Below are positions 1-64,000 of a stretch of DNA of 64,000 nucleotides, piece after piece (position 1 is the first letter of the stretch; each line of letters opens with the position of its first letter). The notes beneath the pieces were generated by a model. That model was not told the DNA's origin, did not search any database, and saw only the letters and a program-made list of their open reading frames with translations. The position numbers and the translations under genes were made by a program. The DNA comes from Saccharothrix ecbatanensis (GTDB taxonomy: Bacteria; Actinomycetota; Actinomycetes; Mycobacteriales; Pseudonocardiaceae): NCBI RefSeq assembly GCF_014205015.1, contig NZ_JACHMO010000001.1:6386001-6450000 (forward strand), given 5' to 3'.

Positions 1-663
1 CTCGATCGCCCGGCAGTGGTCGAGCACGTGGATCCACTCGCGGCGGTTGTCCTTCGACGCGTAGACCGGCAGGTCGCCCCCGTCCAACGCCCGCGTCGTG
101 AACAGCGGCAGCACCTTCTCCGGGAACTGGTTCGGCCCGTAGTTGTTCGCGCAGTTCGTGATCGTCACCGGCAGCCCGAACGTCTCGTGGTACGCCCGCA
201 CCGCGTGGTCCGCCCCTGCCTTGCTCGCGTTGTACGGCGTCCGCGGCCGGTACGGCGACTCCTCCGTGAACGCCGACACAGCGTCCAACGCCAGGTCCCC
301 GTACACCTCGCACGTCGAGATGTGGTGGAACCGCCGCACCCCCGCCCGCCGCGCCGCCTCCAGCAACGCCTGCGTGCCCATCACGTTGGTCCGGAAGAAC
401 CGGGTCGGGTCCAGCACCGCCAGGCTGTTGTGCGACTCGGCCGCGAAGTTCACCACCACGTCGATCCCGCTCAGGTCGAACGACGCGATGTCGCCGTGCA
501 CGAACGTGATCCGGTCCCGCACGTCGGCGAGGTTCGTCTCCGTCCCCGCGTACGTCAGCGCGTCCAGCGCCACCACCCGATCGGAGGGATGCTCCCGCAC
601 CCAGTGACGCGTGAAGTGCGACCCGATGAACCCGGCCGCGCCGGTCACGAGAACTGATGTCAT
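1..663 (-). CDS. dTDP-glucose 4,6-dehydratase-like NAD-dependent sugar dehydratase (C-terminus cut by window edge)
   Basis: Extended short-chain dehydrogenase of the RmlB type, which oxidises, dehydrates and reduces an NDP-hexose to the 4-keto-6-deoxy sugar. The 221 visible residues start at ATG 663. They carry the N-terminal NAD motif TGAAGFIG (about residues 7-14), the AAESH segment, the YNASK catalytic Tyr/Lys motif, and the NNYGPNQFPEK stretch that is characteristic of RmlB. The motif normally read as TDE is here TCE (in STCEVYGDL), so the residue expected to be the catalytic Asp is Cys. AAESH is followed by NSLAVLDP rather than the usual VDRSI-like sequence. The protein may therefore be a specialised sugar nucleotide enzyme and not the housekeeping RmlB. 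The C-terminal part lies outside the window. Confidence 0.85.
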   Translation of the reverse strand, partial: MTSVLVTGAAGFIGSHFTRHWVREHPSDRVVALDALTYAGTETNLADVRDRITFVHGDIASFDLSGIDVVVNFAAESHNSLAVLDPTRFFRTNVMGTQALLEAARRAGVRRFHHISTCEVYGDLALDAVSAFTEESPYRPRTPYNASKAGADHAVRAYHETFGLPVTITNCANNYGPNQFPEKVLPLFTTRALDGGDLPVYASKDNRREWIHVLDHCRAIE

Positions 664-682
664 ACCGCACGCTACCCACGTC

Positions 683-714
683 GACGGCCCGCGTGCCGGA
701 GCGCGCGGGCCGTC
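683..714 (-). terminator. Hairpin terminator after the M14 carboxypeptidase gene
   Basis: An 11-bp perfect stem (GACGGCCCGCG, 683-693, with its complement at 704-714) closes a 10-nt loop. It lies 18 bp past the carboxypeptidase stop and 20 bp before the rmlB-like start. No U-tract follows, as is common in actinobacteria. Confidence 0.7.
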
Positions 715-731
715 TACAAGACAAAGCCGGC

Positions 732-2498
732 CTAGAGCGTCAGGCTCCAGGAGTTGATGTGCCCGGTGTCCGCCGAGTACACGTCCTGGACCCGCAGCTT
801 CCACGCGCCGTTGCGCGCCTCGGACGAGACGTTCGCGGTGTACGTGGTGTCGATGTTGTCGCCGGAGTCGTTGTTCGACGCCTTCAACCGGTACGCCGAG
901 CCGTCCGGCGCGACCAGGTCGATCACCAGGTCACCCCGGTAGGTGTGCACGATGTGCACCTCGACCTGCGACGTCGCCGAAGCGTTGCCCTCACACCCGG
1001 CGATGGTGATGGTGCTGGTGACGGCCGCCCCGTTGTCCGGGATCGCCACATCGGCGTCGTTGGTGGCCTTCGCGCACCCGGGCGGCGGGGTGCCACCGCC
1101 GTACGGGCTGGTCGCCTTCTTCGCCGCGTACATCAGCATCGGCTTGACCTTCGGCCAGAACGTCGACGCCTGGCACGAGTACGTCGGGAAGAAGCCCGAG
1201 CAGGTGCCGGACGACGGCCCGACCTCCCACACGAACGACGCCACGCCCAGGTCGTCGTACACCCAGTCGTCCGTCGCGCCGGCCGCGTTGTACAGCACCT
1301 CGCCCGGCTGCCCGTACTGCCAGCCACCGGCCAACGTCGCCATGTCCCGCGCCATCCCGCGCAGCGCCGCGTCGTTGCCCGTCTTGTACGACGTGGTCCA
1401 GCCCCACGGGAACAGCACCAGGTTCGAGTAGCTGTGCATGGAGATGACGACGCCGGTCGTGTCGGCGGGCGCGGCGTCGGTGACGGCGGTGCCGCGCCGG
1501 TCGCGGTACAGGTTGCGCCACAACCCCTGCAACGCCCGCGTCTCGACCTCGGAGTTCGCCGACGGACCCTTGTAGGTCTGGGCGCACGGGTCGGACGACG
1601 TGCCCGCGCCACCCCAGTGCGAGTCGGTGTTGCGGTTGAGGTCGATGCCGATCTGCGACGACGACGTGCCGGAGCAGCTCGACCCGTTCGTGGTGTTGGC
1701 GTTCTTGCGCTGGTAGCGCGGCGAGTTGCCGCCCTGCTGCACGATGTTCACGCCGTCCGGGTTGGCGATCGGCACGACCCACACCTCGGTGGTGTCGAGC
1801 AGCGCGGTGACCTCCGCGTCGACGCCGTAACCGGTGGTCAGGTGGTCGATCCAACGCCAGGCGATGTCACCGGTGGACAGCTCGCGGGCGTGCAGCTGAC
1901 CCATCACGAAGAACCGGGGCTTCGGCGCGGACGTGTTCAGCGCGCAGTCGCCGGCGTTCTTCTTGGTGATGCAGATCGCGCGCAGGTCGTACCCGCCGGC
2001 GCCCTGGGTCTTGCGCCACGAGTCGCCGTAGTCGACCAGCGTGGTCAGACCCGGGTGCTGCTGGCCGACCAGGTCGAGGTGCGACCAGTGGGCGTTGATG
2101 GTGCGGTAGCCGCCGTAGTACGTCTCGTTGATGTCCGCCGCGTCGAACGTCGGCGACTGGGACTTCTTGGCCGGCGGCTGCCACTCGGGCGCGGGCAGCA
2201 CCTCGTCGATGACGGCGGTGAAACCGGACTGCTTGAGGCCTTGACCGGTGTCCTTGTCGCCGAGCACGAACAGGTAGTCACCGTCGCGGTCCTCCAGCAC
2301 GTCGAAACCGCGCCCGAGCAGGTTCTGGGCGGCGGCGCCGAGGGGCGCGTGGACCTTGTAGACGTAGGTCGGTCCGGCTTGCACGGCGGCGACCTCGGGT
2401 GCGGGACCGGCGGTGCCGGGCGTGCCCCCGGTGACCACCGCCGCCGCCGCGACACCGGCTATGGCCAGCGTCAGCAGTGAACGTCTGGTCGACTTCAC
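732..2498 (-). CDS. Secreted zinc carboxypeptidase (M14) with C-terminal proprotein-convertase P-domain
   Basis: Extracellular metallopeptidase of 588 aa that should remove C-terminal residues from peptides. The GTG start at 2498 is chosen because GGAGGAACAACC sits just before it. A longer reading to 2564 would add 22 unlikely residues before the signal peptide. Residues 1-32 form a signal peptide (KSTRRS, then a hydrophobic run, then Ala-rich). A roughly 100-residue propeptide-like region follows, then the catalytic domain. Zinc ligands are His203 and Glu206 (in GQLHARELSTG) and His355 (ISMHSYS). The catalytic Glu425 is in FVWEVG. IDLNRN (about 285-290) holds the substrate-binding Asn/Arg. 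A P-domain beta-sandwich occupies about residues 490-588 and probably stabilises the protein or binds substrate. It is a single gene divergent from the DUF2630 gene. Confidence 0.93.
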   Translation of the reverse strand: MKSTRRSLLTLAIAGVAAAAVVTGGTPGTAGPAPEVAAVQAGPTYVYKVHAPLGAAAQNLLGRGFDVLEDRDGDYLFVLGDKDTGQGLKQSGFTAVIDEVLPAPEWQPPAKKSQSPTFDAADINETYYGGYRTINAHWSHLDLVGQQHPGLTTLVDYGDSWRKTQGAGGYDLRAICITKKNAGDCALNTSAPKPRFFVMGQLHARELSTGDIAWRWIDHLTTGYGVDAEVTALLDTTEVWVVPIANPDGVNIVQQGGNSPRYQRKNANTTNGSSCSGTSSSQIGIDLNRNTDSHWGGAGTSSDPCAQTYKGPSANSEVETRALQGLWRNLYRDRRGTAVTDAAPADTTGVVISMHSYSNLVLFPWGWTTSYKTGNDAALRGMARDMATLAGGWQYGQPGEVLYNAAGATDDWVYDDLGVASFVWEVGPSSGTCSGFFPTYSCQASTFWPKVKPMLMYAAKKATSPYGGGTPPPGCAKATNDADVAIPDNGAAVTSTITIAGCEGNASATSQVEVHIVHTYRGDLVIDLVAPDGSAYRLKASNNDSGDNIDTTYTANVSSEARNGAWKLRVQDVYSADTGHINSWSLTL

Positions 2499-2660
2499 GG
2501 TTGTTCCTCCTTGGCAGGGTGAATCGGAGGATGGGGTATGGGGACCTGCTTGCACACCCGCCATCCGGCCATACCTGGTCGTGGCGGCCGGGGGTTGCGG
2601 CCCGGGTTTTGACGGATGACGGTGAGGTACCCCGATCTTGGTCCGGATGGAGGAGGAGTC

Positions 2661-2903
2661 GTGACGGACGAAGAACTAGTCGAGCGCATCGGCCGGCTCG
2701 TGGAGGAAGAACACCGGCTGGAGGGTTCGCGCGTCGGCGAGGGTCTGAGCGCTGGTGACGCCCGGCGGCTGCGCGACCTCGAAGTCGCCCTGGACCAGAC
2801 GTGGGACCTGCTCCGCCAGCGCCGGGCACGACGTGCGGCCGGTATGGATCCGGACGCCGCCAAGCCCCGCGACCCCGACACCGTGGAGGGTTACCGACAG
2901 TAG
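2661..2903 (+). CDS. DUF2630 family small protein
   Basis: Soluble 80-aa protein, charged and predicted alpha-helical: DEELVERIGRLVEEEHRLE, then a linker, then a second helix around residues 30-60 and a basic RQRRARRAA stretch. This matches the length and pattern of the actinobacterial DUF2630 family, whose function is unknown. GTG 2661 is preferred because GGAGGAG lies immediately upstream; an upstream ATG at 2616 has no ribosome site. The tail has DPDTVEGYRQ, a usual family ending. It is divergent from the M14 gene and 52 bp upstream of the MerR regulator, with which it may be cotranscribed. Confidence 0.8.
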   Translation: MTDEELVERIGRLVEEEHRLEGSRVGEGLSAGDARRLRDLEVALDQTWDLLRQRRARRAAGMDPDAAKPRDPDTVEGYRQ

Positions 2904-2954
2904 TCGCCGCGCCGCCTTGACCCGGCCCCTGGGGCAGCCCGGATGGTCGTCGCC

Positions 2955-3788
2955 ATGGAGGATGTGCGGGTGGCACGGCTACTGGGCATCGGGGAGTTCG
3001 CCCGCCGGTCGAGGCTGTCGGTGAAGGCACTGCGGCTGTACGAGCGCCAAGGCCTGCTGCGGCCCGCCGAGATCGGCGAGGGCAACGGCTACCGGTGGTA
3101 CGGCGAGGAGCAGTTGGCCGGGGCACGCCTGGTCGCGCTGCTGCGCAGGCTGGACATGCCGTTGGCCGACGTCGGCCGGATCGTCGCCGCGCCCGAGGAC
3201 GAACGGGCCGACCTGGTCGCCGACTACTGGGCCGAGGTCGAGCACCGGATGGCCGTCCGGCGCGGGCTGGCCGCACACCTCCGTGTCGTGTTGTCCGGAG
3301 GAAAGGGCTTGGTGGACATGTACGAGGTCAAGCAGCGTGAAGTGCCCGAACAGGTGGTTTTGACGGAGCAGCGGCACGTGCTCCAGCCGGGGTTGGTGGA
3401 CTGGATCGGCGCCGCGATGGCCCGCTTGGAGAAGGCGGCCCAGGCGTACGGCGGGGTCTCGGCCGCCCCGTTCGTCATCTACCACGGCGAGGTGAACGAG
3501 GACAGCGACGGCCCGGTCGAGGCCTGCGTCCCGATCAACCCCCCGACCGACTCGGGTGACCCGACCACCGCCTACCGAATCGAACCGGCCCACAAAGAGG
3601 CCTATGTCAGGCTGACAAAAGCCCAGGTGGTGTTTCCGCAGATTCTCTCGGCCTACGACGCCGTCGCCGTGTGGTTGAAGGAAAACGACCTCACAATCGC
3701 GGACTCGCCCCGTGAGGTCTACTTCGAGAACATCACCGAGGCAGGTCCGGACGACGTGGCCTGCGACGTGGCATTCCCGATGCGCTGA
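2955..3788 (+). CDS. MerR-family regulator with C-terminal GyrI-like effector-binding domain
   Basis: Transcription regulator of about 277 aa. The N-terminal MerR winged helix-turn-helix is clear: GIGEFARRSRLSVKALRLYE, then the wing motif GYRWYGEEQL. A helical dimerisation segment follows at about residues 75-115. The C-terminal half (about 125-277) resembles the GyrI/AraC effector-binding fold of the BmrR/TipAL group, with YEVKQREVPEQ and a late VYFENITE stretch that usually carries the ligand-contacting Glu. Small hydrophobic or cationic compounds are the typical ligands. ATG 2955 gives the normal spacing to the HTH; ATG 2943 is also possible. No obvious target operon adjoins it, since the next gene is convergent. 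Confidence 0.85.
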   Translation: MEDVRVARLLGIGEFARRSRLSVKALRLYERQGLLRPAEIGEGNGYRWYGEEQLAGARLVALLRRLDMPLADVGRIVAAPEDERADLVADYWAEVEHRMAVRRGLAAHLRVVLSGGKGLVDMYEVKQREVPEQVVLTEQRHVLQPGLVDWIGAAMARLEKAAQAYGGVSAAPFVIYHGEVNEDSDGPVEACVPINPPTDSGDPTTAYRIEPAHKEAYVRLTKAQVVFPQILSAYDAVAVWLKENDLTIADSPREVYFENITEAGPDDVACDVAFPMR

Positions 3789-3838
3789 CCGCGCTGACCG
3801 CGTTAGACCGCCGTCGGCACATGGCACTGGACGGAGCT

Positions 3839-6004
3839 TCAGAGCAGCTTCGCCAGCCGGTGGTCCAGCGCCGTGTGCCGACGGCCGGCCCCCACCGTGC
3901 GGACCGCCTGCCCGATCGCCTTCCGCGACCCGACCAGCACCACCAGCTTCTTCGCCCGCGTCACCGCCGTGTACAGCAGGTTCCGCTGGAGCATCATCCA
4001 CGCGCTCGTCGTGATCGGGATGACCACGCACGGGTACTCGCTGCCCTGCGAACGGTGGATCGTCATCGCGTACGCGTGCGTCAGCTCGTCCAGCTCGCCG
4101 AACTCGTAGTCGACGTCCTCGTCCTCGTCGGTCCGCACCGTCAGCTTCTGCTCCACGAGGTCGATCGCCGTGACGACACCCAACGTGCCGTTGAAGACGT
4201 TCTTCTCGTAGTTGTTGCGCATCTGGGTGACCTTGTCGCCGACCCGGAACACCCGGCCGCCGAACCGGCGTTCCGGCATGTCCGGTTTGGACGGTGTCAA
4301 AGCCTCTTGCAGCAACGTGTTCAGCCCACCCGCGCCCGCCGGCCCTCGGTGCATCGGCGCGAGCACCTGCACGTCCGTGCGCGGCTTCAGGCCGAACTTG
4401 CGGGGAATCCGGTTGGCGACGACGTCGACCACGAGCGCCGCCGCGTCCTCCGCCTCCTCCGCCGGGAACAGGAAGAAGTCCGGCATCCCTTGCACGATGG
4501 GATAGTCACCGCTGTTGATCCGGTGCGCGTTGGTCACCACGCCGGATTGCTGCGCCTGCCGGAAGATGTGCGTGAGCCGGACGTTCGGGATCGGGCTCCC
4601 GTCCGACAGCACGTCGCGCAGCACCTCACCGGCGCCGACGGACGGCAGCTGGTCGACGTCGCCGACCAACAGCAGGTGCGCGCCCGGCGCGACGGCCTTC
4701 ACCAGCTTGTTCGCCAGCAGCAGGTCGAGCATCGACGCCTCGTCCACCACGACGAGGTCCGCGTCGAGCGGTCGGTCGCGGTCGTAGGCGGCGTCACCGC
4801 CGGGCTTCAGCTCCAGCAACCGGTGCACGGTGCTCGCCTCGTGCCCGGTCAGCTCGTTCAGCCGCTTGGCCGCACGGCCGGTCGGCGCGGCCAGCACGAC
4901 CTTCGCCCCCTTCGCCACCGCCAGCTTCACGATCGACCGCACGGTGAAGCTCTTGCCGCACCCCGGACCACCCGTCAGCACGGCGACCTTGCTGGTCAGG
5001 GCCAGCTGGACCGCGTCACGCTGCTTCTCCTCCAGCGACGCGCCGAGCCACGCGAACGCCCGTTCCCAGTCGACCGACTGGAACGCGGGCATCCGCTCGT
5101 CACCGGTCCTGAGCAGCCGCAACAGCTGGTTCGCCAACGAGATCTCGGCCCGGTGGAACGCGACCAGGTAGATGCCCGGCTCGCCGTCCGGCATGATCTC
5201 GCGGACCACGCCCTCCTCCGTCACCAGCTCGGCCAGGCACTCGATGACCAGGCCCGCGTCGACCTGGAGGATCTTGATCGCGTCGCCGATGAGCTCGTTC
5301 TCAGGCAGGTAGCAGTTGCCGTTGCCGGTGGCCTCGGACAGCGTGAACTGGAGCCCGGCCTTCACCCGCTGCGGGCTGTCGTGCGGGATGCCGACGGCCT
5401 TGGCGATCACGTCGGCGGTGCGGAAGCCGATGCCCCAGACGTCGTTCGCCAGGCGGTAGGGCTCCTGGCGGACGACGTCGATCGCCTTGTCGTTGTACTG
5501 CTTGTAGATGCGCACGGCCAACGACGTCGACACGCCGACGCCCTGGAGGAAGACCATGACCTCCTTGATCGCCTTCTGCTCCTCCCACGCGTCGGCGATC
5601 AGCTTGGTCCGCTTCGGGCCGAGCTTGGGCACCTCGATGAGGCGCTGCGGCTCGTGCTCGATGACGTCCAGCGCGTCGACGCCGAAGTGGGTGACGATCC
5701 GGTCCGCCAGCACCGGGCCGATGCCCTTGATCAGCCCGGAGCCGAGGTAGCGGCGGATGCCCTGGATCGTCGCGGGCAGCACGGTCGTGTAGTCGTCCAC
5801 GTGGAACTGCTTGCCGTACTGGGGGTGCGAGCCCCACCGGCCGCGCATCCGGATCGACTCGCCGGGCTGCGCGCCGAGCAGCGACCCGACCACGGTGATG
5901 AGGTCGGCTCCTCGGCCGGTGTCGACGCGGGCGACGGTGTAGCCGGTCTCCTCGTTGGCGAACGTGATCCGCTCCAGCACTGCTTCGAGGATCGCGTCAG
6001 CCAC
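3839..6004 (-). CDS. recD2: RecD2-like SF1B DNA helicase
   Basis: Cytoplasmic ATP-dependent 5'-3' DNA helicase of 721 aa. It resembles RecD2, which acts outside the RecBCD complex in repair and replication-fork maintenance. An N-terminal OB-like and helix-hairpin-helix region (about 1-190; GIGPVLADRIV and VPKLGPKRTKLI are HhH-type motifs) precedes the helicase core. Walker A is GGPGCGKS (345-352), motif II is DEAS (421-424), and motif III follows in LLLVGDVDQLPSVGAG. The C-terminal UvrD_C_2 segment has TIHRSQGSEYPCVV and LLYTAVTRAK. The extended N-terminus plus complete helicase motifs favours RecD2 over the RecD subunit. The start is GTG 6004, with AGGG upstream. The gene stands alone, convergent with the MerR gene. 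Confidence 0.92.
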   Translation of the reverse strand: MADAILEAVLERITFANEETGYTVARVDTGRGADLITVVGSLLGAQPGESIRMRGRWGSHPQYGKQFHVDDYTTVLPATIQGIRRYLGSGLIKGIGPVLADRIVTHFGVDALDVIEHEPQRLIEVPKLGPKRTKLIADAWEEQKAIKEVMVFLQGVGVSTSLAVRIYKQYNDKAIDVVRQEPYRLANDVWGIGFRTADVIAKAVGIPHDSPQRVKAGLQFTLSEATGNGNCYLPENELIGDAIKILQVDAGLVIECLAELVTEEGVVREIMPDGEPGIYLVAFHRAEISLANQLLRLLRTGDERMPAFQSVDWERAFAWLGASLEEKQRDAVQLALTSKVAVLTGGPGCGKSFTVRSIVKLAVAKGAKVVLAAPTGRAAKRLNELTGHEASTVHRLLELKPGGDAAYDRDRPLDADLVVVDEASMLDLLLANKLVKAVAPGAHLLLVGDVDQLPSVGAGEVLRDVLSDGSPIPNVRLTHIFRQAQQSGVVTNAHRINSGDYPIVQGMPDFFLFPAEEAEDAAALVVDVVANRIPRKFGLKPRTDVQVLAPMHRGPAGAGGLNTLLQEALTPSKPDMPERRFGGRVFRVGDKVTQMRNNYEKNVFNGTLGVVTAIDLVEQKLTVRTDEDEDVDYEFGELDELTHAYAMTIHRSQGSEYPCVVIPITTSAWMMLQRNLLYTAVTRAKKLVVLVGSRKAIGQAVRTVGAGRRHTALDHRLAKLL

Positions 6005-6042
6005 CGGGTCACCCTAGGACGTGCCACCGACGACCAGCGCGG

Positions 6043-7134
6043 TCAGGGCCACAGGACCGCGCGTCCGCCGTACTCGCCGACCACCACGCCGTGGTCATTG
6101 ATGCCCTGGGCGAAGCCGTAGTTGCCGTCCGGTACCGGCAGCAGCGTGACCTTGCCTGATTTCGACCACCTGATCGGGCGGTTGTACCTGCTGATCGCGG
6201 TGCCGGCGGCCTCGCCGTGGTCGTTGAGCAACGTCACCTCGCCGGCCGTGTACCCGGTCGGCAGCGCCATGTCCGTGACGGTGCCGTCGGTGGACCACCG
6301 GACCGGGCGGCTGCCCGCCTGCCCGAACGCGGTGCCGTCCGCGTCCACGGCGGCCAGGGTGCTGAACTGGTCGGGCGGTGTCGGCAACTCGGCCAGGGCT
6401 GCACCGTCCCAGCGCACGCCGTAGCCGGTCCGGTCGCCGCGCTGGATATCGCCGACGACGTACCGCCCGTTCACCGCCTTCGCGTTGGCCCAGGTGCTGC
6501 TGGGCGCGGCGCCCAGGTCCGTCAGCACGCCGTCGTCCCACCGCACGAAGTGGATCAGGTAGTCCGAGGTGTAGGCGAGGCCCGCGATCCTGCCGTTCTC
6601 GTCGACCGCGGTGGCCTCGGTCGCGTAGCCGGTCCCCGGCAGCACGGTGGCGGTGCCGTCACGGCCCCAGCGGATCGCTTGACGCGTGCGGTTCGCGTCG
6701 CCGCCGTAGCCGACCACCAGGCCGCTCTCGGTCACCGCGGTGGCGACGCTGTACTCGCCGCCGGGCAGCAGGTCGAGGACGGTCGCCGAGCCGTCGGCGT
6801 TCCACCGGGTGGCCTGCGACCAGTGCTCGGCGGTGCTGGTGTTGCCGTACGCCACGCCGTCCGCGTCGACTCCGAAGAGCGTCGCGTAATAGGCCCCGGC
6901 GGGCAGTGCCAGCTCGCTGATCCCGCCTTTCGCATCCCACCGCACCTGGCGCGTCTGCCCGTCCGCGCCGATGGAGCGCCCGACGACCACCCCGGCGTCG
7001 TTGATCGCCACCGCCGACCCCTTCGTGTCGCCGGGTAGCGTGGCCAGCTCTACGAACCCTGGCTGGGCATGCGCTGCGGGCGCACCGAAAACCACCGTGA
7101 CAAGCGCCAAAGCGGCGCCAACCATCCGTCTCAC
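6043..7134 (-). CDS. Secreted HAF-repeat (beta-propeller-like) protein
   Basis: Exported 363-aa protein of unknown function. A signal peptide is clear: MRRMVGAALALVTVVFG, ending in AHA. The mature part consists of about seven repeats with the pattern A(V/I)N-x-x-G-x-VVG...A-x-RW...G...L, as in INDAGVVVG, VTESGLVVGYG, VNGRYVVGD and INDHGVVVGEYGG, each followed by a QxxRW-like strand. These match the extracellular HAF repeat family, likely a propeller or related beta structure. The GTG start at 7134 has AAGGGGG about 8 nt upstream. No catalytic residues can be named. The gene is divergent from the two-component pair beginning at 7361, so the two transcripts share a 226-bp promoter region. Confidence 0.82.
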   Translation of the reverse strand: MRRMVGAALALVTVVFGAPAAHAQPGFVELATLPGDTKGSAVAINDAGVVVGRSIGADGQTRQVRWDAKGGISELALPAGAYYATLFGVDADGVAYGNTSTAEHWSQATRWNADGSATVLDLLPGGEYSVATAVTESGLVVGYGGDANRTRQAIRWGRDGTATVLPGTGYATEATAVDENGRIAGLAYTSDYLIHFVRWDDGVLTDLGAAPSSTWANAKAVNGRYVVGDIQRGDRTGYGVRWDGAALAELPTPPDQFSTLAAVDADGTAFGQAGSRPVRWSTDGTVTDMALPTGYTAGEVTLLNDHGEAAGTAISRYNRPIRWSKSGKVTLLPVPDGNYGFAQGINDHGVVVGEYGGRAVLWP

Positions 7135-7360
7135 GACAAACCCCCTTGGTGAAGTCCCTCCCGGCCACCAGCAAAGCAGCCCGCACCCGGAAAGGCTCCC
7201 GAAATCCCCCGTTCAGCCGCCGCCGAGCCGGGCGGGCGACACCAGGGCGCCTCCGGCCGCGAGGACGTCTGACCTGCGCCGAGGTTGCCTGCGAATCTCT
7301 CCACAGGACGTTCACAACTCGCACCGTCCACCTCCACGGCTCCCACCTAGAGTCGGCCCC

Positions 7361-8035
7361 ATGACACGCCGCGTTCTGGTGGTCGAGGACGACCTGACCA
7401 TCGCCGAGTCCGTGGCCGCACGGCTGCGGGCCGAGGGGTTCGAGGTCGACTTGGCGCACGACGGGCCGTCCGCCGTCGCCCGTGCCCGGGACACCCGGCC
7501 GGACCTCGTGGTGCTGGACGTGATGCTGCCGGGGTTCGACGGGCTGGAGGTGTGCCGGCGGATCCAGGCGCAGCGGCCGGTGCCGGTCCTCATGCTGACC
7601 GCCCGTGGTGACGAGACGGACCTGTTGGTGGGGCTCGCGGTCGGTGCTGACGACTACCTGACCAAGCCGTTCTCGATCCGTGAACTGGCCGCACGGGTGC
7701 ACGCGCTGTTGCGTCGGGTGGAACGGGCGGCTTCGGCCGCGGCGGCCCGGATCACGGTGGCGGACCTGGAGATCGACTTGGCGGAACGGCGGGTGGTGCG
7801 GGGCGGCGCGGAGGCGCACTTGACGCCGACCGAGTTCGAACTGCTGGTGCACCTCGCCGAACGGCCGCGCGCGGTGCAGTCCCGTGAACGGTTGTTGAGC
7901 GAGGTGTGGGGGTGGTCGGACGGCACCGGGACGCGGACCGTGGACAGCCACATCAAGGCGTTGCGGCGGAAGTTGGGGACGGACCTGATCCGGACCGTGC
8001 ACGGGATCGGCTACGCGTTGGAGGTTCCGAGATGA
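7361..8035 (+). CDS. OmpR/PhoB-family response regulator
   Basis: Cytoplasmic 224-aa DNA-binding response regulator. The receiver domain has the acidic pair Asp10/Asp11, the phosphoacceptor Asp53 (VVLDVMLPG) and the conserved Lys in DDYLTKPF. The winged-helix effector domain ends in TVDSHIKALRRKLG and IRTVHGIGYALE, typical of OmpR/PhoB. The start is ATG 7361; the longer reading frame upstream lacks homology and covers the promoter region. The stop codon overlaps the start of the histidine kinase gene by 4 bp (ATGA), so the pair is translationally coupled and should work together. The stimulus cannot be told from sequence. Confidence 0.95.
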   Translation: MTRRVLVVEDDLTIAESVAARLRAEGFEVDLAHDGPSAVARARDTRPDLVVLDVMLPGFDGLEVCRRIQAQRPVPVLMLTARGDETDLLVGLAVGADDYLTKPFSIRELAARVHALLRRVERAASAAAARITVADLEIDLAERRVVRGGAEAHLTPTEFELLVHLAERPRAVQSRERLLSEVWGWSDGTGTRTVDSHIKALRRKLGTDLIRTVHGIGYALEVPR

Positions 8036-9051
8036 GTCTGCGGTCGGCGTTCTTGACCACGGTGGAGCTGCTGCCGCGCCCGTTGGACCCGGTGCGGTCG
8101 ATCAAGTTGAAGCTGGGGATCCTGGTGGTGTCGGCGACGGCGGCCGGGTTCACGTACTTCCGGCTCCGGATCGGGTGGCTGGCGCCGGGCACGACGTACG
8201 GTGCGGTCGCGATCATGCTGGTGACGTCGCAGATCCTCGCGCACGGGATGACCAAGCCGTTGCGGGAGATGACGGCGGCGGTGCGGGCGATGAGGGCGGG
8301 CGACTACAGCCGGCGGGTGCGTGCGACGGCGCGGGACGAGGTCGGCGAGCTGGCCGGTGCGTTCAACCAGATGGCGGCCGATCTCGGTGCGGCGGACCAG
8401 CAGCGGCGGGAGCTGATCGCGAACGTCTCGCACGAGTTGCGGACGCCGATCACGGCTTTGCAGAGCGTGCTGGAGAACGTGGTGGACGGGGTCGCGAAGC
8501 CCGATGCGGCGACGATGCGGACGGCGTTGGCGCAGACCGAGCGGTTGAGCCGGTTGGTGACGGAATTGCTTGACCTGTCGCGGATAGACGCGGGCGCGCA
8601 CAAGTTGGACAAGGCTTCTTTCGCTTTGGCGCCGTTGTTGGAGGACGTCGTGGCCGAGGCTTCGGTGGCCGCCCGGGGGGTGCGGTTCACCGTCGACGTT
8701 TCGCCGCCTGATGCCACGGTTTATGCCGACGAGGCGCGATTGGCCCAAGTGGTGGCGAACCTCTTGGACAACGCCGCTCGACACGGCCCGGCCGGCGGCG
8801 AGGTGCGCATTTCGGCTTTCGTGGGCACTGATCTGGTGCTCGAAGTGGCCGATGACGGGCCGGGAATCGCGCCACAGGACCGTGAACGCGTTTTCGAGCG
8901 CTTCACCCGTGGTGAACGGGCGGGCGGCGGTGGCACCGGCCTCGGCCTGAACATCGCCCGCTGGGTCGTCGACCTGCACGGCGGCACCATCGCCGTCGTC
9001 GACGGCCCCGGCTGCCGAATCCGAGCCACCCTCCCCGCCACCCCCACCTGA
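8032..9051 (+). CDS. Membrane sensor histidine kinase, partner of the OmpR regulator
   Basis: Sensor kinase of 339 aa. Two transmembrane segments (about 28-44 and 55-70) enclose only about ten residues, so there is almost no extracellular sensor domain. Sensing is probably within the membrane or through a partner. A HAMP domain spans about 72-123 (PLREMTAAVRAM, DEVGELAGAFN). HisKA has the phosphorylated His134 in NVSHELRTPIT. The ATPase domain shows the N box NLLDNAARHG, the G1 box DDGPGI and the G2 box GGGGTGLGLNIA. Its start overlaps the response regulator stop. A copy of the dispersed 22-bp repeat, in antisense orientation, begins 8 bp after its stop. Confidence 0.95.
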   Translation: MSLRSAFLTTVELLPRPLDPVRSIKLKLGILVVSATAAGFTYFRLRIGWLAPGTTYGAVAIMLVTSQILAHGMTKPLREMTAAVRAMRAGDYSRRVRATARDEVGELAGAFNQMAADLGAADQQRRELIANVSHELRTPITALQSVLENVVDGVAKPDAATMRTALAQTERLSRLVTELLDLSRIDAGAHKLDKASFALAPLLEDVVAEASVAARGVRFTVDVSPPDATVYADEARLAQVVANLLDNAARHGPAGGEVRISAFVGTDLVLEVADDGPGIAPQDRERVFERFTRGERAGGGGTGLGLNIARWVVDLHGGTIAVVDGPGCRIRATLPATPT

Positions 9052-9058
9052 CCTCCCG

Positions 9059-9120
9059 CGTGAGTCCTACGTTCAGGACGCGTGAGTCCTACGTTCAGAA
9101 CACCCGAATTCAACGCTCAG
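9059..9120 (-). repeat. Dispersed hairpin-unit repeat, copy R1 (head plus two units)
   Basis: Two 18-bp units CGTGAGTCCTACGTTCAG (9059-9076 and 9081-9098, period 22 bp) lead to a head CCGAATTCAACGCTCAG (9104-9120). Read on the minus strand it is head first, then units. The head faces the DUF4173-like gene to the right and is mirrored by copy R2 on its other side. Confidence 0.9.
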
Positions 9121-9173
9121 AACGCCTCCGCGCACTCGGCGGACGATGACGCATGCCCTGGAGGCAACACCCG

Positions 9174-10511
9174 ATGTCACCCAACCGTGCACTGCTCACC
9201 TGCGCCGCAGCCGGAATCGGAGGGGCCGTTCTCCTCCCCGACGGACCGGGCCTCGGCTGGTCGCTGACCGCCGCCGTCGTCTTCGCACTCCTGCGGAAAG
9301 TCAGACCGGTGTGGGCGGTGCTGTCGGTGGCGTTGTTCGCCGTCGGCGCGTTCGTCGCGGCGGAATGGCTCTTCGTGCTCTGCGCCTTGGCCGGGTGCGC
9401 CGCCGGATCACTCGCGGTCGTCGGGGGGCGGACCGCGCGTGGCCTGGTGTTCGGCGCCGGTGCCGTGCCGGTCGCGACAGTGTGGGCGCTGCCGTGGGTG
9501 GCACGCGGTGTGAAGGAACGGGGAACGCCGCCGATGACGCGCCCCATCCTGGTGACGGTCGGGCTGCTGCTGGTGTTCGTGCCGCTGCTCGCCGGGGCCG
9601 ACGCGGCGTTCGCGGACCTGCTCAGCTTTGTCATTCCCGAGGAATCGGCTGGCCGGCCGATCACGCTGTTCCTGTCGGTCGCTTTCCTCACGGTCGGCGC
9701 GTGCTACCTGCTCGCCTCACCAGTCGACTTGGACGGGACGGCCGTCCTCCCCCGCACGGTTGCGCGGCGTGACTGGGTGCTGCCCGTGGGCGCGTTGGTG
9801 CTGCTCTTCGCCGCGTTCGTGGCCGTGCAGATCACGACCCTCTTCGCGGGCGACGAGCACGTGATCACCACGGCCGACCTCACGTACGCCGACCACGCGC
9901 GCGGCGGCTTCTGGCAACTGCTGGCCGTCACCGTGCTGACCCTGTGCGTGATCGCCATGGTCGCCCGCCTGGCCCAGCTCGACTCACCCACCGACCGCCA
10001 GTGGCTGCGCGTCCTGCTCGGTGCGCTCAGCGTGCTGACGCTGGTGATCGTCGCCTCCGCCCTCACGCGCATGTGGCTCTATCAGCAGGCTTACGGGTTC
10101 ACGGTCCTCCGCGTCCTCGTCTCGGCATGCGAGCTGTGGCTTGGCGTGGTGTACCTGCTGGTCCTGGCCGCGGGCGTGCGGCTGGAAGGCGCGTGGCTGG
10201 CACGTGCCGTCGTGGGCACGGGGTTCGCCGCGCTCCTCGGGCTGGCCGCGCTCAACCCGGACCGGTTCATCGCCGAGCGCAACATCGAACGCTGGCACGC
10301 CACTTACAAGATCGACATCCGGTACCTGAGCCGGCTGTCCGACGACGCCGTGCCCGCCCTCGCCTCGCTCCCGCCGGAACTGCGCGACTGCGCCCTGGCC
10401 TACCGCCGCGTCCCGGCCGACGACTGGCGCGCGTGGAACCTCGGGCGGCAGAACGCCCGGACCACCCTCGCCGAGATCGAGAATCTCTGGTGCACACGTT
10501 CTGAGCGTTGA
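9174..10511 (+). CDS. Polytopic membrane protein, DUF4153/DUF4173-like
   Basis: Integral membrane protein of 445 aa with about ten hydrophobic segments. The segment VLSACELWLGVVYLLVLAAGV and the downstream LAALNPDRFIAERNI match the actinobacterial DUF4153/DUF4173 family, which often sits beside two-component genes. The soluble C-terminus carries LSRLSDDAVPALASLP and WRAWNLGRQNAR, also typical of the family. ATG 9174 has TGGAGG at 9159-9164. The function is unknown. The gene follows the kinase gene by about 120 bp and lies between inward-facing copies R1 and R2 of the dispersed repeat. Its last codons (Ser-Glu-Arg-stop) are contributed by the R2 head. Confidence 0.82.
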   Translation: MSPNRALLTCAAAGIGGAVLLPDGPGLGWSLTAAVVFALLRKVRPVWAVLSVALFAVGAFVAAEWLFVLCALAGCAAGSLAVVGGRTARGLVFGAGAVPVATVWALPWVARGVKERGTPPMTRPILVTVGLLLVFVPLLAGADAAFADLLSFVIPEESAGRPITLFLSVAFLTVGACYLLASPVDLDGTAVLPRTVARRDWVLPVGALVLLFAAFVAVQITTLFAGDEHVITTADLTYADHARGGFWQLLAVTVLTLCVIAMVARLAQLDSPTDRQWLRVLLGALSVLTLVIVASALTRMWLYQQAYGFTVLRVLVSACELWLGVVYLLVLAAGVRLEGAWLARAVVGTGFAALLGLAALNPDRFIAERNIERWHATYKIDIRYLSRLSDDAVPALASLPPELRDCALAYRRVPADDWRAWNLGRQNARTTLAEIENLWCTRSER

Positions 10512-10584
10512 ATTCGGGGGTCCTGAACGTAGGACTCACGGGGTCTGGAGGTTCGACACGCGGGACCTGGGGGTTCGACTCGCG
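10501..10584 (+). repeat. Dispersed hairpin-unit repeat, copy R2 (head, one good unit, two diverged units)
   Basis: The head CTGAGCGTTGAATTCGGGGG (10501-10520) and unit TCCTGAACGTAGGACTCACG (10521-10540) match the other copies. The following roughly 44 bp keep the G-rich...GTTCGAC...CGCG pattern with a period near 22 bp and look like diverged units. The head supplies the TGA stop of the preceding gene. Confidence 0.85.
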
Positions 10585-10586
10585 CG

Positions 10587-10629
10587 GAGGGGAAGGGTGG
10601 GAGGGGGGCGGGATGGGTACGGGAGGGGG
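10587..10629 (+). other. G-run tract with quadruplex potential in the mscS-like leader
   Basis: Nine runs of three or more G occur in about 43 bp on the coding strand, separated by one to three bases. The tract ends about 40 bp before the start codon of the mechanosensitive channel gene. It fits the canonical four-tract G-quadruplex pattern several times over. Confidence 0.6.
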
Positions 10630-10670
10630 AACGTCCGGATCCGGAAGAGTGGAAGTGGAGGTGCCCGTCC

Positions 10671-11810
10671 GTGCTCGCAGCCGTCCTCACGTTCACCGGC
10701 TCGCTGCTCGTCGCACTGCTCGCCGTCACGCTCGTCCACCGGGTGGTCCAGCGCATCGGCCGCCGGTCCGCCCTGTTCGAGGGCCTCGCCCGGCACGCGC
10801 ACAAGCCCGCGGTGGCCATGGCGGTCCTGGTGGCGGTGCAGTTCTCGCTGAGCGTGTCGGCCCGCGGCGACTGGCGACCGACCGCCCTGCACGCCACGGG
10901 CATAGCGCTGATCCTCGCCGGCGCGTGGCTGCTCGCCGCACTGCTCGTGGTGATCGAGGACGCGACGCTGGCACGCATCAGGGTCGACGTGTCGGACAAC
11001 CGCCACGCCCGACGCGTGCACACGCAGATCACGTTGGTGCGCCGGGTCACCGTCGTGATCGTCAGCGTCCTGGCAGCCGCCGCCGTGCTGATGACGTTCC
11101 CCGGCGCACGTGCCGCCGGAACGAGCCTGCTGGCGTCCGCCGGTGTCATCGGCGCCATCGCCGCACTCGCGGCGCAGTCCTTGCTGGGCAACGTCTTCGC
11201 CGGCGTCCAGATCGCGTTCAGCGACGCGCTGCGGCTGGACGACGTGGTGATCGTGGAGAAGCAGTGGGGCCGGATCGAGGACATCACCCTCACCTACGTG
11301 GTCGTGCACCTGTGGGACGACCGGCGCCTGATCCTGCCCACCGCCTACTTCCTCAAGTGCCCGTTCGAGAACTGGACGCGCACGCAGTCGGCGCTGCTCG
11401 GCACGGTGGAGCTGGACCTCGACTGGACCGTGCCGGTGGAGGAACTGCGGCACGAGCTCCGACACGCGCTCGAAGGCAGCGACCTGTGGGACGGCCGGGT
11501 GTCGGTGATGCAGGTGACGGACGCGGTCGGGTCGTTCGTGCGGGTCCGTGCCCTGGTGAGCGCGTCGGACGCGGGCCGGCTGTGGGACCTGCGGTGCGTG
11601 GTGCGCGAGCACCTGGTCGGCTGGCTGCGGGCGCACCACCCCGGTTCGCTGCCGCAGGTGCGGGTGCGCGACCTGCCCCGGGCCACCGACCACGCGCCGG
11701 TGCCGACCATGCACGAATCGTCCGACAACCGCGTGTTCGGCGAGAGCGCGGACGGTGAAGAGCGCGTGCAGGCGTTCAGCGGACCCGACCAGCCCGTGCA
11801 ACCCCGCTGA
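10671..11810 (+). CDS. MscS-family mechanosensitive channel-like protein
   Basis: Membrane protein of 379 aa. About four transmembrane segments precede the pore-lining helix GVIGAIAALAAQSLLGNVFAG (residues about 158-178), then the MscS beta domain begins (DALRLDDVVIVEKQWGRIEDITLTYVVV). PTAYFLKCPFENWTR is the conserved end of that domain, and an alpha/beta cytoplasmic domain follows. It probably opens on membrane tension and releases solutes. GTG 10671 is preceded by GGAGG at about 10657. The last 40 residues are polar and variable. The leader contains repeat R2 and a strong G-run tract. Confidence 0.9.
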   Translation: MLAAVLTFTGSLLVALLAVTLVHRVVQRIGRRSALFEGLARHAHKPAVAMAVLVAVQFSLSVSARGDWRPTALHATGIALILAGAWLLAALLVVIEDATLARIRVDVSDNRHARRVHTQITLVRRVTVVIVSVLAAAAVLMTFPGARAAGTSLLASAGVIGAIAALAAQSLLGNVFAGVQIAFSDALRLDDVVIVEKQWGRIEDITLTYVVVHLWDDRRLILPTAYFLKCPFENWTRTQSALLGTVELDLDWTVPVEELRHELRHALEGSDLWDGRVSVMQVTDAVGSFVRVRALVSASDAGRLWDLRCVVREHLVGWLRAHHPGSLPQVRVRDLPRATDHAPVPTMHESSDNRVFGESADGEERVQAFSGPDQPVQPR

Positions 11811-11858
11811 CCTCGACTTCCGTCCTTGTGATGGCAGGATCGCTCCACGGGAGGGTGC

Positions 11859-12260
11859 ATGCGGAGACTCGTACTACCGGTGCTGGCAGGGCTGGCGCTG
11901 GCGGGCTGCGGCGACCGGCAGGACACCGGTTCCCACCCCGTCCTCACGATCCCGACCAGTGCGATCTCGGAGGTCCAAGTGGTCCCGAAGCTGAGCCCAC
12001 AGGGCAAGGACGTGCTCGAACAGGCCAAGCGCTCGGGCGTGAAGACCGTCGTGCTGACCGTCGCCACCGAGCGGGACAAGACCGATCAGGTGGCCGCCGG
12101 CCTGCGACGCCTGGGCGGCACCGTGGAGGCCACCGACACCACGATCGGCTACGTCCGCGTGTCCGTCCCGGTCGATCTGGCCGAGCAGGTGACGGCGATC
12201 GAGGGCATCAGCCGGGTGGACGTCGACGAACCGTTGTCCAACATCGACCCCACCCCGTAG
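11859..12260 (+). CDS. Small lipoprotein resembling a subtilase propeptide (I9-like)
   Basis: Predicted lipoprotein of 133 aa. The lipobox LALAGC places the lipidated Cys at residue 17. The mature domain (about 55-128) reads VLTVATERDKTDQVAAGLRR, then LGGTVEATD, YVRVSVPVDLAEQV and ISRVDVDEPL. The N-terminal propeptide of the neighbouring subtilase shows the same order: VTLLVAAEEGKLD, LKGLGGVVEST, YLKVSVPRDKAEQ, VNAVDVDGLV. The two segments look homologous, so this appears to be a free-standing, membrane-anchored propeptide-like domain. Such domains can inhibit or chaperone a subtilisin. Inhibition of the convergent protease is an inference from similarity and adjacency. Confidence 0.8.
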   Translation: MRRLVLPVLAGLALAGCGDRQDTGSHPVLTIPTSAISEVQVVPKLSPQGKDVLEQAKRSGVKTVVLTVATERDKTDQVAAGLRRLGGTVEATDTTIGYVRVSVPVDLAEQVTAIEGISRVDVDEPLSNIDPTP

Positions 12261-12285
12261 ACCACGGACAAGACCACGCACAAAA

Positions 12286-12324
12286 CTCAGGGCCACCCCC
12301 GCGCGAAGCGGAGGTGGCCCTGAG
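12286..12324. terminator. Bidirectional terminator between lipoprotein and subtilase genes
   Basis: A 12-bp perfect stem (CTCAGGGCCACC, 12286-12297, with 12313-12324) and a 15-nt loop lie between the convergent stops at 12260 and 12340. Confidence 0.8.
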
Positions 12325-12339
12325 GTCGATCAGGTGGCG

Positions 12340-15300
12340 TCAGGCCACGTTCTGCACGATCACCGCGCTGCGGCCGACGGTCACGCCGTCCGCCGTGCGC
12401 ACGGTCAGCTCACCGCGCAGCACGCGACCGGCACCGGCCTGGCCGGCGACCGTCACCGTGCCCGGCACCGTCCACGTCTCACCGGCGGTGCGCTCGGAGT
12501 CGGTGTCGGTCACGTCGACCGAGCCGAGGCCCGGAGCGGCGAACAGGTCGATGTAGTCGTACTCCGTGGTGCCCGCGGGCACCTCGTAGCCGTCCACCCG
12601 CACCTGCCACGCGCCCGCGGCCGGGTTGTTGATCGTGACGGACTCCTCCGAGTCGCCGTCCGCCGCCTGACCGGCCAGCACGCAGGTGCCGGACGTGCAG
12701 TTGTAGACGAACAGGTCGAGGTCGGCGGACACGTCACCGGTGTTGCCGATCGTCGCGCGCAGCGACGTGGAGCCCGGCGCCACGACCAGGTCGTACGCCT
12801 GGACCGTCGCGTCGGCGATCGACGGGCGGGAGATCCGGGCGCTGGACAGCGAACCGCCGACGAGCTTGCCGGTGAACGTGGCCAGCGAGTTGGTCACCGT
12901 GTACTCGCGGCTGATCGGGGTGCCGATCGTGGCCGACGGGATGGTGTCCGGGTTCGGGCTGACCATCGTGCCCAGGACGGACGCGGACACCGAGAACGGC
13001 GCCGAGTCGGCGTCCGAGGTGCGACGCCCTTCGACCACGATCTCCCACACGCCCGGCGTCGGGTTGCTCACCGTGCGGCTGGTCGGCGTGCCACCGGCAC
13101 AGCCGGCGCCCGCGTCGGGGTTGTAGCAGTTGGTCGACGACGTGGTGTCGAACGGCACGCCGTACGGGTCGTAGCGCAGGAACCGGACCTGGCCCTTGCC
13201 CGCCTCGGCGCCACCGGCCGCCATGTCGACCTTCAGCGCGCTGGTGCCGACCGGCACCTTCACGAAGAAGTTCTGCGACTGGTTGCGCGCGATCGAGCCG
13301 GTCTTGGTCACCGCGTACTTGCCCGCCGCGGTGAACTCGTCCGCCGCGAACACGGTGTTCAGGGTGAACACGTCGATGCCCGGGGTGACCGCGTTGTCGA
13401 GCTTCAGCACGGCCGAGTGCGCGCCCGCCGTGGCCGGCTTGACCTTGACGTCGAACGTCACCGGCGTGTTCAGCGGCAGGGTGACCGAGGACTTGGACGA
13501 GAACGTGCCGTCGTTGCCCTGCCACTTGACGGAGAACCGCTGGTTGCCGGCCGGACCCGTGGTGCGGGTCAGGGTGTAGGTGCGCGTGTACTCCGCACCC
13601 ACGGACACGCCCTCGCGGTCGTGGATGCCGACGCCCGTGTTCGGGGTGGCCAGCAGACCGGACAGCGCGGTGTTCACGGCCACCGACGTGGTGACGGCGT
13701 GCGTGTCCGGGTGGGCGTTGAGCTGTGCCCACGCGCGCTTGGTGTCGAAGAGACCGGCACCCTGCTCGTAGGCCTGCAACGTGGTGACCCACTTGGCGCC
13801 GGACTGGATGGCGTTGCGCAGCGCCGCGACGGGCGGGCGCTCGCCGTTGTGCTCGGCCTTGTACGCGCTGATGAGCAGCGCGGCGGCGCCGGTCGCCTGC
13901 GGGGCGGCCATCGACGTGCCGTTGAACATGGCGTAGCCGGCGGGCAGGTCGTAGGTGCCGGCCACCGGGCCGGGCGCCTGCCACTGCGGCGTGGTGGAGA
14001 TCGCCGAGCCGGGCGCGACGATGTTCGGCTTGAAGCCGCCGTCCTCACGCGGACCGCGCGACGAGAAGCCGTGCAGGCCCTCGCGCTGCTGCGTCACCGA
14101 GCCGTAGTTGGACAGCCAGGTGTCGGCGGTGATGTACGAGCCGACGCTCATCGCGTCCGTGGTCACCGACGGGTCGCCGACGGTGTTCGCGCCCGCGCCG
14201 CTGTTGCCGGCGGAGATGAACACCTGCACGTTGTACTCGGCGATGGTGCGGTCGTAGAGCTTCGCCCGCGCGTTGTTGCCGTCGTTGAGCGCCGGCAGGC
14301 CGCCGATCGAGATGTTGACGACGTCGGCGCCGTTGCGGGCCGCGTACAGCAGGCCGTCGATCAGGCCGCTGCTCGTGCACGACGGGGTCGACAGGCAGAC
14401 CTTGACGGCCATCAGCTTGGCGCCGGGCGCCGCGCCGACCATCCTGCCGCCGAACATCTTGTTCGCCGACGTGATGCCCGCGACGTGCGTGCCGTGCGCG
14501 GCCGACATGCCGATGTTGACCCACGCGGTGGCGCCGGCGTCGTAGTTCGACTTGTCGGTCTGCACCACGAACGCGATGGTGTCGAGCACCGGCGTGGCCG
14601 GGTTGTCGACGCCGAAGTGGCCGACGTCCTTCTTGTACTTGAAGTCGATCATCGCGGTCTGGTCGGTGAAGTCGCCGTCACCGTCCACGTCCACGAGGAC
14701 TTCCTTGGTGGTGACGTCCTGGATCACGCCGAACGCGTCCACGCGGTCGCCGTCGCGGTTGATGTCACCGCCCATCTCGCTGTTGGCGAGGCCCAGGTCG
14801 CCCGCGGTCTCGCGGAACAGGCCGAAGCTGTACGGGCCGCCGGTGGCCGGGGCCTTGTAGTTCACGCCGGCGTTGGCGAACGCGCCGTTGTAGCGGCCGG
14901 CGAGCTGGACCCACGTGCCGTCACCGGAGTTGGTGGCGTTGGCGTTGTACCAGTCGACGACCTTGCGCTCACCGGTCGTGGTGGTCGCCAGGGCCGGGTG
15001 GTCCAGGTCGATGCCGGAGTCCATGATCGCGATCGTGGTGCCGCGGCCGTCCCAGCGGGGGTGCTCGGACGTGAACTGCGCGGCCTTGGTGTCCTGCGTC
15101 GGCATGTACGGGTTCATCTTGGGCGTCGACGCGCCCGGAGCCGACTGCGGCAGCGGGGACGACGCGCCCTCGGGACGCGGGTTGTCGAGGACGACCAGGC
15201 CGTCCACGTCCACCGCGTTCACCGACGCGAGCTTGGCGGCCTGCTCGGCCTTGTCCCGCGGCACCGAGACCTTGAGGTAGTCGACGTCACGCTCGGTGGA

Positions 15301-15582
15301 CTCCACCACGCCGCCCAGACCCTTGAGGTCGTTGACGGCGGAGTCGAGCTTGCCCTCCTCGGCGGCGACCAGGAGCGTGACGTTCGCCTGGCCGGCCTTC
15401 GCGGCCTCGGCGACGCGCTCCCTGTCCTGCTTGTCGAGTTGCTTGTCGGCGGGCGCGGGGGCGGATGGCGCCTCCTGCGCGACGGCCGACCCGGCGACGA
15501 AGCCGAACCCAGTGGTGCCCAGCACGGCGGCCAGCAAGGCCGCACTGGTGCGGTGTCTCCACCGGCTTCCTGAGTTGATCAC
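12340..15582 (-). CDS. Large secreted subtilisin-like serine protease (S8) with multiple C-terminal beta domains
   Basis: Exported 1080-aa protease. A signal peptide (about 1-35) is followed by a propeptide-like domain (about 65-135) and the catalytic domain. The triad is Asp188 (IAIMDSGIDLDHP), His363 (AAHGTHVAG) and Ser557 (FNGTSMAAP); Asn460 (ISAGNSG) forms the oxyanion hole. An insertion of about 130 residues between Asp188 and His363 contains two Asp-rich loops, GGDINRDGDRVD and VDVDGDGDFTD, likely calcium-binding. About 450 C-terminal residues form repeated beta-sandwich (PPC-like) domains with GVWEIVVEGRRTSD and GAWQVRVDGYEV. The GTG start at 15582 is used because the signal peptide follows it, with GAAGG upstream; the frame stays open to 15720 without homology. 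It is convergent with the propeptide-like lipoprotein. Confidence 0.93.
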   Translation of the reverse strand: MINSGSRWRHRTSAALLAAVLGTTGFGFVAGSAVAQEAPSAPAPADKQLDKQDRERVAEAAKAGQANVTLLVAAEEGKLDSAVNDLKGLGGVVESTERDVDYLKVSVPRDKAEQAAKLASVNAVDVDGLVVLDNPRPEGASSPLPQSAPGASTPKMNPYMPTQDTKAAQFTSEHPRWDGRGTTIAIMDSGIDLDHPALATTTTGERKVVDWYNANATNSGDGTWVQLAGRYNGAFANAGVNYKAPATGGPYSFGLFRETAGDLGLANSEMGGDINRDGDRVDAFGVIQDVTTKEVLVDVDGDGDFTDQTAMIDFKYKKDVGHFGVDNPATPVLDTIAFVVQTDKSNYDAGATAWVNIGMSAAHGTHVAGITSANKMFGGRMVGAAPGAKLMAVKVCLSTPSCTSSGLIDGLLYAARNGADVVNISIGGLPALNDGNNARAKLYDRTIAEYNVQVFISAGNSGAGANTVGDPSVTTDAMSVGSYITADTWLSNYGSVTQQREGLHGFSSRGPREDGGFKPNIVAPGSAISTTPQWQAPGPVAGTYDLPAGYAMFNGTSMAAPQATGAAALLISAYKAEHNGERPPVAALRNAIQSGAKWVTTLQAYEQGAGLFDTKRAWAQLNAHPDTHAVTTSVAVNTALSGLLATPNTGVGIHDREGVSVGAEYTRTYTLTRTTGPAGNQRFSVKWQGNDGTFSSKSSVTLPLNTPVTFDVKVKPATAGAHSAVLKLDNAVTPGIDVFTLNTVFAADEFTAAGKYAVTKTGSIARNQSQNFFVKVPVGTSALKVDMAAGGAEAGKGQVRFLRYDPYGVPFDTTSSTNCYNPDAGAGCAGGTPTSRTVSNPTPGVWEIVVEGRRTSDADSAPFSVSASVLGTMVSPNPDTIPSATIGTPISREYTVTNSLATFTGKLVGGSLSSARISRPSIADATVQAYDLVVAPGSTSLRATIGNTGDVSADLDLFVYNCTSGTCVLAGQAADGDSEESVTINNPAAGAWQVRVDGYEVPAGTTEYDYIDLFAAPGLGSVDVTDTDSERTAGETWTVPGTVTVAGQAGAGRVLRGELTVRTADGVTVGRSAVIVQNVA

Positions 15583-15838
15583 GGCGCAAACCCTTCGTGG
15601 GGAAAGATTGGCGCAAGCACATCTCTCCGACCACCGGGTGACAATCGGGCGAATGGCCCCAATGACAAGTCCACATTGGACTGATCGGGCTATTGCGCAA
15701 ACGCGCGAGAAGTGCCGCACAACTCCGGAACGGGTGCGACTACTCCAGTCAAGAGCCGACCGGCCGGAATGTCAAACACTGTCAACGGTGAACCGCTCGG
15801 AAGCGTGGGAAATCCGTAACAAATCGCACATCAACGCG

Positions 15839-16669
15839 ATGGCGAGCACACTGGACTACATCGTGGACACAGAGCCGATCGACCGGATCGCCGACGAGCT
15901 GTACGCCCTGCCGCCGGCGGACTTCGTCGCGGCCAGGGACACCCACGCGCGCATCGCCACCGAGCACGGCGACAAGGCGTTGGCCAAGCAGATCTCGGCC
16001 CTGCGCAAGCCGACCGCGTCGGCGTGGGCGCTGAACCTGCTGGCCCGCGAGGGCGCGTCCGACCTGGCCGAAGCAGTCGCCCTGGGTGACGAGCTGCGTA
16101 CCGCGCAGGAGGAATTGCGCGGTAGCGCGCTGCGGCAGCTCGGTGCGCGGCGGCGTGCGGTGCTGAGCGCGCTCGTGCGGCGGGTGGAGTCGTTGGCGAA
16201 GGACGCCGGTCAGCCGCTCGGGTCGGACGCGGTGCAGCAGGTGCGCACCACGTTGACCGCGGCGTTGGCCGACGCGGTGCTGGCGGCGCGGATCAAGGCG
16301 GGTCGGCTGGTCAAGCCGGTCGAGCTGTCCGGCTTCGGGCCGTTGAGCGAGCACGCCGTGCCGGTGCGCGACGACTTGGCTCCACGCCGTGAGCAGCGGC
16401 GGGAACGGCAGCTGGCGCGCGCTCGGGACGACATCAGCGCCGCGCAGGCCGACGTGAAGAAGGCGGACACGGCCGTGACGGAGGCCGAGCAGACGTTGGC
16501 CGAGCGCGAGGAGCACACCGCCACGCTGCAGGCCGAGCTGCGGCGGGCGCAGCAGGCCGAGCAGGAGGCGTCCACCAGGCTGGCGCGGGCCAAGCGCCGG
16601 GCCGAGACCTCCCGGGAGAAGCTCGCAGGGGCCGAGACCCGGATGACCGAGCTGCGCGGTGACGCCTGA
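15839..16669 (+). CDS. Hypothetical coiled-coil protein
   Basis: Soluble, helix-rich 276-aa protein with no catalytic motif that I recognise. The N-terminal region (about 1-110) has IDRIADELYALPPADFVAARD and KQISALRKPTASAWALNLLA, a conserved pattern in actinobacterial hypothetical proteins. The C-terminal third (about 185-270) is a long Ala/Glu/Arg coiled coil with heptads (ARDDISAAQADVKKADTAVT, AELRRAQQAEQEASTRLARA). ATG 15839 gives the conserved N-terminus; a GTG at 15788 is in frame and neither has a good ribosome site. It is divergent from the subtilase across a 256-bp non-coding region in which I see no repeat or RNA element. Confidence 0.7.
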   Translation: MASTLDYIVDTEPIDRIADELYALPPADFVAARDTHARIATEHGDKALAKQISALRKPTASAWALNLLAREGASDLAEAVALGDELRTAQEELRGSALRQLGARRRAVLSALVRRVESLAKDAGQPLGSDAVQQVRTTLTAALADAVLAARIKAGRLVKPVELSGFGPLSEHAVPVRDDLAPRREQRRERQLARARDDISAAQADVKKADTAVTEAEQTLAEREEHTATLQAELRRAQQAEQEASTRLARAKRRAETSREKLAGAETRMTELRGDA

Positions 16670-16885
16670 TCGACTTCGGACCGTCACCGCCGGCGCTGAC
16701 GCTCCGTAGTGATGCCTGCCACGCCGGGGGTAATCCGGGGAACACCCACCGGACACCCCCCGTTCTACTGTTGGTCGGCAAGTGGACGCCGCACCGGACG
16801 TCAGGCCCCGCAGGCACCACCCCCCAATGCCCGCGAGGCAACCTCTCCCCGAGACGTTGCAGGTTGCGCCCACGCACACCCGACC

Positions 16886-16925
16886 GCCGTCGGCCGAACG
16901 GTTCCCCCACCGGACGGCCGACGGC
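16886..16925 (-). terminator. Hairpin terminator downstream of the cupin gene
   Basis: The 11-bp stem GCCGTCGGCCG (16886-16896, with 16915-16925) and an 18-nt loop start about 35 bp past the cupin stop. The rest of the 291-bp gap 16670-16960 shows no gene or motif that I can name. Confidence 0.65.
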
Positions 16926-16960
16926 CTTTACTTGGGTCACCGGTAATCGGTAGCCGCAGC

Positions 16961-17434
16961 TCAGACCATGTACTGGTCGTGCCGGGCGTAGAATTCGGCC
17001 CACTCCTCGCGGCTCAACTGCCGCCCCGAATCAAGGATCTCCGCGAGTTCCAGGAAGAACTTCTCCCGGGGCGGGGCGGGCGCGAACAGGATCAACATCG
17101 AGGCGGGTTCGTCGGTGTCGTTGCGGAAAGCGTGGACACCGCCTTCCGGCACGTACAGGAAATCACCCGCTGCGCCGTTCACCCACGTCTCGCCGTTGAA
17201 CAGGCTGACCACTCCGGCGGTCACGTAGAACGACTCCGAGAACGTCTTGTGGAAGTGCGGTGCGGCGCCGCCCGCGCGCGGCTTCATCCGCCAGTCGAAC
17301 AGGCCGAACTGGTTGCGCGTGACGGTGCCCGGCGCGACCAGCCGTGCCTGGCTCTGCGGCCGGTCGATGGTCCGCACCTCCGCCACCGGTCGCCACACCG
17401 CGCTGACCTCGCCCACGTCACCCGTGTACGTCAC
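16961..17434 (-). CDS. Cupin-domain protein
   Basis: Single-domain cupin of 157 aa. Cupin motif 1 is recognisable as PHFHKTFSESFYVTAGVVSL, giving the metal-ligand pattern His-x-His...Glu, and motif 2 as GDFLYVPEGGVHAFRN, with the last metal His. The substrate is unknown, since cupins include dioxygenases, isomerases and sensors. GTG 17434 is preferred because AGGGAG lies 8 nt upstream; GTG 17443 would place that site too close. The gene is divergent from the FAD-dependent dehydrogenase across only 71 bp, so the two may be co-regulated. Confidence 0.82.
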   Translation of the reverse strand: MTYTGDVGEVSAVWRPVAEVRTIDRPQSQARLVAPGTVTRNQFGLFDWRMKPRAGGAAPHFHKTFSESFYVTAGVVSLFNGETWVNGAAGDFLYVPEGGVHAFRNDTDEPASMLILFAPAPPREKFFLELAEILDSGRQLSREEWAEFYARHDQYMV

Positions 17435-17505
17435 CGTGACCACTCCCTAAAGTGAATCTTCTTCAACTCTCGTCCACCACGCGCACTTCGATCTAGACTC
17501 GCCCG

Positions 17506-19161
17506 ATGGCACATGACGCGGATGTCATCGTCGTCGGCGCGGGTCTGGCGGGTCTCGTCGCCACCGCCGAGCTGGTCGACGCGGGACGCAAGGTCATCCT
17601 GCTCGACCAGGAGCCGGAGGCGGCGTTCGGCGGGCAGGCGTTCTGGTCGTTCGGCGGGTTGTTCCTGGTGGACAGCCCGGAGCAGCGGCGGCTGAAGGTC
17701 AAGGACTCGGCGGAGCTGGCGTTGCAGGACTGGCTGGGCTCGGCCGCGTTCGACCGGGAGTGCGACCACTGGCCGCGTCGGTGGGCCGAGGCCTACGTGA
17801 ACTTCGCGGCGGGCGAGAAGCGGTCGTGGCTGCACGCGATGGGCGTGCGCTGGTTCCCGCTCGTGCAGTGGGCCGAGCGCGGCGGGTACCTGGCCGACGG
17901 CCACGGGAACTCCGTGCCCCGGTTCCACGTCACCTGGGGCACCGGGCCCGGGATCGTCGCGCCGTTCGAGCGGCGGGTGCGGGAGGGCGTGGAGCGCGGG
18001 CTCGTGCAGCTGAAGTTCCGGCACCGCGTCACCGGGCTGACCATGACGGGCGGTGCGGTGGACGGCGTGCGCGGCTCCGTGCTGGAGGACAGTGCCGTCG
18101 AGCGTGGGGTGGCCAGTTCGCGCACGGTCGTCTCGGACTTCGAGCTGCGTGCGCAGGCGGTCGTCGTCACGTCCGGTGGCATCGGCGCGAACCACGACAT
18201 GGTCCGCCGCAACTGGCCCGCGCGCCTCGGCACGCCGCCCGCGCACATGCTGTCCGGTGTCCCCGACCACGTCGACGGCGAGATGCTGAAGGTCGTGCAG
18301 GACACCGGCGGCGAGATCATCAACGAAGACCGCATGTGGCACTACCCCGAGGGCATCGCCAACTACGCGCCGATCTGGAGCAGGCACGGCATCCGCATCC
18401 TGCCGGGGCCGTCGTCGCTGTGGCTGGACGCCACCGGGCAGCGGCTGCCGATCCCGCTGTTCCCGGGCTTCGACGCGTTGGGGGCGTTGGAGCACATCGT
18501 GAAGACCGGGCACGGGTACTCGTGGTTCGTGCTGAACCAGCGGATCATCGGCAAGGAGTTCGCGCTGTCCGGGTCGGAGCAGAACCCCGACCTGACCGGC
18601 AAGGACGTCCGTGCGGTGCTGAAGCGCGCGCTGCCGGGCGCCGTCGCGCCGGTGGAGGAGTTCGCGAAGCGGTCGGAGGAGTTCATCTTCGGGCGCACGG
18701 CGGCCGAGCTGGCGGCCGGGATGAACAAGCTGACCGGCACGTCCATGATCGATGCCGCCGCCCTGCACCGCACGATCGTCGAGCGCGACCGGCAGGTGAT
18801 CTCCGGGCTGGGCAAGGACATGCAGATCAACGCCATGCGCGAGGCCCGGAAGTTCATCACGGACAAGCTGATCCGGGTGGTCGAGCCGCACCCGTTGCTG
18901 GACCCGAAGGCCGGGCCGCTGATCGCCGTGCGCCTCTCCGTGCTGACGCGCAAGACCCTGGGCGGCTTGCACACCGACTTGTCGGCCCGGGTCCTTCAAT
19001 CTGACGGCTCGCCCCTGCCCGGCGTCTACGCGGCCGGTGAGGCGTCCGGTTTCGGCGGCGGCGGCGTCCACGGCTACCGCGCGTTGGAGGGCACGTTCCT
19101 GGGCGGCTGCCTGTTCTCCGGCCGCGTGGCCGGCCGCGCCGCCGCCGAGGCGACCGGCTGA
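17506..19161 (+). CDS. FAD-binding dehydrogenase of the fumarate reductase/3-ketosteroid dehydrogenase-like family
   Basis: Flavoprotein of 551 aa. The N-terminal Rossmann motif VVGAGLAGLVATAELVDAG (about 9-27) binds FAD, followed by Glu/Asp-containing LLDQEPEAAFGGQAFWS. The C-terminal FAD motif is LPGVYAAGEASGFGGGGVHGYRALEG (split pattern, about 503-528). These features match the actinobacterial group annotated as FAD-binding dehydrogenases and related to KstD and fumarate reductase flavoproteins. Substrate specificity cannot be assigned. A possible -10 element TAGACT (17494-17499) would start transcription at the ATG, suggesting a leaderless message. The gene is divergent from the cupin gene. 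Confidence 0.85.
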   Translation: MAHDADVIVVGAGLAGLVATAELVDAGRKVILLDQEPEAAFGGQAFWSFGGLFLVDSPEQRRLKVKDSAELALQDWLGSAAFDRECDHWPRRWAEAYVNFAAGEKRSWLHAMGVRWFPLVQWAERGGYLADGHGNSVPRFHVTWGTGPGIVAPFERRVREGVERGLVQLKFRHRVTGLTMTGGAVDGVRGSVLEDSAVERGVASSRTVVSDFELRAQAVVVTSGGIGANHDMVRRNWPARLGTPPAHMLSGVPDHVDGEMLKVVQDTGGEIINEDRMWHYPEGIANYAPIWSRHGIRILPGPSSLWLDATGQRLPIPLFPGFDALGALEHIVKTGHGYSWFVLNQRIIGKEFALSGSEQNPDLTGKDVRAVLKRALPGAVAPVEEFAKRSEEFIFGRTAAELAAGMNKLTGTSMIDAAALHRTIVERDRQVISGLGKDMQINAMREARKFITDKLIRVVEPHPLLDPKAGPLIAVRLSVLTRKTLGGLHTDLSARVLQSDGSPLPGVYAAGEASGFGGGGVHGYRALEGTFLGGCLFSGRVAGRAAAEATG

Positions 19162-19230
19162 CCGCGCACCACCCGTTCGTGTAGGCAGAACTGCGGACCG
19201 CCACACCGGACCCACCGCTACCTTCGGCTG

Positions 19231-20055
19231 ATGGCGTGGGTACGGCGGGTGGCGGTCGCGTTGGTGGCGGTGGTCGTGCTCGGTGCCGCCGCGTGGACCG
19301 GCTACCGCCTCACCGCCGACCCACCCGCGACCGGAGCCGTGCCGTCCGCGTCACCGACGTCGACATCGGCATCGGCACAGCCGGATAACCGGAGCGACCC
19401 CGAACCGGACGAGCCCGCCGACTTCTACGCCGGACGCGTCCCCGGGTCGTGGGCGCAGGTGATCAGGACCCGACCGGACGGGCTGCCCGAGGTCGGCGGT
19501 CCGCCGGGCGACTCACGGGCGGGCGCCGGCGACTGCGCCCCGCCCTACCGCGCCGCGCGTGCGGCCGGCGGGGTCGACGGGCACCAGACGAACGTCCGGA
19601 TCACCGTGGTGCCCAGGTCGTTCAAGACCGTCACGGTCACCGCGCTGCGGGTTCGCCGCCTGGACGTCCGCTGGGTGGGCGACGCGCCGCGCTACCTCTA
19701 CCAGTGCAAGCAACCCCGTGACAGCGGCGGGTGGCGGAACGACTTCGAAGTCCACGCGCACGAGGCCGAGGTGCACGAGCCGCTCCGGGACGGCGCCACC
19801 CTGCCGAACACCGTGACCGCGGACCGCGGCGAGGCGTGGACGGTGGAGGGGTTGGTCGTCGCGATGGGCAACGTCCACCAGTGGCAGGTCGAGATCGACT
19901 ACACCGCGGACGGCGTGCAGCGCACCAAGGTCCTCGACCGGGACGGCTACGGACAGGCGTTCGTGACCGAGGCGGCTCAGCGCACCTACGACTTCGACGA
20001 GGTCTTCGTCTGGTGCGCCGAGCCCGGTCCGCCGGGGTTCCGCGCCGAGTGCTGA
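19231..20055 (+). CDS. Single-pass membrane-anchored protein with extracellular Cys-containing domain
   Basis: Protein of 274 aa and unknown function. An N-terminal transmembrane helix (about 5-24) is followed by a Pro/Ser/Thr linker (about 29-65) and an extracytoplasmic domain with Cys near DCAPPY, YQCKQP, WCAEPG and the C-terminal AEC. The segment WQVEIDYTADGVQRTKVLDR, then DGYGQAFVTEAA, aligns with WQIDVEYTSRGKPGTKTVTG, then PDGDFATAATSG, in the convergent neighbour. The two therefore look like distant paralogues sharing a C-terminal domain. This one lacks the amyloid-like motif seen in the neighbour. Stops of the two genes are only 16 bp apart. Confidence 0.75.
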   Translation: MAWVRRVAVALVAVVVLGAAAWTGYRLTADPPATGAVPSASPTSTSASAQPDNRSDPEPDEPADFYAGRVPGSWAQVIRTRPDGLPEVGGPPGDSRAGAGDCAPPYRAARAAGGVDGHQTNVRITVVPRSFKTVTVTALRVRRLDVRWVGDAPRYLYQCKQPRDSGGWRNDFEVHAHEAEVHEPLRDGATLPNTVTADRGEAWTVEGLVVAMGNVHQWQVEIDYTADGVQRTKVLDRDGYGQAFVTEAAQRTYDFDEVFVWCAEPGPPGFRAEC

Positions 20056-20071
20056 CCGTCGCGGAGGTCTG

Positions 20072-20863
20072 CTAGCGGCCCGACCACACCGTGCCACCGA
20101 GCGACGCGTACGAGTGCGCGACGCCGCTCGTGGCGGCGGTGGCGAAGTCGCCGTCCGGCCCGGTCACGGTCTTGGTGCCCGGCTTGCCGCGGCTGGTGTA
20201 CTCGACGTCGATCTGCCAGCGGCACAAGCACTTCGTGGTGATCGGGGTGATGTCGATGGTCTTGGTGGCGTCGTGCGCCAACTCCTGCACGGTGTCCGCC
20301 GCGTAGGGGCTGCCCGCGCTGCCGTCCCGGGTCTGGTGGCGCACGACCGGGCTGTCCTCGTCCAGGTCCACCACGACGCGGTCGGGCGAGCCGGACGTGA
20401 CGCAGCCGAACGCCGTGCCGGTCGGCGGGGCCAGCCGTTCGGTGACCCGCACGACGATGCGGTTCACCACGGCCGTGCCGCCCTGGTTGTGCAGGTTGAG
20501 GCGGACCACCGTGCCGCTCGCGTAGGTGCCGCCCCGCGCGACCGCCCACTGGACGACCGATCGGCAGCTCTTGTCGTTCGGGAAGTCCCGCGGCCCCAGG
20601 TTCTCCCCGAGCACGGCGGCGGGCAGGTCCACGTCCGGCTGGTAGGCGGCGGTGGCCGTGAGGTCGGATTCGCGCGACCAGTACCCGTAGAAGGCCGCGC
20701 CACCGAGCACCAGCCCGATCGCCGCGACCGCGGCCCACGCGTGCCACCAGCGGAAGCCGCGCTTGTCCACGTGGATGCCGCCGTGCACCACACCGGCCTG
20801 CAACACCGTTCCGCCGGTGGTGCGGTCCACCGAGTTCCGGAAGGTGGATTCGTCGTTCACCAT
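20072..20863 (-). CDS. Single-pass membrane protein with an N-terminal RHIM/amyloid-like motif
   Basis: Protein of 263 aa. The cytoplasmic N-terminus carries RNSVDRTTGGTVLQAGVVHG followed by GIHV (about residues 9-32). This fits the actinobacterial amyloid-signalling pattern N-S...G-x-V-V-Q-A-G-x-V-H-G-G-V-H, which resembles the RHIM core. One transmembrane helix (about 41-62) leads to an extracytoplasmic domain with Cys residues (KSCRSV, FGCVTSG, KCLCRWQ). ATG 20863 has GAGGGGCGG upstream. It lies 84 bp downstream of the SARP/NB-ARC regulator on the same strand. A role as an assembly-triggered effector or signal receiver is inference. Confidence 0.78.
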   Translation of the reverse strand: MVNDESTFRNSVDRTTGGTVLQAGVVHGGIHVDKRGFRWWHAWAAVAAIGLVLGGAAFYGYWSRESDLTATAAYQPDVDLPAAVLGENLGPRDFPNDKSCRSVVQWAVARGGTYASGTVVRLNLHNQGGTAVVNRIVVRVTERLAPPTGTAFGCVTSGSPDRVVVDLDEDSPVVRHQTRDGSAGSPYAADTVQELAHDATKTIDITPITTKCLCRWQIDVEYTSRGKPGTKTVTGPDGDFATAATSGVAHSYASLGGTVWSGR

Positions 20864-20947
20864 CGCCGCCCCTCGATGTCCCGGACCAATGTAGGGGCGC
20901 GGTCATCGGACCGAATACGTAGAAGGGCGGATTCCCCCATTGGTGTG

Positions 20948-23677
20948 TCAGAGGGTCGGGCAGGTCGTCAGGTCCAGCTTGCGGGCCAGGTCGTCGGCGT
21001 CGGCCAGGCGCAGGTCGCGGTAGAGCTGGTGGGCGGCTTGCCAGTGGGGGCGGGCGGCGGTGGGGCCTTCGGACTGCTCCAGGACGTCGCCGATCGCCCG
21101 GTGGCACAAGGCTTCCTGGTAGTGGTCGCCCAAGCGGGCCGCCAGCGCGAGGCCCGCGCGGTACGACTCCAGGGCCTCGTCGGCACGGCCCAGTTGCTGG
21201 GACGCGGTGCCCACGGTGTGGAGGGCGGCGGTGTGTGCCTTGGACGGCGCGGACGGGAACAACGTCAGCGCTTCGGTCGCGTGGCGTAACGCCGCCTCCG
21301 GCTGGTGCTTGCGCAGCAGCACGTTCGCCAGGTTGTTCTGGATGCTCGCCTGCGACCGGCGGTCCCCCACCTCCCGCGCCACGTCCAGCGCCTCCAGGAT
21401 CACCTCCTGCGCCCGGTCCAGTTGGTCGTCCGCCATCAGGCAGTACCCCAGGTTCGCCAACGCCGCCAGCTCCAGGTGCCGGTCACCGCCCGCCAACGCC
21501 GCCGCCCGCGTGCACGCCTCGACCGCCTCGTCGATCCGCCCCAGGTCGGCCAACGTCGAGCCCAACCGCAGCAGGAACGTCGCCTCCGCGTGCGCGTCAC
21601 CCAGCGAACGCGTCGCGGCCAACCCGATGCGGCACAACGCCAACCGGTCCATCCGGTTGCCACGACGGAAGTGGAACGCGTCCAGGCACAGCGCGAGCTG
21701 CCACGTCCGCTCCCGCAGCCCGCCGTTCACCGCCATGTCCAGCGCCAGCCCCAGGTTCGCCTCCTCCGACGTGAACCAGTCCAACGCCGTCGCGTGCGAC
21801 AACAGCTCCGGGAACGACGACGGCGGGTGCTCGGCCGGACCGAACGGCCGGACGTGGTCGGACAGGTGCGTCCGCGCCCGGTCCGCCACGTGCAGGTAGT
21901 AGTCCAACAGCCGGTGCGTCGCCAAGTCCACTTCGGACTCGGTGGCCGCCAGGTGGTGCGTGAACAGCCGCACCAGGTCGTGCCGCGAGTACCGGTCCGG
22001 CGTCGACTCGTGCAACAGGTTCGCGTACGCCAGCGTCCGCAGGTGCGTCCGCGCGCTGACCACGTTGATGTCCAGCAACGCCGCCGCCGTGTAGCTGTCC
22101 AGGTCCGTTCCCGGGTGCAGCCCGAGCCGGCGGAACAGCCGCGCCGCGCCCTCCGGCAGCTCCCGGTAGCTCACCGCCAGCGCCGCGTGCACCCCACGCC
22201 CCGCCTCCGGCAGCGACAACGCCGACAGCCGCCCCTGCTCGTCACGCAGCTCGTCCACCAGCGACTGGATCGTCCACCGCGGCCGTGACGCGAGCCGCGC
22301 GCCCGCGATCCGCAGGGCCAGCGGCAGCCGGTCGCACTGCTCCACCAGCTCGGCCACCGCGTCCGGTTCCTGCTCGATCCGTTGCCGCCCGAGCAGAGCG
22401 GCCAACAGGTCCTCGGCGTTCGACTCCGGCAACGTCGGCACGTGCAGCGACGACGCGCCCTCCGTCACCACGAGGTCGTCCAGCCGGTGCCGGCTCGTCA
22501 CCAGCACCAGGCACCGGGCCGACCCCGGCAGCAGCGGACGGACCTGCGCGGCCGACCGGGCGTTGTCCAGGAACACCAGCACCCGACGCCCGGCCAGCAG
22601 CGACCGGTACTGCGCGGCCTGGTCCTCCAGGTCGACCGCGATCTCCGTGTCGGTCAGCCCCAACGCCCGCAGGAACCCGATCAACGCCGTCCGCGGGTCC
22701 AGCGGCTCCGTCTCGTCGAACCCGCGCAGGTTCACGAACAGCTGGCCGTCCGGGAAGTCGCCGGCCACCCGGTGCGCCCAGCGCAGCGCCAACGCCGTCT
22801 TGCCCACCCCGGCCGGACCGACCAGCAGACCGATCGCCGAGTCCTGCCCGCTCAGGCTCTCACCCAGGTCCGACAGTTCCGGCTCACGTCCGACGAACCC
22901 GCGATGTTCACGCGGCAACTGCGCGGGCGCACGCCCCACCGGCACGGACGGCGCGGTGTCACCCGCCAGCACGGTCTGGTAGGCGTCCCGCAGCTCCGGC
23001 CCGGGGTCCACGCCCAGCTCCTCGACCAGCCGTTCCCGCGTCCGGTGGAACAACGCCAACGCCTCGGCCTGCCGTCCGGTCCAGTGCAGCGCCAGCACCA
23101 GCCGTGACACCAACGCCTCGCGCAACGGGTTCGCCTCCACCGCGTCCCGCAGCACGGACACCGCCTCGGCCGCCCGGTTCAGCCTCGACAGCCGCGTCGC
23201 CAGCTCCTGCACGGCCACCAGCCGCAGCTCCTCCAGCCGCGCGGACACCGCCTCGCGCAGCTGGTCGCCCGGCACGTCCGCGAGCACCGGCCCGCGCCAC
23301 AACGCCAACGCCTCCCGCAGCAGCTCGACCGCGTCGGCGTCCACCGCGTCACGTGCGGTCGCCAGCAGGTCCTCGAACCGGAACACGTCGACAGCGGAAC
23401 GTTCGCCGGTCAACACGTAACCGGGAGCACGGGTGACGAGCGCGACACCGCCGGTCAAAACCTTGCGAAGCTGGGCGATATGCCCCTGAAGGGCGGCTTT
23501 CGCCTGTGGCGGCGGTGAGCCGTCCCACACCAGGTCGAGGAGCCGGTCGCCGGACACCACGCGGTTCAGCTCCAGGGCGAGGGCCGCGAGGACCGTCCGC
23601 CGCTTGGCCGCACCCAGCCGGACAGCTTCCCCACCTGGGCAAACCAGCTCAACGGGACCGAGCAGGTTCACCCGCAT
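20948..23677 (-). CDS. SARP/AfsR-like regulator: OmpR-type DNA-binding, BTAD, NB-ARC, TPR
   Basis: Multidomain STAND-type transcription activator of 909 aa. An OmpR-like winged helix (about 1-95; LGAAKRRTVLAALAL, LQGHIAQLRKVL, TRAPGYVL) precedes the bacterial transcriptional activation domain (about 100-245, FHRTRERLVEELGVDPGPEL). The NB-ARC module has the FVGREPE entry (261-267), P-loop GPAGVGKT (287-294), RVLVFLDNARS (Walker B) and CDRLPLALRIAGARLASRP. The C-terminal third contains TPR repeats with LGxALxxLGRxDEA patterns. Relatives such as AfsR control antibiotic production, but no biosynthetic cluster is visible here. The start is ATG 23677 with GAAAGG upstream; the frame stays open to 23797 without homology. 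It is divergent from the ESX-type operon. Confidence 0.93.
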   Translation of the reverse strand: MRVNLLGPVELVCPGGEAVRLGAAKRRTVLAALALELNRVVSGDRLLDLVWDGSPPPQAKAALQGHIAQLRKVLTGGVALVTRAPGYVLTGERSAVDVFRFEDLLATARDAVDADAVELLREALALWRGPVLADVPGDQLREAVSARLEELRLVAVQELATRLSRLNRAAEAVSVLRDAVEANPLREALVSRLVLALHWTGRQAEALALFHRTRERLVEELGVDPGPELRDAYQTVLAGDTAPSVPVGRAPAQLPREHRGFVGREPELSDLGESLSGQDSAIGLLVGPAGVGKTALALRWAHRVAGDFPDGQLFVNLRGFDETEPLDPRTALIGFLRALGLTDTEIAVDLEDQAAQYRSLLAGRRVLVFLDNARSAAQVRPLLPGSARCLVLVTSRHRLDDLVVTEGASSLHVPTLPESNAEDLLAALLGRQRIEQEPDAVAELVEQCDRLPLALRIAGARLASRPRWTIQSLVDELRDEQGRLSALSLPEAGRGVHAALAVSYRELPEGAARLFRRLGLHPGTDLDSYTAAALLDINVVSARTHLRTLAYANLLHESTPDRYSRHDLVRLFTHHLAATESEVDLATHRLLDYYLHVADRARTHLSDHVRPFGPAEHPPSSFPELLSHATALDWFTSEEANLGLALDMAVNGGLRERTWQLALCLDAFHFRRGNRMDRLALCRIGLAATRSLGDAHAEATFLLRLGSTLADLGRIDEAVEACTRAAALAGGDRHLELAALANLGYCLMADDQLDRAQEVILEALDVAREVGDRRSQASIQNNLANVLLRKHQPEAALRHATEALTLFPSAPSKAHTAALHTVGTASQQLGRADEALESYRAGLALAARLGDHYQEALCHRAIGDVLEQSEGPTAARPHWQAAHQLYRDLRLADADDLARKLDLTTCPTL

Positions 23678-23844
23678 TCGCAGCCCTTTCGGCGTTGTCA
23701 CCGTGTAGTCGCAGAGTTTCCCACAGTGGCGGGCCTGGTCCGGGGTACCGCGCGCGACGTCACGTTGGGGCGGCGTTGGCCGGGCGTTGGAGCGCACCGC
23801 GAAGGTGGGTTCCGTCCATCAGACCGCCTTCACGAGGGATACCG

Positions 23845-24264
23845 ATGTACATCGCCGAAACCGGGGATGCAGTGGCCCCGCCCCAGGAGATCCCGACCGT
23901 GAACGGGAAGGTCGTGGCACTCCAGGAGACCGTGAACACCGGCCAGGTGTCGCTCGATCCCGTCACCGGCGAAGAGTTGCGCAAGATGCTCGTGGAGCAG
24001 ATGGACCTGGTCGACTCCTGGCTGGAGCGCGCCGGTCGGCTGGCCCGTCCCGCGCCGCTGGGCGCCAACCCCGTCGGCGACCGGATGGCGCACAAGTTCG
24101 AGGCTCGCGCCGACGGCGGCGACCCGCGCTCGTTCGTCGCCGTGATGACCGCCTACCGCGAGGTCTTGCAGCAGACGCACGACTCGGTGCAGTCCGCGAT
24201 CCGCAACTTCATCGCCGTCGACGAGGAGCACGGCTCCGCGTTCGTCCGGCTGAGCGCGAACTGA
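23845..24264 (+). CDS. Small helical protein, first gene of an ESX-type substrate operon
   Basis: Protein of 139 aa, helical, without signal peptide or enzyme motif. Residues about 35-135 contain SLDPVTGEELRKMLVEQMDLVDSW-like and FVAVMTAYREVLQQTHDSVQ-like helices. This pattern is found in short Pseudonocardiaceae proteins encoded directly before PPE-like genes, and I infer a PE/Esx-like partner role. ATG 23845 has GAGGGAT upstream. The stop at 24264 is 13 bp before the PPE-like gene, and an EspG-like gene follows, so the three form an operon. Confidence 0.7.
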   Translation: MYIAETGDAVAPPQEIPTVNGKVVALQETVNTGQVSLDPVTGEELRKMLVEQMDLVDSWLERAGRLARPAPLGANPVGDRMAHKFEARADGGDPRSFVAVMTAYREVLQQTHDSVQSAIRNFIAVDEEHGSAFVRLSAN

Positions 24265-24277
24265 GAGGGCGGCGACG

Positions 24278-25957
24278 ATGGCGGAGCAGACACAGCAGAC
24301 GCAGCTGGAACGGCTGCGCGCGCAGGAGATCGACCTGGTGCTGACGGACGCGCAGAACTGGGCGTCCCGGTCGCACCGCGAGCTGTACGAGGCGGTGCAC
24401 AACAACAACGACCCGGGCCAGACCGGTGAGATCGGCTCCGAGTGGGGCCAGTTCGGCACCGAGCTCACCGAGTCCGCGCGGCTGATCACCGAGCGGGTGG
24501 CGGTCAGCGAGTCCGGGTGGACCGGTGCGGCGGCGGACGCCGCGCGGCTCGCGATCAAGGGCCTGGCCGACTGGGTGACGCACACCGCCGAGACCGCGGT
24601 CGAGGTCGGCAAGCGGGTGCAGGACCAGAGCCAGATCATGGAGAACGCGCGGGCGAGCATGCCCGAGCCGGTCGAGTTCAACTGGGACCAGGCCACCGGG
24701 GCGTTCACGGCGGGCGGCATCGCCGGGTTCGCGGCTTCCGCCACGGACATGCAGGCGGCCAACGACAAGGCGCGGGCGTCGCACGAGCACGCCGTGACGG
24801 TCATGAGCACGATGGAGAACGAGTCGCGGGCGGTCGACCAGACCACGCCGCGGTTCACCGCCCCGTTCAACCCGGTCACCGGTCGGACCGAGGAGCCGCC
24901 GGCCATGCTGATGCGGGCCCTGATCGTGGAGGGCGGGAGCGGCGGTGGTGGTGGCGGCGGCGGTGGCGCTGCTGGTGCCGGTGATGCCGGTGGCACCGCG
25001 CCTTCGAACTTCCTGACGGCGACGCAGCAGGGCAGGCAGGCCGAGGCGGCGCAGCCGATGACGTCCGCGCAGGCCGCGACGTACACGCCGGCGGCCACGG
25101 CTTCGACCCCGACCAGTACGTACACAGGCCCGGCCGGTGCCTATGCGGGTGGTGGCGGCGGGACGTACACGAGCGGCAGCCCCACGTCTGCCGGCGTGGC
25201 GCCGAGCCCGGCGATGTACCGGCCCGAGGGCACCACGGCTGCCGCGGCGGCGGCGCAGGTTCCCGTGGCCAACCCGTACACGCCGCCGTCCAGCGCGCCC
25301 TACACGCCGTCCGGTACCGGCTACACGCCTCCCGGCAGTGGTTACACGCCTCCGGGCAGTGGTTATGTGCCGCCGTACCAGCCGGCCAACCCGAACGCCG
25401 TGCCGCGCCAGGGCGGTGGCACCCTGCCTCCCGGCGTGAAGCCGCCGAACTACGTCCCGGCCGGCACCCCGGGCACCCCCGGCACGCCTCCGTTGCCCGG
25501 CGGCGGTCCTGGAGGCGGTCCTGGAGGCGGCGGCGGTGGTCGGCTGCCGATGGGCGGTATGCCTCCCGGCGGCTTCGGCGGCGCTACCGGTGCCGGTGGC
25601 GCTCCGGGCTTCGGCGGCGCTCCGGGCTTCGGCCCGACAGGATCAGGTGGTGCGGGCGGTGCCGGTGGGTCACTCGCCGCGGGTGGTTCGACCGGCGCGG
25701 TCGGTGGTCCGGGTGGTCCCGGCGCCCGTGGCGCGATGCCGGTCGGCGGGTTCGCTCCCGGTGGCGCGGGCGCGGCCGGGATGCCGATGGCCGGGGCGCC
25801 GGCCGGTGCCCCGGCGGGCGGTCAGCAGGGTGAGGACAAGGAGCACCGGACCGCCGCGTACCTCCGCGGTGAGGACATCTTCGAGGTGCCGGGCGAGCAC
25901 CTGCCGCCGTCGGTGATCGGTGGCGCGAAGCCGCGCAAGAAGGGCGACCAGCCGTGA
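24278..25957 (+). CDS. PPE/WXG100-like ESX-type secreted protein with Gly/Pro-rich tail
   Basis: Protein of 559 aa. The helical N-terminal domain (about 1-190) carries a WxG-like turn, ESGWTGAAADAARLAI (about 79-94), in the position found in WXG100 and PPE proteins, and long amphipathic helices. The remaining roughly 350 residues are low complexity: poly-Gly near 228-236, then GYTPPGSG repeats and Gly/Ala/Pro-rich segments. The last 40 residues regain order (EHRTAAYLRGEDIFEVPGEHLPPSVIGG), a conserved ending in related actinobacterial proteins. Export through a type VII system is likely by family. No EccC, EccD or MycP gene lies in the window, so the machinery must be elsewhere. Confidence 0.8.
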   Translation: MAEQTQQTQLERLRAQEIDLVLTDAQNWASRSHRELYEAVHNNNDPGQTGEIGSEWGQFGTELTESARLITERVAVSESGWTGAAADAARLAIKGLADWVTHTAETAVEVGKRVQDQSQIMENARASMPEPVEFNWDQATGAFTAGGIAGFAASATDMQAANDKARASHEHAVTVMSTMENESRAVDQTTPRFTAPFNPVTGRTEEPPAMLMRALIVEGGSGGGGGGGGGAAGAGDAGGTAPSNFLTATQQGRQAEAAQPMTSAQAATYTPAATASTPTSTYTGPAGAYAGGGGGTYTSGSPTSAGVAPSPAMYRPEGTTAAAAAAQVPVANPYTPPSSAPYTPSGTGYTPPGSGYTPPGSGYVPPYQPANPNAVPRQGGGTLPPGVKPPNYVPAGTPGTPGTPPLPGGGPGGGPGGGGGGRLPMGGMPPGGFGGATGAGGAPGFGGAPGFGPTGSGGAGGAGGSLAAGGSTGAVGGPGGPGARGAMPVGGFAPGGAGAAGMPMAGAPAGAPAGGQQGEDKEHRTAAYLRGEDIFEVPGEHLPPSVIGGAKPRKKGDQP

Positions 25958-26709
25958 TCGAGCCCGAGTTCGTGCTCACGCCGCGACAGCTGGACGTGCT
26001 GTGGCACCACCTCGACCTGGGCCGGCTGCCGTACCCGCTGGACGTGCCGAGCCTCGGCGCCACGGAAGAAGAGCGTCAGCGGCTGCGGGAGGAGGTGCTC
26101 GCGGAGTACGGCGAGCCCGATCCCCGGCTGGTGGCGTCGCTCCGGCTGCTCGGCGATCACGAGGTGGCGGTGGACGCGGTCGCCCACATCGACCGCGCGG
26201 TGCGGGCGGTGGCCGTGTCCGACGGTGAGCGGGGCGCGTTGGCGCTGATCGACAGCGGTTCGGTCGGCGTGCTGGAGATCCGGCCGACCGCGTTGGCCCG
26301 GTCGATCGTGGACGTGCTGCCGGACGGGTCGGCGGGGCCGGGCAGCGCGCTGTCGCTGCGGCTGGAGGCGTTGACCGCGGCGGCGCAGGAGGAGCCGGAG
26401 GACGACGAGGACGACCCGTGGGGCGGCGGGGAGCTGGACGAGCGGGAGGCGTTGCAGAAGGCCGGGTTGTCGCGCGAGGACGCGACGGTGGTCAGCGAGT
26501 TGGCCGGCAGCCGGGTCGCCGGTGGCCAGTTCGGGGTCACCGTCGGCGCCGGCTACCGGCGGGACCGGGCCGCGGCGCTGATCACGTGGTTCGACACCCA
26601 CCAGGGCCGCTACCTGATGGTGAGCGAGGACGGCTGGCTCAGCCTCGCCCCCACCGACAACGACCGCATCGCCACCCGGATCGCCACCCTCCTAGCCTCC
26701 GTCACCTAA
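25954..26709 (+). CDS. espG: EspG-family ESX secretion chaperone-like protein
   Basis: Cytoplasmic protein of 251 aa of the EspG type, which binds PPE-family substrates and delivers them to the ESX machinery. The N-terminus FVLTPRQLDVLWHHLDLGRLPYPL, the central GERGALALIDSG and VLEIRPTALARSIVDVLP strands, and the C-terminal GQFGVTVG and ITWFDTHQGRYLM segments match the family. An acidic loop (EEPEDDEDDPWGGG, about 148-161) is in the middle. The GTG start overlaps the stop of the PPE-like gene (GTGA), consistent with coupled synthesis of chaperone and client. The symbol reflects family membership, not orthology to a specific mycobacterial EspG. Confidence 0.82.
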   Translation: MIEPEFVLTPRQLDVLWHHLDLGRLPYPLDVPSLGATEEERQRLREEVLAEYGEPDPRLVASLRLLGDHEVAVDAVAHIDRAVRAVAVSDGERGALALIDSGSVGVLEIRPTALARSIVDVLPDGSAGPGSALSLRLEALTAAAQEEPEDDEDDPWGGGELDEREALQKAGLSREDATVVSELAGSRVAGGQFGVTVGAGYRRDRAAALITWFDTHQGRYLMVSEDGWLSLAPTDNDRIATRIATLLASVT

Positions 26710-26718
26710 CCCACCCCG

Positions 26719-26824
26719 CGTGAGTCCTACGTTCAGAACGCGCGAGTCGTACGTTCAGAACGCGCGAGTCCTACGTTCAGGACCACCGTGTCCTACGTTC
26801 AGGACCCCCGAATTCAACGCTCAG
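26719..26824 (-). repeat. Dispersed hairpin-unit repeat, copy R3 (head plus four units)
   Basis: The largest copy. Units start near 26719, 26741, 26763 and 26785 (period 22 bp), with head CCGAATTCAACGCTCAG at 26808-26824. It fills the gap between the convergent espG-like and imine-reductase-like genes, and its head provides the TGA of the latter. It faces copy R4 at 30089. Confidence 0.92.
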
Positions 26825-27687
26825 GACGCGGGCGACGACCGGAACCGCTCGACCAGCCGCGAGTAGCTGTCGTCCCCGTGCCCGTCCTCGACCACCGCAC
26901 GCACCAGCCGCAAGGTGTACGACGGGAACTCGTCGTCGATCCCCCGATCACGGCTCTCCCGCACCAGGTCCGCCACGGCCGGCAAGTGGTGCTTCAACGC
27001 CCCGAACGGCACCGCGTACTCGCCCCGGTCCACCTCCTCCGCCAACGACGGCAGGTACCCGAGCAACCCGCTCAACGACGCCGTCGCGTGCTCCAGGAAC
27101 CGCTTCACCTCGACGCCCTCGCTCGACAGCAACGCCGCCGCGTGCAGGAACCCGTTGAGCGTCCCCCACATCGTGTCGTTCATGGCCAACCCGAACAGCG
27201 CCGGCGTCCCCGCGTCGTCACCGAGGTAGGCCCCACGCCCACCCAACAACGACAGCACCTCACGATGACGCTCGTAGGCCGCCGAGTCACCGCCGTAGAA
27301 CACGACCGAGTCGGCATGCCCGATCGCCGGCGCGATGGTCATGATCTGCCCGTGCACGTACGCCGCGCCCTGATCGGACACCCGGGCGGCCAAGTCCCGC
27401 GCCTCACCGGACGTCCCATCGGTCAGGTTGACCACCACCCGCCCGTCCAGTGACCCGGCCGACGCCAGGATCGCCCGCACGGCGTCGTTCCCCTTGACGT
27501 TCACCACCACGAGATCACTCTCCGCGACGGCCTCCGCCACGGACCCCGCACGCACCGCACCCTCCGCCACCAACGCGTCGGCCTTGCCGGCAGTGCGGTT
27601 CCACACCGTGGTCCGCTGCCCACCCGCCAGGAACGCGGCGGCCAACGCGGACCCCATCTCTCCCAAACCCAACACAGTCACAGTCAT
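26821..27687 (-). CDS. Imine reductase-like NAD(P)-dependent oxidoreductase (6PGDH/HIBADH superfamily)
   Basis: Cytoplasmic enzyme of 288 aa, the usual size for imine reductases. The N-terminal Rossmann motif is VLGLGEMGSALAAAFLAGG followed by VWNRTAGKA, where the NRT signature suits NADPH. GRVVVNLTDGTSGEARDLA and the MTIAPAIGHADSVVFYGG region match imine reductases. The C-terminal helical domain has NDTMWGTLNGFLHAAALLSS. Imine reductases are dimers that reduce cyclic imines in vitro, while natural substrates are mostly unknown. ATG 27687 lies directly after a MerR-type promoter and has no clear ribosome site, so the message may be leaderless. The stop codon falls in repeat R3. Confidence 0.85.
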   Translation of the reverse strand: MTVTVLGLGEMGSALAAAFLAGGQRTTVWNRTAGKADALVAEGAVRAGSVAEAVAESDLVVVNVKGNDAVRAILASAGSLDGRVVVNLTDGTSGEARDLAARVSDQGAAYVHGQIMTIAPAIGHADSVVFYGGDSAAYERHREVLSLLGGRGAYLGDDAGTPALFGLAMNDTMWGTLNGFLHAAALLSSEGVEVKRFLEHATASLSGLLGYLPSLAEEVDRGEYAVPFGALKHHLPAVADLVRESRDRGIDDEFPSYTLRLVRAVVEDGHGDDSYSRLVERFRSSPAS

Positions 27688-27694
27688 GCCGGCG

Positions 27695-27725
27695 ACGCTA
27701 AAACCTCGACTAAACTTGAGGTCAA
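27695..27725 (-). promoter_or_regulatory. MerR/SoxR-type promoter and operator of the imine-reductase-like gene
   Basis: The 20-bp dyad ACCTCGACTAAACTTGAGGT (27703-27722) matches the SoxR-like consensus CCTCAAGTTAACTTGAGG closely. On the minus strand TTGACC (27725-27720) and TAGCGT (27700-27695) are separated by 19 bp, the elongated spacer typical of MerR-activated promoters. Transcription would begin near the ATG. Confidence 0.7.
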
Positions 27726-27932
27726 GCATCGCCCCAGTGGCATTCCGGGACGTCGTGATCACCCGCCCGAGCCGCCGCCGAAGGCCGCTAAGCTCACTGC
27801 GCCCCAACGGCCCACCCCTTACACCATCCGAGTGATAATGGGCCGGAATTCGCACGTCGGAGTACCACTGTGATCACTTCACGCGATACGTCGAAAACAG
27901 GGTGCCCCATGACGATTGGCCGACAGAGCTGA

Positions 27933-30041
27933 ATGAGAATGGTCGAACAGGCAGGCGCGGCGCGACTCGGTGACGAACCCGGGGAATCCTCGGCGACCCG
28001 GTTCGCGTGCGGTTGGGCCGCCGCCATCACACCCACCGCCCCCTCGGCCGCCGACCTGCCGCGTCCCCTGCTGGAGGCGTTGCTCGCCGGTTTCACCGAC
28101 GACCTGCGCACCGCGCTCCGGCACGATCGCCCCACGTCCGCGCGCCGGGTCGGCCGCGGCCTGGTCGAGCACGGCCTGGCGTCCGCCGAGACGCTGGAGC
28201 GGACGATCGCGTTCGTCGGCGAACACCTGACGACCGACCTGATTGCCGGCCACAAACACCTGATCGCCGTACTCGGAGCGCTTGCCGCCGGATTCAGTGA
28301 CGCTCTGCGCACCAAAACGCGGGAACAGAACGCGGCAAACTCCACCCGATCAGTCGAATCCGCCGTACGAACGGGTGAAGCGAAGTTCCGGGCCGTATTC
28401 CAGACCTCGGCGCTCGCCATCGCGGTATCCGACGTGAACGGCCTGATCCTCGACTGCAACGAGGCGTTGCTCGCCATGCTCGACCGCACCGCCGAGGAAC
28501 TCGTCGGGACGGTCTCGCGCGACTTGGTGCACCCCGACGAACGCGACGTGATCTCGCACGTCGCCCAGCAGTTGTCCGCCGGGCGCGAGCACGTGCGCAT
28601 GGAGACGCGGCTGGTCCGGGCGGACGGCGAGGCCGTCGACGTGCTCATCGCGTTGGCCTTATTGCGTGACGACGACGGCGCGCCCGCGTTCTACGTCACG
28701 ATGATCGAGAGCCTGGACGAGCTCCGCGCGCTCCAGGCGCAGTTGCTCCGGCAGAGCCTGCACGACATGCAGACCGGCCTGGCGAACCGGGCGCAGTTCG
28801 TCGGCTGGCTGGAGGGCGCGGTCGGCTCCATGGGACCCGCGACGCTCGCGCTGGTCGTGTTCGACCTCGACGGGTTCCGGGTGGTCAACGACGCGTTCGG
28901 GCACGAGGTCGGCAACCTCATCCTGGCCGCCGTCGCCGGGCACCTGCGCTCGGTGTTCGACGGGATCGGGCAGCTGGCCCGGATCGGCCCGGACGAGTTC
29001 GGCGTGCTGATCCGCGACCCGGCCGACGTGCCGACCGTGGTGGCGCTCGCCGAGTCGGCCGTCGAACGGCTCGCGGAACCGGTGTGGGTGGGCGATGACG
29101 GCATCGGCGTGACGGCCAGCGTCGGCATCGTCGTGCAGGCCGCGCGCGGGGCGGACGCGGTCGACTTGCTGCGGTGCGTCGACCTGACCGTGCGGTGGGC
29201 CAAGGACGACGGCAAGGCGCAGTGGGCGCTCTACGACCACGGCCGTGACCAGCGCGAACGTGCGCGGATGCGGTTGGCCGCGTCCATCTCGGGCGGGTTG
29301 GAGCAGGGCGATTTCCGGGTCGACTACGAGCCGGTGTACTCGCTGGCGGACGGGTCGCTGCTGGCCGTCGAGGCGCGGTTGCGGTGGGACCACCCGACGG
29401 AAGGGCTGCTGGACCCGCAGACGCTGGTGTCGCTGTCGACGTGCACCGGGATGGTGGTGCGGCTCGGGGAGTGGGCGATCGGGCAGGCGTGCGCCGACGC
29501 CGGCCGTTGGCACGCCGAGTTCGGGTCGGCGGCGCCGGTGCTGAGCATGGACCTGAGCGCGCGGCAGTGCCAGGAGCCGGAGCTGGTGGCGACCGTGCGG
29601 CGGGCGTTGCGGGAGAGCGGGCTGCCGGCCGCGATGCTCCAGTTCGAGCTGGGCGAGCAACTGCCCGCGTTGATCAGCGACGACCAGGTGGACGAGCTGA
29701 CGTTCCTGGCGGATCACGGGGTGCGGCTGGTGCTCGACCAGGTCGGTGGCGGCAACGTGCCGGTGGACCGGCTGCGGCGGATCCCGTTGAGCGGGGTGAA
29801 GTTCCAGGGTGCGCCGGTGTACGGGCTGGCGGAGGGCGCGAACCGGATCGACGAGAGCGCGGCCGTGACGCTGCTCAACTGGACGCGGACGTTGAGCATT
29901 CCGGTGTACGCGGCGGGTGTGCGCACGGAGTTCGAGGCGCGGCGGTTGGCGGAGCTGGGCGTGACGGGGGCGCAGGGGCCGCTGTACGGGTCGTCGTGGC
30001 TGACGTTCGACGAGGTGTCCGCGCTGCTCGGCCGGTCGTGA
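27933..30041 (+). CDS. PAS-GGDEF-EAL protein with degenerate cyclic-di-GMP motifs
   Basis: Soluble protein of 702 aa. An N-terminal helical region (about 1-140) is followed by PAS (about 145-265), GGDEF-like (about 270-435) and EAL-like (about 445-700) domains. The cyclase signature is GPDEF (352-356) instead of GGDEF, although DLDGFRVVND is kept. The EAL domain looks inactive: EAR (480-482) replaces EAL, SMDLSARQ replaces the N-containing SVNLSARQ, LDQVGGGN replaces LDDFGTG, and VKFQGAP replaces the LKIDRSF-type strand. The protein may therefore bind or sense c-di-GMP, or signal through contacts. Copy R4 of the dispersed repeat lies 48 bp downstream. Confidence 0.88.
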   Translation: MRMVEQAGAARLGDEPGESSATRFACGWAAAITPTAPSAADLPRPLLEALLAGFTDDLRTALRHDRPTSARRVGRGLVEHGLASAETLERTIAFVGEHLTTDLIAGHKHLIAVLGALAAGFSDALRTKTREQNAANSTRSVESAVRTGEAKFRAVFQTSALAIAVSDVNGLILDCNEALLAMLDRTAEELVGTVSRDLVHPDERDVISHVAQQLSAGREHVRMETRLVRADGEAVDVLIALALLRDDDGAPAFYVTMIESLDELRALQAQLLRQSLHDMQTGLANRAQFVGWLEGAVGSMGPATLALVVFDLDGFRVVNDAFGHEVGNLILAAVAGHLRSVFDGIGQLARIGPDEFGVLIRDPADVPTVVALAESAVERLAEPVWVGDDGIGVTASVGIVVQAARGADAVDLLRCVDLTVRWAKDDGKAQWALYDHGRDQRERARMRLAASISGGLEQGDFRVDYEPVYSLADGSLLAVEARLRWDHPTEGLLDPQTLVSLSTCTGMVVRLGEWAIGQACADAGRWHAEFGSAAPVLSMDLSARQCQEPELVATVRRALRESGLPAAMLQFELGEQLPALISDDQVDELTFLADHGVRLVLDQVGGGNVPVDRLRRIPLSGVKFQGAPVYGLAEGANRIDESAAVTLLNWTRTLSIPVYAAGVRTEFEARRLAELGVTGAQGPLYGSSWLTFDEVSALLGRS

Positions 30042-30088
30042 TCCCGAGAGCAGGCGCAAAAGCTCTGATCCCAGGCGTGACGGGTGTT

Positions 30089-30172
30089 CTGAGCGTTGAA
30101 TTCGGGGGTCCTGAACGTAGGACACGGTGGTCCTGAACGTACGACTCGCGGGTTCTGAACGTAGGACTCACG
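30089..30172 (+). repeat. Dispersed hairpin-unit repeat, copy R4 (head plus three units)
   Basis: The head CTGAGCGTTGAATTCGG begins at 30089 and three 22-bp units run to 30172. The unit order mirrors R3, except that the second unit joins the left half of R3 unit 2 to the right half of R3 unit 3. It lies between the GGDEF/EAL gene and the GNAT gene. Confidence 0.92.
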
Positions 30173-30185
30173 GCATAGTTGGGGG

Positions 30186-30668
30186 GTGGACGTTGAACTT
30201 CTGGCGGTCGCCGAGGCGGACAAACCCGTGCTGGCCAACCTGATCCAGCTGTACCAGCACGACTTCTCCGAGATCCGCGAGCTGCCGCTCACCCGGCACG
30301 GCACCTTCGGCTACTCCTACCTGGACCACTACTTCACCGAGCAGACGCGTGAGGCGTACTTCATCGAGGCGGGCGGCGAGTTGGCCGGGTTCGCGCTGGC
30401 CCGCGGCGACGTGGACCCGGACGGGTCGTGGAACGTCGCCGAGTTCTTCGTCGCCCGCGGCCACCGGCGGAAGGGGGTGGCACGGGAAGCGGCACGCCTG
30501 CTGTTCGCCCGCCACCCCGGCGTCTGGACCTTGAACTTCGACCACGCCAACACCGCCGCCGCGGCGTTCTGGCCGTCCGTCACCGCGTCCGTCGCGACCG
30601 GGCCCGTGGAGGAGGTCGACGTGTTCGAGGAGGTGCCCTGCACGCGCCTGAGATTCCGGGTGGGCTGA
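30186..30668 (+). CDS. GNAT-family N-acetyltransferase
   Basis: Acetyl-CoA-dependent acyltransferase of 160 aa. The fold shows the expected order: an N-terminal helix (DKPVLANLIQLYQHDFSEI), a beta strand AYFIEAGGELAGFALA, then motif A EFFVARGHRRKGVAREAARL with the Q/R-x-x-G-x-A phosphate loop, and NFDHANTAAAAFW corresponding to motif B. The acceptor substrate is unknown. The GTG start at 30186 is preceded by a G-run that can serve as ribosome site, 14 bp after repeat R4. The gene is convergent with the cyclase-like gene, whose stop lies 12 bp away. Confidence 0.88.
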   Translation: MDVELLAVAEADKPVLANLIQLYQHDFSEIRELPLTRHGTFGYSYLDHYFTEQTREAYFIEAGGELAGFALARGDVDPDGSWNVAEFFVARGHRRKGVAREAARLLFARHPGVWTLNFDHANTAAAAFWPSVTASVATGPVEEVDVFEEVPCTRLRFRVG

Positions 30669-30679
30669 ACACCAGGCCG

Positions 30680-31471
30680 TCAACGGACCGGGCGGAGGGG
30701 GACGGCCGGGTCCACCACAACCGGGCGGAGCGGGACGGCCGGGTCCACCACGACCAGCCGGGACGGCGCAGGCCGAGGCAGCGGGATGTCATCCGGCGCA
30801 GGCCGTGCGGACCGCCGCGGCACGTGCACCCACCCGGCGTGCCGCTCCTCGCCCAGCCGCACGTCCACCAGCCGCCGGTAGGCCGTGGCGTCGATGCCGG
30901 GGTAGCCGTGCCGCACGAGCGACCGGTGGATGTCCTCCGAGACCACGAGCACCAGCGGCTCGCGGACCTGGCGCAGTTCACGCCTGGCCTCGTCGGCGTC
31001 GAGCAGTCGGCACGCGAGGTCCAGCGCCTCACCGAACGAACTCCACCGGTCGTAGTGCACCTCGCCGGCGTGCAGCACGGCGCGCAACCTGATCGGTTTG
31101 CCGGGATGTCCGATCGCGTGCCGGTCGAGCAGCGCGCTCAGCCTCGGCGCCACGTCGGACAGGAACACCGTCTTCGGCACCTCGTCCACCGGGCGGACGA
31201 TCACCAGGGCGCCGTCGCCGCGGTCACGGATCGGGTCGCGGAACCGGTCCGTGACGCCCGCTTCGTCCAAGGCCTGTTCGAGGAGCGCGTACATGATCTG
31301 CCGCAGCACGGCGCGTTCCGGGTTGGTGCGGCAAGTCGAAGCCTCCACGTCCACGCCGAAGATCACGCGGTGTCGCGGCGGCGGTGACACCTCCGCGGGA
31401 CCGATCACCTCCGCCGGCCCGGTCACCTCCGGCAAGCCCGTCACGTCGGGGCAGTTCGCGTTCGTCATCAT
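30680..31471 (-). CDS. Class III nucleotidyl cyclase-like single-domain protein
   Basis: Protein of 263 aa with one cyclase-type domain (about 35-225). Both predicted metal-binding aspartates are present: Asp41 in FGVDVEAST and Asp86 in RDRGDGALVIV, the latter like the TxGDGxLA motif of class III cyclases. LRAVLHAGEVHYD and FGEALDLACRLLDADEARR match the dimer-contacting strand and the GxxVNxAARL helix, though the usual Asn is Asp. The C-terminus has two copies of the 11-residue VVVDPAVPLRP, encoded by a 33-bp tandem repeat near 30686-30755. The family is common in actinobacteria with no assigned reaction known to me. It is divergent from an HTH-Nudix gene. Confidence 0.72.
   Translation of the reverse strand: MMTNANCPDVTGLPEVTGPAEVIGPAEVSPPPRHRVIFGVDVEASTCRTNPERAVLRQIMYALLEQALDEAGVTDRFRDPIRDRGDGALVIVRPVDEVPKTVFLSDVAPRLSALLDRHAIGHPGKPIRLRAVLHAGEVHYDRWSSFGEALDLACRLLDADEARRELRQVREPLVLVVSEDIHRSLVRHGYPGIDATAYRRLVDVRLGEERHAGWVHVPRRSARPAPDDIPLPRPAPSRLVVVDPAVPLRPVVVDPAVPLRPVR
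30686..30755. repeat. 33-bp tandem duplication inside the cyclase-like gene
   Basis: Two near-identical 33-bp copies encode the repeated VVVDPAVPLRP tail (11 codons each). Confidence 0.75.
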
Positions 31472-31484
31472 GGTTGGAGCGTTG

Positions 31485-31529
31485 CCGATCGTGATCGGGG
31501 CGTCCCGAATTCCGATCGTTCCCGATCAC
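31485..31529. promoter_or_regulatory. Palindromic operator-like region between cyclase-like and HTH-Nudix genes
   Basis: The 83-bp divergent gap holds the palindrome CCGATCGTGATCGG (31485-31498) and the 9-bp inverted pair GTGATCGGG (31491-31499)/CCCGATCAC (31521-31529), centre to centre 30 bp. This dense symmetry fits an operator controlling both genes, possibly bound by the HTH-Nudix protein. Confidence 0.55.
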
Positions 31530-31554
31530 CCGCCGCTGTGCCAAGGTAGCCAGG

Positions 31555-32865
31555 GTGAGGACTGTTGATCGTGGGGCGCCGGTCGGCCCTCCACCCGAGC
31601 CCGGCCCGACGCCGGACCTGGCCACGCTGACCGACCGGTTGGCGCGGCTGCGCGAGTGGGCCGGTCTCTCCCTCCGCGACATCGCCGAGCTGGTCGAACG
31701 GTTGCGGCTGGCCCGCCGCACCCCGGACGAACCGGGACGGCGGCCGTCCTACGGCGCGGTGCACGCCCTGTTCCAGCACGACCGGAAGCGGCTCAACGAA
31801 GGGCTGTTCCTCGACGTCGTGCGCGTCCTGCTGGACCGCCAGTCGCCGCACCAGAGCTGGCGGGAGCAGCAGATCACCCTGTGGCGCAACGCGTACCGGA
31901 CCGCTATGGGCGGCCGACCGGTCTCCGACGGGCCGCACCGGGACTTCTCGATCGGGCCGCTGCGCACACCATGTCGGATCCTGGAGGGCGACGGCGAGCA
32001 CCCCATCCCGGAGGAGAACGTGCGGGTCGTGGTGAACCCGGTGAACGTCAAGCTGCCCGCCGAGGTCGCCCAGTGGCGTGACGTGATCGTTGACCGCCAG
32101 CTCCGCCTGCGCCACGACGGCCGTGAGCACGTGTGGAACGGCCCGCGCTACGCGGTGGAGGACTTCTTCGCGACCCGCGTCGGCCCGGTGGAGAGCCCGG
32201 AGGTGACGTTGCGGCTCAAGCACTCCGACTACTACACGTTCCTGGCCGCGCAACGCCTGGACGACCAGCTGAGCGACGGCGGCACGCTGCGCAGCGAGTA
32301 CCTGGACGGCCGTGACCCGCGCGAGGTTCCGGAGTTCATGCGGTCGAGCTTCGGGCTCAACGTCGCCGTGGTGACGGCGGACGGCTGGCTGGTCGTGTCA
32401 CGGCGCAGCAGCCGCCTCGGCATCGGACAAGGCCAGTGGAACTCGTCGGCGAACGAGGGCCTGCACCGCAACCTGGACGGGCCCGGCGGCGTCGCGCCCA
32501 ACCTGTTCCGCGCCGCCGAACGGGGTGTGCGGGAGGAGTTGCGGCTCGACCAGGACCAGTACGAACTGCGGCTGCTCGCGTTCGTCGTGGTGACCAGGCT
32601 GTCCCAGTGGGCGGCGCTGTTCCTGGCCCGGCTGCACACCACGACGAGGGCCGGGTTCGAGGCGAACGCGGGTCGTGGCATCGCGGACGGGTGGGAGCAC
32701 CCCGAGTTCGACTTCGTCCGCTTCACCCCGGCGGACGTCGTCGACTACCTGCTGCGGGACGACCGGCGCGACTACTGGGCGCCGGCCGCCCCCGTGCTGT
32801 TCTACCTGTCGCTGGTCAACGCGTTCGGCCGCCGTGCCGTGGACGCCGAGGTCGAGCGACGCTGA
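31555..32865 (+). CDS. HTH-Nudix protein
   Basis: Two-part protein of 436 aa. The N-terminal helix-turn-helix (about 18-115) has the actinobacterial pattern LTDRLARLREWAGLSLRDIA, then PSYGAVHALFQ and LFLDVVRVLL, as seen in many STAND and signalling proteins. The C-terminal half contains a Nudix-type box around 318-332, RAAERGVREELRLD, keeping the RxxxRExxEE-like core, within a domain beginning near NVAVVTADGWLVVSRRSS. Nudix domains hydrolyse or bind nucleotide diphosphate derivatives. Together with the cyclase-like neighbour this suggests nucleotide-responsive regulation, which is inference. GTG 31555 is the probable start, with AAGG about 9 nt upstream. Confidence 0.75.
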   Translation: MRTVDRGAPVGPPPEPGPTPDLATLTDRLARLREWAGLSLRDIAELVERLRLARRTPDEPGRRPSYGAVHALFQHDRKRLNEGLFLDVVRVLLDRQSPHQSWREQQITLWRNAYRTAMGGRPVSDGPHRDFSIGPLRTPCRILEGDGEHPIPEENVRVVVNPVNVKLPAEVAQWRDVIVDRQLRLRHDGREHVWNGPRYAVEDFFATRVGPVESPEVTLRLKHSDYYTFLAAQRLDDQLSDGGTLRSEYLDGRDPREVPEFMRSSFGLNVAVVTADGWLVVSRRSSRLGIGQGQWNSSANEGLHRNLDGPGGVAPNLFRAAERGVREELRLDQDQYELRLLAFVVVTRLSQWAALFLARLHTTTRAGFEANAGRGIADGWEHPEFDFVRFTPADVVDYLLRDDRRDYWAPAAPVLFYLSLVNAFGRRAVDAEVERR

Positions 32866-32910
32866 GGTCGAGCGACGCTGAGCCAGGGCGACGCTGAGCC
32901 AGGGCGACGG
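32850..32910. repeat. 16-bp tandem array at convergent gene ends
   Basis: Two copies of GGTCGAGCGACGCTGA and then one full and one partial copy of GCCAGGGCGACGCTGA fill the space from the last codons of the HTH-Nudix gene to the stop of the methyltransferase gene. The first copy supplies the stop codon. Confidence 0.8.
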
Positions 32911-34140
32911 TCACCACTCCGGGCGCAACGGCATGTGGGACGTGGCGCCGTCCAGCTTCACGCCGAGCACCTGGTGCAGCTGGATGTTGTTCCGCTCGAA
33001 CCCGAGCCGGGACGCGGCCAGGTACAGCCGCCACACCCGCGCCCGACCCAGCCCCACCTCGGCCACCGCGTCGTCCCAGTGCTCTTCGAGGTTCGCGCAC
33101 CACGCCGCCAGCGTCATGGCGTAGTGCTCGCGCAGGTTCTCCTCGTGCCGCACCTCGAACCCGGTGTCGTGCATCAACGACACGATGTGCCCCGGCCCGA
33201 CCAGCTCGCCGTCCGGGAACACGTACCGGTTGATGAAGCCGCCGGTCCGCGCCGGCTGCTTGTTGTCCGGCCGGGTGATGCAGTGGTTCAGCAGCCGCCC
33301 GCCGGGCCGCACCTTCCGGTGCAGCGAGCGGAAGTACGCGGGCAGCTTGGCCTTGCCGATGTGCTCGGTCAGGCCGATCGAGCTGACCGCGTCGAACCTG
33401 TCCTCCCGCACGTCCCGGTAGTCCAGGTGCCGCACCTCGGCCAGGTCGGACAGCCCGGCCTCCACGATCGCCTTCTGCGCCCACTCCGCCTGGTTGCGCG
33501 ACAGCGTCACACCCAGCGCGCGCACGCCGTACTCACGCGCCGCGTGCATGACCATCCCGCCCCAGCCGCAGCCGACGTCCAGCAGCCGCATCCCCGGCTC
33601 CAGCCCGAGCTTGCGCGCCACCAGGTCGTGCTTGGCGAACTGCGCCTGCTCCAAAGTGGACTGCGCCGTCGGGTACACCGCGCACGTGTACGCCATGGAC
33701 GGCCCGAGGACCCACTCGTAGAACGTGTTCGACACGTCGTAGTGGTGCGCGATCGCCTCACGGTCACGCGCCTTGGAGTGCCGCACGCCGCGCAGCCGGC
33801 GCTCCTGCGGCGGGACTTCGATCCGCGTCCGCAGCCGGGTGCGCCCGAGGGTCGCCAGCAACTCCATCCGCTCGCCCCACGGCACCTCCCTCAGCGACAT
33901 CTCGGACAGGTGCCGCAACGCGCCGTACACGTCGCCGATGATCTCCAGGTGCCCGGACACGTACGCGCGTGCCAGGCCCAGCTCTCCGGGCGCCGACGCC
34001 AGGTACGACAACGCTTCCGGCGTCCGCACCTCGATGCCCACACTCGCGTCGGCCGGCCCCGCCTTGCTGCCGTCGTACGCGCTGAAGCGCACGGACGCGT
34101 CGCCTCCGACCGCCCGCTGGAACACCTCCGCCAACCGCAT
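32911..34140 (-). CDS. tmsB: TmsB/BfaB-like fatty-acyl-phospholipid methyltransferase (CFA synthase family)
   Basis: S-adenosylmethionine-dependent methyltransferase of 409 aa that acts on double bonds of phospholipid acyl chains. The SAM motif is LLDVGCGWGGMVMHAA. HHYDVSNTFYEWVLGPSMAYTCAVY, AKHDLVARKLGLEPG, IGLTEHIG and LLNHCIT are hallmarks of cyclopropane synthase relatives. The partner gene just upstream is a BfaA/TmsA-like flavoprotein. In actinobacteria this pair makes 10-methyl (tuberculostearic-type) fatty acids: this enzyme adds the methylene group and the flavoprotein reduces it. ATG 34140 follows GGGAG with good spacing; a GTG at 34158 overlapping the upstream stop (GTGA) is an alternative. 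Confidence 0.85.
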   Translation of the reverse strand: MRLAEVFQRAVGGDASVRFSAYDGSKAGPADASVGIEVRTPEALSYLASAPGELGLARAYVSGHLEIIGDVYGALRHLSEMSLREVPWGERMELLATLGRTRLRTRIEVPPQERRLRGVRHSKARDREAIAHHYDVSNTFYEWVLGPSMAYTCAVYPTAQSTLEQAQFAKHDLVARKLGLEPGMRLLDVGCGWGGMVMHAAREYGVRALGVTLSRNQAEWAQKAIVEAGLSDLAEVRHLDYRDVREDRFDAVSSIGLTEHIGKAKLPAYFRSLHRKVRPGGRLLNHCITRPDNKQPARTGGFINRYVFPDGELVGPGHIVSLMHDTGFEVRHEENLREHYAMTLAAWCANLEEHWDDAVAEVGLGRARVWRLYLAASRLGFERNNIQLHQVLGVKLDGATSHMPLRPEW

Positions 34141-34154
34141 GACCCCGGCTCCCT

Positions 34155-35540
34155 TCACCTACGGAGAACACACTTGGCGTACAAATCGGGCAGCCTGCCC
34201 GCAGGGTCGTACCGCTCCTTCAACTCCTGGTACGTCGGGCCGTTGTAGTTGGCCCAGAACTCCTCCTCGCGGTAGTACGAGTCGGAGTACAGCGACTTGT
34301 GCCCGCCCAGCTCGGTGACCTTGTCCTCGATCAACCGGTTCCGGCTGCCCTGCTCCTCGCCCGGCCGCAGCGACACCGTCGACCAGAAGCCGACGTTGAC
34401 GTACAGCACGTCCGGGTCCATCGGGTACAGCGGCCAGACGCCGTCCCGGCTGCGCAGCCGCACCGGGCACAGCCACACCGGGCTGATGCCGATCTCGCGG
34501 TGGAAGAAGTCGAGGAACTCGGCGAGCCGGTCGACCGGGATCTCCACGTCCTGGATCACCGGCTCCTGCACCGCCTTGCTCAACCGGTCCGACAGCTTGT
34601 GCCGCCGGTCCCACGCCACGACCTTGCGGTACACGTCCGACCGCAGGTACCGCTTGGGCACCAGCCGCCGCACCAGCGGGTGCTGCACGCCGAACGCCCG
34701 TGAGCACCAGAACCAATCCGTGTCCCACCGCCACAGGTAATCCCGGACGGTCAGGTAGTCGGTCCGCCGCCGTTGGATGGACCGGTAGTAGACCTCGTTA
34801 CTGGTGTAGTCCGACGTCCGCGGCGCGGTGTCGGCCCAGCTGCCCAACGTCAGGTACTGCTCTCCGCCGGAGAACACCGTGCCGTCCACGAAGTCGACCG
34901 GTTCGCCCTGGTAGGAGCGTTCCGCGCAGACCGCGGCGATGACCTCGGCGCACTGCGCGGCATCACCGAACGGCACGTGCCGCAACTTGACGTACGGCTT
35001 CACCGGTTCGAGTTCGATCTCCAGCCGCAACGCGTAGCCGAGCGTGCCGTACGAGTTCGGGAAGCCCCGGAAGAGACCGCCGTGCTCGTCGTCGTGCGGA
35101 CCGGTCACGACGACCTCGCCGTCGCCGGTCATCACCTCCAGCTCGCGCACCGACTCGTGCGGCAGGCCGTTGCGGAACGAGCTGGACTCGATGCCGAGGC
35201 CCGCCACCGCGCCGCCCAGCGTGATCGTCTTGAGCTGCGGCACGACCAGCGGCATCAGGCCGTGCGGCAGGGTGGCGTCCACCAGGTTCTCGTAGGTCGT
35301 CATGCCCTGCACCCGGGCGGTGCGGGCGTCCGGGTCGACCGACAGCACCCGGTCGAACCGGGCCACGTCGAGGCCGCCGGACTGGTCGGCGCGGAAGCGG
35401 AAGAGGTTCGACGTCGACTTGGCGAGGCGCACCGGCGCGCCCGCGGGGATGGCCGCGTACTGGCCGCGCAGCGCGGCGACCGCCCGCCCGTGATCGGACT
35501 CCCGGCTCTGTCGGGAGTGGTCCTGCACGTGATCCCTCAC
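34155..35540 (-). CDS. tmsA: TmsA/BfaA-like FAD-binding oxidoreductase
   Basis: Flavoprotein of about 461 aa of the vanillyl-alcohol oxidase/lactone oxidase type. The FAD-binding PP-loop region includes RTARVQGMTTYENLV, LPHGLMPLVVPQLKTITLGG and AVAGLGIESSSFRNGLPHE. The C-terminal half has VWLCPVRLR and YVNVGFWSTV, followed by HKSLYSDSYYREEEFW near the end. It is encoded directly before, and overlapping, the methyltransferase gene. This is the arrangement described for the 10-methylstearate genes bfaA-bfaB and tmsA-tmsB, in which it reduces the 10-methylene intermediate. GTG 35540 is chosen because TAACGT (35553-35548) would be a -10 for a leaderless start; GTG 35528 with GAGGG upstream is equally possible. 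Confidence 0.85.
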   Translation of the reverse strand: MRDHVQDHSRQSRESDHGRAVAALRGQYAAIPAGAPVRLAKSTSNLFRFRADQSGGLDVARFDRVLSVDPDARTARVQGMTTYENLVDATLPHGLMPLVVPQLKTITLGGAVAGLGIESSSFRNGLPHESVRELEVMTGDGEVVVTGPHDDEHGGLFRGFPNSYGTLGYALRLEIELEPVKPYVKLRHVPFGDAAQCAEVIAAVCAERSYQGEPVDFVDGTVFSGGEQYLTLGSWADTAPRTSDYTSNEVYYRSIQRRRTDYLTVRDYLWRWDTDWFWCSRAFGVQHPLVRRLVPKRYLRSDVYRKVVAWDRRHKLSDRLSKAVQEPVIQDVEIPVDRLAEFLDFFHREIGISPVWLCPVRLRSRDGVWPLYPMDPDVLYVNVGFWSTVSLRPGEEQGSRNRLIEDKVTELGGHKSLYSDSYYREEEFWANYNGPTYQELKERYDPAGRLPDLYAKCVLRR

Positions 35541-35600
35541 GAGTGCGACGTTAGGCCGCCATCGCTTGATCAGCACCCCCAAAATTCACCTCCAACCAAG

Positions 35601-35614
35601 TTACCGACGGGTAG
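35601..35614. promoter_or_regulatory. Palindrome between tmsA-like and acyl-CoA dehydrogenase genes
   Basis: TTACCGACGGGTAG contains the perfect dyad TACC-N4-GGTA. It is 15 bp before ATG 35629 and about 60 bp before the divergent tmsA-like start, and resembles TetR-family fatty-acid regulator sites. Confidence 0.45.
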
Positions 35615-35628
35615 TACGCTGAGTGGTT

Positions 35629-37221
35629 ATGACCCACGCCACGCACGAGGTGACCAACCAGGTCCCGCCGCTGGAAGGCCACGACGTCTCCGCCGACCCG
35701 GCGCTGCTGGACGGCCTGCGTCGCGGCGGAGCGGAGTGGGCCGAGCCGGAACTGCGCGCACTCGGCGTGCTGGCGGGCACGGAGCACGTCCAGGACCTGG
35801 GTCGACAGGCGAACGCTCACCCGCCCGTGCTGCACACGCACGACCGGTACGGGCACCGGATCGACGAGGTCGAGTTCCACCCCGCCTGGCACGAGCTGAT
35901 GGGGACCGCGGTCTCGAACGGCCTGCACGCGACGGCGTGGCGGGACGAACGGCCGGGCGCGCACGTCGCCCGCGCGGCCAAGTTCTTCGTGTGGAGCCAG
36001 GCCGAGGCGGGGCACGGGTGCCCGATCTCGATGACGTACGCCGCCGTGCCCGCGTTGCGCCGGACGCCCGCGCTGGCGGCGCAGTACGAGCCGCTGCTGG
36101 CGTCCACCGAGTACGACTTCGGGCTGCGCGCGCCGCTGACCAAGCGCGGGTTGATCGCGGGCATGTCGATGACCGAGAAGCAGGGCGGCTCGGACGTGCG
36201 GGCGAACACCACGCGGGCCGCGCCGCGGGGTGACCACTACGTGCTGACCGGGCACAAGTGGTTCACGTCCGCGCCGATGTCCGACCTGTTCCTCACCCTG
36301 GCGCAGACGCAGGGCGGCCTGTCCTGCTTCCTGGTGCCGCGCGTGCTGCCGGACGGCACGCGGAACGCGATGTTCCTGCAACGGCTGAAGGACAAGCTGG
36401 GCAACAAGTCCAACGCGTCCGCGGAGGTGGAGTACGACGGCGCGGTCGGGTGGCTGGTCGGCGAGGAGGGCCAGGGGGTGCGGACCATCATCGAGATGGT
36501 CAACACGACCCGGCTGGACTGCGTGCTCGGCTCGGCGTCCGGGATGCGGCTCGGGTTGACGCAGGCCACGCACCACGCGGCGCACCGCAAGGCGTTCGGG
36601 GCGTACCTGATCGACCAGCCGGCGATGCGGAACGTGCTGGCCGACCTGGCGGTGGAGTCGGAGGCGGCCACGACGGTGGCGCTGTGGCTGGCCGGCAACC
36701 GCAGTCGGCTGGGGCTCGCGGTGACGAAGTACTGGGTGTGCAAGCGCGGTCCGGCGCACGCCGCCGAGGCGTTGGAGTGCTTGGGCGGCAACGGTTACAT
36801 CGAGGACTCGGGGATGCCGCGGCTGTTCCGCGAGTCACCGTTGATGTCGATCTGGGAGGGCTCGGGCAACGTCGCCGCGCTGGACGCGTTGCGTGCTCTC
36901 GGGCGTTCTCCCGAGGCGGTCGAGGAGTTCTTCGGCGAGCTGGACGCGGCCCGGGGTTCGGATCGGCGGCTGGACGCGGCGGTGGACGGGATCAAGGCCG
37001 AGTTGACCGACCTCGGCGACCTCGAAGTGCGGGCGCGGCGGCTGGTGGAGCGGATGGCGTTGGCGTTGCAGGGTTCGCTGCTCGTGCGGCACGGGCAGCC
37101 GGCGGTGGCGGACGCGTTCTGCGCGTCCCGGCTGTCCGGCGACTGGGGCGTGGCGTTCGGTACCCTGCCGCGCGGCGTCGATTTCGGCGCGATCGTCGAG
37201 CGGGGGTTGCCGAAGCTGTGA
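35629..37221 (+). CDS. AidB-like acyl-CoA dehydrogenase
   Basis: Acyl-CoA dehydrogenase family flavoprotein of 530 aa. The size and the extended N- and C-termini fit the AidB branch (isovaleryl-CoA dehydrogenase-like, DNA alkylation response), not the roughly 385-aa catabolic enzymes. Conserved parts include GMSMTEKQGGSDVRANTT (flavin and substrate contacts), HKWFTSAPMSDLFLTLAQT, DCVLGSASGMRLGL and ECLGGNGYIEDSGMPRLFRE, then MSIWEGSGNV with the Glu near the flavin. ATG 35629 is preferred over GTG 35623. The stop overlaps the enoyl-CoA hydratase start (GTGA). Whether it acts on acyl-CoA or protects DNA as AidB is proposed to cannot be decided here. Confidence 0.9.
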   Translation: MTHATHEVTNQVPPLEGHDVSADPALLDGLRRGGAEWAEPELRALGVLAGTEHVQDLGRQANAHPPVLHTHDRYGHRIDEVEFHPAWHELMGTAVSNGLHATAWRDERPGAHVARAAKFFVWSQAEAGHGCPISMTYAAVPALRRTPALAAQYEPLLASTEYDFGLRAPLTKRGLIAGMSMTEKQGGSDVRANTTRAAPRGDHYVLTGHKWFTSAPMSDLFLTLAQTQGGLSCFLVPRVLPDGTRNAMFLQRLKDKLGNKSNASAEVEYDGAVGWLVGEEGQGVRTIIEMVNTTRLDCVLGSASGMRLGLTQATHHAAHRKAFGAYLIDQPAMRNVLADLAVESEAATTVALWLAGNRSRLGLAVTKYWVCKRGPAHAAEALECLGGNGYIEDSGMPRLFRESPLMSIWEGSGNVAALDALRALGRSPEAVEEFFGELDAARGSDRRLDAAVDGIKAELTDLGDLEVRARRLVERMALALQGSLLVRHGQPAVADAFCASRLSGDWGVAFGTLPRGVDFGAIVERGLPKL

Positions 37222-37973
37222 GTTCCGTACGGGTGGAGCGTTCCGGTCCGGTGTTCACGGTCCTGCTGAACCGGCCGGCGGTGCGCAACGCGGTGGACGG
37301 ACCGACCGCGCACACGTTGACCGAGGTGTTCCGGGAGTTCGACGAGGACCCGACGGCGGCGGTGGCCGTGCTGTACGGCGAGGGCGGCACGTTCTGCTCG
37401 GGCGCGGACCTGAAGGCGCTGGGTTCACCCCGGAGCAACGATCCGGAGTCGCCGGCTGGTCCAATGGGCCCGACCCGGCTGCGCCTGTCGAAGCCCGTGA
37501 TCGCCGCCGTCTCCGGTCACGCGGTCGCGGGCGGCTTGGAGCTGGCGTTGTGGTGCGACCTCCGGGTGGCCGACGAGGACGCGGTGTTCGGCGTGTTCTG
37601 CCGGCGTTGGGGCGTCCCGCTGATCGACGGCGGCACGGTGCGGCTGCCACGCCTGATCGGCACGTCGCGCGCCATGGACCTGATCCTGACCGGCCGAGCG
37701 GTGGCCGCCGACGAGGCCCTGGCCATCGGCCTGGTGAACCGCGTGGTGCCGACGGGCACGTCCCGGTCGGCCGCCGAGGCGCTGGCGCTGGAGATCGCCG
37801 CGTTCCCCCAGGTCTGCCTGCGTGAGGACCGCATGTCGGTCCTCGAACAGGAAGGCCTCTCGGAACAGGAAGCCCTGGTCAACGAGCTGGAGCACGGCCT
37901 GACGTCCCTGCGGGAGGTGGAGCAGGGCCTGCGCCGCTTCCACTCCGGCGAAGGACGGCACGGCCGCTTCTGA
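37218..37973 (+). CDS. Enoyl-CoA hydratase/isomerase family protein
   Basis: Crotonase-fold protein of 251 aa. GGTFCSGADLKALG forms the first oxyanion-hole loop, and VSGHAVAGGLELALWCDLRVA the second, with the family Gly residues. FCRRWGVPLIDGGTVRLPRLIG occupies the region that carries the catalytic acids in classical hydratases; here one expected Glu is not obvious, so the exact reaction is uncertain. AMDLILTGRAVAADEALAIGLVNRVVP is typical of the family. Its GTG start overlaps the stop of the AidB-like gene by 4 bp, so the two are cotranscribed and probably act on the same acyl-CoA. Confidence 0.9.
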   Translation: MSSVRVERSGPVFTVLLNRPAVRNAVDGPTAHTLTEVFREFDEDPTAAVAVLYGEGGTFCSGADLKALGSPRSNDPESPAGPMGPTRLRLSKPVIAAVSGHAVAGGLELALWCDLRVADEDAVFGVFCRRWGVPLIDGGTVRLPRLIGTSRAMDLILTGRAVAADEALAIGLVNRVVPTGTSRSAAEALALEIAAFPQVCLREDRMSVLEQEGLSEQEALVNELEHGLTSLREVEQGLRRFHSGEGRHGRF

Positions 37974-38055
37974 ACGGTCCAACCTCGCCCAAAGCCCGGA
38001 CCCGTCGTCCCCCACGCGGTTTCCTGGGGAATCCGGAGCTTTAGGGGGAAACACG

Positions 38056-39924
38056 ATGGCAAAGCGCTTACTCGGCGTGCTGGCAGCGGGTGTGGTCTTC
38101 TCGCTCGTCCTGGGCGGGCAGTCCGCGGCCACACCCGACCAGCAGTCCGTCCAGCGAATCCAGCCCGACCCGATGCTGATGTTCCCGTCGAACCCGACCG
38201 GGACCGACTGGGTCGCGGTCGCCCGCGATCGGGCGGCGAAGGCGGAGGCACGCGGCCAACGCTTCGACGCGCAGGCCGCGTTGCCGTACCAGGAGCGGGA
38301 GGTGGCGGGCACCGCCGGCGCCAACGACACACCGGCGACGGCCGAGCACATCGCGGGGTTCGGCACCCGCCGGAACACGAACCCGAAGGTCGCGCTGACC
38401 GGCGACCTCAAGCCGGACGAGACGATCCCCACGCTGCCGCCGTTCGCCGAGACCAACGACGCGATCGGCCTCGCGAGCGACCTCGGCATCGGGGACGTCC
38501 GCAAGACCGTGCGCACCAGCGGCACGATCGGCGACGGCCCGTACGGCAGCGCCGGTGACGGCACCGGTGACATCGACTTCTACCGGCTCGCCGGCGGGAC
38601 GTCGGGGGCGACGTTGAGGGTGCGGACGTCCACGCCGGTCGGGGACCTGGACACGGTCCTCGCGTTGTTCGACCCCGACGGCAACCTGTGGAACTACAAC
38701 GCCGACACCGTCGACTCCACCGACTCGGCCATCACGTTCACCATCCGGCCGGGTGAGGAGTTCTACCTGATGGTGGGCTCCGACCCGATCGGGCTGCCGC
38801 GCGACCCCAAGACGCCCGGCACCGGTGACGGCGTCCGCACCGAGGGCCCGTACGAGCTGCGGATCACCAGTGGCAGGAGCGGCGGCGACCTGGACTACTA
38901 CTCGTTCGACCTGCGTGCCGGAGACGTGCTCGGCGCTGCCCTCTCGGGTGGGGGAACGCTGCTCACGGTGCGCGACCCGGCGGGCCGCGAGGTGTTCGGC
39001 TCCGAGCAGGACCTCACCACCGTCTTCGCCCTCGACTCGCCGATGCCGGGTGGCGGCAACGCCGTCGTGGACTTCGTGGCACCGCGCGACGGCCGCTACC
39101 GGGTCGGCGTCGAGGCGGGCGAAGGCCCGTACGGCATCAAGCTCGAAGCGTTCCGCCCCGGCACGGAAACCGCTCCGCGCGGCTCCGTGCACACGGTCTT
39201 CCTGGACTTCGACGGCGCCAGGGTGAACACGGCGATCTACGGCACCGGTGGCGGCATCCGCGACCTCTCCCCGCTGTCCACCTTCCTGCCCAGGTGGGGC
39301 CTCACCACGCGGGACGAATCGGCGTTGATCAACGGGATCATCGCGACCGTGCGGGAGAACCTCGAACGGGACATGATCGCCAAGGGCACCAACCCCCGGT
39401 TCGCGCTGCGTTTGCTCAACAGCCGCGACCACGCCGACCCGTGGGGACAGCCGAACGTCAGCCGCGTCGTCGTCGGCGGCAGCATCGCCGAGTCGGGCAT
39501 TCCCACGATCGGCGTCGCGCAGTCGATCGACGCGGGCAACTTCGGTCGTGAGGAGACCGCGCTGGTGCTGCTGGACGTGATCAGCGAACCGGCGGGGCCG
39601 ACGTGGTCGCTCAACTCGTACGTGGGCGCGGGCAGCGACAAGACCACGTTCATCGGCCGTGCGGTCGGCAACATCACGAGCCACGAGATCGGGCACATGT
39701 CGGGCAGTTGGCACACGAACGGGCTCAACGACGTGCACGGCATCATGGACCCGGGCGGCAACCCGGCGGTGATGTTCGGCGTCGGCCCGGACGGCCTCGG
39801 CGGCACTGCCGACGACCCTGACCTCGACCTGGTCGAGGAGGAGCTGAGCCCTGACGAGGGCTTCACCGGCGTCCAGGACACGGTCAACCGCACCGCTTGG
39901 GCGTTCGTCCGCGGCACCGGCTGA
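38056..39924 (+). CDS. Secreted metzincin-type zinc metalloprotease with PPC-like domains
   Basis: Exported protein of 622 aa. The signal peptide is MAKRLLGVLAAGVVFSLVLG followed by GQSAA. The middle (about 90-370) has two PPC-like beta domains with DIDFYRLAGG...LRVRTSTPVGDLDTVLALFDPDG and LDYYSFDLRAGDVLGAALS patterns. The C-terminal catalytic part contains the extended zinc motif HEIGHMSGSWH (His543, Glu544, His547, His553) and a downstream HGIMDPGG Met-turn, which define a metzincin. The assignment rests on these motifs; the protease subfamily is not clear to me. ATG 38056 follows AGGGGGAAACACG. A terminator-like hairpin follows the stop. Confidence 0.85.
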   Translation: MAKRLLGVLAAGVVFSLVLGGQSAATPDQQSVQRIQPDPMLMFPSNPTGTDWVAVARDRAAKAEARGQRFDAQAALPYQEREVAGTAGANDTPATAEHIAGFGTRRNTNPKVALTGDLKPDETIPTLPPFAETNDAIGLASDLGIGDVRKTVRTSGTIGDGPYGSAGDGTGDIDFYRLAGGTSGATLRVRTSTPVGDLDTVLALFDPDGNLWNYNADTVDSTDSAITFTIRPGEEFYLMVGSDPIGLPRDPKTPGTGDGVRTEGPYELRITSGRSGGDLDYYSFDLRAGDVLGAALSGGGTLLTVRDPAGREVFGSEQDLTTVFALDSPMPGGGNAVVDFVAPRDGRYRVGVEAGEGPYGIKLEAFRPGTETAPRGSVHTVFLDFDGARVNTAIYGTGGGIRDLSPLSTFLPRWGLTTRDESALINGIIATVRENLERDMIAKGTNPRFALRLLNSRDHADPWGQPNVSRVVVGGSIAESGIPTIGVAQSIDAGNFGREETALVLLDVISEPAGPTWSLNSYVGAGSDKTTFIGRAVGNITSHEIGHMSGSWHTNGLNDVHGIMDPGGNPAVMFGVGPDGLGGTADDPDLDLVEEELSPDEGFTGVQDTVNRTAWAFVRGTG

Positions 39925-39945
39925 CCCGCGGCACGGCGCGCTGGA

Positions 39946-39968
39946 CCCGTGCCGCACTCCGGCACGGG
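39946..39968 (+). terminator. Terminator of the metzincin gene
   Basis: The 9-bp stem CCCGTGCCG (39946-39954)/CGGCACGGG (39960-39968) closes a 5-nt loop, 21 bp past the stop. Confidence 0.7.
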
Positions 39969-40068
39969 CCCAGGCGGTGTTTCGGAAGTCTTCGCTGGTG
40001 CCAGGCGCTCAGGGCTCTGCTGTTGCCCCGATCACCTTCAGTTGATCTCCAGTATGGTCGAGGTTTAG

Positions 40069-40269
40069 TCGTACGAAGTCGTGCACGTGCTCTTCATCCG
40101 GCCGGACGTGGCCGCGGTCAAAGTCCGCCGGCGGTACTTCTCCCTGGAGGGCGAGCCGCTGACCGAGGAGGGTGAGGGCACCCCGATGTACGTGATGTCC
40201 AAGGAGGGCGGCCAGTGGCGTTTGACCGCCAACCAGAACACGGCCGTGCCGGTCGAACGAGCGAGCTGA
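40069..40269 (+). pseudogene. C-terminal remnant of an NTF2-like (SgcJ/EcaC, SnoaL-type) protein
   Basis: About 66 codons read SYEVVHVLFIRPDVAAVKV, then RRRYFSLEGEP, ending TPMYVMSKEGGQWRLTANQN and TAVPVERAS. This looks like the last two or three strands of an NTF2-like protein of the SgcJ/EcaC type, whose usual length is about 130 residues. A TAG at 40066 stops the frame just upstream, and no N-terminal half is visible in any frame between the metzincin terminator and this point. A GTG at 40081 could start a 62-aa peptide, but truncation is the simpler view. It is convergent with the acyl-CoA dehydrogenase gene. Confidence 0.6.
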
Positions 40270-40301
40270 ACCCGATCTGCCGGACACGGCCTGGGCATCG
40301 G

Positions 40302-41459
40302 CTAGCTCGTCAACCCGAGTTCACGGGCGATCAGCATCTTCTGGACCTCGCTGGTGCCCTCGCCGATCTCCAGGATCTTGGCGTCGCGGTAGAACCGGCC
40401 CACCGGGAACTCGTTCATGAAGCCGTAGCCGCCGAAGATCTGGGTCGCCTCACGGGCGTTGTCCATCGCCGCCTCGGACGACACCAGCTTGGCGATCGCC
40501 GCCTCGCGCTTGAACGGCTCACCGCGCAGCATCTTCGCCGCCGCCTGGTAGTACGCCAACCGCGAGGTGTGCGTGCGCGCCTCCATCTCGGCGATCTTGA
40601 ACTGGATCGCCTGGTAGGAGCCGATCTTGTGGCCGAACGCCTCGCGCTCGCCCACGTACCGCACGCACTCGTCCACGCACCCCTGCGCCAGCCCGACGCC
40701 GATGGCCGCGATCGCCACCCGGCCCTCGTCCAACGTCTGGAGGAACTGCGCGTACCCACGCCCGCGCTCGCCGACCAGGTTCCCGACCGGCACCCGGCAG
40801 TCCTGGAACGACAGCTCACGCGTGTCGGACGCGTTCCAGCCGACCTTGGAGTACTTGCGCGACACCGAGAACCCCGGCGTGCCGCTCGGCACGATGATCG
40901 CCGAGATCTCCGCCTTGCCGTTCTCCCGCTGCCCGGTGATCGCCGCGACCGTCACCAGGCCGGTGATGTCCGTGCCCGAGTTGGTGATGAACGCCTTGGT
41001 CCCGTTGATCACCCACTCGTCGCCGTCGAGCCGCGCGGTGGTCCGCAACGCGCCCGCGTCCGATCCGCCACCGGGTTCGGTCAGCCCGAACGCGCCCAGC
41101 ACGGAGCCGGAGCACATCTGAGGCAGCCAAGCGGCCTTCTGCTCGGCGGAACCGAACCGGTACAGCGGCATCGAGCCCAGCGAGACCCCGGCCTCCACCG
41201 TGATGGCCACCGACGAGTCGACCCGCGCCAACTCCTCCAACGCCAGGCACAACGCGAAGTAGTCGCCGCCCATGCCGCCGAACTCCTCCGGGAACGGCAG
41301 GCCGAACAGGCCCATCCGCCCCATCTTGGCGACGATCTCGTACGGGAATTCCTCGCGCTCGTAGAACCCGCCGATGACCGGCGCGACCTCGTCGCGGGCG
41401 AACTCCTCTACGGTCTTGCGCAGCGCCTCGTATTCCTCGTCAAGGCGGAAGTCCAACAT
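40302..41459 (-). CDS. Acyl-CoA dehydrogenase (FadE19/isovaleryl-CoA dehydrogenase-like)
   Basis: Catabolic acyl-CoA dehydrogenase of 385 aa, standard length. Signature 1 is GAFGLTEPGGGSDAGALRTTA, with ITNSGTDITG contacting the flavin. QTLDEGRVAIAAIGVGLAQG and ATQIFGGYGFMNEFPVGRFYRDAKI form signature 2, and the catalytic Glu lies in EIGEGTSEVQKMLIARELG. It is the third gene of an operon with carboxyltransferase and biotin carboxylase genes, 3 bp after the latter. The order matches the mycobacterial fadE19-accA1-accD1 operon for branched-chain amino acid breakdown, so an isovaleryl-CoA-type substrate in leucine degradation is likely. Confidence 0.92.
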   Translation of the reverse strand: MLDFRLDEEYEALRKTVEEFARDEVAPVIGGFYEREEFPYEIVAKMGRMGLFGLPFPEEFGGMGGDYFALCLALEELARVDSSVAITVEAGVSLGSMPLYRFGSAEQKAAWLPQMCSGSVLGAFGLTEPGGGSDAGALRTTARLDGDEWVINGTKAFITNSGTDITGLVTVAAITGQRENGKAEISAIIVPSGTPGFSVSRKYSKVGWNASDTRELSFQDCRVPVGNLVGERGRGYAQFLQTLDEGRVAIAAIGVGLAQGCVDECVRYVGEREAFGHKIGSYQAIQFKIAEMEARTHTSRLAYYQAAAKMLRGEPFKREAAIAKLVSSEAAMDNAREATQIFGGYGFMNEFPVGRFYRDAKILEIGEGTSEVQKMLIARELGLTS

Positions 41460-41462
41460 CGT

Positions 41463-43379
41463 TCACTCCTCGTGGGGCACGACGACGGCCAGGGTTTCGT
41501 CCAGCGCGACCTGTTGGCCCGCCTGGACCCGCACTTCGGTGAGCACGCCCGCCACGGGTGCCGTGACGGTGTGCTCCATCTTCATCGCTTCGACCACGAA
41601 CAACGGCTGGCCGGCGGTCACGTGCTCGCCTTGGCCGACCCGCACCACCAGCACCGTGCCGGGCATCGGGCTGGTCACCGGCCCACCGCTGCCCGCCGCC
41701 GACGACGACTCGGCCTCCGACGGCAGGGTCTCGGTCAACGCCCAGGCCCTCCCGTCCGCGCCGAGCCACAGCACGTTGCCCGCTCGGGCCATTGCATACC
41801 GTCGACCGCCGACAGTCAGCGATGTACCGTCGACGGAAGTGGTGAGGCGCAACGGTTCTTTGTCTGCAATCGACACTTCGTCGCCGCGCACCCGGACCTC
41901 GACGCCGTCGATCAGCCACTTGGTCCACGCGTGCTCGCCGACCCGCCACCCGCCGGACTTCTCCCACGGGTCGTCACCGCGCACGGCGAGCTGCCGCTCC
42001 AACGCCGCCGCCGCCAACACCTCGTCCGGCACGTCGTGCCGCACCAACGACTCCAGCTTGCGCTCCACCAACCCGGTGTCCAACGCGCCCGCGCGGACGT
42101 CCGGATCGGCCAGCAACGCCCGCAGGAACGGGATGTTCGTCGTCACGCCGAGCACGACCATCCGCCCCAGCGCGGAGTCCAACCGGCGCAACGCCTCCTC
42201 ACGCGTCGACCCGTGCGCGATCACCTTGGCCAGCATCGGGTCGTAGTCGCTGCCGACCGCCAACCCGACCGCCAGCGCCGAATCCACCCGCACGTCCGAC
42301 GGCTCGTGCAGCGCCAGCACCGTGCCACCGGTCGGCAGGAACCCGCGCGCCGGGTCCTCGGCGTAGACCCGCGCCTCCACGGCGTGCCCGGAAAGCGTCA
42401 AGTCACCGAGCACCAAGTGTTCACCGGCCGCGACCCTCAGCTGCCACTCGACCAGGTCGACCCCGGTCACCAGCTCGGTGACGGGGTGCTCCACCTGGAG
42501 CCGGGTGTTCATCTCCATGAAGAAGTAGTCGCCGGACGCACCGTCCACAATGAACTCCACGGTGCCCGCGCCGACGTAGCCGACGGCCTTCGCCGCCTCC
42601 ACCGCCGCCGTGCCCATGGCGTCCCGCATCTCCGGGGAGACCAGCGGTGACGGCGCCTCCTCGATGATCTTCTGGTGCCGCCGCTGGAGGCTGCACTCCC
42701 GCTCGCCCAAGTGCACCACCCGGCCGTGCGCGTCGGCCATCACCTGGATCTCGATGTGCCGCGGGTTGGTGACGAACCGCTCGATCAGCAACGCGTCGTC
42801 ACCGAACGACCCGCGCGCCTCCCGCCGTGCCGACTCGATGGCGTCCCGCAGACCGTCACCGGACTCCACCAGCCGCATGCCCTTGCCGCCACCACCGGCG
42901 GACGGCTTCAGCAGCACCGGGAACCCGATCTCACCGGCGGCGGCCACCAGGTCGTCGTCGGTCATCCCGACCTCGGTCCGCCCCGGCACCACCGGCACGC
43001 CCGCCGCGGCGACCGTCAGCTTGGCCCGGATCTTGTCACCCATCGCCTCGATCGCCTCGACGGGCGGCCCGATGAACACCAATCCGGCCTTGTCGCACGC
43101 CCGCGCGAACTCCGCGTTCTCCGCGAGGAACCCGTACCCGGGGTGCACGGCCTGCGCGCCGCTCGACACCGCGGCCTCGATGATCCGCTCGATCGACAGG
43201 TAGCTCTCCCGCGCCGACGCCGGCCCGATCCGCACCGCCACATCCGCCTGCCGCACGTGCAGCGCGTCCACGTCCGCGTCGCTGTAGACGGCCACCGACC
43301 GGATCCCGAACCGCCGCAACGCGCGGATCACCCGCACCGCGATCTCACCGCGGTTCGCCACCAACACGCTGTCGAACAT
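41463..43379 (-). CDS. accA1: Acyl-CoA carboxylase alpha subunit: biotin carboxylase plus biotin carrier domain (3-methylcrotonyl-CoA type)
   Basis: Biotin-dependent carboxylase subunit of 638 aa. The biotin carboxylase half starts [22 protein letters not shown] and contains the ATP-grasp loop [43 protein letters not shown] and [13 protein letters not shown]. The C-terminal carrier domain has [17 protein letters not shown], where the Lys is biotinylated. It should carboxylate biotin with bicarbonate and ATP, then pass the carboxyl group to the carboxyltransferase encoded just upstream (5-bp gap). ATG 43379 begins the conserved N-terminus; the frame is open further upstream without homology. 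Context favours 3-methylcrotonyl-CoA carboxylation in leucine breakdown. Confidence 0.93.
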
Positions 43380-43384
43380 TGCCC

Positions 43385-44989
43385 TCACATCCGGAAGACG
43401 CCGTAGGAAACCGGCTCGATCGGGGCGTTCGCCGCCGTGGACAGGGCCAGGCCGAGCACCATGCGCGTGTCGAGCGGGTCGATCACGCCGTCGTCCCACA
43501 GCCGGGCCGTGGAGTAGTACGGGTTGCCCTGGTCTTCGTACTGCTGCCGGATCGGCGCCTTGAACGCCTCTTCGTCCTCCGCGGACCACGCGTCGCCGAG
43601 CTGGTCGCGCCGCACCGTCGCCAGCACGGACGCCGCCTGCTCACCGCCCATCACCGAGATCCGCGCGTTGGGCCACATCCACACGAACCGGGGCGAGTAC
43701 GCCCGCCCGCACATCGAGTAGTTGCCCGCGCCGAAAGACCCGCCGATGACCACGGTGAACTTCGGCACGCGGGCGCACGCCACCGCCGTCACCATCTTCG
43801 CGCCGTGCTTGGCGATGCCCGCCGCCTCGTACTCCCGGCCGACCATGAACCCGCTGATGTTCTGGAGGAACACCAGCGGCACGCTGCGCTGGTCGCACAG
43901 CTGGATGAAGTGCGCGCCCTTCAACGCCGACTCGCCGAACAGCACGCCGTTGTTGGCGACGATGCCGACCGGGTGGCCGTGGATCCGGGCGAACCCGGTG
44001 ACCAGCGTCGCGCCGTACTCCTTCTTGAACTCCTGGAACCGGCTGCCGTCCACGATCCGCGCGATCACCTCGCGCACGTCGTACGGCGTGCGGCTGTCCG
44101 TCGGCACGACCCCGTACAGCTCGGCGGGGTCGACGGCCGGCTCGACCGGCGGCTCGACCTGCCACGGACGCGGAGCGCGCGGCCCCAGCGTGCTGACGAT
44201 CGAACGCACGATCCGCAGCGCGTGCGCGTCGTCCTCCGCCAGGTGGTCCGTGACGCCGGACGTGCGCGAGTGCAGCTCGCCGCCGCCCAGCTCCTCCGCC
44301 GTGACGACCTCGCCGGTCGCGGCCTTCACCAGCGGCGGGCCGCCGAGGAAGATCGTGCCCTGGCCGCGCACGATCACCGCTTCGTCCGACATCGCGGGCA
44401 CGTACGCGCCGCCCGCCGTGCAGGAGCCGAGGACGGCGGCGATCTGCGGGATGCCCCGGCTGGACATGGTGGCCTGGTTGAAGAAGATCCGGCCGAAGTG
44501 CTCGCGGTCCGGGAACACCTCGTCCTGCCTGGGCAGGAACGCGCCGCCGGAGTCGACCAGGTAGACGCACGGCAGGTTGTTCTGCAACGCCACCTCTTGG
44601 GCGCGCAGGTGCTTCTTCACCGTCATCGGGTAGTACGTGCCGCCCTTGACGGTGGCGTCGTTGGCGACGACGACGACCTCACGGCCGGAGACGCGGCCGA
44701 CGCCCGTGATGACGCCCGCGGCGGGCGCTTCGTCGCCGTACATGCCATCGGCGGCGAGCGGTGACAGTTCGAGGAACGGCGAACCGGGGTCCAGCAGCGT
44801 GTCCACCCGGTCACGGGGCAGCAGCTTGCCGCGCTCGACGTGCCGGGTGCGCGCCTTCTCCGGACCGCCGAGCGCGGCGGCGCCGAGCTTGGCGCGCAGG
44901 TCGTGGACGAGCCGGGTGTGGTCGTCGTGGTAGCGCCGGAAGGCGTCGGCCGACTTGTCGGCCGTGCTGCGCAGCACCGGGGCGTCCAT
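43385..44989 (-). CDS. accD1: Acyl-CoA carboxylase beta subunit (carboxyltransferase, 3-methylcrotonyl-CoA type)
   Basis: Carboxyltransferase of 534 aa with two crotonase-like halves. [67 protein letters not shown] and the C-terminal [20 protein letters not shown] are characteristic of 3-methylcrotonyl-CoA carboxylase beta subunits; the GGSFGAGNY motif binds acyl-CoA. It is the first gene of the accD1-accA1-acyl-CoA dehydrogenase operon. Two copies of a 16-bp palindrome sit 14 and 40 bp upstream of the start, also found before the TetR gene at 46089, so repression by that regulator is likely. Confidence 0.93.
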
Positions 44990-45002
44990 CGGGCTCCTCG
45001 CG

Positions 45003-45018
45003 GTTAGCAGTCGTTAAC
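45003..45018. promoter_or_regulatory. TetR-type operator 1 upstream of the carboxylase operon
   Basis: GTTAGCAGTCGTTAAC fits the local consensus GTTARC-N4-GTTWAC. It lies 14 bp before ATG 44989. Confidence 0.65.
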
Positions 45019-45028
45019 CCAAGGAGAT

Positions 45029-45044
45029 GTTAGCGCCTGTTAAC
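45029..45044. promoter_or_regulatory. TetR-type operator 2 upstream of the carboxylase operon
   Basis: GTTAGCGCCTGTTAAC is a second copy, with its centre 26 bp from operator 1, suggesting two dimers bound on the promoter. Confidence 0.65.
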
Positions 45045-45057
45045 GCCGGTTCACAAG

Positions 45058-45089
45058 CCGAAGGGGGCCGCGCCTGCGGCCCCCTTCGG
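45058..45089 (-). terminator. Strong hairpin terminator after the SGNH esterase gene
   Basis: A 14-bp perfect stem (CCGAAGGGGGCCGC, 45058-45071, with 45076-45089) and a GCCT tetraloop lie 22 bp beyond the stop. It insulates the carboxylase promoter from read-through. Confidence 0.85.
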
Positions 45090-45110
45090 ATCACGTCAAG
45101 CCCTAAGGGC

Positions 45111-45899
45111 TCAGCCCGTGACGGCGTTGAGCTGCGGCAGGTAGCCGAGGCGCTGGCCGTTGCGGTTCGGGTGGTAGGACTCCTCCACCGGCCAGGACAG
45201 GCTGTTCAGCCACCAGTCCCCCGAGCAGATCTCGTGCCCGGTGAACGCGCCGCGCAGGTCGCGGTAGGAGAACGCCTTGGCGCCCGCCCGTGCGGAGATG
45301 ACCTGGTGCAACGTGTCGGAGGCCGAGTTGATGGCCGAGCGCTTGGTGTCGCTCAGGCCGACCGAGCAGCTGCCCGGCACCTTGTACAGGCGCGGGTAGC
45401 CCAGCACGACGACCCTGGCGGACGGCGCACGGCTGCGGATCTGCGTGTAGACGTTGTCGAGCAGGCCGGGCAGGGTGTTCGTCGCGTACGCCTTCGCCTG
45501 GTTGACCCGGTTGATGCAGGTCGAGTCGGAGCCGAAGGTGCAGGTGGTGATCACGTCGGTGAACCCGGCGTCGTTCCCACCGATCGAGATGCTGACCAGG
45601 GACGTGGCCGAGGTGAGCGCGCTGACCTGGTTGTTCAGCACGTCACCGGTCCTCGCGCCGGAGCAGGCGACGAACTTGAACGACGTCGGCGCGTGCGACG
45701 CGGCCCAGAGGGCCGGGTAGCTGTACGGGCTGCGTTTGCAGCCGCCGGAGTCGCCGTAGTACGAGCCGGTGCCCGTTCCGGACGAGTAGGAGTCGCCAAG
45801 CGCGACGTAGTTCGCGCCGGCCGCTTCGGCCGGCACGACGAGTGCGAGCGAAGCGGCTAACGCCAGCGCGGCGGTGGACAGGATTCGGACAAGGCGCAT
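45111..45899 (-). CDS. Secreted SGNH/GDSL-family lipase or esterase
   Basis: Exported 262-aa hydrolase of the actinobacterial SGNH group (related to Streptomyces secreted esterases and phospholipases). The signal peptide covers about 1-27 and ends in AEA. Block I is VALGDSYSSGTGTG with the nucleophile Ser, block II gives the oxyanion Gly, block III is SIGGNDAGF with Asn, and block V is YHPNRNGQ with the catalytic His. Six Cys probably form three disulfides, as in the family. ATG 45899 has GGGAGG upstream. A palindrome GTTACCAGCAGGTAAG (45950-45965) upstream loosely resembles the TetR operators nearby. It should hydrolyse lipid or short acyl esters outside the cell. Confidence 0.92.
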   Translation of the reverse strand: MRLVRILSTAALALAASLALVVPAEAAGANYVALGDSYSSGTGTGSYYGDSGGCKRSPYSYPALWAASHAPTSFKFVACSGARTGDVLNNQVSALTSATSLVSISIGGNDAGFTDVITTCTFGSDSTCINRVNQAKAYATNTLPGLLDNVYTQIRSRAPSARVVVLGYPRLYKVPGSCSVGLSDTKRSAINSASDTLHQVISARAGAKAFSYRDLRGAFTGHEICSGDWWLNSLSWPVEESYHPNRNGQRLGYLPQLNAVTG

Positions 45900-46040
45900 C
45901 GGAGCCTCCCGGAGGGAAACAACGCAGGGTGATGCGGAACACGTCAAGTGTTACCAGCAGGTAAGGCTGCTTAAGAAGAGTGGGTCAAGAGTTAACTACG
46001 TGTTTCGCGGTCCGGTTGGTGATCTTCCGGCGACCACGCG

Positions 46041-46056
46041 GTTAACGGACGTTTAC
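46041..46056. promoter_or_regulatory. TetR-type operator overlapping the TetR gene promoter
   Basis: GTTAACGGACGTTTAC matches the carboxylase operators. It overlaps a possible -35 (TTACGC, 46053-46058); a TAAGAT -10 at 46076-46081 follows, giving a start near GTG 46089. This fits autoregulation. Confidence 0.6.
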
Positions 46057-46088
46057 GCGTGCCGGGCCTGCCGTTTAAGATGGGCGGC

Positions 46089-46664
46089 GTGCCAGCCGAG
46101 ACAGCGAAGCAAAACCGCCGGGACCAGATCCTGGCCGCCGCCGCCGAACTGTTCGCCCGGCACGGCTTCCACGGCGTCGGAATCGACGATATCGGTGCAG
46201 CGGTGGGGATTTCCGGGCCGGCGCTGTACCGGCACTTCCGCAGCAAGGACGCGATGCTGGGCGAGATGTTGACGTCCATCAGCGAACGGCTGCTGGAAGG
46301 CGGCCAGGCCAGGGTGGCGGCGTCCAGCGACCCGGAACACGCACTACGGGAACTGATCCGGTGGCACGTCGATTTCGCGCTGGACGACCCCGCGTTGATC
46401 ACCGTGCAGATTCGCAACCTGGCCAACTTGACCGACCCGGACCGGCGGCGGGTGCGAGCGCTCCAGCGCCGTTACGTCGAGGTGTGGGTGGAGATGATCC
46501 GCAAGACCTCGCCCGAGGTGGACGAGCCGACCGCCCGTGCCGCGGCGCACGCCGTCTTCGGCCTGATCAACTCGACCCCGCACAGCGCCCACCTGGACCG
46601 GGACCAGATGGCCACCCTGCTCTCGCAGATGGCCCTGGCGTCGTTGTCCGGCGCCCTGCCGTAG
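46089..46664 (+). CDS. TetR-family transcriptional regulator (BkaR/Rv2506-like by context)
   Basis: Repressor-type protein of 191 aa. The N-terminal HTH reads RRDQILAAAAELFARHGFHG, then VGIDDIGAAVGISGPALYRHF and RSKDAMLGEML, a textbook TetR DNA-binding domain. The C-terminal ligand-binding region is helical, with HALRELIRWHVDFALDDPALI and VQIRNLANLTDPDRRRVRAL. The neighbouring fadE19-accA1-accD1-like operon matches the mycobacterial region controlled by the TetR regulator Rv2506 (BkaR), and shared palindromes support local control. An acyl-CoA from branched-chain amino acid breakdown is the likely ligand. GTG 46089 suits a leaderless start; ATG 46080 and GTG 46059 are in-frame alternatives. 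Confidence 0.88.
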   Translation: MPAETAKQNRRDQILAAAAELFARHGFHGVGIDDIGAAVGISGPALYRHFRSKDAMLGEMLTSISERLLEGGQARVAASSDPEHALRELIRWHVDFALDDPALITVQIRNLANLTDPDRRRVRALQRRYVEVWVEMIRKTSPEVDEPTARAAAHAVFGLINSTPHSAHLDRDQMATLLSQMALASLSGALP

Positions 46665-46690
46665 TGCTCCGAACGTCCGAACCTCGCGTT

Positions 46691-46752
46691 CCGAGCGTTG
46701 AATTCGGGGGTCCTGAACGTAGGACTCACGGGTTCTGAACGTAGGACTCGCG
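46691..46752 (+). repeat. Dispersed hairpin-unit repeat, copy R5 (head plus two units)
   Basis: Head CCGAGCGTTGAATTCGGGGG (46691-46710), a TCCTGAACGTAGGACTCACG unit, then GGTTCTGAACGTAGGACTCG plus CG. It lies 26 bp after the TetR stop and 15 bp before the phospholipase fusion gene. No inverted partner is seen nearby. Confidence 0.92.
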
Positions 46753-46767
46753 TACCGTGGGCTGCCA

Positions 46768-48924
46768 ATGAGCGACTTGGCGGTGAACACCACCGGGGGG
46801 TGGCCGGGGCTCCGGTTGCTCGCCCGCCTGCCCGCCTGGTTCAGGTTCCCGCTGGTCGCCGTGGCCGTCTTCGTCTGCGGCGTGATCGCGTCCCGCCCGG
46901 CGGGAGCCACCGACCCCACCCCGCTCACCGGTGACGTCGCCGCCGCGGCCCACGCGGTCGAGGCGATGACGAACCCTGCCGGGACCAGCCCGCTCACCGC
47001 GTTCCCCCCCGACTTCAACCAGGTGGTCAACCGCCATCCGGTGCTGGTCGCCGCCCCGGACGGCACCACCCGGGCGATCGACCCCAACGGCGGGTGCTCG
47101 GGTCCGGCGGGCAACACCGAATGGGACTTCGGCACCGGCTGCAAGGCGCACGACCTCGGCTACGACCTCCTCCGCTACGCCGAGCAGAAGGGCCGCCCGC
47201 TCGGCCAGGACGCCCGCAAGGCCCTGGACACCCGCCTCGCCCAGGACATGCACGCCCAGTGCGACCTCAACCCGCGCGGCCACGCCACCCGGTGCCACGC
47301 CACCGCGCAGCTCTACGCCGCCGGCCTGGAGTTCAACTCCTGGCGGCAGCGCTGGGGCCCGCCCGGCCACGAACCGGTCCTCGCCTGGGGCTTCGGCAGC
47401 GCCGTCGTCGTCTTCCTCTTACTCGCCCGCCTGCCCCGCCGGCCGGAACGGAGACCGGAACGCGAACCCGCGCCGCGACCGCGCGTGACGGGCGACCGCT
47501 ACGCCACGTTCCTCCGGCTGGGAGCGCTCGGCCTGGTGATCATCAGCCAGTCCATGCTCACCGTGCTGCACTGGGCGGGCGTGAGCGCGAACTGGCTGTG
47601 GCTGCTCACGTGGGCGCTGCAAGCCATCCCCGTCTTCTACTTCGCGGGCGGCCACGCCAATCTCATCAGCTGGCACGCCGTCCAGGCCGACCACGGCGGC
47701 TACGGGCGCTACCTGTCCGCCCGCGTCTCCTGGCTGCTCCGCCCGGTGCTGGCGTTCGTGCTGGCCTGGCTGGTCCTGCCGCTGCCGCTCGAACTGCTCG
47801 ACGTGGACAAGTCCAGGGTGGAGATGTTCGGCCGGCTGATCGCCCACCCGCTGTGGTTCCTCGGCGTCTACCTGGTCGCGGTCGTCGCCACCCCGGTCAT
47901 GGCCTGGCTGCACCGCAACGCCCGCCTGGTCACGCCGGTCGCACTCGTCGCCGCGATGGTCGTGGTCGACCTCGCCCGCATCGCCTTCCAGTGGCGCACC
48001 GGCGGCTACCTCAACCTGGTGCTGGGCGCGCTCCTGCTCCAGCAGCTGGGCTTCTACTACGCCGACGGCAGCCTGCACCGGATCTCGCGCAAGGTGCTCA
48101 GCGCCCTCGCCCTCGCCGCCGTCCCCGCGCTACTCGCGCTGATCACGTTCGGCGGCTACCCGCGCACGATGATGTCGCTGCCGGGTGAGGGCAGTTCGAA
48201 CCTCAGCCCGCCCACCGTCTGCCTGCTGGTGCTCGGCCTGGCGCAGATCTGCCTGGTCATGCTGCTCCGGTCGCGCGTCACGACCTGGCTCGAAGGCCAC
48301 CGCCAGTGGAGCGTGGTCGAGTTCGCCCGGACCACCCCGATGACCGTCTACCTCGGCTACCTGACCGTGCTGGCCACCGTGATCGGCCTGCTCGGCCTGC
48401 TCGAAAGCTCTCCCGTCGCGTACGACTGGATCTCCACCCGGCCACGCTGGCTGGCCGTCCTGGTGCTGCTCCTCCTTCCGGTGCTCCTGGTGTTCCACCG
48501 CTTCGAGCGCAACGCCGCCCTGAGCCCCTGCCGCACCCGTGAGACCCACCGCACCCGACTCGCCGTCACGCTCGGCGCGGGCTACGGCGTGCTGGGCGTC
48601 CTCGGGTTCGTCGTCACCGGTTTCGCGGGCGCGGGCGGCACGCTGGTCGTGTTCAAGGTCGACCCGCTGCAGAACCTGATCCACCTGCTGCTCGCCTGGT
48701 ACCTCCTGCACTCCGCGCGCGCCGGCACCTGCCACGACCGCCGCCCTTGGCTGCTCACCGCGTTGGCCTGCGTCCCGCCACTGCTGGTCCTGGAGCCGAC
48801 CGCCGCGATGGTCGCGCTGCACGGCGCGACGATCGTGGCCGCCCTGCTCGCGGCGATACCGAAGCAGCACCAGGCACACGCACCCGAACACCGGCAGCCA
48901 CGTCCCGCGCTCCAACACCCATAG
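46768..48924 (+). CDS. Phospholipase A2 - acyltransferase 3 - DUF4383-like fusion membrane protein
   Basis: Protein of 718 aa with three parts. After an N-terminal hydrophobic segment (about 24-46), residues about 60-195 form an extracytoplasmic prokaryotic phospholipase A2 domain: CSGPAGNTEWDFGTGCKAHD, then LGYDLLRYAEQKG, with the catalytic His128/Asp129 dyad, and two further Cys (AQCDLN, TRCHA) for disulfides. Residues about 240-590 are an OafA-like acyltransferase 3 domain with about ten transmembrane segments (GHANLISWHAVQ, ESN-like SSNLSPP, TTPMTVYLGYLT). Residues about 605-695 resemble DUF4383 (GFVVTGFAG, VDPLQNLIHLLLAWYLL). Acyl release and transfer in one polypeptide is inference. The last 25 or so residues are antisense to the convergent acyltransferase gene. 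Confidence 0.78.
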   Translation: MSDLAVNTTGGWPGLRLLARLPAWFRFPLVAVAVFVCGVIASRPAGATDPTPLTGDVAAAAHAVEAMTNPAGTSPLTAFPPDFNQVVNRHPVLVAAPDGTTRAIDPNGGCSGPAGNTEWDFGTGCKAHDLGYDLLRYAEQKGRPLGQDARKALDTRLAQDMHAQCDLNPRGHATRCHATAQLYAAGLEFNSWRQRWGPPGHEPVLAWGFGSAVVVFLLLARLPRRPERRPEREPAPRPRVTGDRYATFLRLGALGLVIISQSMLTVLHWAGVSANWLWLLTWALQAIPVFYFAGGHANLISWHAVQADHGGYGRYLSARVSWLLRPVLAFVLAWLVLPLPLELLDVDKSRVEMFGRLIAHPLWFLGVYLVAVVATPVMAWLHRNARLVTPVALVAAMVVVDLARIAFQWRTGGYLNLVLGALLLQQLGFYYADGSLHRISRKVLSALALAAVPALLALITFGGYPRTMMSLPGEGSSNLSPPTVCLLVLGLAQICLVMLLRSRVTTWLEGHRQWSVVEFARTTPMTVYLGYLTVLATVIGLLGLLESSPVAYDWISTRPRWLAVLVLLLLPVLLVFHRFERNAALSPCRTRETHRTRLAVTLGAGYGVLGVLGFVVTGFAGAGGTLVVFKVDPLQNLIHLLLAWYLLHSARAGTCHDRRPWLLTALACVPPLLVLEPTAAMVALHGATIVAALLAAIPKQHQAHAPEHRQPRPALQHP

Positions 48925-49782
48925 CGCTTCCGACGGCGGCGTGTGCAGGCCGCGCAGCGAGCCGAACACCGACCCGACCAACGTCACCACCAGCAAGGCG
49001 CTCTGGTGCACCAGGAAGATCGGCAACGCCCGCGCGTTCACCGCCGGCGCCCGGAACGACGGCCGCAAGACCAGCACCAACCCCACCTGCGCCAACGCCA
49101 ACGCCAAGGCCAAAGCCGACGGCGGCGACAAGTTCGACTCCGCCGCACCAGGCACACCGACCGCACTGACCGGATAACCCGCGCCCAGCAGCAACGCGAA
49201 CGCCCCCGCACCCACAACGAACAGCGCCACACCCCACGAACGCCGCTGCCCACGTTGAGCGACAAGCACCCCTATCTGCCACGGCGCCCACCACACCGCA
49301 ACCACGTTCACCCACCCGACATCCAAAACAACCAACCCAACCGCAAAGCCCACACCCCACCACCCCAGCCGCGACACCAAGGGCGTGAACGCCAACAGCA
49401 CGACGTAAACGGCAAGGAACCACAACGGCGTGACAACGAGGTACCCGACAGTAGAAACGGTCTGCTGCGGCAACCCGCGCAAGGACAGTCCAAAAAGGAC
49501 GGCAGCCCAAACCCCGACCAACACCACCACCGGCAACACAAGCTTCCGCGCCCGCAACCACCAAGGCACCGCCGACCGCGCCGCCCCGAACCCACCCACG
49601 AAGAAGAACAACCCCAACGTCTGAAACACCCAGCTGACCGGCGCCAACTCGGGCATCCACCGCAACGGGCTGTCCACCACCAACCCGTCACCCGTCAGCA
49701 CAACGGCCGTCACCAGCCAGTGCCCCAACACCACCCCGACGATCGCGATCGCCCGCGTCGCGTCAATCACCGGATCCCGCAT
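48130..49782 (-). CDS. Acyltransferase 3 family membrane protein with an antisense-encoded C-terminal extension
   Basis: The first roughly 310 residues form an OafA-like acyltransferase 3 domain with about ten transmembrane segments: VIDATRAIAIVGVVLGHWLV carries the expected R and catalytic-type H, followed by FFFVGGFGAARS and ESNLSPPSALALALALAQVG. The last helix (WLPVFGCVCLVLLRY) ends near 48855. No in-frame stop exists until 48130, so the frame continues as about 240 charged, low-complexity residues antisense to the phospholipase fusion gene. The shared SNLSPP region shows that the two convergent genes are homologous. The tail may be an artefact of a deletion that removed the original gene end. 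ATG 49782 overlaps the upstream hydrolase stop. Confidence 0.62.
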   Translation of the reverse strand: MRDPVIDATRAIAIVGVVLGHWLVTAVVLTGDGLVVDSPLRWMPELAPVSWVFQTLGLFFFVGGFGAARSAVPWWLRARKLVLPVVVLVGVWAAVLFGLSLRGLPQQTVSTVGYLVVTPLWFLAVYVVLLAFTPLVSRLGWWGVGFAVGLVVLDVGWVNVVAVWWAPWQIGVLVAQRGQRRSWGVALFVVGAGAFALLLGAGYPVSAVGVPGAAESNLSPPSALALALALAQVGLVLVLRPSFRAPAVNARALPIFLVHQSALLVVTLVGSVFGSLRGLHTPPSEALWVLERGTWLPVFGCVCLVLLRYRREQGGHDRRAVQRDHRGGRLQDQQWRDAGQRGEQPRAAVVAGAGARGVQEVPGEQQVDQVLQRVDLEHDQRAARARETGDDEPEDAQHAVARAERDGESGAVGLTGAAGAQGGVALEAVEHQEHRKEEQHQDGQPAWPGGDPVVRDGRAFEQAEQADHGGQHGQVAEVDGHRGGPGELDHAPLAVAFEPGRDARPEQHDQADLRQAEHQQADGGRAEVRTALTRQRHHRARVAAERDQRE

Positions 49783-50450
49783 CACGGCGCCGCACCCACA
49801 GCGATCCGGCCAAGCGCACGCAACGACACCGTGCCCTCCCGGAAGTACTCGTCGTGCTCGATGTCACCGACGTCGAACACCCGAGCCCCGAACGCCGGAT
49901 CGACAGGATCCACCCCGTGCCCGAGGTCCCCAAGCCGCACCGACGGCACCCACCGCGTCCAGTCACGCCCACCCCGAGCCGCCCACACCCGCGCCGACCC
50001 CACCGAATCCACCCGAACCCCCGGCGAACCCAAGAAGACCACGTCATCGACCGACGGCCGTGCCAGCGCGCACACCACCGACCCATAGCTGTGACACATC
50101 AGGTGAACGGACCCGGGCAACGTCCGCACGTACTCACCCAAAGCAACGGCACCGGCCCGAGCCAACCGCCCACCCGCCGCGTCCACACCCAGCCCGGACG
50201 GCGTCCGATAGCCCAGCCAAGCCACCACCGCGACGTCGTCCCGCCCAACGGCCGCGTGCAGCGAACGCGCCATCCGCCCCACCGTGACGTCGAACCGAGA
50301 ACTGTCCACATCAGACCCGGGAACCACCACAACAACGTGCGCAGCCCCCGCCAGCCCCCCATAAACAGCAACCTTCACCCCGAACGGAGCCACATCACCG
50401 CCCGGCGTAACCAGGACCAGCAACGCCGCCACCAACGCGATCTTCGACAT
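49782..50450 (-). CDS. Alpha/beta hydrolase, DUF1023-like
   Basis: Hydrolase-fold protein of 222 aa with an N-terminal hydrophobic leader (about 1-16), so probably exported or membrane-anchored. The nucleophile elbow is CHSYGSVV (HSYGS), matching the DUF1023 family of actinobacterial alpha/beta hydrolases. VVVVPGSDVDSSRFD gives the oxyanion strand, and late LGDLGHGVDP and DIEHDEYF supply candidate acid and His residues. The substrate is unknown. It is immediately upstream of, and overlaps, the acyltransferase 3 gene, suggesting an operon in which both may act on acylated cell-surface molecules. Confidence 0.82.
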   Translation of the reverse strand: MSKIALVAALLVLVTPGGDVAPFGVKVAVYGGLAGAAHVVVVVPGSDVDSSRFDVTVGRMARSLHAAVGRDDVAVVAWLGYRTPSGLGVDAAGGRLARAGAVALGEYVRTLPGSVHLMCHSYGSVVCALARPSVDDVVFLGSPGVRVDSVGSARVWAARGGRDWTRWVPSVRLGDLGHGVDPVDPAFGARVFDVGDIEHDEYFREGTVSLRALGRIAVGAAP

Positions 50451-50502
50451 GACACCGAAACTAGGAAGACCACAGCCCCGAAATCGTCACCCCGGAGTGC
50501 CG

Positions 50503-51150
50503 CTACCCCGGTACCACCAACCCCGACTCGTAAGCCGCGATCACCGCCTGCGCCCGGTCACGCAGCCCCAGCTTCATCAAGACCCGGCTCACGTGCGTCT
50601 TCACCGTCTGCTCGGCCAACACCAGGTGCCCGGCGATCTCGCCGTTCGACAGCCCCTGCGCGATCAGCCGCAGCACCTCGGTCTCCCGCTCGGTCAACGC
50701 CCCCAACGCCGCCGGCTTCACCACCCGCACCGGCTGCGCCTTCACGAAGTCCTCGATGAGCCTCTTGGTCACCGACGGCGCCAGCAACGCGTCCCCCCGC
50801 GCCACCACCCGCACCGCCGCCAGCAGCTCACTCGCCGGCGCGTGCTTCAACAGGAACCCGCTCGCACCCGCCCGCAACGCCTCGTACACGTAGTCGTCCA
50901 GGTCGAACGTCGTCAGCACGAGCACCTTCACCGGATCACCGGCCAACAACCGGGTCGCCGTCAGCCCGTCCATCTCCGGCATCCGCACGTCCATCAGCAC
51001 CACGTCCGGCCGGAGCCGACGCACCTCGCTGACCGCCGCGACACCGTCACCCGCCGACCCGACCACGGTGATGTCGTCCTGGGCGTTCAACAGCGCGGAG
51101 AAGCCCTCCCGGACCATCTCCTGGTCGTCCGCCACCAGCACCCGGATCAC
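50503..51150 (-). CDS. NarL/LuxR-family response regulator
   Basis: DNA-binding response regulator of 215 aa. The receiver has Asp8/Asp9, the phosphoacceptor Asp54 (VVLMDVRMPEMDG) and Lys in GFLLKHAPASELL. The C-terminal LuxR helix-turn-helix reads LTERETEVLRLIAQGLSNGE, then HLVLAEQTVKTHVSRVLMKL. The GTG start overlaps the histidine kinase stop (GTGA), so the two are cotranscribed and coupled. Targets are unknown; the downstream gene pair (hydrolase and acyltransferase) lies on the same strand 52 bp away and could be within the regulon. Confidence 0.95.
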   Translation of the reverse strand: MIRVLVADDQEMVREGFSALLNAQDDITVVGSAGDGVAAVSEVRRLRPDVVLMDVRMPEMDGLTATRLLAGDPVKVLVLTTFDLDDYVYEALRAGASGFLLKHAPASELLAAVRVVARGDALLAPSVTKRLIEDFVKAQPVRVVKPAALGALTERETEVLRLIAQGLSNGEIAGHLVLAEQTVKTHVSRVLMKLGLRDRAQAVIAAYESGLVVPG

Positions 51151-52268
51151 CTCAGCACCACCGGAATCACGGCACGCACTTCGAACCCCCCGTCCGCGGT
51201 CGGCTCGGCCGACATCGACCCCCCGTGCACCGCCACCCGTTCCCGCATCCCCCGAAGCCCGTTCCCCCCACCGCCGCCCAGCGACGCCCCGCCGGCAGTG
51301 TTCCGCACGACGATCCGCAACTCCCCGTCCACCAGATCCACGGACACCGACGTCGTAGACCCGGGCGCGTGCCGACCAGCGTTCGTCAGCGCCTCCTGCA
51401 CGATCCGGTAGGCCGTCAACCCCACCGCCTCCGGCACCTCCACATCATCAACCGACGCCCCGCCGTCCAACGCCCGGATATCGGCCAACCCAGGCTGCGG
51501 CACCCGCTCCACCCGCTGGTCCTCGGCCCGCAACACCCCCAGCAACTGCTGCATGTCGGTGATCGCCGCCCGTGCCGCCGCCCCCAACTCGGCGAACTCG
51601 CGCACCCCAGCCTCCGACAGACCCTCAATCCGATAGGGCGCCGTCTCACACCTCACCACCACCAACGACATGTGGTGCGCGACCACGTCGTGCATCTCCC
51701 GAGCGATCCGCGCCCTCTCGACCAGCGCCGCCTTCTCGTCCCTCTCCTCGTGGAACCGCCGCTCAGCCCGCCCCCGCGACCCCACCGCGTACCCGGCAAG
51801 AAGCACGAGGAACAGGAAGCCGATCAGCGGCAGCAGGTAGTCGGACGACAGCCCCGTGACCCCTGCCACCATCCCGGCCGTGAGCACGCCGACGACGAGC
51901 ACCACCCGGCCGCTGTGGATCATCCCGACCGCCAGCAGCACCGGCAGGTACCAGCACCACTGCAAGGCGCCGAAAACAGGCAACTCGGAGTACAGCAGCA
52001 TCCGGGTGACCAGCAGACCCGCCGTGGCCAGCCGCCAAGCCGCGAGCGTCGAGCGCAGCAGGAACACGAAACTGCCGGCAACCAGAGCGAACAGCAGCGG
52101 CCACCAGCCGTCCGGATCGGCCAGCGTGACGTACTGCGAGCTGGTCCCGATCGCGATCACCAGGCCGTAGACCAGCACCGCCACGGTGACGAGGTGCCGG
52201 TACCGGAAGCCCTCGAAGACCCGCGTGCGGTCGCGGAGCAGCACGACCTGGAGGAGAGTGCGGATCAC
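51147..52268 (-). CDS. Membrane histidine kinase of the HisKA_3 (NarX/DesK-like) family
   Basis: Sensor kinase of 373 aa. About six transmembrane segments (within 25-165) form the sensor region. The HisKA_3 dimerisation domain has the phosphorylated His193 in ARIAREMHDVVAHHMSLVVV, followed by the ATPase domain with AYRIVQEALTNAGRHAPG (N box) and GGNGLRGMRERVAVHGG (G box). GTG 52268 is chosen: TAGCAT 7 nt upstream would act as a -10 for a leaderless transcript, and the longer open frame to 52490 has no homology. It pairs with the NarL-type regulator encoded downstream. Confidence 0.93.
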   Translation of the reverse strand: MIRTLLQVVLLRDRTRVFEGFRYRHLVTVAVLVYGLVIAIGTSSQYVTLADPDGWWPLLFALVAGSFVFLLRSTLAAWRLATAGLLVTRMLLYSELPVFGALQWCWYLPVLLAVGMIHSGRVVLVVGVLTAGMVAGVTGLSSDYLLPLIGFLFLVLLAGYAVGSRGRAERRFHEERDEKAALVERARIAREMHDVVAHHMSLVVVRCETAPYRIEGLSEAGVREFAELGAAARAAITDMQQLLGVLRAEDQRVERVPQPGLADIRALDGGASVDDVEVPEAVGLTAYRIVQEALTNAGRHAPGSTTSVSVDLVDGELRIVVRNTAGGASLGGGGGNGLRGMRERVAVHGGSMSAEPTADGGFEVRAVIPVVLR

Positions 52269-52475
52269 GGCCCCGATGCTAGGCCGCGGGTCGTGCCCGC
52301 ACATGCCACCGTGGGCTGACATACCCGGGTAGCACCCGGCCGGCCCCCACCCATACCCGAGACCGCACCCACCGGACAAGCCGTTGCGGCAGGCGAACGC
52401 CACCAGGTAGGCAATACGGCAGAGCCGCGAAACGGCAGACCTGTGCGCCCCTACTCCGTGTTGGAAGATGGCTGA

Positions 52476-52976
52476 ATGCACCCGCAGCAAGATCCGGATC
52501 GCTGGTCACGGCTCCAGGCCGTGGCCGGCGAGGCGCTGGCCGCTGCCAAGGTCGGGGAGGACGCTGTCGCGGTCGACCTGGTCACGGGCTACCTCAGCGG
52601 TTCGCCCGAGGGCAACGAGGAGATCCGGGAGCTGGTGCTCCTGCTGTTCGCCGAGTGCAGCGCCATGGTCGCCGCACTCGGCTCGGGCGGCGCGACACCG
52701 GTGAAGATGCAGGTCTTCGACGAGGACGGGCAGGAGGTGCCGATCGACGACGCCGACCCACCCGTCCGCACCGCGATCCGCACCCTGCTGGCCGAGGTGC
52801 ACGGCGACCAGGAAGCGGCAGCCGAGCAGATCGAGATCGCACTGGCCAACGGACAACCCCAAGAACTGGCCACCGTCGTCCTCCAAGCCCTCCGCTGGAC
52901 GGTGAAGCTAGCCGTCGAGTGCGAACTGCGAGACCTCCCCGTAGCCCCCTGGATCGCCACCGCCCTCGACGACTAG
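52476..52976 (+). CDS. Hypothetical protein
   Basis: Soluble acidic protein of 166 aa that I do not recognise. It appears helical, with WSRLQAVAGEALAAAKVGED and NEEIRELVLLLFAECSAMVA segments and a C-terminal ELATVVLQALRWTVKLAVEC helix. A loop MQVFDEDGQEVPIDDADPPV separates the two halves. There is no signal peptide or catalytic motif. ATG 52476 has GGAAG about 8 nt upstream. It is divergent from the histidine kinase gene across 207 bp and is followed by a long palindromic element. Confidence 0.72.
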   Translation: MHPQQDPDRWSRLQAVAGEALAAAKVGEDAVAVDLVTGYLSGSPEGNEEIRELVLLLFAECSAMVAALGSGGATPVKMQVFDEDGQEVPIDDADPPVRTAIRTLLAEVHGDQEAAAEQIEIALANGQPQELATVVLQALRWTVKLAVECELRDLPVAPWIATALDD

Positions 52977-53028
52977 CCCTTCAACACCCACACCCCACAC
53001 CCCAACGGACCCGCATCCGACCCACCAA

Positions 53029-53162
53029 GGCCCGATTTGACATGGGTTCGGGTGCCATAGGCTGGTCGAAGCCGGGCAGGCTTGGCGGGCGCTTTATCCG
53101 CCATGCCTGCCCGGCTTTGGCCTGTCTGGGGTGCCCGTAAGGGCCCCGTGTCAAATCGGGCC
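53029..53162. repeat. 134-bp imperfect palindrome, MITE-like
   Basis: Terminal inverted repeats of 14 bp (GGCCCGATTTGACA, 53029-53042, with 53149-53162) enclose an inner 13-bp pair (AAGCCGGGCAGGC, 53069-53081, with 53105-53117) and GGCGG/CCGCC around a 9-nt loop. The whole element can fold into one long hairpin. There is no coding capacity, and no clear target-site duplication. It lies between two genes on the same strand. Confidence 0.8.
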
Positions 53163-53270
53163 GAACCCACCCACCCGCCCCCACCCCACCCGAACCCACA
53201 CCCCACCCGAACCCACCCACCCCACCCGATCCCACACCCGACCACCCCAACCAAACCCACCTAGGGTTCC
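53163..53270. other. C-rich low-complexity tract before the Gfo/Idh/MocA gene
   Basis: About 100 bp consist almost only of C and A, in CCCACCC and CCCGAACC patterns. The opposite strand is therefore G/T-rich with many GGG runs. It immediately follows the palindromic element and ends at the next start codon. Confidence 0.7.
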
Positions 53271-53273
53271 GCC

Positions 53274-54293
53274 ATGCGCACAGCACTACTCGGCTACGGC
53301 CTGGGCGGAGCCGCCTTCCACGCCCCGTTCATCTCCACCACCCCAGGCCTGACCCTCACCGCTATCGTCACCTCAAACCCCGACCGCCAAGCCGAAGCAG
53401 CATCCCGCTACCCCACCGCCGAACTGATCCCGTCACCCGACGACGTATGGCGACGTGCCGACGAGTTCGACCTCGTAGTGATCACGACCCCCAACCGCTT
53501 CCACGCCGACCACGCCCGCACAGCGCTGGAACACGGCCTCAACGCCGTCGTGGACAAGCCGTTCGCCCCGTCCGCCGCGGCAGCCCGCGACCTCGCCGAA
53601 CTGGCAGCACAACGCGGCCTCCTCCTCGCCCCGTTCCACAACCGCCGCTGGGACGGCGACTTCCGCACCGTCGCACGACTCCTCAGCGAGGACGCCCTGG
53701 GCAACGTTCACCGCTTCGAGTCACGGTTCGAACGCTGGCGACCGCAGGTCAAGGACAGCTGGAAGGAATCCAGCGACCCGGCCGACCTCGGCAGCATCGT
53801 GTTCGACCTGGGCACGCACCTCGTGGACCAATCAATCGCACTGTTCGGCCGCCCGACCACGGTCTACGCCGAGATCCGCACCCTGCGCCCGACTGCCCAA
53901 GCCCACGACGACGCGTTCATCGCCTTGACCCACCCCTCCGGCGTCGTCTCACACCTCTGGGCATCAGCCCTGACAGCCTCGCTGGGCCCCCGCTTCCGCG
54001 TCCTGGGCGACCGGTCCGCCTACGTGAAGTACGGCATGGACCCCCAGGAAGAAGCCCTGAAGGCAGGCGAGACGCCGGGCGGCGAAGGCTGGGGCGAGGA
54101 CCGCGTAGACCAATGGGGCCTCCTGGACGAGGAACCTCTACACACCGAACCAGGCTCCTACCAGGACTTTTACGCAGCCATCGCCACCGGCAACGCCCCC
54201 GTCCCCGCCACCGACGCGATCACCGGCCTGGAAGTCCTCGAAGCAGCCTTCAAATCAGCAACCACCGGCACCACCATCCACCTCGCCGACTAA
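53274..54293 (+). CDS. Gfo/Idh/MocA-family NAD(P)-dependent oxidoreductase
   Basis: Oxidoreductase of 339 aa. The Rossmann domain begins RTALLGYGLGGAAFHAPFIS, with VVITTPNRFHADHARTAL and the catalytic-Lys motif VVDKPFAPSAAAARDLAELA. The C-terminal alpha/beta domain has FHNRRWDGDFRTV and SIVFDLGTHLVDQSIALFG, where the Asp/His near GTHLVDQ is the expected catalytic pair. The overall arrangement resembles the YvaA/scyllo-inositol dehydrogenase-like branch. A polyol or sugar is the likely substrate but cannot be specified. ATG 53274 directly follows a C-rich tract and has no good ribosome site. Confidence 0.92.
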   Translation: MRTALLGYGLGGAAFHAPFISTTPGLTLTAIVTSNPDRQAEAASRYPTAELIPSPDDVWRRADEFDLVVITTPNRFHADHARTALEHGLNAVVDKPFAPSAAAARDLAELAAQRGLLLAPFHNRRWDGDFRTVARLLSEDALGNVHRFESRFERWRPQVKDSWKESSDPADLGSIVFDLGTHLVDQSIALFGRPTTVYAEIRTLRPTAQAHDDAFIALTHPSGVVSHLWASALTASLGPRFRVLGDRSAYVKYGMDPQEEALKAGETPGGEGWGEDRVDQWGLLDEEPLHTEPGSYQDFYAAIATGNAPVPATDAITGLEVLEAAFKSATTGTTIHLAD

Positions 54294-54300
54294 ACCCACC

Positions 54301-54329
54301 TTGCCGGCAAGTCTCTTAGCAACTAAGAT
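54301..54329 (+). promoter_or_regulatory. Leaderless promoter with MarR/TetR-like palindrome before the FAD monooxygenase gene
   Basis: TTGCCG (54301-54306), a 17-bp spacer and TAAGAT (54324-54329) place the transcription start at or next to ATG 54337. The perfect palindrome TCTTAG-CAA-CTAAGA (54314-54328) overlaps the -10, a good position for a repressor. Confidence 0.65.
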
Positions 54330-54336
54330 TCTTGGC

Positions 54337-55911
54337 ATGGAAGACAGGCGAGCACAAGTACTGGTGGTCGGAGCAGGGCTGAGCGGCTTGTCCGCCACCC
54401 TGTTCCTCGCCCAGCAAGGCATCGACGTGCTGGGCATCTCCAAGCACAGAGGCACCTCACCCCACCCGAAGGCCACCGGCCAGACACACCGCACGATGGA
54501 GCTGCTCCGCCGAGTGGGCGTAGCCGACGAGGTGCTGGCAGGCGCCGCCGGCCTGGGCGGCGGCGTAGTCATCAAGGTCGCGGAGAGCCTGCAAGGCCAG
54601 GTGTTCCACACGATCGTGCACGAGGACCACGACTGGGGAACCGACCTCAGCCCCGAACTCCCCGGGATGGCGAGCCAGGACCACGTCGAGCCCGTCCTCT
54701 TACGACGAGCTCGCGAACTGGGCGCCGAGGTCCTGTTCGAGACCGAACTGGTCTCCTTCACCCAGCAGCCGGACCACGTGACAGCCACGCTGCGAACCCG
54801 CCAGACCGGCCACGAGTGGACCGTCAGAGCCGACTACCTGGTAGCCGCCGACGGCCACCGCGGCACCGTCCGCGAGACGCTGGGCATCGCCCGCCAAGGC
54901 CGCGGCCCTCTGGCGCACCACATCGGCGTGGTGTTCGACGCCGACCTGGCCGTGCACCTCGTCCCCGACAAGATCACCCTCTACTACCTGCGGAATCCGG
55001 CGTTCACCGGCGCGTTCGCAGCCACCAACACCGAGCGGCGCAACGTGTTCACCATCGAGTACGACCCGGCTCACGAATCGCTCGCCGACTACCCTCCGCA
55101 GCGCTGCGCCGAGCTGCTCCGGATCGCAACGGACGCACCCGATCTCGACCCCGACATCCGCGAGATCACCGCGTGGGAGATGGCCGCGTGGCTCAGCGAC
55201 CGCTTCCGCTCAGACCGCGTGTTCCTCGTCGGCGACGCCGCGAAGGTGACACCACCCACCGGCGGTCTGGGCGGGAACACCGCGATCGGCGACGGCTTCG
55301 ACCTGGCGTGGAAGCTGGCGGCCGTGGTGAAGGGCGAGGCCGGCGAAGCGCTCCTGGACAGCTACGAAGCCGAACGGCGCCCGTACGCGAAGCTCGTGGT
55401 CGACGGATCGTTCGCCAACTACGTGCCGCGGTTCGCGCCGCACCTGGCCGGCCCCGACGTGCCGGACGAGATCGACCACCTGCACCTGACGCTCGGCTAC
55501 CGCTGCCGATCCAACGCCGTCCTGATCGACGACACCGACCAGGCCCCGATGGAGGACCCCGCCGACCCCAGCGGCCGACCGGGCTTCCGCGCACCGCACG
55601 TCACGATCGAACTCGACGGCACGAAGAAGTCCACAGTGGACCTGTTCACCACCTGGACCCTGATCACCCTCAACGAAGCCTGGAAGGGCGACGTCCCGTC
55701 CCTGTACATCCCCGACATCCAGGACCCGACCGCCGAACTGGCCAAGCGCTACGGCATCGGCACCGAGGGCGCGAGCCTCATCCGCCCCGACGGAGTGATC
55801 GCGTGGCGCACCACCAACCCGCCCACCGATCACACCCACCAACTAGCCACAACCCTCGCCACCCTCACATCCAAACCCCACCCCCACCCGCACCACCACA
55901 CGATCAGGTGA
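54337..55911 (+). CDS. FAD-dependent aromatic hydroxylase (class A flavoprotein monooxygenase)
   Basis: Monooxygenase of 524 aa, of the type that hydroxylates phenolic or polyketide substrates or inactivates rifamycin-like drugs. All three class motifs are present: the dinucleotide fold VLVVGAGLSGLSATLFLAQQ, the DG motif ADYLVAADGHRGTVRETLG, and the GD motif RVFLVGDAAKVTPPTGGLGG followed by NTAIGDGFDLAWKL. The C-terminal about 120 residues resemble the thioredoxin-like domain of this class and end in a His/Pro-rich tail (KPHPHPHHHT). No biosynthetic cluster adjoins it. A palindrome-overlapped promoter suggests induction by a small molecule. Confidence 0.9.
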   Translation: MEDRRAQVLVVGAGLSGLSATLFLAQQGIDVLGISKHRGTSPHPKATGQTHRTMELLRRVGVADEVLAGAAGLGGGVVIKVAESLQGQVFHTIVHEDHDWGTDLSPELPGMASQDHVEPVLLRRARELGAEVLFETELVSFTQQPDHVTATLRTRQTGHEWTVRADYLVAADGHRGTVRETLGIARQGRGPLAHHIGVVFDADLAVHLVPDKITLYYLRNPAFTGAFAATNTERRNVFTIEYDPAHESLADYPPQRCAELLRIATDAPDLDPDIREITAWEMAAWLSDRFRSDRVFLVGDAAKVTPPTGGLGGNTAIGDGFDLAWKLAAVVKGEAGEALLDSYEAERRPYAKLVVDGSFANYVPRFAPHLAGPDVPDEIDHLHLTLGYRCRSNAVLIDDTDQAPMEDPADPSGRPGFRAPHVTIELDGTKKSTVDLFTTWTLITLNEAWKGDVPSLYIPDIQDPTAELAKRYGIGTEGASLIRPDGVIAWRTTNPPTDHTHQLATTLATLTSKPHPHPHHHTIR

Positions 55912-55953
55912 GTTCCCTGGAGAGAGTGGTGCCGGGCCGCCAGGCTGAGGAGC

Positions 55954-56307
55954 ATGGCACCACTCCCTCTGCTCGCGGCGTTGGCCGCTTTGTTCCCCGC
56001 GGCGTCCGCACCCGAGTCGATGTTCGTCCTCAGCATGGCGCGCGGCGAAACCGTCCACATGGCCACGTTGACGTGCCAACCGGCCGGCGGCGGGCACCCC
56101 AGCCCCGACGACGCCTGCCTCGCACTATCCGATGTGGACGGCCAGTTCACCGGCCTGTCGACCGGTCAGGCGTTCTGCACCCTGGAGTACGACCCGGTAA
56201 CCGTCCGGGCGTCCGGCAAGTGGCGCGGTGAAACCCGCCTGTTCGAGGCCACGTTCCCCAACCCGTGCGTGATGCGCGCCGAAACGGGCCCGGTGTTCGA
56301 CTTCTAA
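55954..56307 (+). CDS. Streptomyces subtilisin inhibitor (SSI)-like secreted protease inhibitor
   Basis: Exported protein of 117 aa. The signal peptide spans about 1-18 and ends ASA. The mature domain keeps the SSI pattern: ATLTCQPAGGGHPSPDDACL, with the first disulfide pair, then CTLEYDPVTVRASGKWRG and FPNPCVM with the second pair, and GPVFDF at the end. In SSI the reactive bond lies in CPMVYDP (P1 Met). Here the same place reads CTLEYDP, giving P1 Leu and P1' Glu. It probably inhibits extracellular serine proteases; the subtilase encoded at 12340-15582 is a possible but unproven target. A terminator follows. Confidence 0.9.
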   Translation: MAPLPLLAALAALFPAASAPESMFVLSMARGETVHMATLTCQPAGGGHPSPDDACLALSDVDGQFTGLSTGQAFCTLEYDPVTVRASGKWRGETRLFEATFPNPCVMRAETGPVFDF

Positions 56308-56368
56308 CACGCCACGCGAGACACCCAAACACCGTGCCCAACCCAACCCACCACGCGAAACACCCGTA

Positions 56369-56408
56369 GCGGGGCCCACGACACCGCCGCCGAAGTCATG
56401 GGCCCCGC
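56369..56408 (+). terminator. Terminator after the SSI-like gene
   Basis: The 10-bp stem GCGGGGCCCA (56369-56378)/TGGGCCCCGC (56399-56408) has a 20-nt loop and begins 62 bp past the stop. Confidence 0.7.
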
Positions 56409-56565
56409 CACGGGGTTCCTGCGAAGGTCCTCGGACCTCTGTTGCCGACCGTAGGGACTCAACTCCATATCGTCAACAATCTTCACATTCGTGAAACCCG
56501 AGAACCGCCCACCGTCTCAGCAGGCACGCTCTATCCTCCGCCCGAACCGCTTTGGGGGATGACGT

Positions 56566-58482
56566 ATGGGTGACTTCCTGCTGTACACGGTGGGCCTTCC
56601 ACTGACGTTCCTGTTCCTGGTGCTGGGCATGGCGATGGCCGCCCGCCGCATCCTGGGGCTGCACGTCGGCCTCGTCCGCACCACGTTCGCGTGCCTGCTC
56701 GGCGTGTCGCTGAGCGAAGTCGCGCTGAGCGCGATGCCGACCCCGGACACGCCCGCGCTGACCACGGTGCAGATCGGCATCTCGCTCTTGCTGATGATCG
56801 CCGTGCTGACCTTCGCCGAGATCGTGGTGCCGACCGGGTCCATCCCGCCGCCCACCGAATGGTGGCGTGCGCTGCGCGGACGCGTGAGCCGGACCCGCCG
56901 GTACTCACGGATCACCGCGATCGCGTTCCGCCACGGGCTGGGCCCGTACCTGCGCGGCCGGGAGCGCACCGACACCCGCCTCGCGCGGTCACTGCGTCTC
57001 GCGCTCGAAGAGGGCGGCGTCACGTTCGTCAAGCTCGGCCAGGTGCTCTCCACCCGACCCGACCTGCTGCCCCCGGACGTCATAGCCGAGCTGACGTTGT
57101 TGCAGGACAACGTCCCCGCCGCCCCGTGGCCCGCGGTGCGCGAGCTCCTGGTGGCCGAGCTGGGGCAGCCGCCGGAGGACGTGTTCGCCGAGTTCGACGA
57201 GCAGCCGCTGGCCGCCGCGTCCGTGGCCCAGGTGCACCGCGCCCGGCTGAAGTCCGGCGAGGACGTGGTGGTGAAGGTGCAGCGTCCGGGCGTGCGACGG
57301 GTGGCCGAGGGCGACCTGGACATCGTGAACCGACTCGGCTCGACGCTGCACGACAGGACCCGGTGGGGCAGGGCGATCGGCGTGCGCGACCTGGCCGCCG
57401 GGTTCTCCACCGCGTTGCGCGAGGAACTGGACTTCCTGGTCGAGGCGCGCAACCTCGCGGCCGTGCGTGCGGCTTCGACCGACTCGGACATCGTGCTCCC
57501 GGACGTGCACCACGAACTCTGCACGTCACGCGTCCTGGTGATGGAACGGCTCGACGGCGTGCCGATCCGGTCCGCGCCGCTGGAGTCGACCGACCGGGAC
57601 GCGCTGGCCCGGTCGCTGCTGGACGTGCTGCTGCGCCAGGTGATGGTCAGCGGTGTGTTCCACGCCGATCCCCACCCCGGCAACATCATGCTCCTGCGCG
57701 ATGGCCGGCTCGGGATGCTGGACTTCGGATCGGTCGGCCGACTCGACGCGCAGCTCCGCTCGGCGCTGGGCAAGATGCTGCTGGCGATCGACCACAGCGA
57801 TCCGGCCGGCCTGCGGGACGCGTTATTGGAGCTGGTGACCCGACCGGACGAAATCGACGAACTCCAGTTGGAGCGCGCGCTCGGCCAGTTCATGGCGCGG
57901 CACCTCGGCGCCGGGATGCGGCCGGACGTGGAGATGTTCAGCGACCTGTTCAAGCTGGTCTACCGGTACGGGCTGAGCGTCCCGCCGGAGATCGCGGCGG
58001 TGTTCCGGGCGTTGGCGACGGTGGAGGGGACGCTGGCCGCGCTGTCGCCGGGGTTCAACATCGTGGTTGAGTCGCGGGCGTTCGCGGACAAGCAGTTCAG
58101 CGCGCACCTCACGCCTGAGTCGTTGCGGCGCACGGTGACCGAGGAGCTGCACTCGATGCTGCCGATGCTGCGGCGCCTGCCCCGGCGGGCCGAGCGGATC
58201 TCCAGCGCGTTGGAGCAGGGTCGGCTCGGGTTGAGCATGCGGCTGTTCGCGGACGAGCGGGACCGGCAGTTCATCGTGTCGCTGCTGCACCAGGTGATGC
58301 TGACCGTGCTGGGTGCGACGGCGGGCCTGATGGCGGCGCTGCTGCTCGGCGCGGACGGTGGTCCGGTGGCCGGTCCGGGCGTCTCGCTGTTCCAGGTGCT
58401 CGGCTACAACCTGCTGGTCATCAGCGTGCTGCTCGGGCTACGGGTCGTAGTCACCATCTTCCGACCACGCACACAACGTTGA
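56566..58482 (+). CDS. UbiB/ABC1 (ADCK)-family atypical kinase with N- and C-terminal membrane segments
   Basis: Membrane protein of 638 aa. Three N-terminal hydrophobic segments (about 1-90) precede the UbiB core. The KxGQ motif is VKLGQVLSTRPDLLPP (Lys156), the Ala-rich nucleotide loop is PLAAASVAQVHRA, VVVKVQRPGV carries the ATP-binding Lys, FHADPHPGN the catalytic loop and MLDFG the metal-binding DFG. Two further transmembrane segments are at about 565-590 and 600-625. Family members support quinone or lipid metabolism through ATPase activity. In actinobacteria, which use menaquinone, the role is unclear. ATG 56566 is preceded by GGGGGATGACGT. Confidence 0.92.
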   Translation: MGDFLLYTVGLPLTFLFLVLGMAMAARRILGLHVGLVRTTFACLLGVSLSEVALSAMPTPDTPALTTVQIGISLLLMIAVLTFAEIVVPTGSIPPPTEWWRALRGRVSRTRRYSRITAIAFRHGLGPYLRGRERTDTRLARSLRLALEEGGVTFVKLGQVLSTRPDLLPPDVIAELTLLQDNVPAAPWPAVRELLVAELGQPPEDVFAEFDEQPLAAASVAQVHRARLKSGEDVVVKVQRPGVRRVAEGDLDIVNRLGSTLHDRTRWGRAIGVRDLAAGFSTALREELDFLVEARNLAAVRAASTDSDIVLPDVHHELCTSRVLVMERLDGVPIRSAPLESTDRDALARSLLDVLLRQVMVSGVFHADPHPGNIMLLRDGRLGMLDFGSVGRLDAQLRSALGKMLLAIDHSDPAGLRDALLELVTRPDEIDELQLERALGQFMARHLGAGMRPDVEMFSDLFKLVYRYGLSVPPEIAAVFRALATVEGTLAALSPGFNIVVESRAFADKQFSAHLTPESLRRTVTEELHSMLPMLRRLPRRAERISSALEQGRLGLSMRLFADERDRQFIVSLLHQVMLTVLGATAGLMAALLLGADGGPVAGPGVSLFQVLGYNLLVISVLLGLRVVVTIFRPRTQR

Positions 58483-58581
58483 CGTGGATGCGTTCCTCTC
58501 TACTTCGCCGGGGCGGGCCGCGTCGCCGGCAGAGATGAGTGCGCTGCGCGCGCTCGTGGAGCGCCACGTAGCCTCGGGCTC

Positions 58582-59067
58582 ATGAGCATCCACGACATCC
58601 CCGTGCACACCTTGTCCGGCGAGCCGTCGAGCCTGGGTTCGTTGGCGGGCAAGGCGTTGCTGGTGGTGAACGTAGCGTCCAAGTGCGGTTTGACGCCGCA
58701 GTACAAGGGGCTGGAGCGACTCCAGGAGCGGTACGCGGAGCAGGGCTTTTCGGTGGTCGGGTTCCCGTGCAACCAGTTCGCCGGGCAGGAGCCGGGCACC
58801 GCGGAGGAGATCGCCACCTTCTGCTCCACCACGTACGGCGTGACGTTCCCGCTGTTCGAGAAGATCGACGTCAACGGCCCCGAACGGCACCCGCTGTACG
58901 CCGAGCTGACCGCGTTCGCCGACTCCGACGGCACCGCCGGTGACGTGCAGTGGAACTTCGAGAAGTTCCTGCTCACCCCCACCGGCGACATCACCGCCCG
59001 CTTCCGTCCCGCCACCGACCCGGAGGACGAGACCGTAGTGAAGGCGATCGAGTCCGTACTCCCTTAA
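58582..59067 (+). CDS. Glutathione peroxidase-family thiol peroxidase
   Basis: Cytoplasmic peroxidase of 161 aa. The peroxidatic Cys35 is in LVVNVASKCGLTPQYKGLE. GFPCNQFAGQEPGTAEEI holds the conserved Gln and the second Cys that in non-animal homologues forms the resolving disulfide, and VQWNFEKFLLTPTGD the conserved Trp/Asn. With Cys instead of selenocysteine and no glutathione expected in actinobacteria, reduction by thioredoxin is probable. The start ATG 58582 agrees with the family N-terminus (SIHDIPVHTLSGE). It ends before a bidirectional terminator shared with the sdaA gene. Confidence 0.94.
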   Translation: MSIHDIPVHTLSGEPSSLGSLAGKALLVVNVASKCGLTPQYKGLERLQERYAEQGFSVVGFPCNQFAGQEPGTAEEIATFCSTTYGVTFPLFEKIDVNGPERHPLYAELTAFADSDGTAGDVQWNFEKFLLTPTGDITARFRPATDPEDETVVKAIESVLP

Positions 59068-59114
59068 CGAGTCCGTACTCCCCTGACCTCCGCCCCCTCC
59101 CCCCACACCACGAC

Positions 59115-59153
59115 GACGGGCTCCACCCCCACGCCACGAGGGTGGAGCCCGTC
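59115..59153. terminator. Bidirectional terminator between the peroxidase and sdaA genes
   Basis: A 14-bp perfect stem (GACGGGCTCCACCC, 59115-59128, with 59140-59153) and an 11-nt loop lie between convergent stops. Confidence 0.85.
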
Positions 59154-59171
59154 AAGCAAGGCCCACGAACG

Positions 59172-60698
59172 TCAGCACTCGATGACGTTCACGGCCAAGC
59201 CGCCGCGTGCCGTCTCCTTGTACTTCACCTTCATGTCCTTGCCGGTCTCACGCATGGTCTTGATGACCTTGTCCAGCGACACGAAGTGCGACCCATCGCC
59301 ACGCAACGCCATCCGAGCAGCCGTGATGGCCTTGATCGCCGCCAACGCGTTCCGCTCGATACAAGGGATCTGCACCAACCCGCCGATCGGGTCGCACGTC
59401 AGCCCCAGGTTGTGCTCCATGGCGATCTCGGCCGCGTTCTCGACCTGCTCCGGCGTGCCACCGAGCACCTCGGCCAGACCGCCCGCCGCCATCGAGCAGG
59501 CCGAGCCGACCTCACCCTGGCACCCGACCTCGGCGCCCGAGATCGACGCGTTCTCCTTGAACAGCACGCCGACCGCACCCGCCGTCAACAGGAACCGCAC
59601 CACCCCGTCGTCGGACGCGCCCGGCACGAACTTCGTGTAGTAGTGCAACACCGCCGGCACGATCCCGGCCGCTCCATTGGTCGGCGCGGTCACCACGCGG
59701 CCACCTGCGGCGTTCTCCTCGTTGACCGCCAAAGCGAACAGCGTCACCCAGTCCATCACCCGCAACGGGTCGGTGGCGTAGTGCTCGGCTTCCAACGACT
59801 GCCGCATCTCCGCCGCACGCCGCCGGACCTTCAGACCTCCCGGCAGCACACCGGTCTGGTTGCACCCGCGCTCGACGCACTCCTGCATGACGGCCCAGAT
59901 GTGCAGCAGCCCCGACCGCACGGAAGCCTCGCTCCGCCACGACAACTCGTTGGCCAGCATCACTTCGCTGATCGACGCCCCGGTCTCCCTGGTCCGCGCC
60001 AACAGCTCGTCACCCGACAGGAACGGGTGCGCGAGCGGCGTCTCGTCGGACTTGATCCGGTCCGTCCCGGTGGCCGTGTCGTCCACCACGAACCCGCCGC
60101 CGACCGAGTAGTACACCGCCGAATCGACCAGGACGTCACCCGAGTGGGCGGTGAAGCTCATGCCGTTGGGGTGCAGGGGCAACGACTTCCGCCGGTGCAT
60201 GATCAGGTCGGTGTTCTCGGTGAACGCGATGTCCCGCTCACCACCCAGCCGCAGCCGCCCGGTCGCCCGGATCTCCTCCACCCGCCGCTCGGCCTCCGCC
60301 GGGTCGACGTCCTCCGGCCGGTGCCCCTCCAACCCGAGCAGCACGGCCTTCGGACTGCCGTGCCCGTGCCCGGTCGCGCCCAGCGACCCGAACAACTCCA
60401 CGTGCACCCGATCGACCGATGCCAAGGCCGAACCAGCCACCGAACCAGCCACCGACCCCTGGACCGAACCCGGACCAGCCACCGAACCCGACGCCGACCC
60501 CTGGACCGAACCCGAACCCGAATCCGACACCGGACCCGAACCCAAACCCGAATCCGAACCCGACACCGAACCCGACCCCTGACCCGAGGCCGAACCCAAC
60601 CGGGCCGCGAACATCGCCGCCGCCCGCATCGGACCCACGGTGTGCGAACTGGACGGTCCGATCCCGACCGAGAACAGGTCGAACACACTGATGGCCAC
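59172..60698 (-). CDS. sdaA: L-serine ammonia-lyase (iron-sulfur dependent, single chain)
   Basis: Enzyme of 508 aa that deaminates L-serine to pyruvate with a [4Fe-4S] cluster. The N-terminal domain has [20 protein letters not shown] and [21 protein letters not shown]. The catalytic domain contains [31 protein letters not shown], the cluster Cys in [16 protein letters not shown] and LTCDPIGG, and a C-terminal Cys (VIEC) like the tail Cys of characterised homologues. Residues about 36-94 are a Gly/Ser/Ala-rich low-complexity insert in the N-terminal domain, encoded by short repeats at 60416-60593. GTG 60698 lies 2 bp after the gcvH stop. The operon is preceded by a glycine riboswitch. Confidence 0.92.
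60416..60593. repeat. Short-period repeat tract inside sdaA
   Basis: GGTTCGG- and GGCTCGG-like 6- to 12-bp repeats encode the GSVSGSDSG- and [15 protein letters not shown] insert. The tract is absent from ordinary serine deaminases, and length variation is expected. Confidence 0.75.
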
Positions 60699-60700
60699 GC

Positions 60701-61081
60701 TCAGTCCCCAGTCAGTTCCGCGTACTTCGCGGCGGTCAGCAACCCGGTCGCGTCCTCGACCGCCACCTTGAACAGCCACCCGCGCCCGTACGGGTCGTTG
60801 TTGATCAACGACGGGTCGGACACCGCCTCGGCGTTGATCTCGACCACCTCGCCGCTCACCGGCGCGTACAGGTCGCTGACCGACTTGGTCGACTCCAACT
60901 CGCCGCACACCTCGCCGGACTTGACGTGGGTGCCGGGCTCGGGCAGCTCGACGAACACGATGTCGCCCAACGACTCCGCCGCGTACGAGGTGATGCCGAT
61001 CGCCACGGGCTCCTGGGTACCCGGCGCCCAGTCCACCCACTCGTGCTCGGCCGTGTACAGCAGTTTGTCCGGAAATGTCAT
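60701..61081 (-). CDS. gcvH: Glycine cleavage system H protein
   Basis: Lipoyl carrier of 126 aa that shuttles the aminomethyl group of glycine between the P, T and L proteins. [32 protein letters not shown] and [16 protein letters not shown] are diagnostic, with the lipoylated Lys66. [14 protein letters not shown] follows. ATG 61081 begins the conserved N-terminus; the frame extends upstream into the riboswitch. The gcvT and gcvP genes are not in the window. The downstream sdaA gene lies 2 bp away, so the operon links glycine cleavage to serine disposal under one glycine-sensing leader. Confidence 0.95.
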
Positions 61082-61104
61082 GGCAGCGCGCTCCCTGGGT
61101 GAGG

Positions 61105-61318
61105 TTCGGATCCCCACTCTGTCCTGGGACCTGAGAGCTTCACCGGGGCACGACGGCCGACCGTCGAACCGATCCCGGCTTGCACCGTGGGTGCGCGCCG
61201 AAGCACGCTTTCCAGAGTCGCCTCACCCGAGCGGTTCTCGCTGCCTGAGAGTGTGCGGGGGTTGCTTGCTCCTTCGGCGCCTCGGCACGAACACCGAGGT
61301 CTCTCCCGCGCGGGTTCC
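61105..61318 (-). ncRNA. Tandem glycine riboswitch upstream of gcvH-sdaA
   Basis: The 5' leader (minus strand) has the glycine aptamer landmarks twice. Aptamer 1: GCGGGAGAGACC, then GCCGAAGGAGCAA, CTCTCAGGCA and ACTCTGGAAAG (about 61318-61208). Aptamer 2: GGTGCAAGCCGG, then GGTGAAGCTCTCAGG and GGACAGAGTGGGG (about 61200-61110). It ends about 25 bp before ATG 61081. In known examples glycine binding raises expression of glycine cleavage genes. The promoter should lie between 61319 and the divergent alanine dehydrogenase gene. Confidence 0.9.
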
Positions 61319-61522
61319 GGCGCTCGACAACGCGCCGCGGCCGATGTTCAGTTGGTGTGCGCACGCTAAGCCCCACCCGGACGGGTGTCAACGCGGCACC
61401 GAACCGGCCCCAGGTTTGTTCCGGCAGCACAACCGGTGACCCCACCGTTAGTGCCGCCGGCACGATGACACCGAAACCCCGGTACCGGACCTTGGGTGTA
61501 ACAAATCCTGAAGGAGCCCACC

Positions 61523-62629
<1,107 letters not shown>

Positions 62630-62725
62630 CCGCTCTAACCGACCAAGCCGCCAAAGCCGCCAAAGCGAGCAATCCGGCAAGCCCGCCGACACCGTCGCCA
62701 ACCCCGTCGACACCGTTCAACGCAG

Positions 62726-62758
62726 AGGGCCCCGCTCACAGCACGTGAGCGGGGCCCT
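62726..62758 (+). terminator. Terminator of ald
   Basis: A 14-bp perfect stem (AGGGCCCCGCTCAC, 62726-62739, with 62745-62758) and a 5-nt loop, about 97 bp past the stop. Confidence 0.85.
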
Positions 62759-62770
62759 TCGACGATAAGA

Positions 62771-62811
62771 CGGCCCGCTCAACCAGCCTGGGGGTCACTG
62801 GGAGCGGGCCG
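62771..62811. terminator. Second hairpin after ald
   Basis: The 10-bp stem CGGCCCGCTC (62771-62780)/GAGCGGGCCG (62802-62811) has a 21-nt loop directly after the main terminator. The rest of the 421-bp gap to 63050 shows no gene or known RNA. Confidence 0.55.
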
Positions 62812-63050
62812 CGCCACCAATCTTAGCCGGGAACCACGTTCCCTGCCCAGCGGCCCCACCGATCCGGCCGACATTTCCTCCTCACTTGGCAACAGACCGT
62901 GTGCGATCTCAAGCAAACGAGTGAATTCGCGTCGTAACAGGTAAGTCACGACAACCGGCCGACCGATGCACTGGATGGGACTCCGCAGCTACGCAGCGGG
63001 GTCGTCCACCAGTGCGGCGCTCTGCCGCGCCGCCCCCGATCGGAGTGCAG

Positions 63051-63233
63051 ATGGCTGAACCCCAAGGTTGGATCGACTGCCACGACCCATTCGGACGAGA
63101 TCGGTCGATGACCGTTCTCGTCGAGGACGACCGGGTTCTGCTGGTCGCGCCACCAGGCGAGTCCGCTGTGATGTCTGTCACACAAACGCGGAGGTTGCAC
63201 CACTTGCTCGACCAAGCCGCCGACAGGATGTGA
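63051..63233 (+). CDS. Small hypothetical protein
   Basis: A 60-aa reading frame: AEPQGWIDCHDPFGRDRSMT, then VLVEDDRVLLVAPPGESAVM and TRRLHHLLDQAADRM. The DRVLLVAPPGE strand followed by a helix resembles short proteins encoded near XRE-type regulators in actinobacteria, but I cannot assign a function. ATG 63051 has GGAG about 6 nt upstream. Its stop overlaps the next start (GTGA), which supports it as a real gene. Confidence 0.6.
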   Translation: MAEPQGWIDCHDPFGRDRSMTVLVEDDRVLLVAPPGESAVMSVTQTRRLHHLLDQAADRM

Positions 63234-63613
63234 CCCGCGTGGACGAGGCACTGCGGGCTGCCGTGCTGCGCCGGCTCGCGCACCTGGACGAGGTGGTCGA
63301 GAACGGCGAAGCGGACGCCCTCGTGCCGCTGGCCCGGGCCGAGATCCACCGCCTGGCCGACGGCTGGCGCCTGCTGTTGACCGTGCACCAACCAGATCCG
63401 GACGGCCGCTGCGGCGCGTGCCCCGGCATCCTGCGGCACAAGAAGTGGCCGTGCCAGGTCTGGAACATGGCCCACCAACACCTCATCGGCGAGGGCGTGC
63501 CGCACCGCGAACGCCGCCGCCCGCTGCGCCCGTTGCGCCGCCCGAACGACGCCGAGACGACGGCCGAGATCCCGTCGGTCGGGTCGAAACCCCGACATGC
63601 CCTACCCGAGTGA
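63230..63613 (+). CDS. Hypothetical protein with Cys motif
   Basis: Protein of 127 aa. The first 60 residues are helical (DEALRAAVLRRLAHLDEVVE, PLARAEIHRLADGWRLLL). They are followed by a conserved Cys segment, GRCGACPGILRHKKWPCQVW, then NMAHQHLI. The C-x2-C...C spacing plus nearby His could bind a metal. The tail is Arg/Pro-rich and likely disordered. This pattern recurs in Pseudonocardiaceae hypothetical proteins; the function is unknown. The GTG start at 63230 overlaps the stop of the small upstream gene by 4 bp, so the two form an operon. Confidence 0.72.
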   Translation: MTRVDEALRAAVLRRLAHLDEVVENGEADALVPLARAEIHRLADGWRLLLTVHQPDPDGRCGACPGILRHKKWPCQVWNMAHQHLIGEGVPHRERRRPLRPLRRPNDAETTAEIPSVGSKPRHALPE

Positions 63614-63661
63614 ACCGCCTAAGGCAGGATGACCCCCGGTAGGAGTAATCGGGAGGGACGC

Positions 63662-64000
63662 GTGCACGACGGCACAGGCCGCATCGTGGTGCAGAACTTG
63701 ACCAAGCAGTTCGGTCCGGTCGCAGCGGTGCAGAATCTCAGCTTCACGGTGGAACCGGGTTCGGTCACCGGATTCCTCGGCCCCAACGGATCGGGCAAGA
63801 CCACGACACTGCGAATGCTGCTCGGCCTGGTGACCCCGAGCGCGGGTCGAGGGCTGATCAACGGCACCACGTTCGCGCAGCTCGGCCAGCCGGCGAGGGT
63901 GGTCGGCGCGGTGCTGGAGGCTCAGGGCTTCCACCCCAAGCGCACGGCACGCAACCACCTGCGGGTCTACGCCGCGGCGATCGGCGTGCCGGACTCGCGC
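63662..64000 (+). CDS. ABC transporter ATP-binding protein (C-terminus outside window)
   Basis: The first 113 codons of an ABC ATPase. IVVQNLTKQFGPVAAVQNLS is the usual start, with the A-loop aromatic Phe, and the Walker A motif is GFLGPNGSGKTTTLRMLLGL. The Q-loop falls in VLEAQGFHPKRTARNHLRVYAA. The GFHPxRTARNHL segment is typical of actinobacterial DrrA/CcmA-like exporters with separate permease subunits. The GTG start at 63662 follows GGGAGG. The signature motif, Walker B and the partner permease lie beyond the window, so the substrate is unknown. Confidence 0.9.
   Translation, partial: MHDGTGRIVVQNLTKQFGPVAAVQNLSFTVEPGSVTGFLGPNGSGKTTTLRMLLGLVTPSAGRGLINGTTFAQLGQPARVVGAVLEAQGFHPKRTARNHLRVYAAAIGVPDSR

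Follow-up and report, generated by a model that had tools for sequence, protein, structure and literature searches.

Arrays of a 22-bp unit behind genes of Saccharothrix ecbatanensis: shared sites, genome-specific wording and a possible role as gene-end boundary elements

A 64,000-nucleotide stretch of the Saccharothrix ecbatanensis genome, hereafter the window, carries a short repeated word at five places, which raises the question of what these arrays are and how they are maintained. All five copies first noted from the letters proved real, and we re-placed them by weight-matrix unit positions:

9059..9124, minus strand: half element, two units and a head; 7 bp 3' of the stop of a sensor histidine kinase gene (7906-9051, plus strand), with a DUF4153 gene next.
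10497..10584, plus strand: half element, a head and three units (one of the main type, two of a third type); the stop of the DUF4153 gene (9153-10511, plus strand) lies inside the head.
26719..26828, minus strand: half element, four units and a head; between a convergent pair, EspG-like (25954-26709, plus strand) and reductive-aminase-like (26821-27855, minus strand).
30085..30172, plus strand: half element, a head and three units; 43 bp 3' of a PAS-GGDEF-EAL gene (27933-30041, plus strand) and 13 bp 5' of a GNAT gene (30186-30668, plus strand).
46687..46752, plus strand: half element, a head and two units; 22 bp 3' of a TetR-type gene (46059-46664, plus strand) and 15 bp 5' of an acyltransferase-domain gene (46768-48924, plus strand).

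With up to three mismatches, the 15-base unit core matched the window 14 times, against 1.26 expected from shuffles; 12 of these matches lie within the arrays, and the other two are three-mismatch matches elsewhere. The 17-base head core gave five matches against 0.21 expected. Rfam, at the gathering score, returned no match at the repeats, its single match in the window being a glycine riboswitch (61222-61318). The sequence-only reading had described five intergenic sites with one to four units each. The five sites stand, but they are not strictly intergenic, since two of the five heads contain a stop codon (TGA at 10509-10511 of the plus-strand ORF 9153-10511, in the 10497 array; TCA at 26821-26823, the stop of the minus-strand ORF 26821-27855, in the 26719 array), and the number of units beside the head in the window copies is two to four.

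A genome-wide search revealed that the window copies are members of a large dispersed family, with 194 heads (up to three mismatches; reversed-pattern control, 0) and 208 exact unit cores (control, 0) in the 9.69-Mb genome. The repeat is modular, free of spacers and variable in unit number, as had been described, and neighbouring units start 22 bp apart in 161 of 165 cases. The same spacing was found in 114 of 114 cases in B-16314, and a spacing of 21 bp in 14 of 14 in G228. The 22-bp unit was correctly recognised, while the separate 20-bp head was not: the head (GTTCTGAGCGTTGAATTCGGGG) is a diverged copy of the 22-bp unit (GTTCTGAACGTAGGACTCGCGG) that starts about four bases earlier than had been described, so that head and units together make a single 22-bp array. 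In the 10497 copy, the final two units belong to a third type (GGTCTGGAGGTTCGACACGCG and similar). The conserved unit core is asymmetric, and the spacing is rigid while the spacer letters vary.

Position at the 3' ends of genes

Arrays were characterised in a sample of 864 kb of the 9.69 Mb (about 9% of the genome), where 41 clusters minus 8 single-unit clusters gave 33 arrays; gene models came from a purpose-made codon-usage caller. A 3' gene end flanks 32 of the 33. The median distance from array to nearest stop is 4.5 bp (32 arrays, the one divergent array being excluded) compared with 26.7 bp for random placement, and none of 5000 trials was as low. Gap classes were tested at three gene-calling settings against the 399-429 gaps that measure 60 bp or more. 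Convergent gaps, which number 64-69, hold 14-15 of the 33 arrays (excess, binomial p 7e-5 to 3e-4), and divergent gaps, numbering 111-122, hold one (deficit, p 2e-4 to 3e-4). Tandem settings account for 18 of 33 arrays at two of the three settings, and 5 of these 18 are closer to the next start than to the stop. Half arrays 3' of genes occur in both orientations. The layout recurs in another genus, where the L251 array sits between two stops, 1 bp from each. The idea of a three-frame stop-codon trap (22 mod 3 = 1) was considered and dropped, the period being 21 bp in other genera.

Two-arm arrays and the pairing of units

Both orientations of the unit are present in 17 of the 33 sampled arrays, 15 of them head to head. 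These 17 arrays (130-294 bp) have a mean folding z of about -15 on either strand and minimum free energies of -88 to -208 kcal/mol, and folding predictions indicate that they can form a very large hairpin from either strand. A GATCTTGT-type centre was counted by eye in 12 of 18 two-headed loci and is found in both orientations. The other 16 arrays have a single orientation and fold weakly (mean z -1.7 head-to-units, -0.5 in the opposite sense). For convergent gaps, the median z of the best 60-nt window is -7.0 where two-orientation arrays are present (8 gaps) and -2.7 in the 55 gaps that have no array; the arrays therefore occupy a position where ordinary gaps carry hairpins. Two-arm arrays show no convergent excess of their own, with 8 in convergent and 9 in tandem gaps.

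The reading that we regard as best, while holding it tentatively, is that the arrays are rapidly homogenised gene-end boundary elements, the two-arm form of which could act as a bidirectional terminator. Arrays of the unit, which measures 22 bp and in some genera 21 bp, are set directly 3' of stop codons, and in the complete form two arms point outward around a short centre, such that RNA arriving from either side can fold into one very long hairpin. This would make transcription stop or pause, whichever side it comes from, and would protect 3' ends. The half elements, including those of the window, would be reduced forms. Termination had already been one option of the sequence-only reading; it survives here on another ground, namely the two-arm hairpin, and not through the stem of the unit.

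That stem had been the centre of the earlier proposal, in which each unit folds as a small hairpin in RNA and is under selection when read head-to-units, as judged from U-G wobbles in that sense. Across 83 distinct units (215 in total) of the S. ecbatanensis genome, 62% of the cells of the 5-bp stem are paired, whereas random reassignment of the 3' letters gives 64% on average, and 487 of 500 shuffles reached or exceeded the observed pairing. The stem shows no compensation, so that the argument from wobbles fails, and with it the proposal falls short by the sequence criterion that it had itself set. A stem between neighbouring units fared no better (116 distinct neighbour pairs, 66.9% versus 68.5%; 488 of 500 reshuffles do at least as well). 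The named register does pair better than registers slid by one to three positions (25-51%), which is no surprise, since the stem was taken from the consensus in the first place. Pairing (62% versus 60%) and folding (the z values above) are slightly better head-to-units, and arrays stand 3' of genes in both orientations. We consider the unit-hairpin proposal very improbable. Co-adaptation between arms was likewise rejected: arms match those of their own element worse (36.5) than those of different elements (44.8; 15 arrays), and so give no sign of pairing selection.

A protein could read the DNA instead; a protein-binding array was among the options of the sequence-only reading, too. Two turns of the helix span roughly 21-22 bp, which would align the sites on one face, and an array bound by a DNA-binding protein would form a roadblock or domain boundary 3' of genes in either orientation, with dialects following changes of the candidate protein. 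The rigid spacing with variable spacer letters, the asymmetric core, the occurrence of half arrays 3' of genes in both orientations, and the absence of pairing selection within units, between neighbours and between arms are all consistent with such a lattice. Rigid spacing, however, is also produced by tandem duplication of units, and adjacent units in L313 are identical by score. We regard the binding lattice as unlikely, though worth keeping in view.

Shared sites, replaced wording and mobility

The wording of the arrays differs by genome, giving dialects, while the sites stay common to the related genomes compared; other Pseudonocardiaceae genera have the same design, with a period of 21 or 22 bp and wording of their own. 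Of the relatives' arrays, 66 lay 150 bp or more from a locus end, and for 12 of these both flanks found a match within the 864-kb sample (10 different G000 sites, one of them three times); in all 12 usable comparisons the site is also occupied in S. ecbatanensis. The ortholog was the best match (rank 1) in 2 of 12. A paralog from the array's own genome outscored it in 11 of 12, a count that favours the paralog by setting the best of about 31 against one ortholog, ranks being the fairer measure. A further set comprised 10 loci hand-picked among long matches, with two G000 arrays lacking anchors in two comparisons. A pairwise set of 12 pairs yielded 16 usable rows, which are 8 pair comparisons counted from both sides; 11 rows had no usable anchors and the pair L102/L115 gave no row. 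No empty site appeared in the 12 comparisons or the 16 rows, though unit content changes.

Two window sites were followed further. Among the matches listed, all 7 other genomes whose two flanks could be used have an array at the 26719 site, and at the 9059 site more distant genomes lack the array, yet show no clean empty site. Of the five matches of G066, three are listed. In other genera, no unit-like match (score at least 10) was found in L306, L307, L308 or L317 around the matches to the left gene of the 26719 site (G193, G214, G031).

Shared sites with replaced content amount to concerted evolution into genome dialects. In the boundary-element reading, the sites are inherited and their content is overwritten from other copies within one genome, which keeps one dialect per genome; gene conversion among the copies would be the simplest route, and breakage at the long palindrome may be the trigger.

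The main competitor is a short, selfish mobile repeat akin to REPINs or MITEs, whose enzyme would copy the two-arm palindrome and re-insert it at or into older copies, the post-stop location being merely where insertion does little harm. The high copy number (the 194 heads), the patchy spread (11 genus genomes with the exact core, 14 without), the long inverted arms with their GATCTTGT-type centre in both orientations and the avoidance of divergent gaps all suit this explanation. Against it stand the lack of any empty site despite changing unit content and the distribution of transposases. Y1_Tnp occurs in 5 of 25 genus genomes, 3 of the 11 with an exact core and 2 of the 14 without, and is absent from the array-rich G268, G215, G288 and G296. 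The locus of the single full-length Y1 ORF in S. ecbatanensis has one weak, lone unit-like match (score 13.7). As transposase presence does not track the arrays, a Y1/RAYT mobiliser, the only type examined, was rejected. Carriage by phages or plasmids is also unsupported: one 241-base two-arm stretch had no match at E 0.01 in plasmid and phage records, and two viral_contigs matches are lone, lie in AT-rich DNA and are without an array. We judge a selfish repeat somewhat unlikely.

A dedicated sequence-specific system, be it a nuclease, a recombinase or a binding protein that reads the 21/22-bp lattice, might drive the arrays to one wording, an idea that we think distinctly doubtful. If true, some Pseudonocardiaceae would possess self-renewing, genome-wide boundaries of transcription units, with a word that shifts as its reader does; bacteria would then have their own equivalent of satellite DNA and the proteins that bind it.

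Relation to known systems

The usual explanation of dispersed bacterial repeats behind genes is that they are palindromes which a tyrosine transposase moves. The arrays share the gene-end position, yet they are non-palindromic, do not track Y1 transposase, and keep their places while their text changes. Keeping a site is thus separable from keeping a sequence, and culturable Saccharothrix offers a setting in which the concerted evolution of dispersed bacterial repeats can be tested. Should transcripts end at the arrays, many of the 3' ends in these genomes would be marked by a single repeat family. The portions of the literature covered, on these arrays, terminators, REP and uptake dialects, held no description of the arrays, and the main text of PMC3469384, in the portions covered, makes no mention of repeats, palindromes or terminators.

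According to the portions of PMC3733652 and PMC3116915 covered here, REP, BIME and REPIN elements (GTAG- and CGTC-tagged families) occur in over 100 copies, mostly extragenic and downstream of genes in unidirectional or convergent gaps, opposite-orientation pairs can form larger hairpins, and CGTC families reportedly have no dedicated transposase. The arrays are similarly high-copy, extragenic and downstream of genes, and come in opposite-orientation pairs that should be able to form larger hairpins. They differ in that the unit is no palindrome under selection (the 5-bp stem is present in some units only), the 21/22-bp word stands in direct tandem arrays, and content is replaced genome-wide at shared sites; unlike the GTAG family with its cognate RAYT, they have no linked Y1 transposase. 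GTAG or CGTC does lie inside some dialect cores, but these offer no palindrome that it could tag, and further dialects read GTTG, GTAC or GTGG.

Bidirectional intrinsic terminators of convergent genes share the location and, with the 17 two-arm arrays, a strong hairpin on both strands. The arrays differ from them in being a repeated modular family, in showing no T-run behind the window copies on inspection by eye, and in including 16 half arrays without a strong hairpin. Like CRISPR arrays they consist of short direct repeats, but they have no spacers and keep a fixed 22-bp start-to-start distance. DNA uptake sequences are short repeats, often paired in terminators. Those of Neisseriaceae form lineage-specific dialects, according to the portions of PMC3630211 covered; on that description the arrays resemble them as a genome-spread repeat with lineage-specific wording, and differ in being 21/22-bp arrays where the uptake sequences are single short words.

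Anatomy and genomic position of the arrays

The five intergenic copies of a modular repeat that the sequence-only reading had picked out in the window are present and above chance. They are half elements, with units in one orientation, of a larger family. The window features are as follows.

9059-9124, reverse strand, array
10497-10584, forward strand, array
26719-26828, reverse strand, array
30085-30172, forward strand, array
46687-46752, forward strand, array
60416-60595, degenerate 12-bp repeat of CCGAACC type, inside the long forward-strand ORF 58950-61439
61222-61318, reverse strand, glycine riboswitch aptamer (62.9 bits, gathering score 32)

The 9.69-Mb contig contains 194 heads at up to three mismatches (99 forward, 95 reverse; none with the reversed-pattern control) and 208 exact unit cores (control, none). 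Of the proposed anatomy, one head plus n units, the modular array was retained and the separate head was not, since the head is itself a 22-bp unit that has diverged. In a weight matrix built from the fetched loci, the core TGARCGTWSRACWC is conserved and the 5' part of the unit varies. With the threshold set to admit about one false match in 200 kb on each strand of Markov sequence, 41 clusters were found in 864 kb of sampled sequence including the window, and leaving out eight single-unit clusters gave 33 arrays. Sixteen have a single orientation and 17 have both, 15 of the latter facing outward. The spacing is rigid (22 bp start to start in 161 of 165 neighbouring units), and the centre carries GATCTTGT or its reverse complement in 12 of 18 two-headed loci, counted by eye.

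Gaps were typed with our own gene caller at three settings, every gap of 60 bp or more serving as background. Convergent gaps hold 14-15 of the 33 arrays, tandem gaps 17-18 and divergent gaps one, compared with background counts of 64-69, 224-238 and 111-122, respectively. The nearest stop codon lies at a median of 4.5 bp (n = 32) versus 26.7 bp under random placement in the same gaps, a distance as low as that observed being reached in none of 5000 trials; eight of the 32 arrays overlap the stop. Thirteen of 18 tandem-gap arrays are closer to the stop than to the next start; two of the five exceptions are in the window (30085 and 46687). With dnaA at 7.44 Mb, and assuming a circular chromosome, 39 of the 51 exact heads fall in the half nearer the origin. 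No unit was found in the sampled stretches at 1-20 kb and 1.00-1.08 Mb, and the one at 3.50-3.58 Mb contained one lone unit only.

RNA pairing and folding

Selection on RNA through the unit stem, proposed earlier from changes that turn a C-G pair into a wobble, found no support: 62% of cells are paired in 83 distinct units versus 64% when re-dealt, and re-dealt pairing at least equalled the observed value in 487 of 500 shuffles. Slid registers pair in 25-51% of cells versus 62% in the named register, and a stem between neighbouring units is likewise unsupported.

For the 16 single-orientation arrays, folding is only slightly stronger than in shuffles (mean z -1.7 from head to units, -0.5 in the reverse sense); for the 17 two-orientation arrays the mean z is near -15 on both strands. 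Taking the best 60-nt window from each convergent gap of 40-420 bp, we obtained a median z of -2.7 without arrays (n = 55), -2.7 with one-orientation arrays (n = 4) and -7.0 with two-orientation arrays (n = 8). Arm likeness is 36.5 within one element versus 44.8 between elements (15 arrays), and a fraction of 0.9996 of the permutations equalled or exceeded the observed value. As the arms are less alike within than between elements, the hairpin follows from the layout, and the comparison gave no sign of pair-by-pair selection on it in these 15 arrays.

The placement of the arrays and their two-arm hairpin point to a bidirectional boundary at gene ends; that the units are phased rigidly at two turns, whichever way an array faces, points to a bound protein. 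The two roles may coexist.

Retained sites and replaced content

In 12 of 12 usable comparisons with relatives, covering ten sites (nine comparisons with B-16314, two with luteola, one with S26), the array site is also occupied in the source genome. Two stretches of B-16314 are syntenic to the window, and their four arrays correspond to the four window arrays of those regions. In eight pair comparisons among the relatives, sites are occupied in 16 of 16 usable rows, with differing unit numbers (e.g. three versus six, six versus nine). Occupancy does differ at larger distance: judged by eye, the 9059 site, which lies between tandem genes, carries an array in three of the 18 other genomes in which both flanks could be placed (G292, G127 and G268, taken as NRRL B-16314), and the convergent site at 26719 in seven of seven usable ones.

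Gene content varies among genomes at window positions 30041-30186 and orthologous sites. In four genomes (G292, G088, G127, G240) a gene-sized stretch separates the EAL gene from the region downstream of it, at the place of the source genome's array. The gap that holds the 9059 array in the source genome carries another short conserved stretch, about CCCCGCCCAGGGGAACCCTGAATTCAATTCAACCAC-CACCGACAATTCCG, in loci L132, L134, L135, L137, L140, L141 and L142, upstream of the DUF4153 orthologs; its forms occur in seven species, with more than one copy in G195 and G184.

Despite flanks 84-99% identical, the ortholog is the best source-genome match of the relative's array in two of 12 comparisons, ranking 18, 4, 1, 15, 7, 20, 5, 22, 8, 10, 23 and 1 among 32-33 arrays. 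The source-genome array scores higher with another array of its own genome in 11 of 12, a figure that uses the best of about 31, so that the ranks are the fairer measure. The array at 6212 of locus L116 is unchanged over all units. A copying process overwrites blocks inside retained sites. Gene conversion between copies would be the simplest such process; SbcCD cleaves long inverted repeats, and these cuts would set off repair. The rival is re-insertion at preferred sites. Y1 transposases occur in five of 25 genus genomes, three of the 11 that have the exact core and two of the 14 that lack it.

Unit wording differs among genomes: TAGGACTCA accounts for 36% of 215 source-genome units and 54% of 153 in B-16314, TAGGACTCT for 24% of 74 in S26, TAGGACACG for 27% of 79 in luteola and 36% of 50 in B-16348, and TAGGACACA for 42% of 52 in deserti.

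Range and known systems

All 65 named-genome stretches with the head-plus-unit pattern are from Saccharothrix, in a search that possibly excluded the source genome. The exact core occurs in 11 of 25 genus genomes, at 4 to 208 copies each. Genomes G143, G261 and G224 lack it, yet show one array each in the roughly 12 kb examined; no array was found in the 10-14 kb examined of G283, G274, G195, G184, G110, G232 and G255. Since a fixed-wording search misses other dialects, a zero count does not mean absence of arrays.

In other genera, degenerate cores reach high numbers in single genomes, with 85 in G148 and 24 in G257 (297 genomes searched) and 193 in G031 (397 searched); no genome outside Pseudonocardiaceae exceeded two copies in the 397-genome search. 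G214 has 183 cores in a private wording, which has no copy in the other g16 genomes of the sample. Loci of G031, G148, G228, G257, G130, G193, G259 and G214 contain arrays that repeat every 21 or 22 bp and are often inverted and close to stop codons. When a sequence that includes one window array was used as BLAST query, its part 757-877 was matched repeatedly in G031, G148, G193, G228, G257 and G130; the six matches in G085 and the three listed out of five in G066 lie outside this part. Three G214 loci (L042, L230, L257) contain very long degenerate 21-bp arrays of type GAACGTGGGGTTCGG. Locus L213 of G031 has two large outward-facing blocks of near-identical 22-bp units immediately after a stop codon, which takes the two-arm design to an extreme.

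No description of such arrays was found in the literature covered, which includes only a minority of subscription journals. REP elements resemble the arrays in copy number, in position and in their inverted pairs (PMC3733652, PMC3116915). The REP unit, however, is palindromic, and the GTAG families are associated with RAYTs. Neither feature was borne out here, and we therefore do not class the arrays as REP elements, though they may act like BIMEs. For one wording per lineage, the nearest parallel is offered by the uptake-sequence dialects of Neisseriaceae (PMC3630211).
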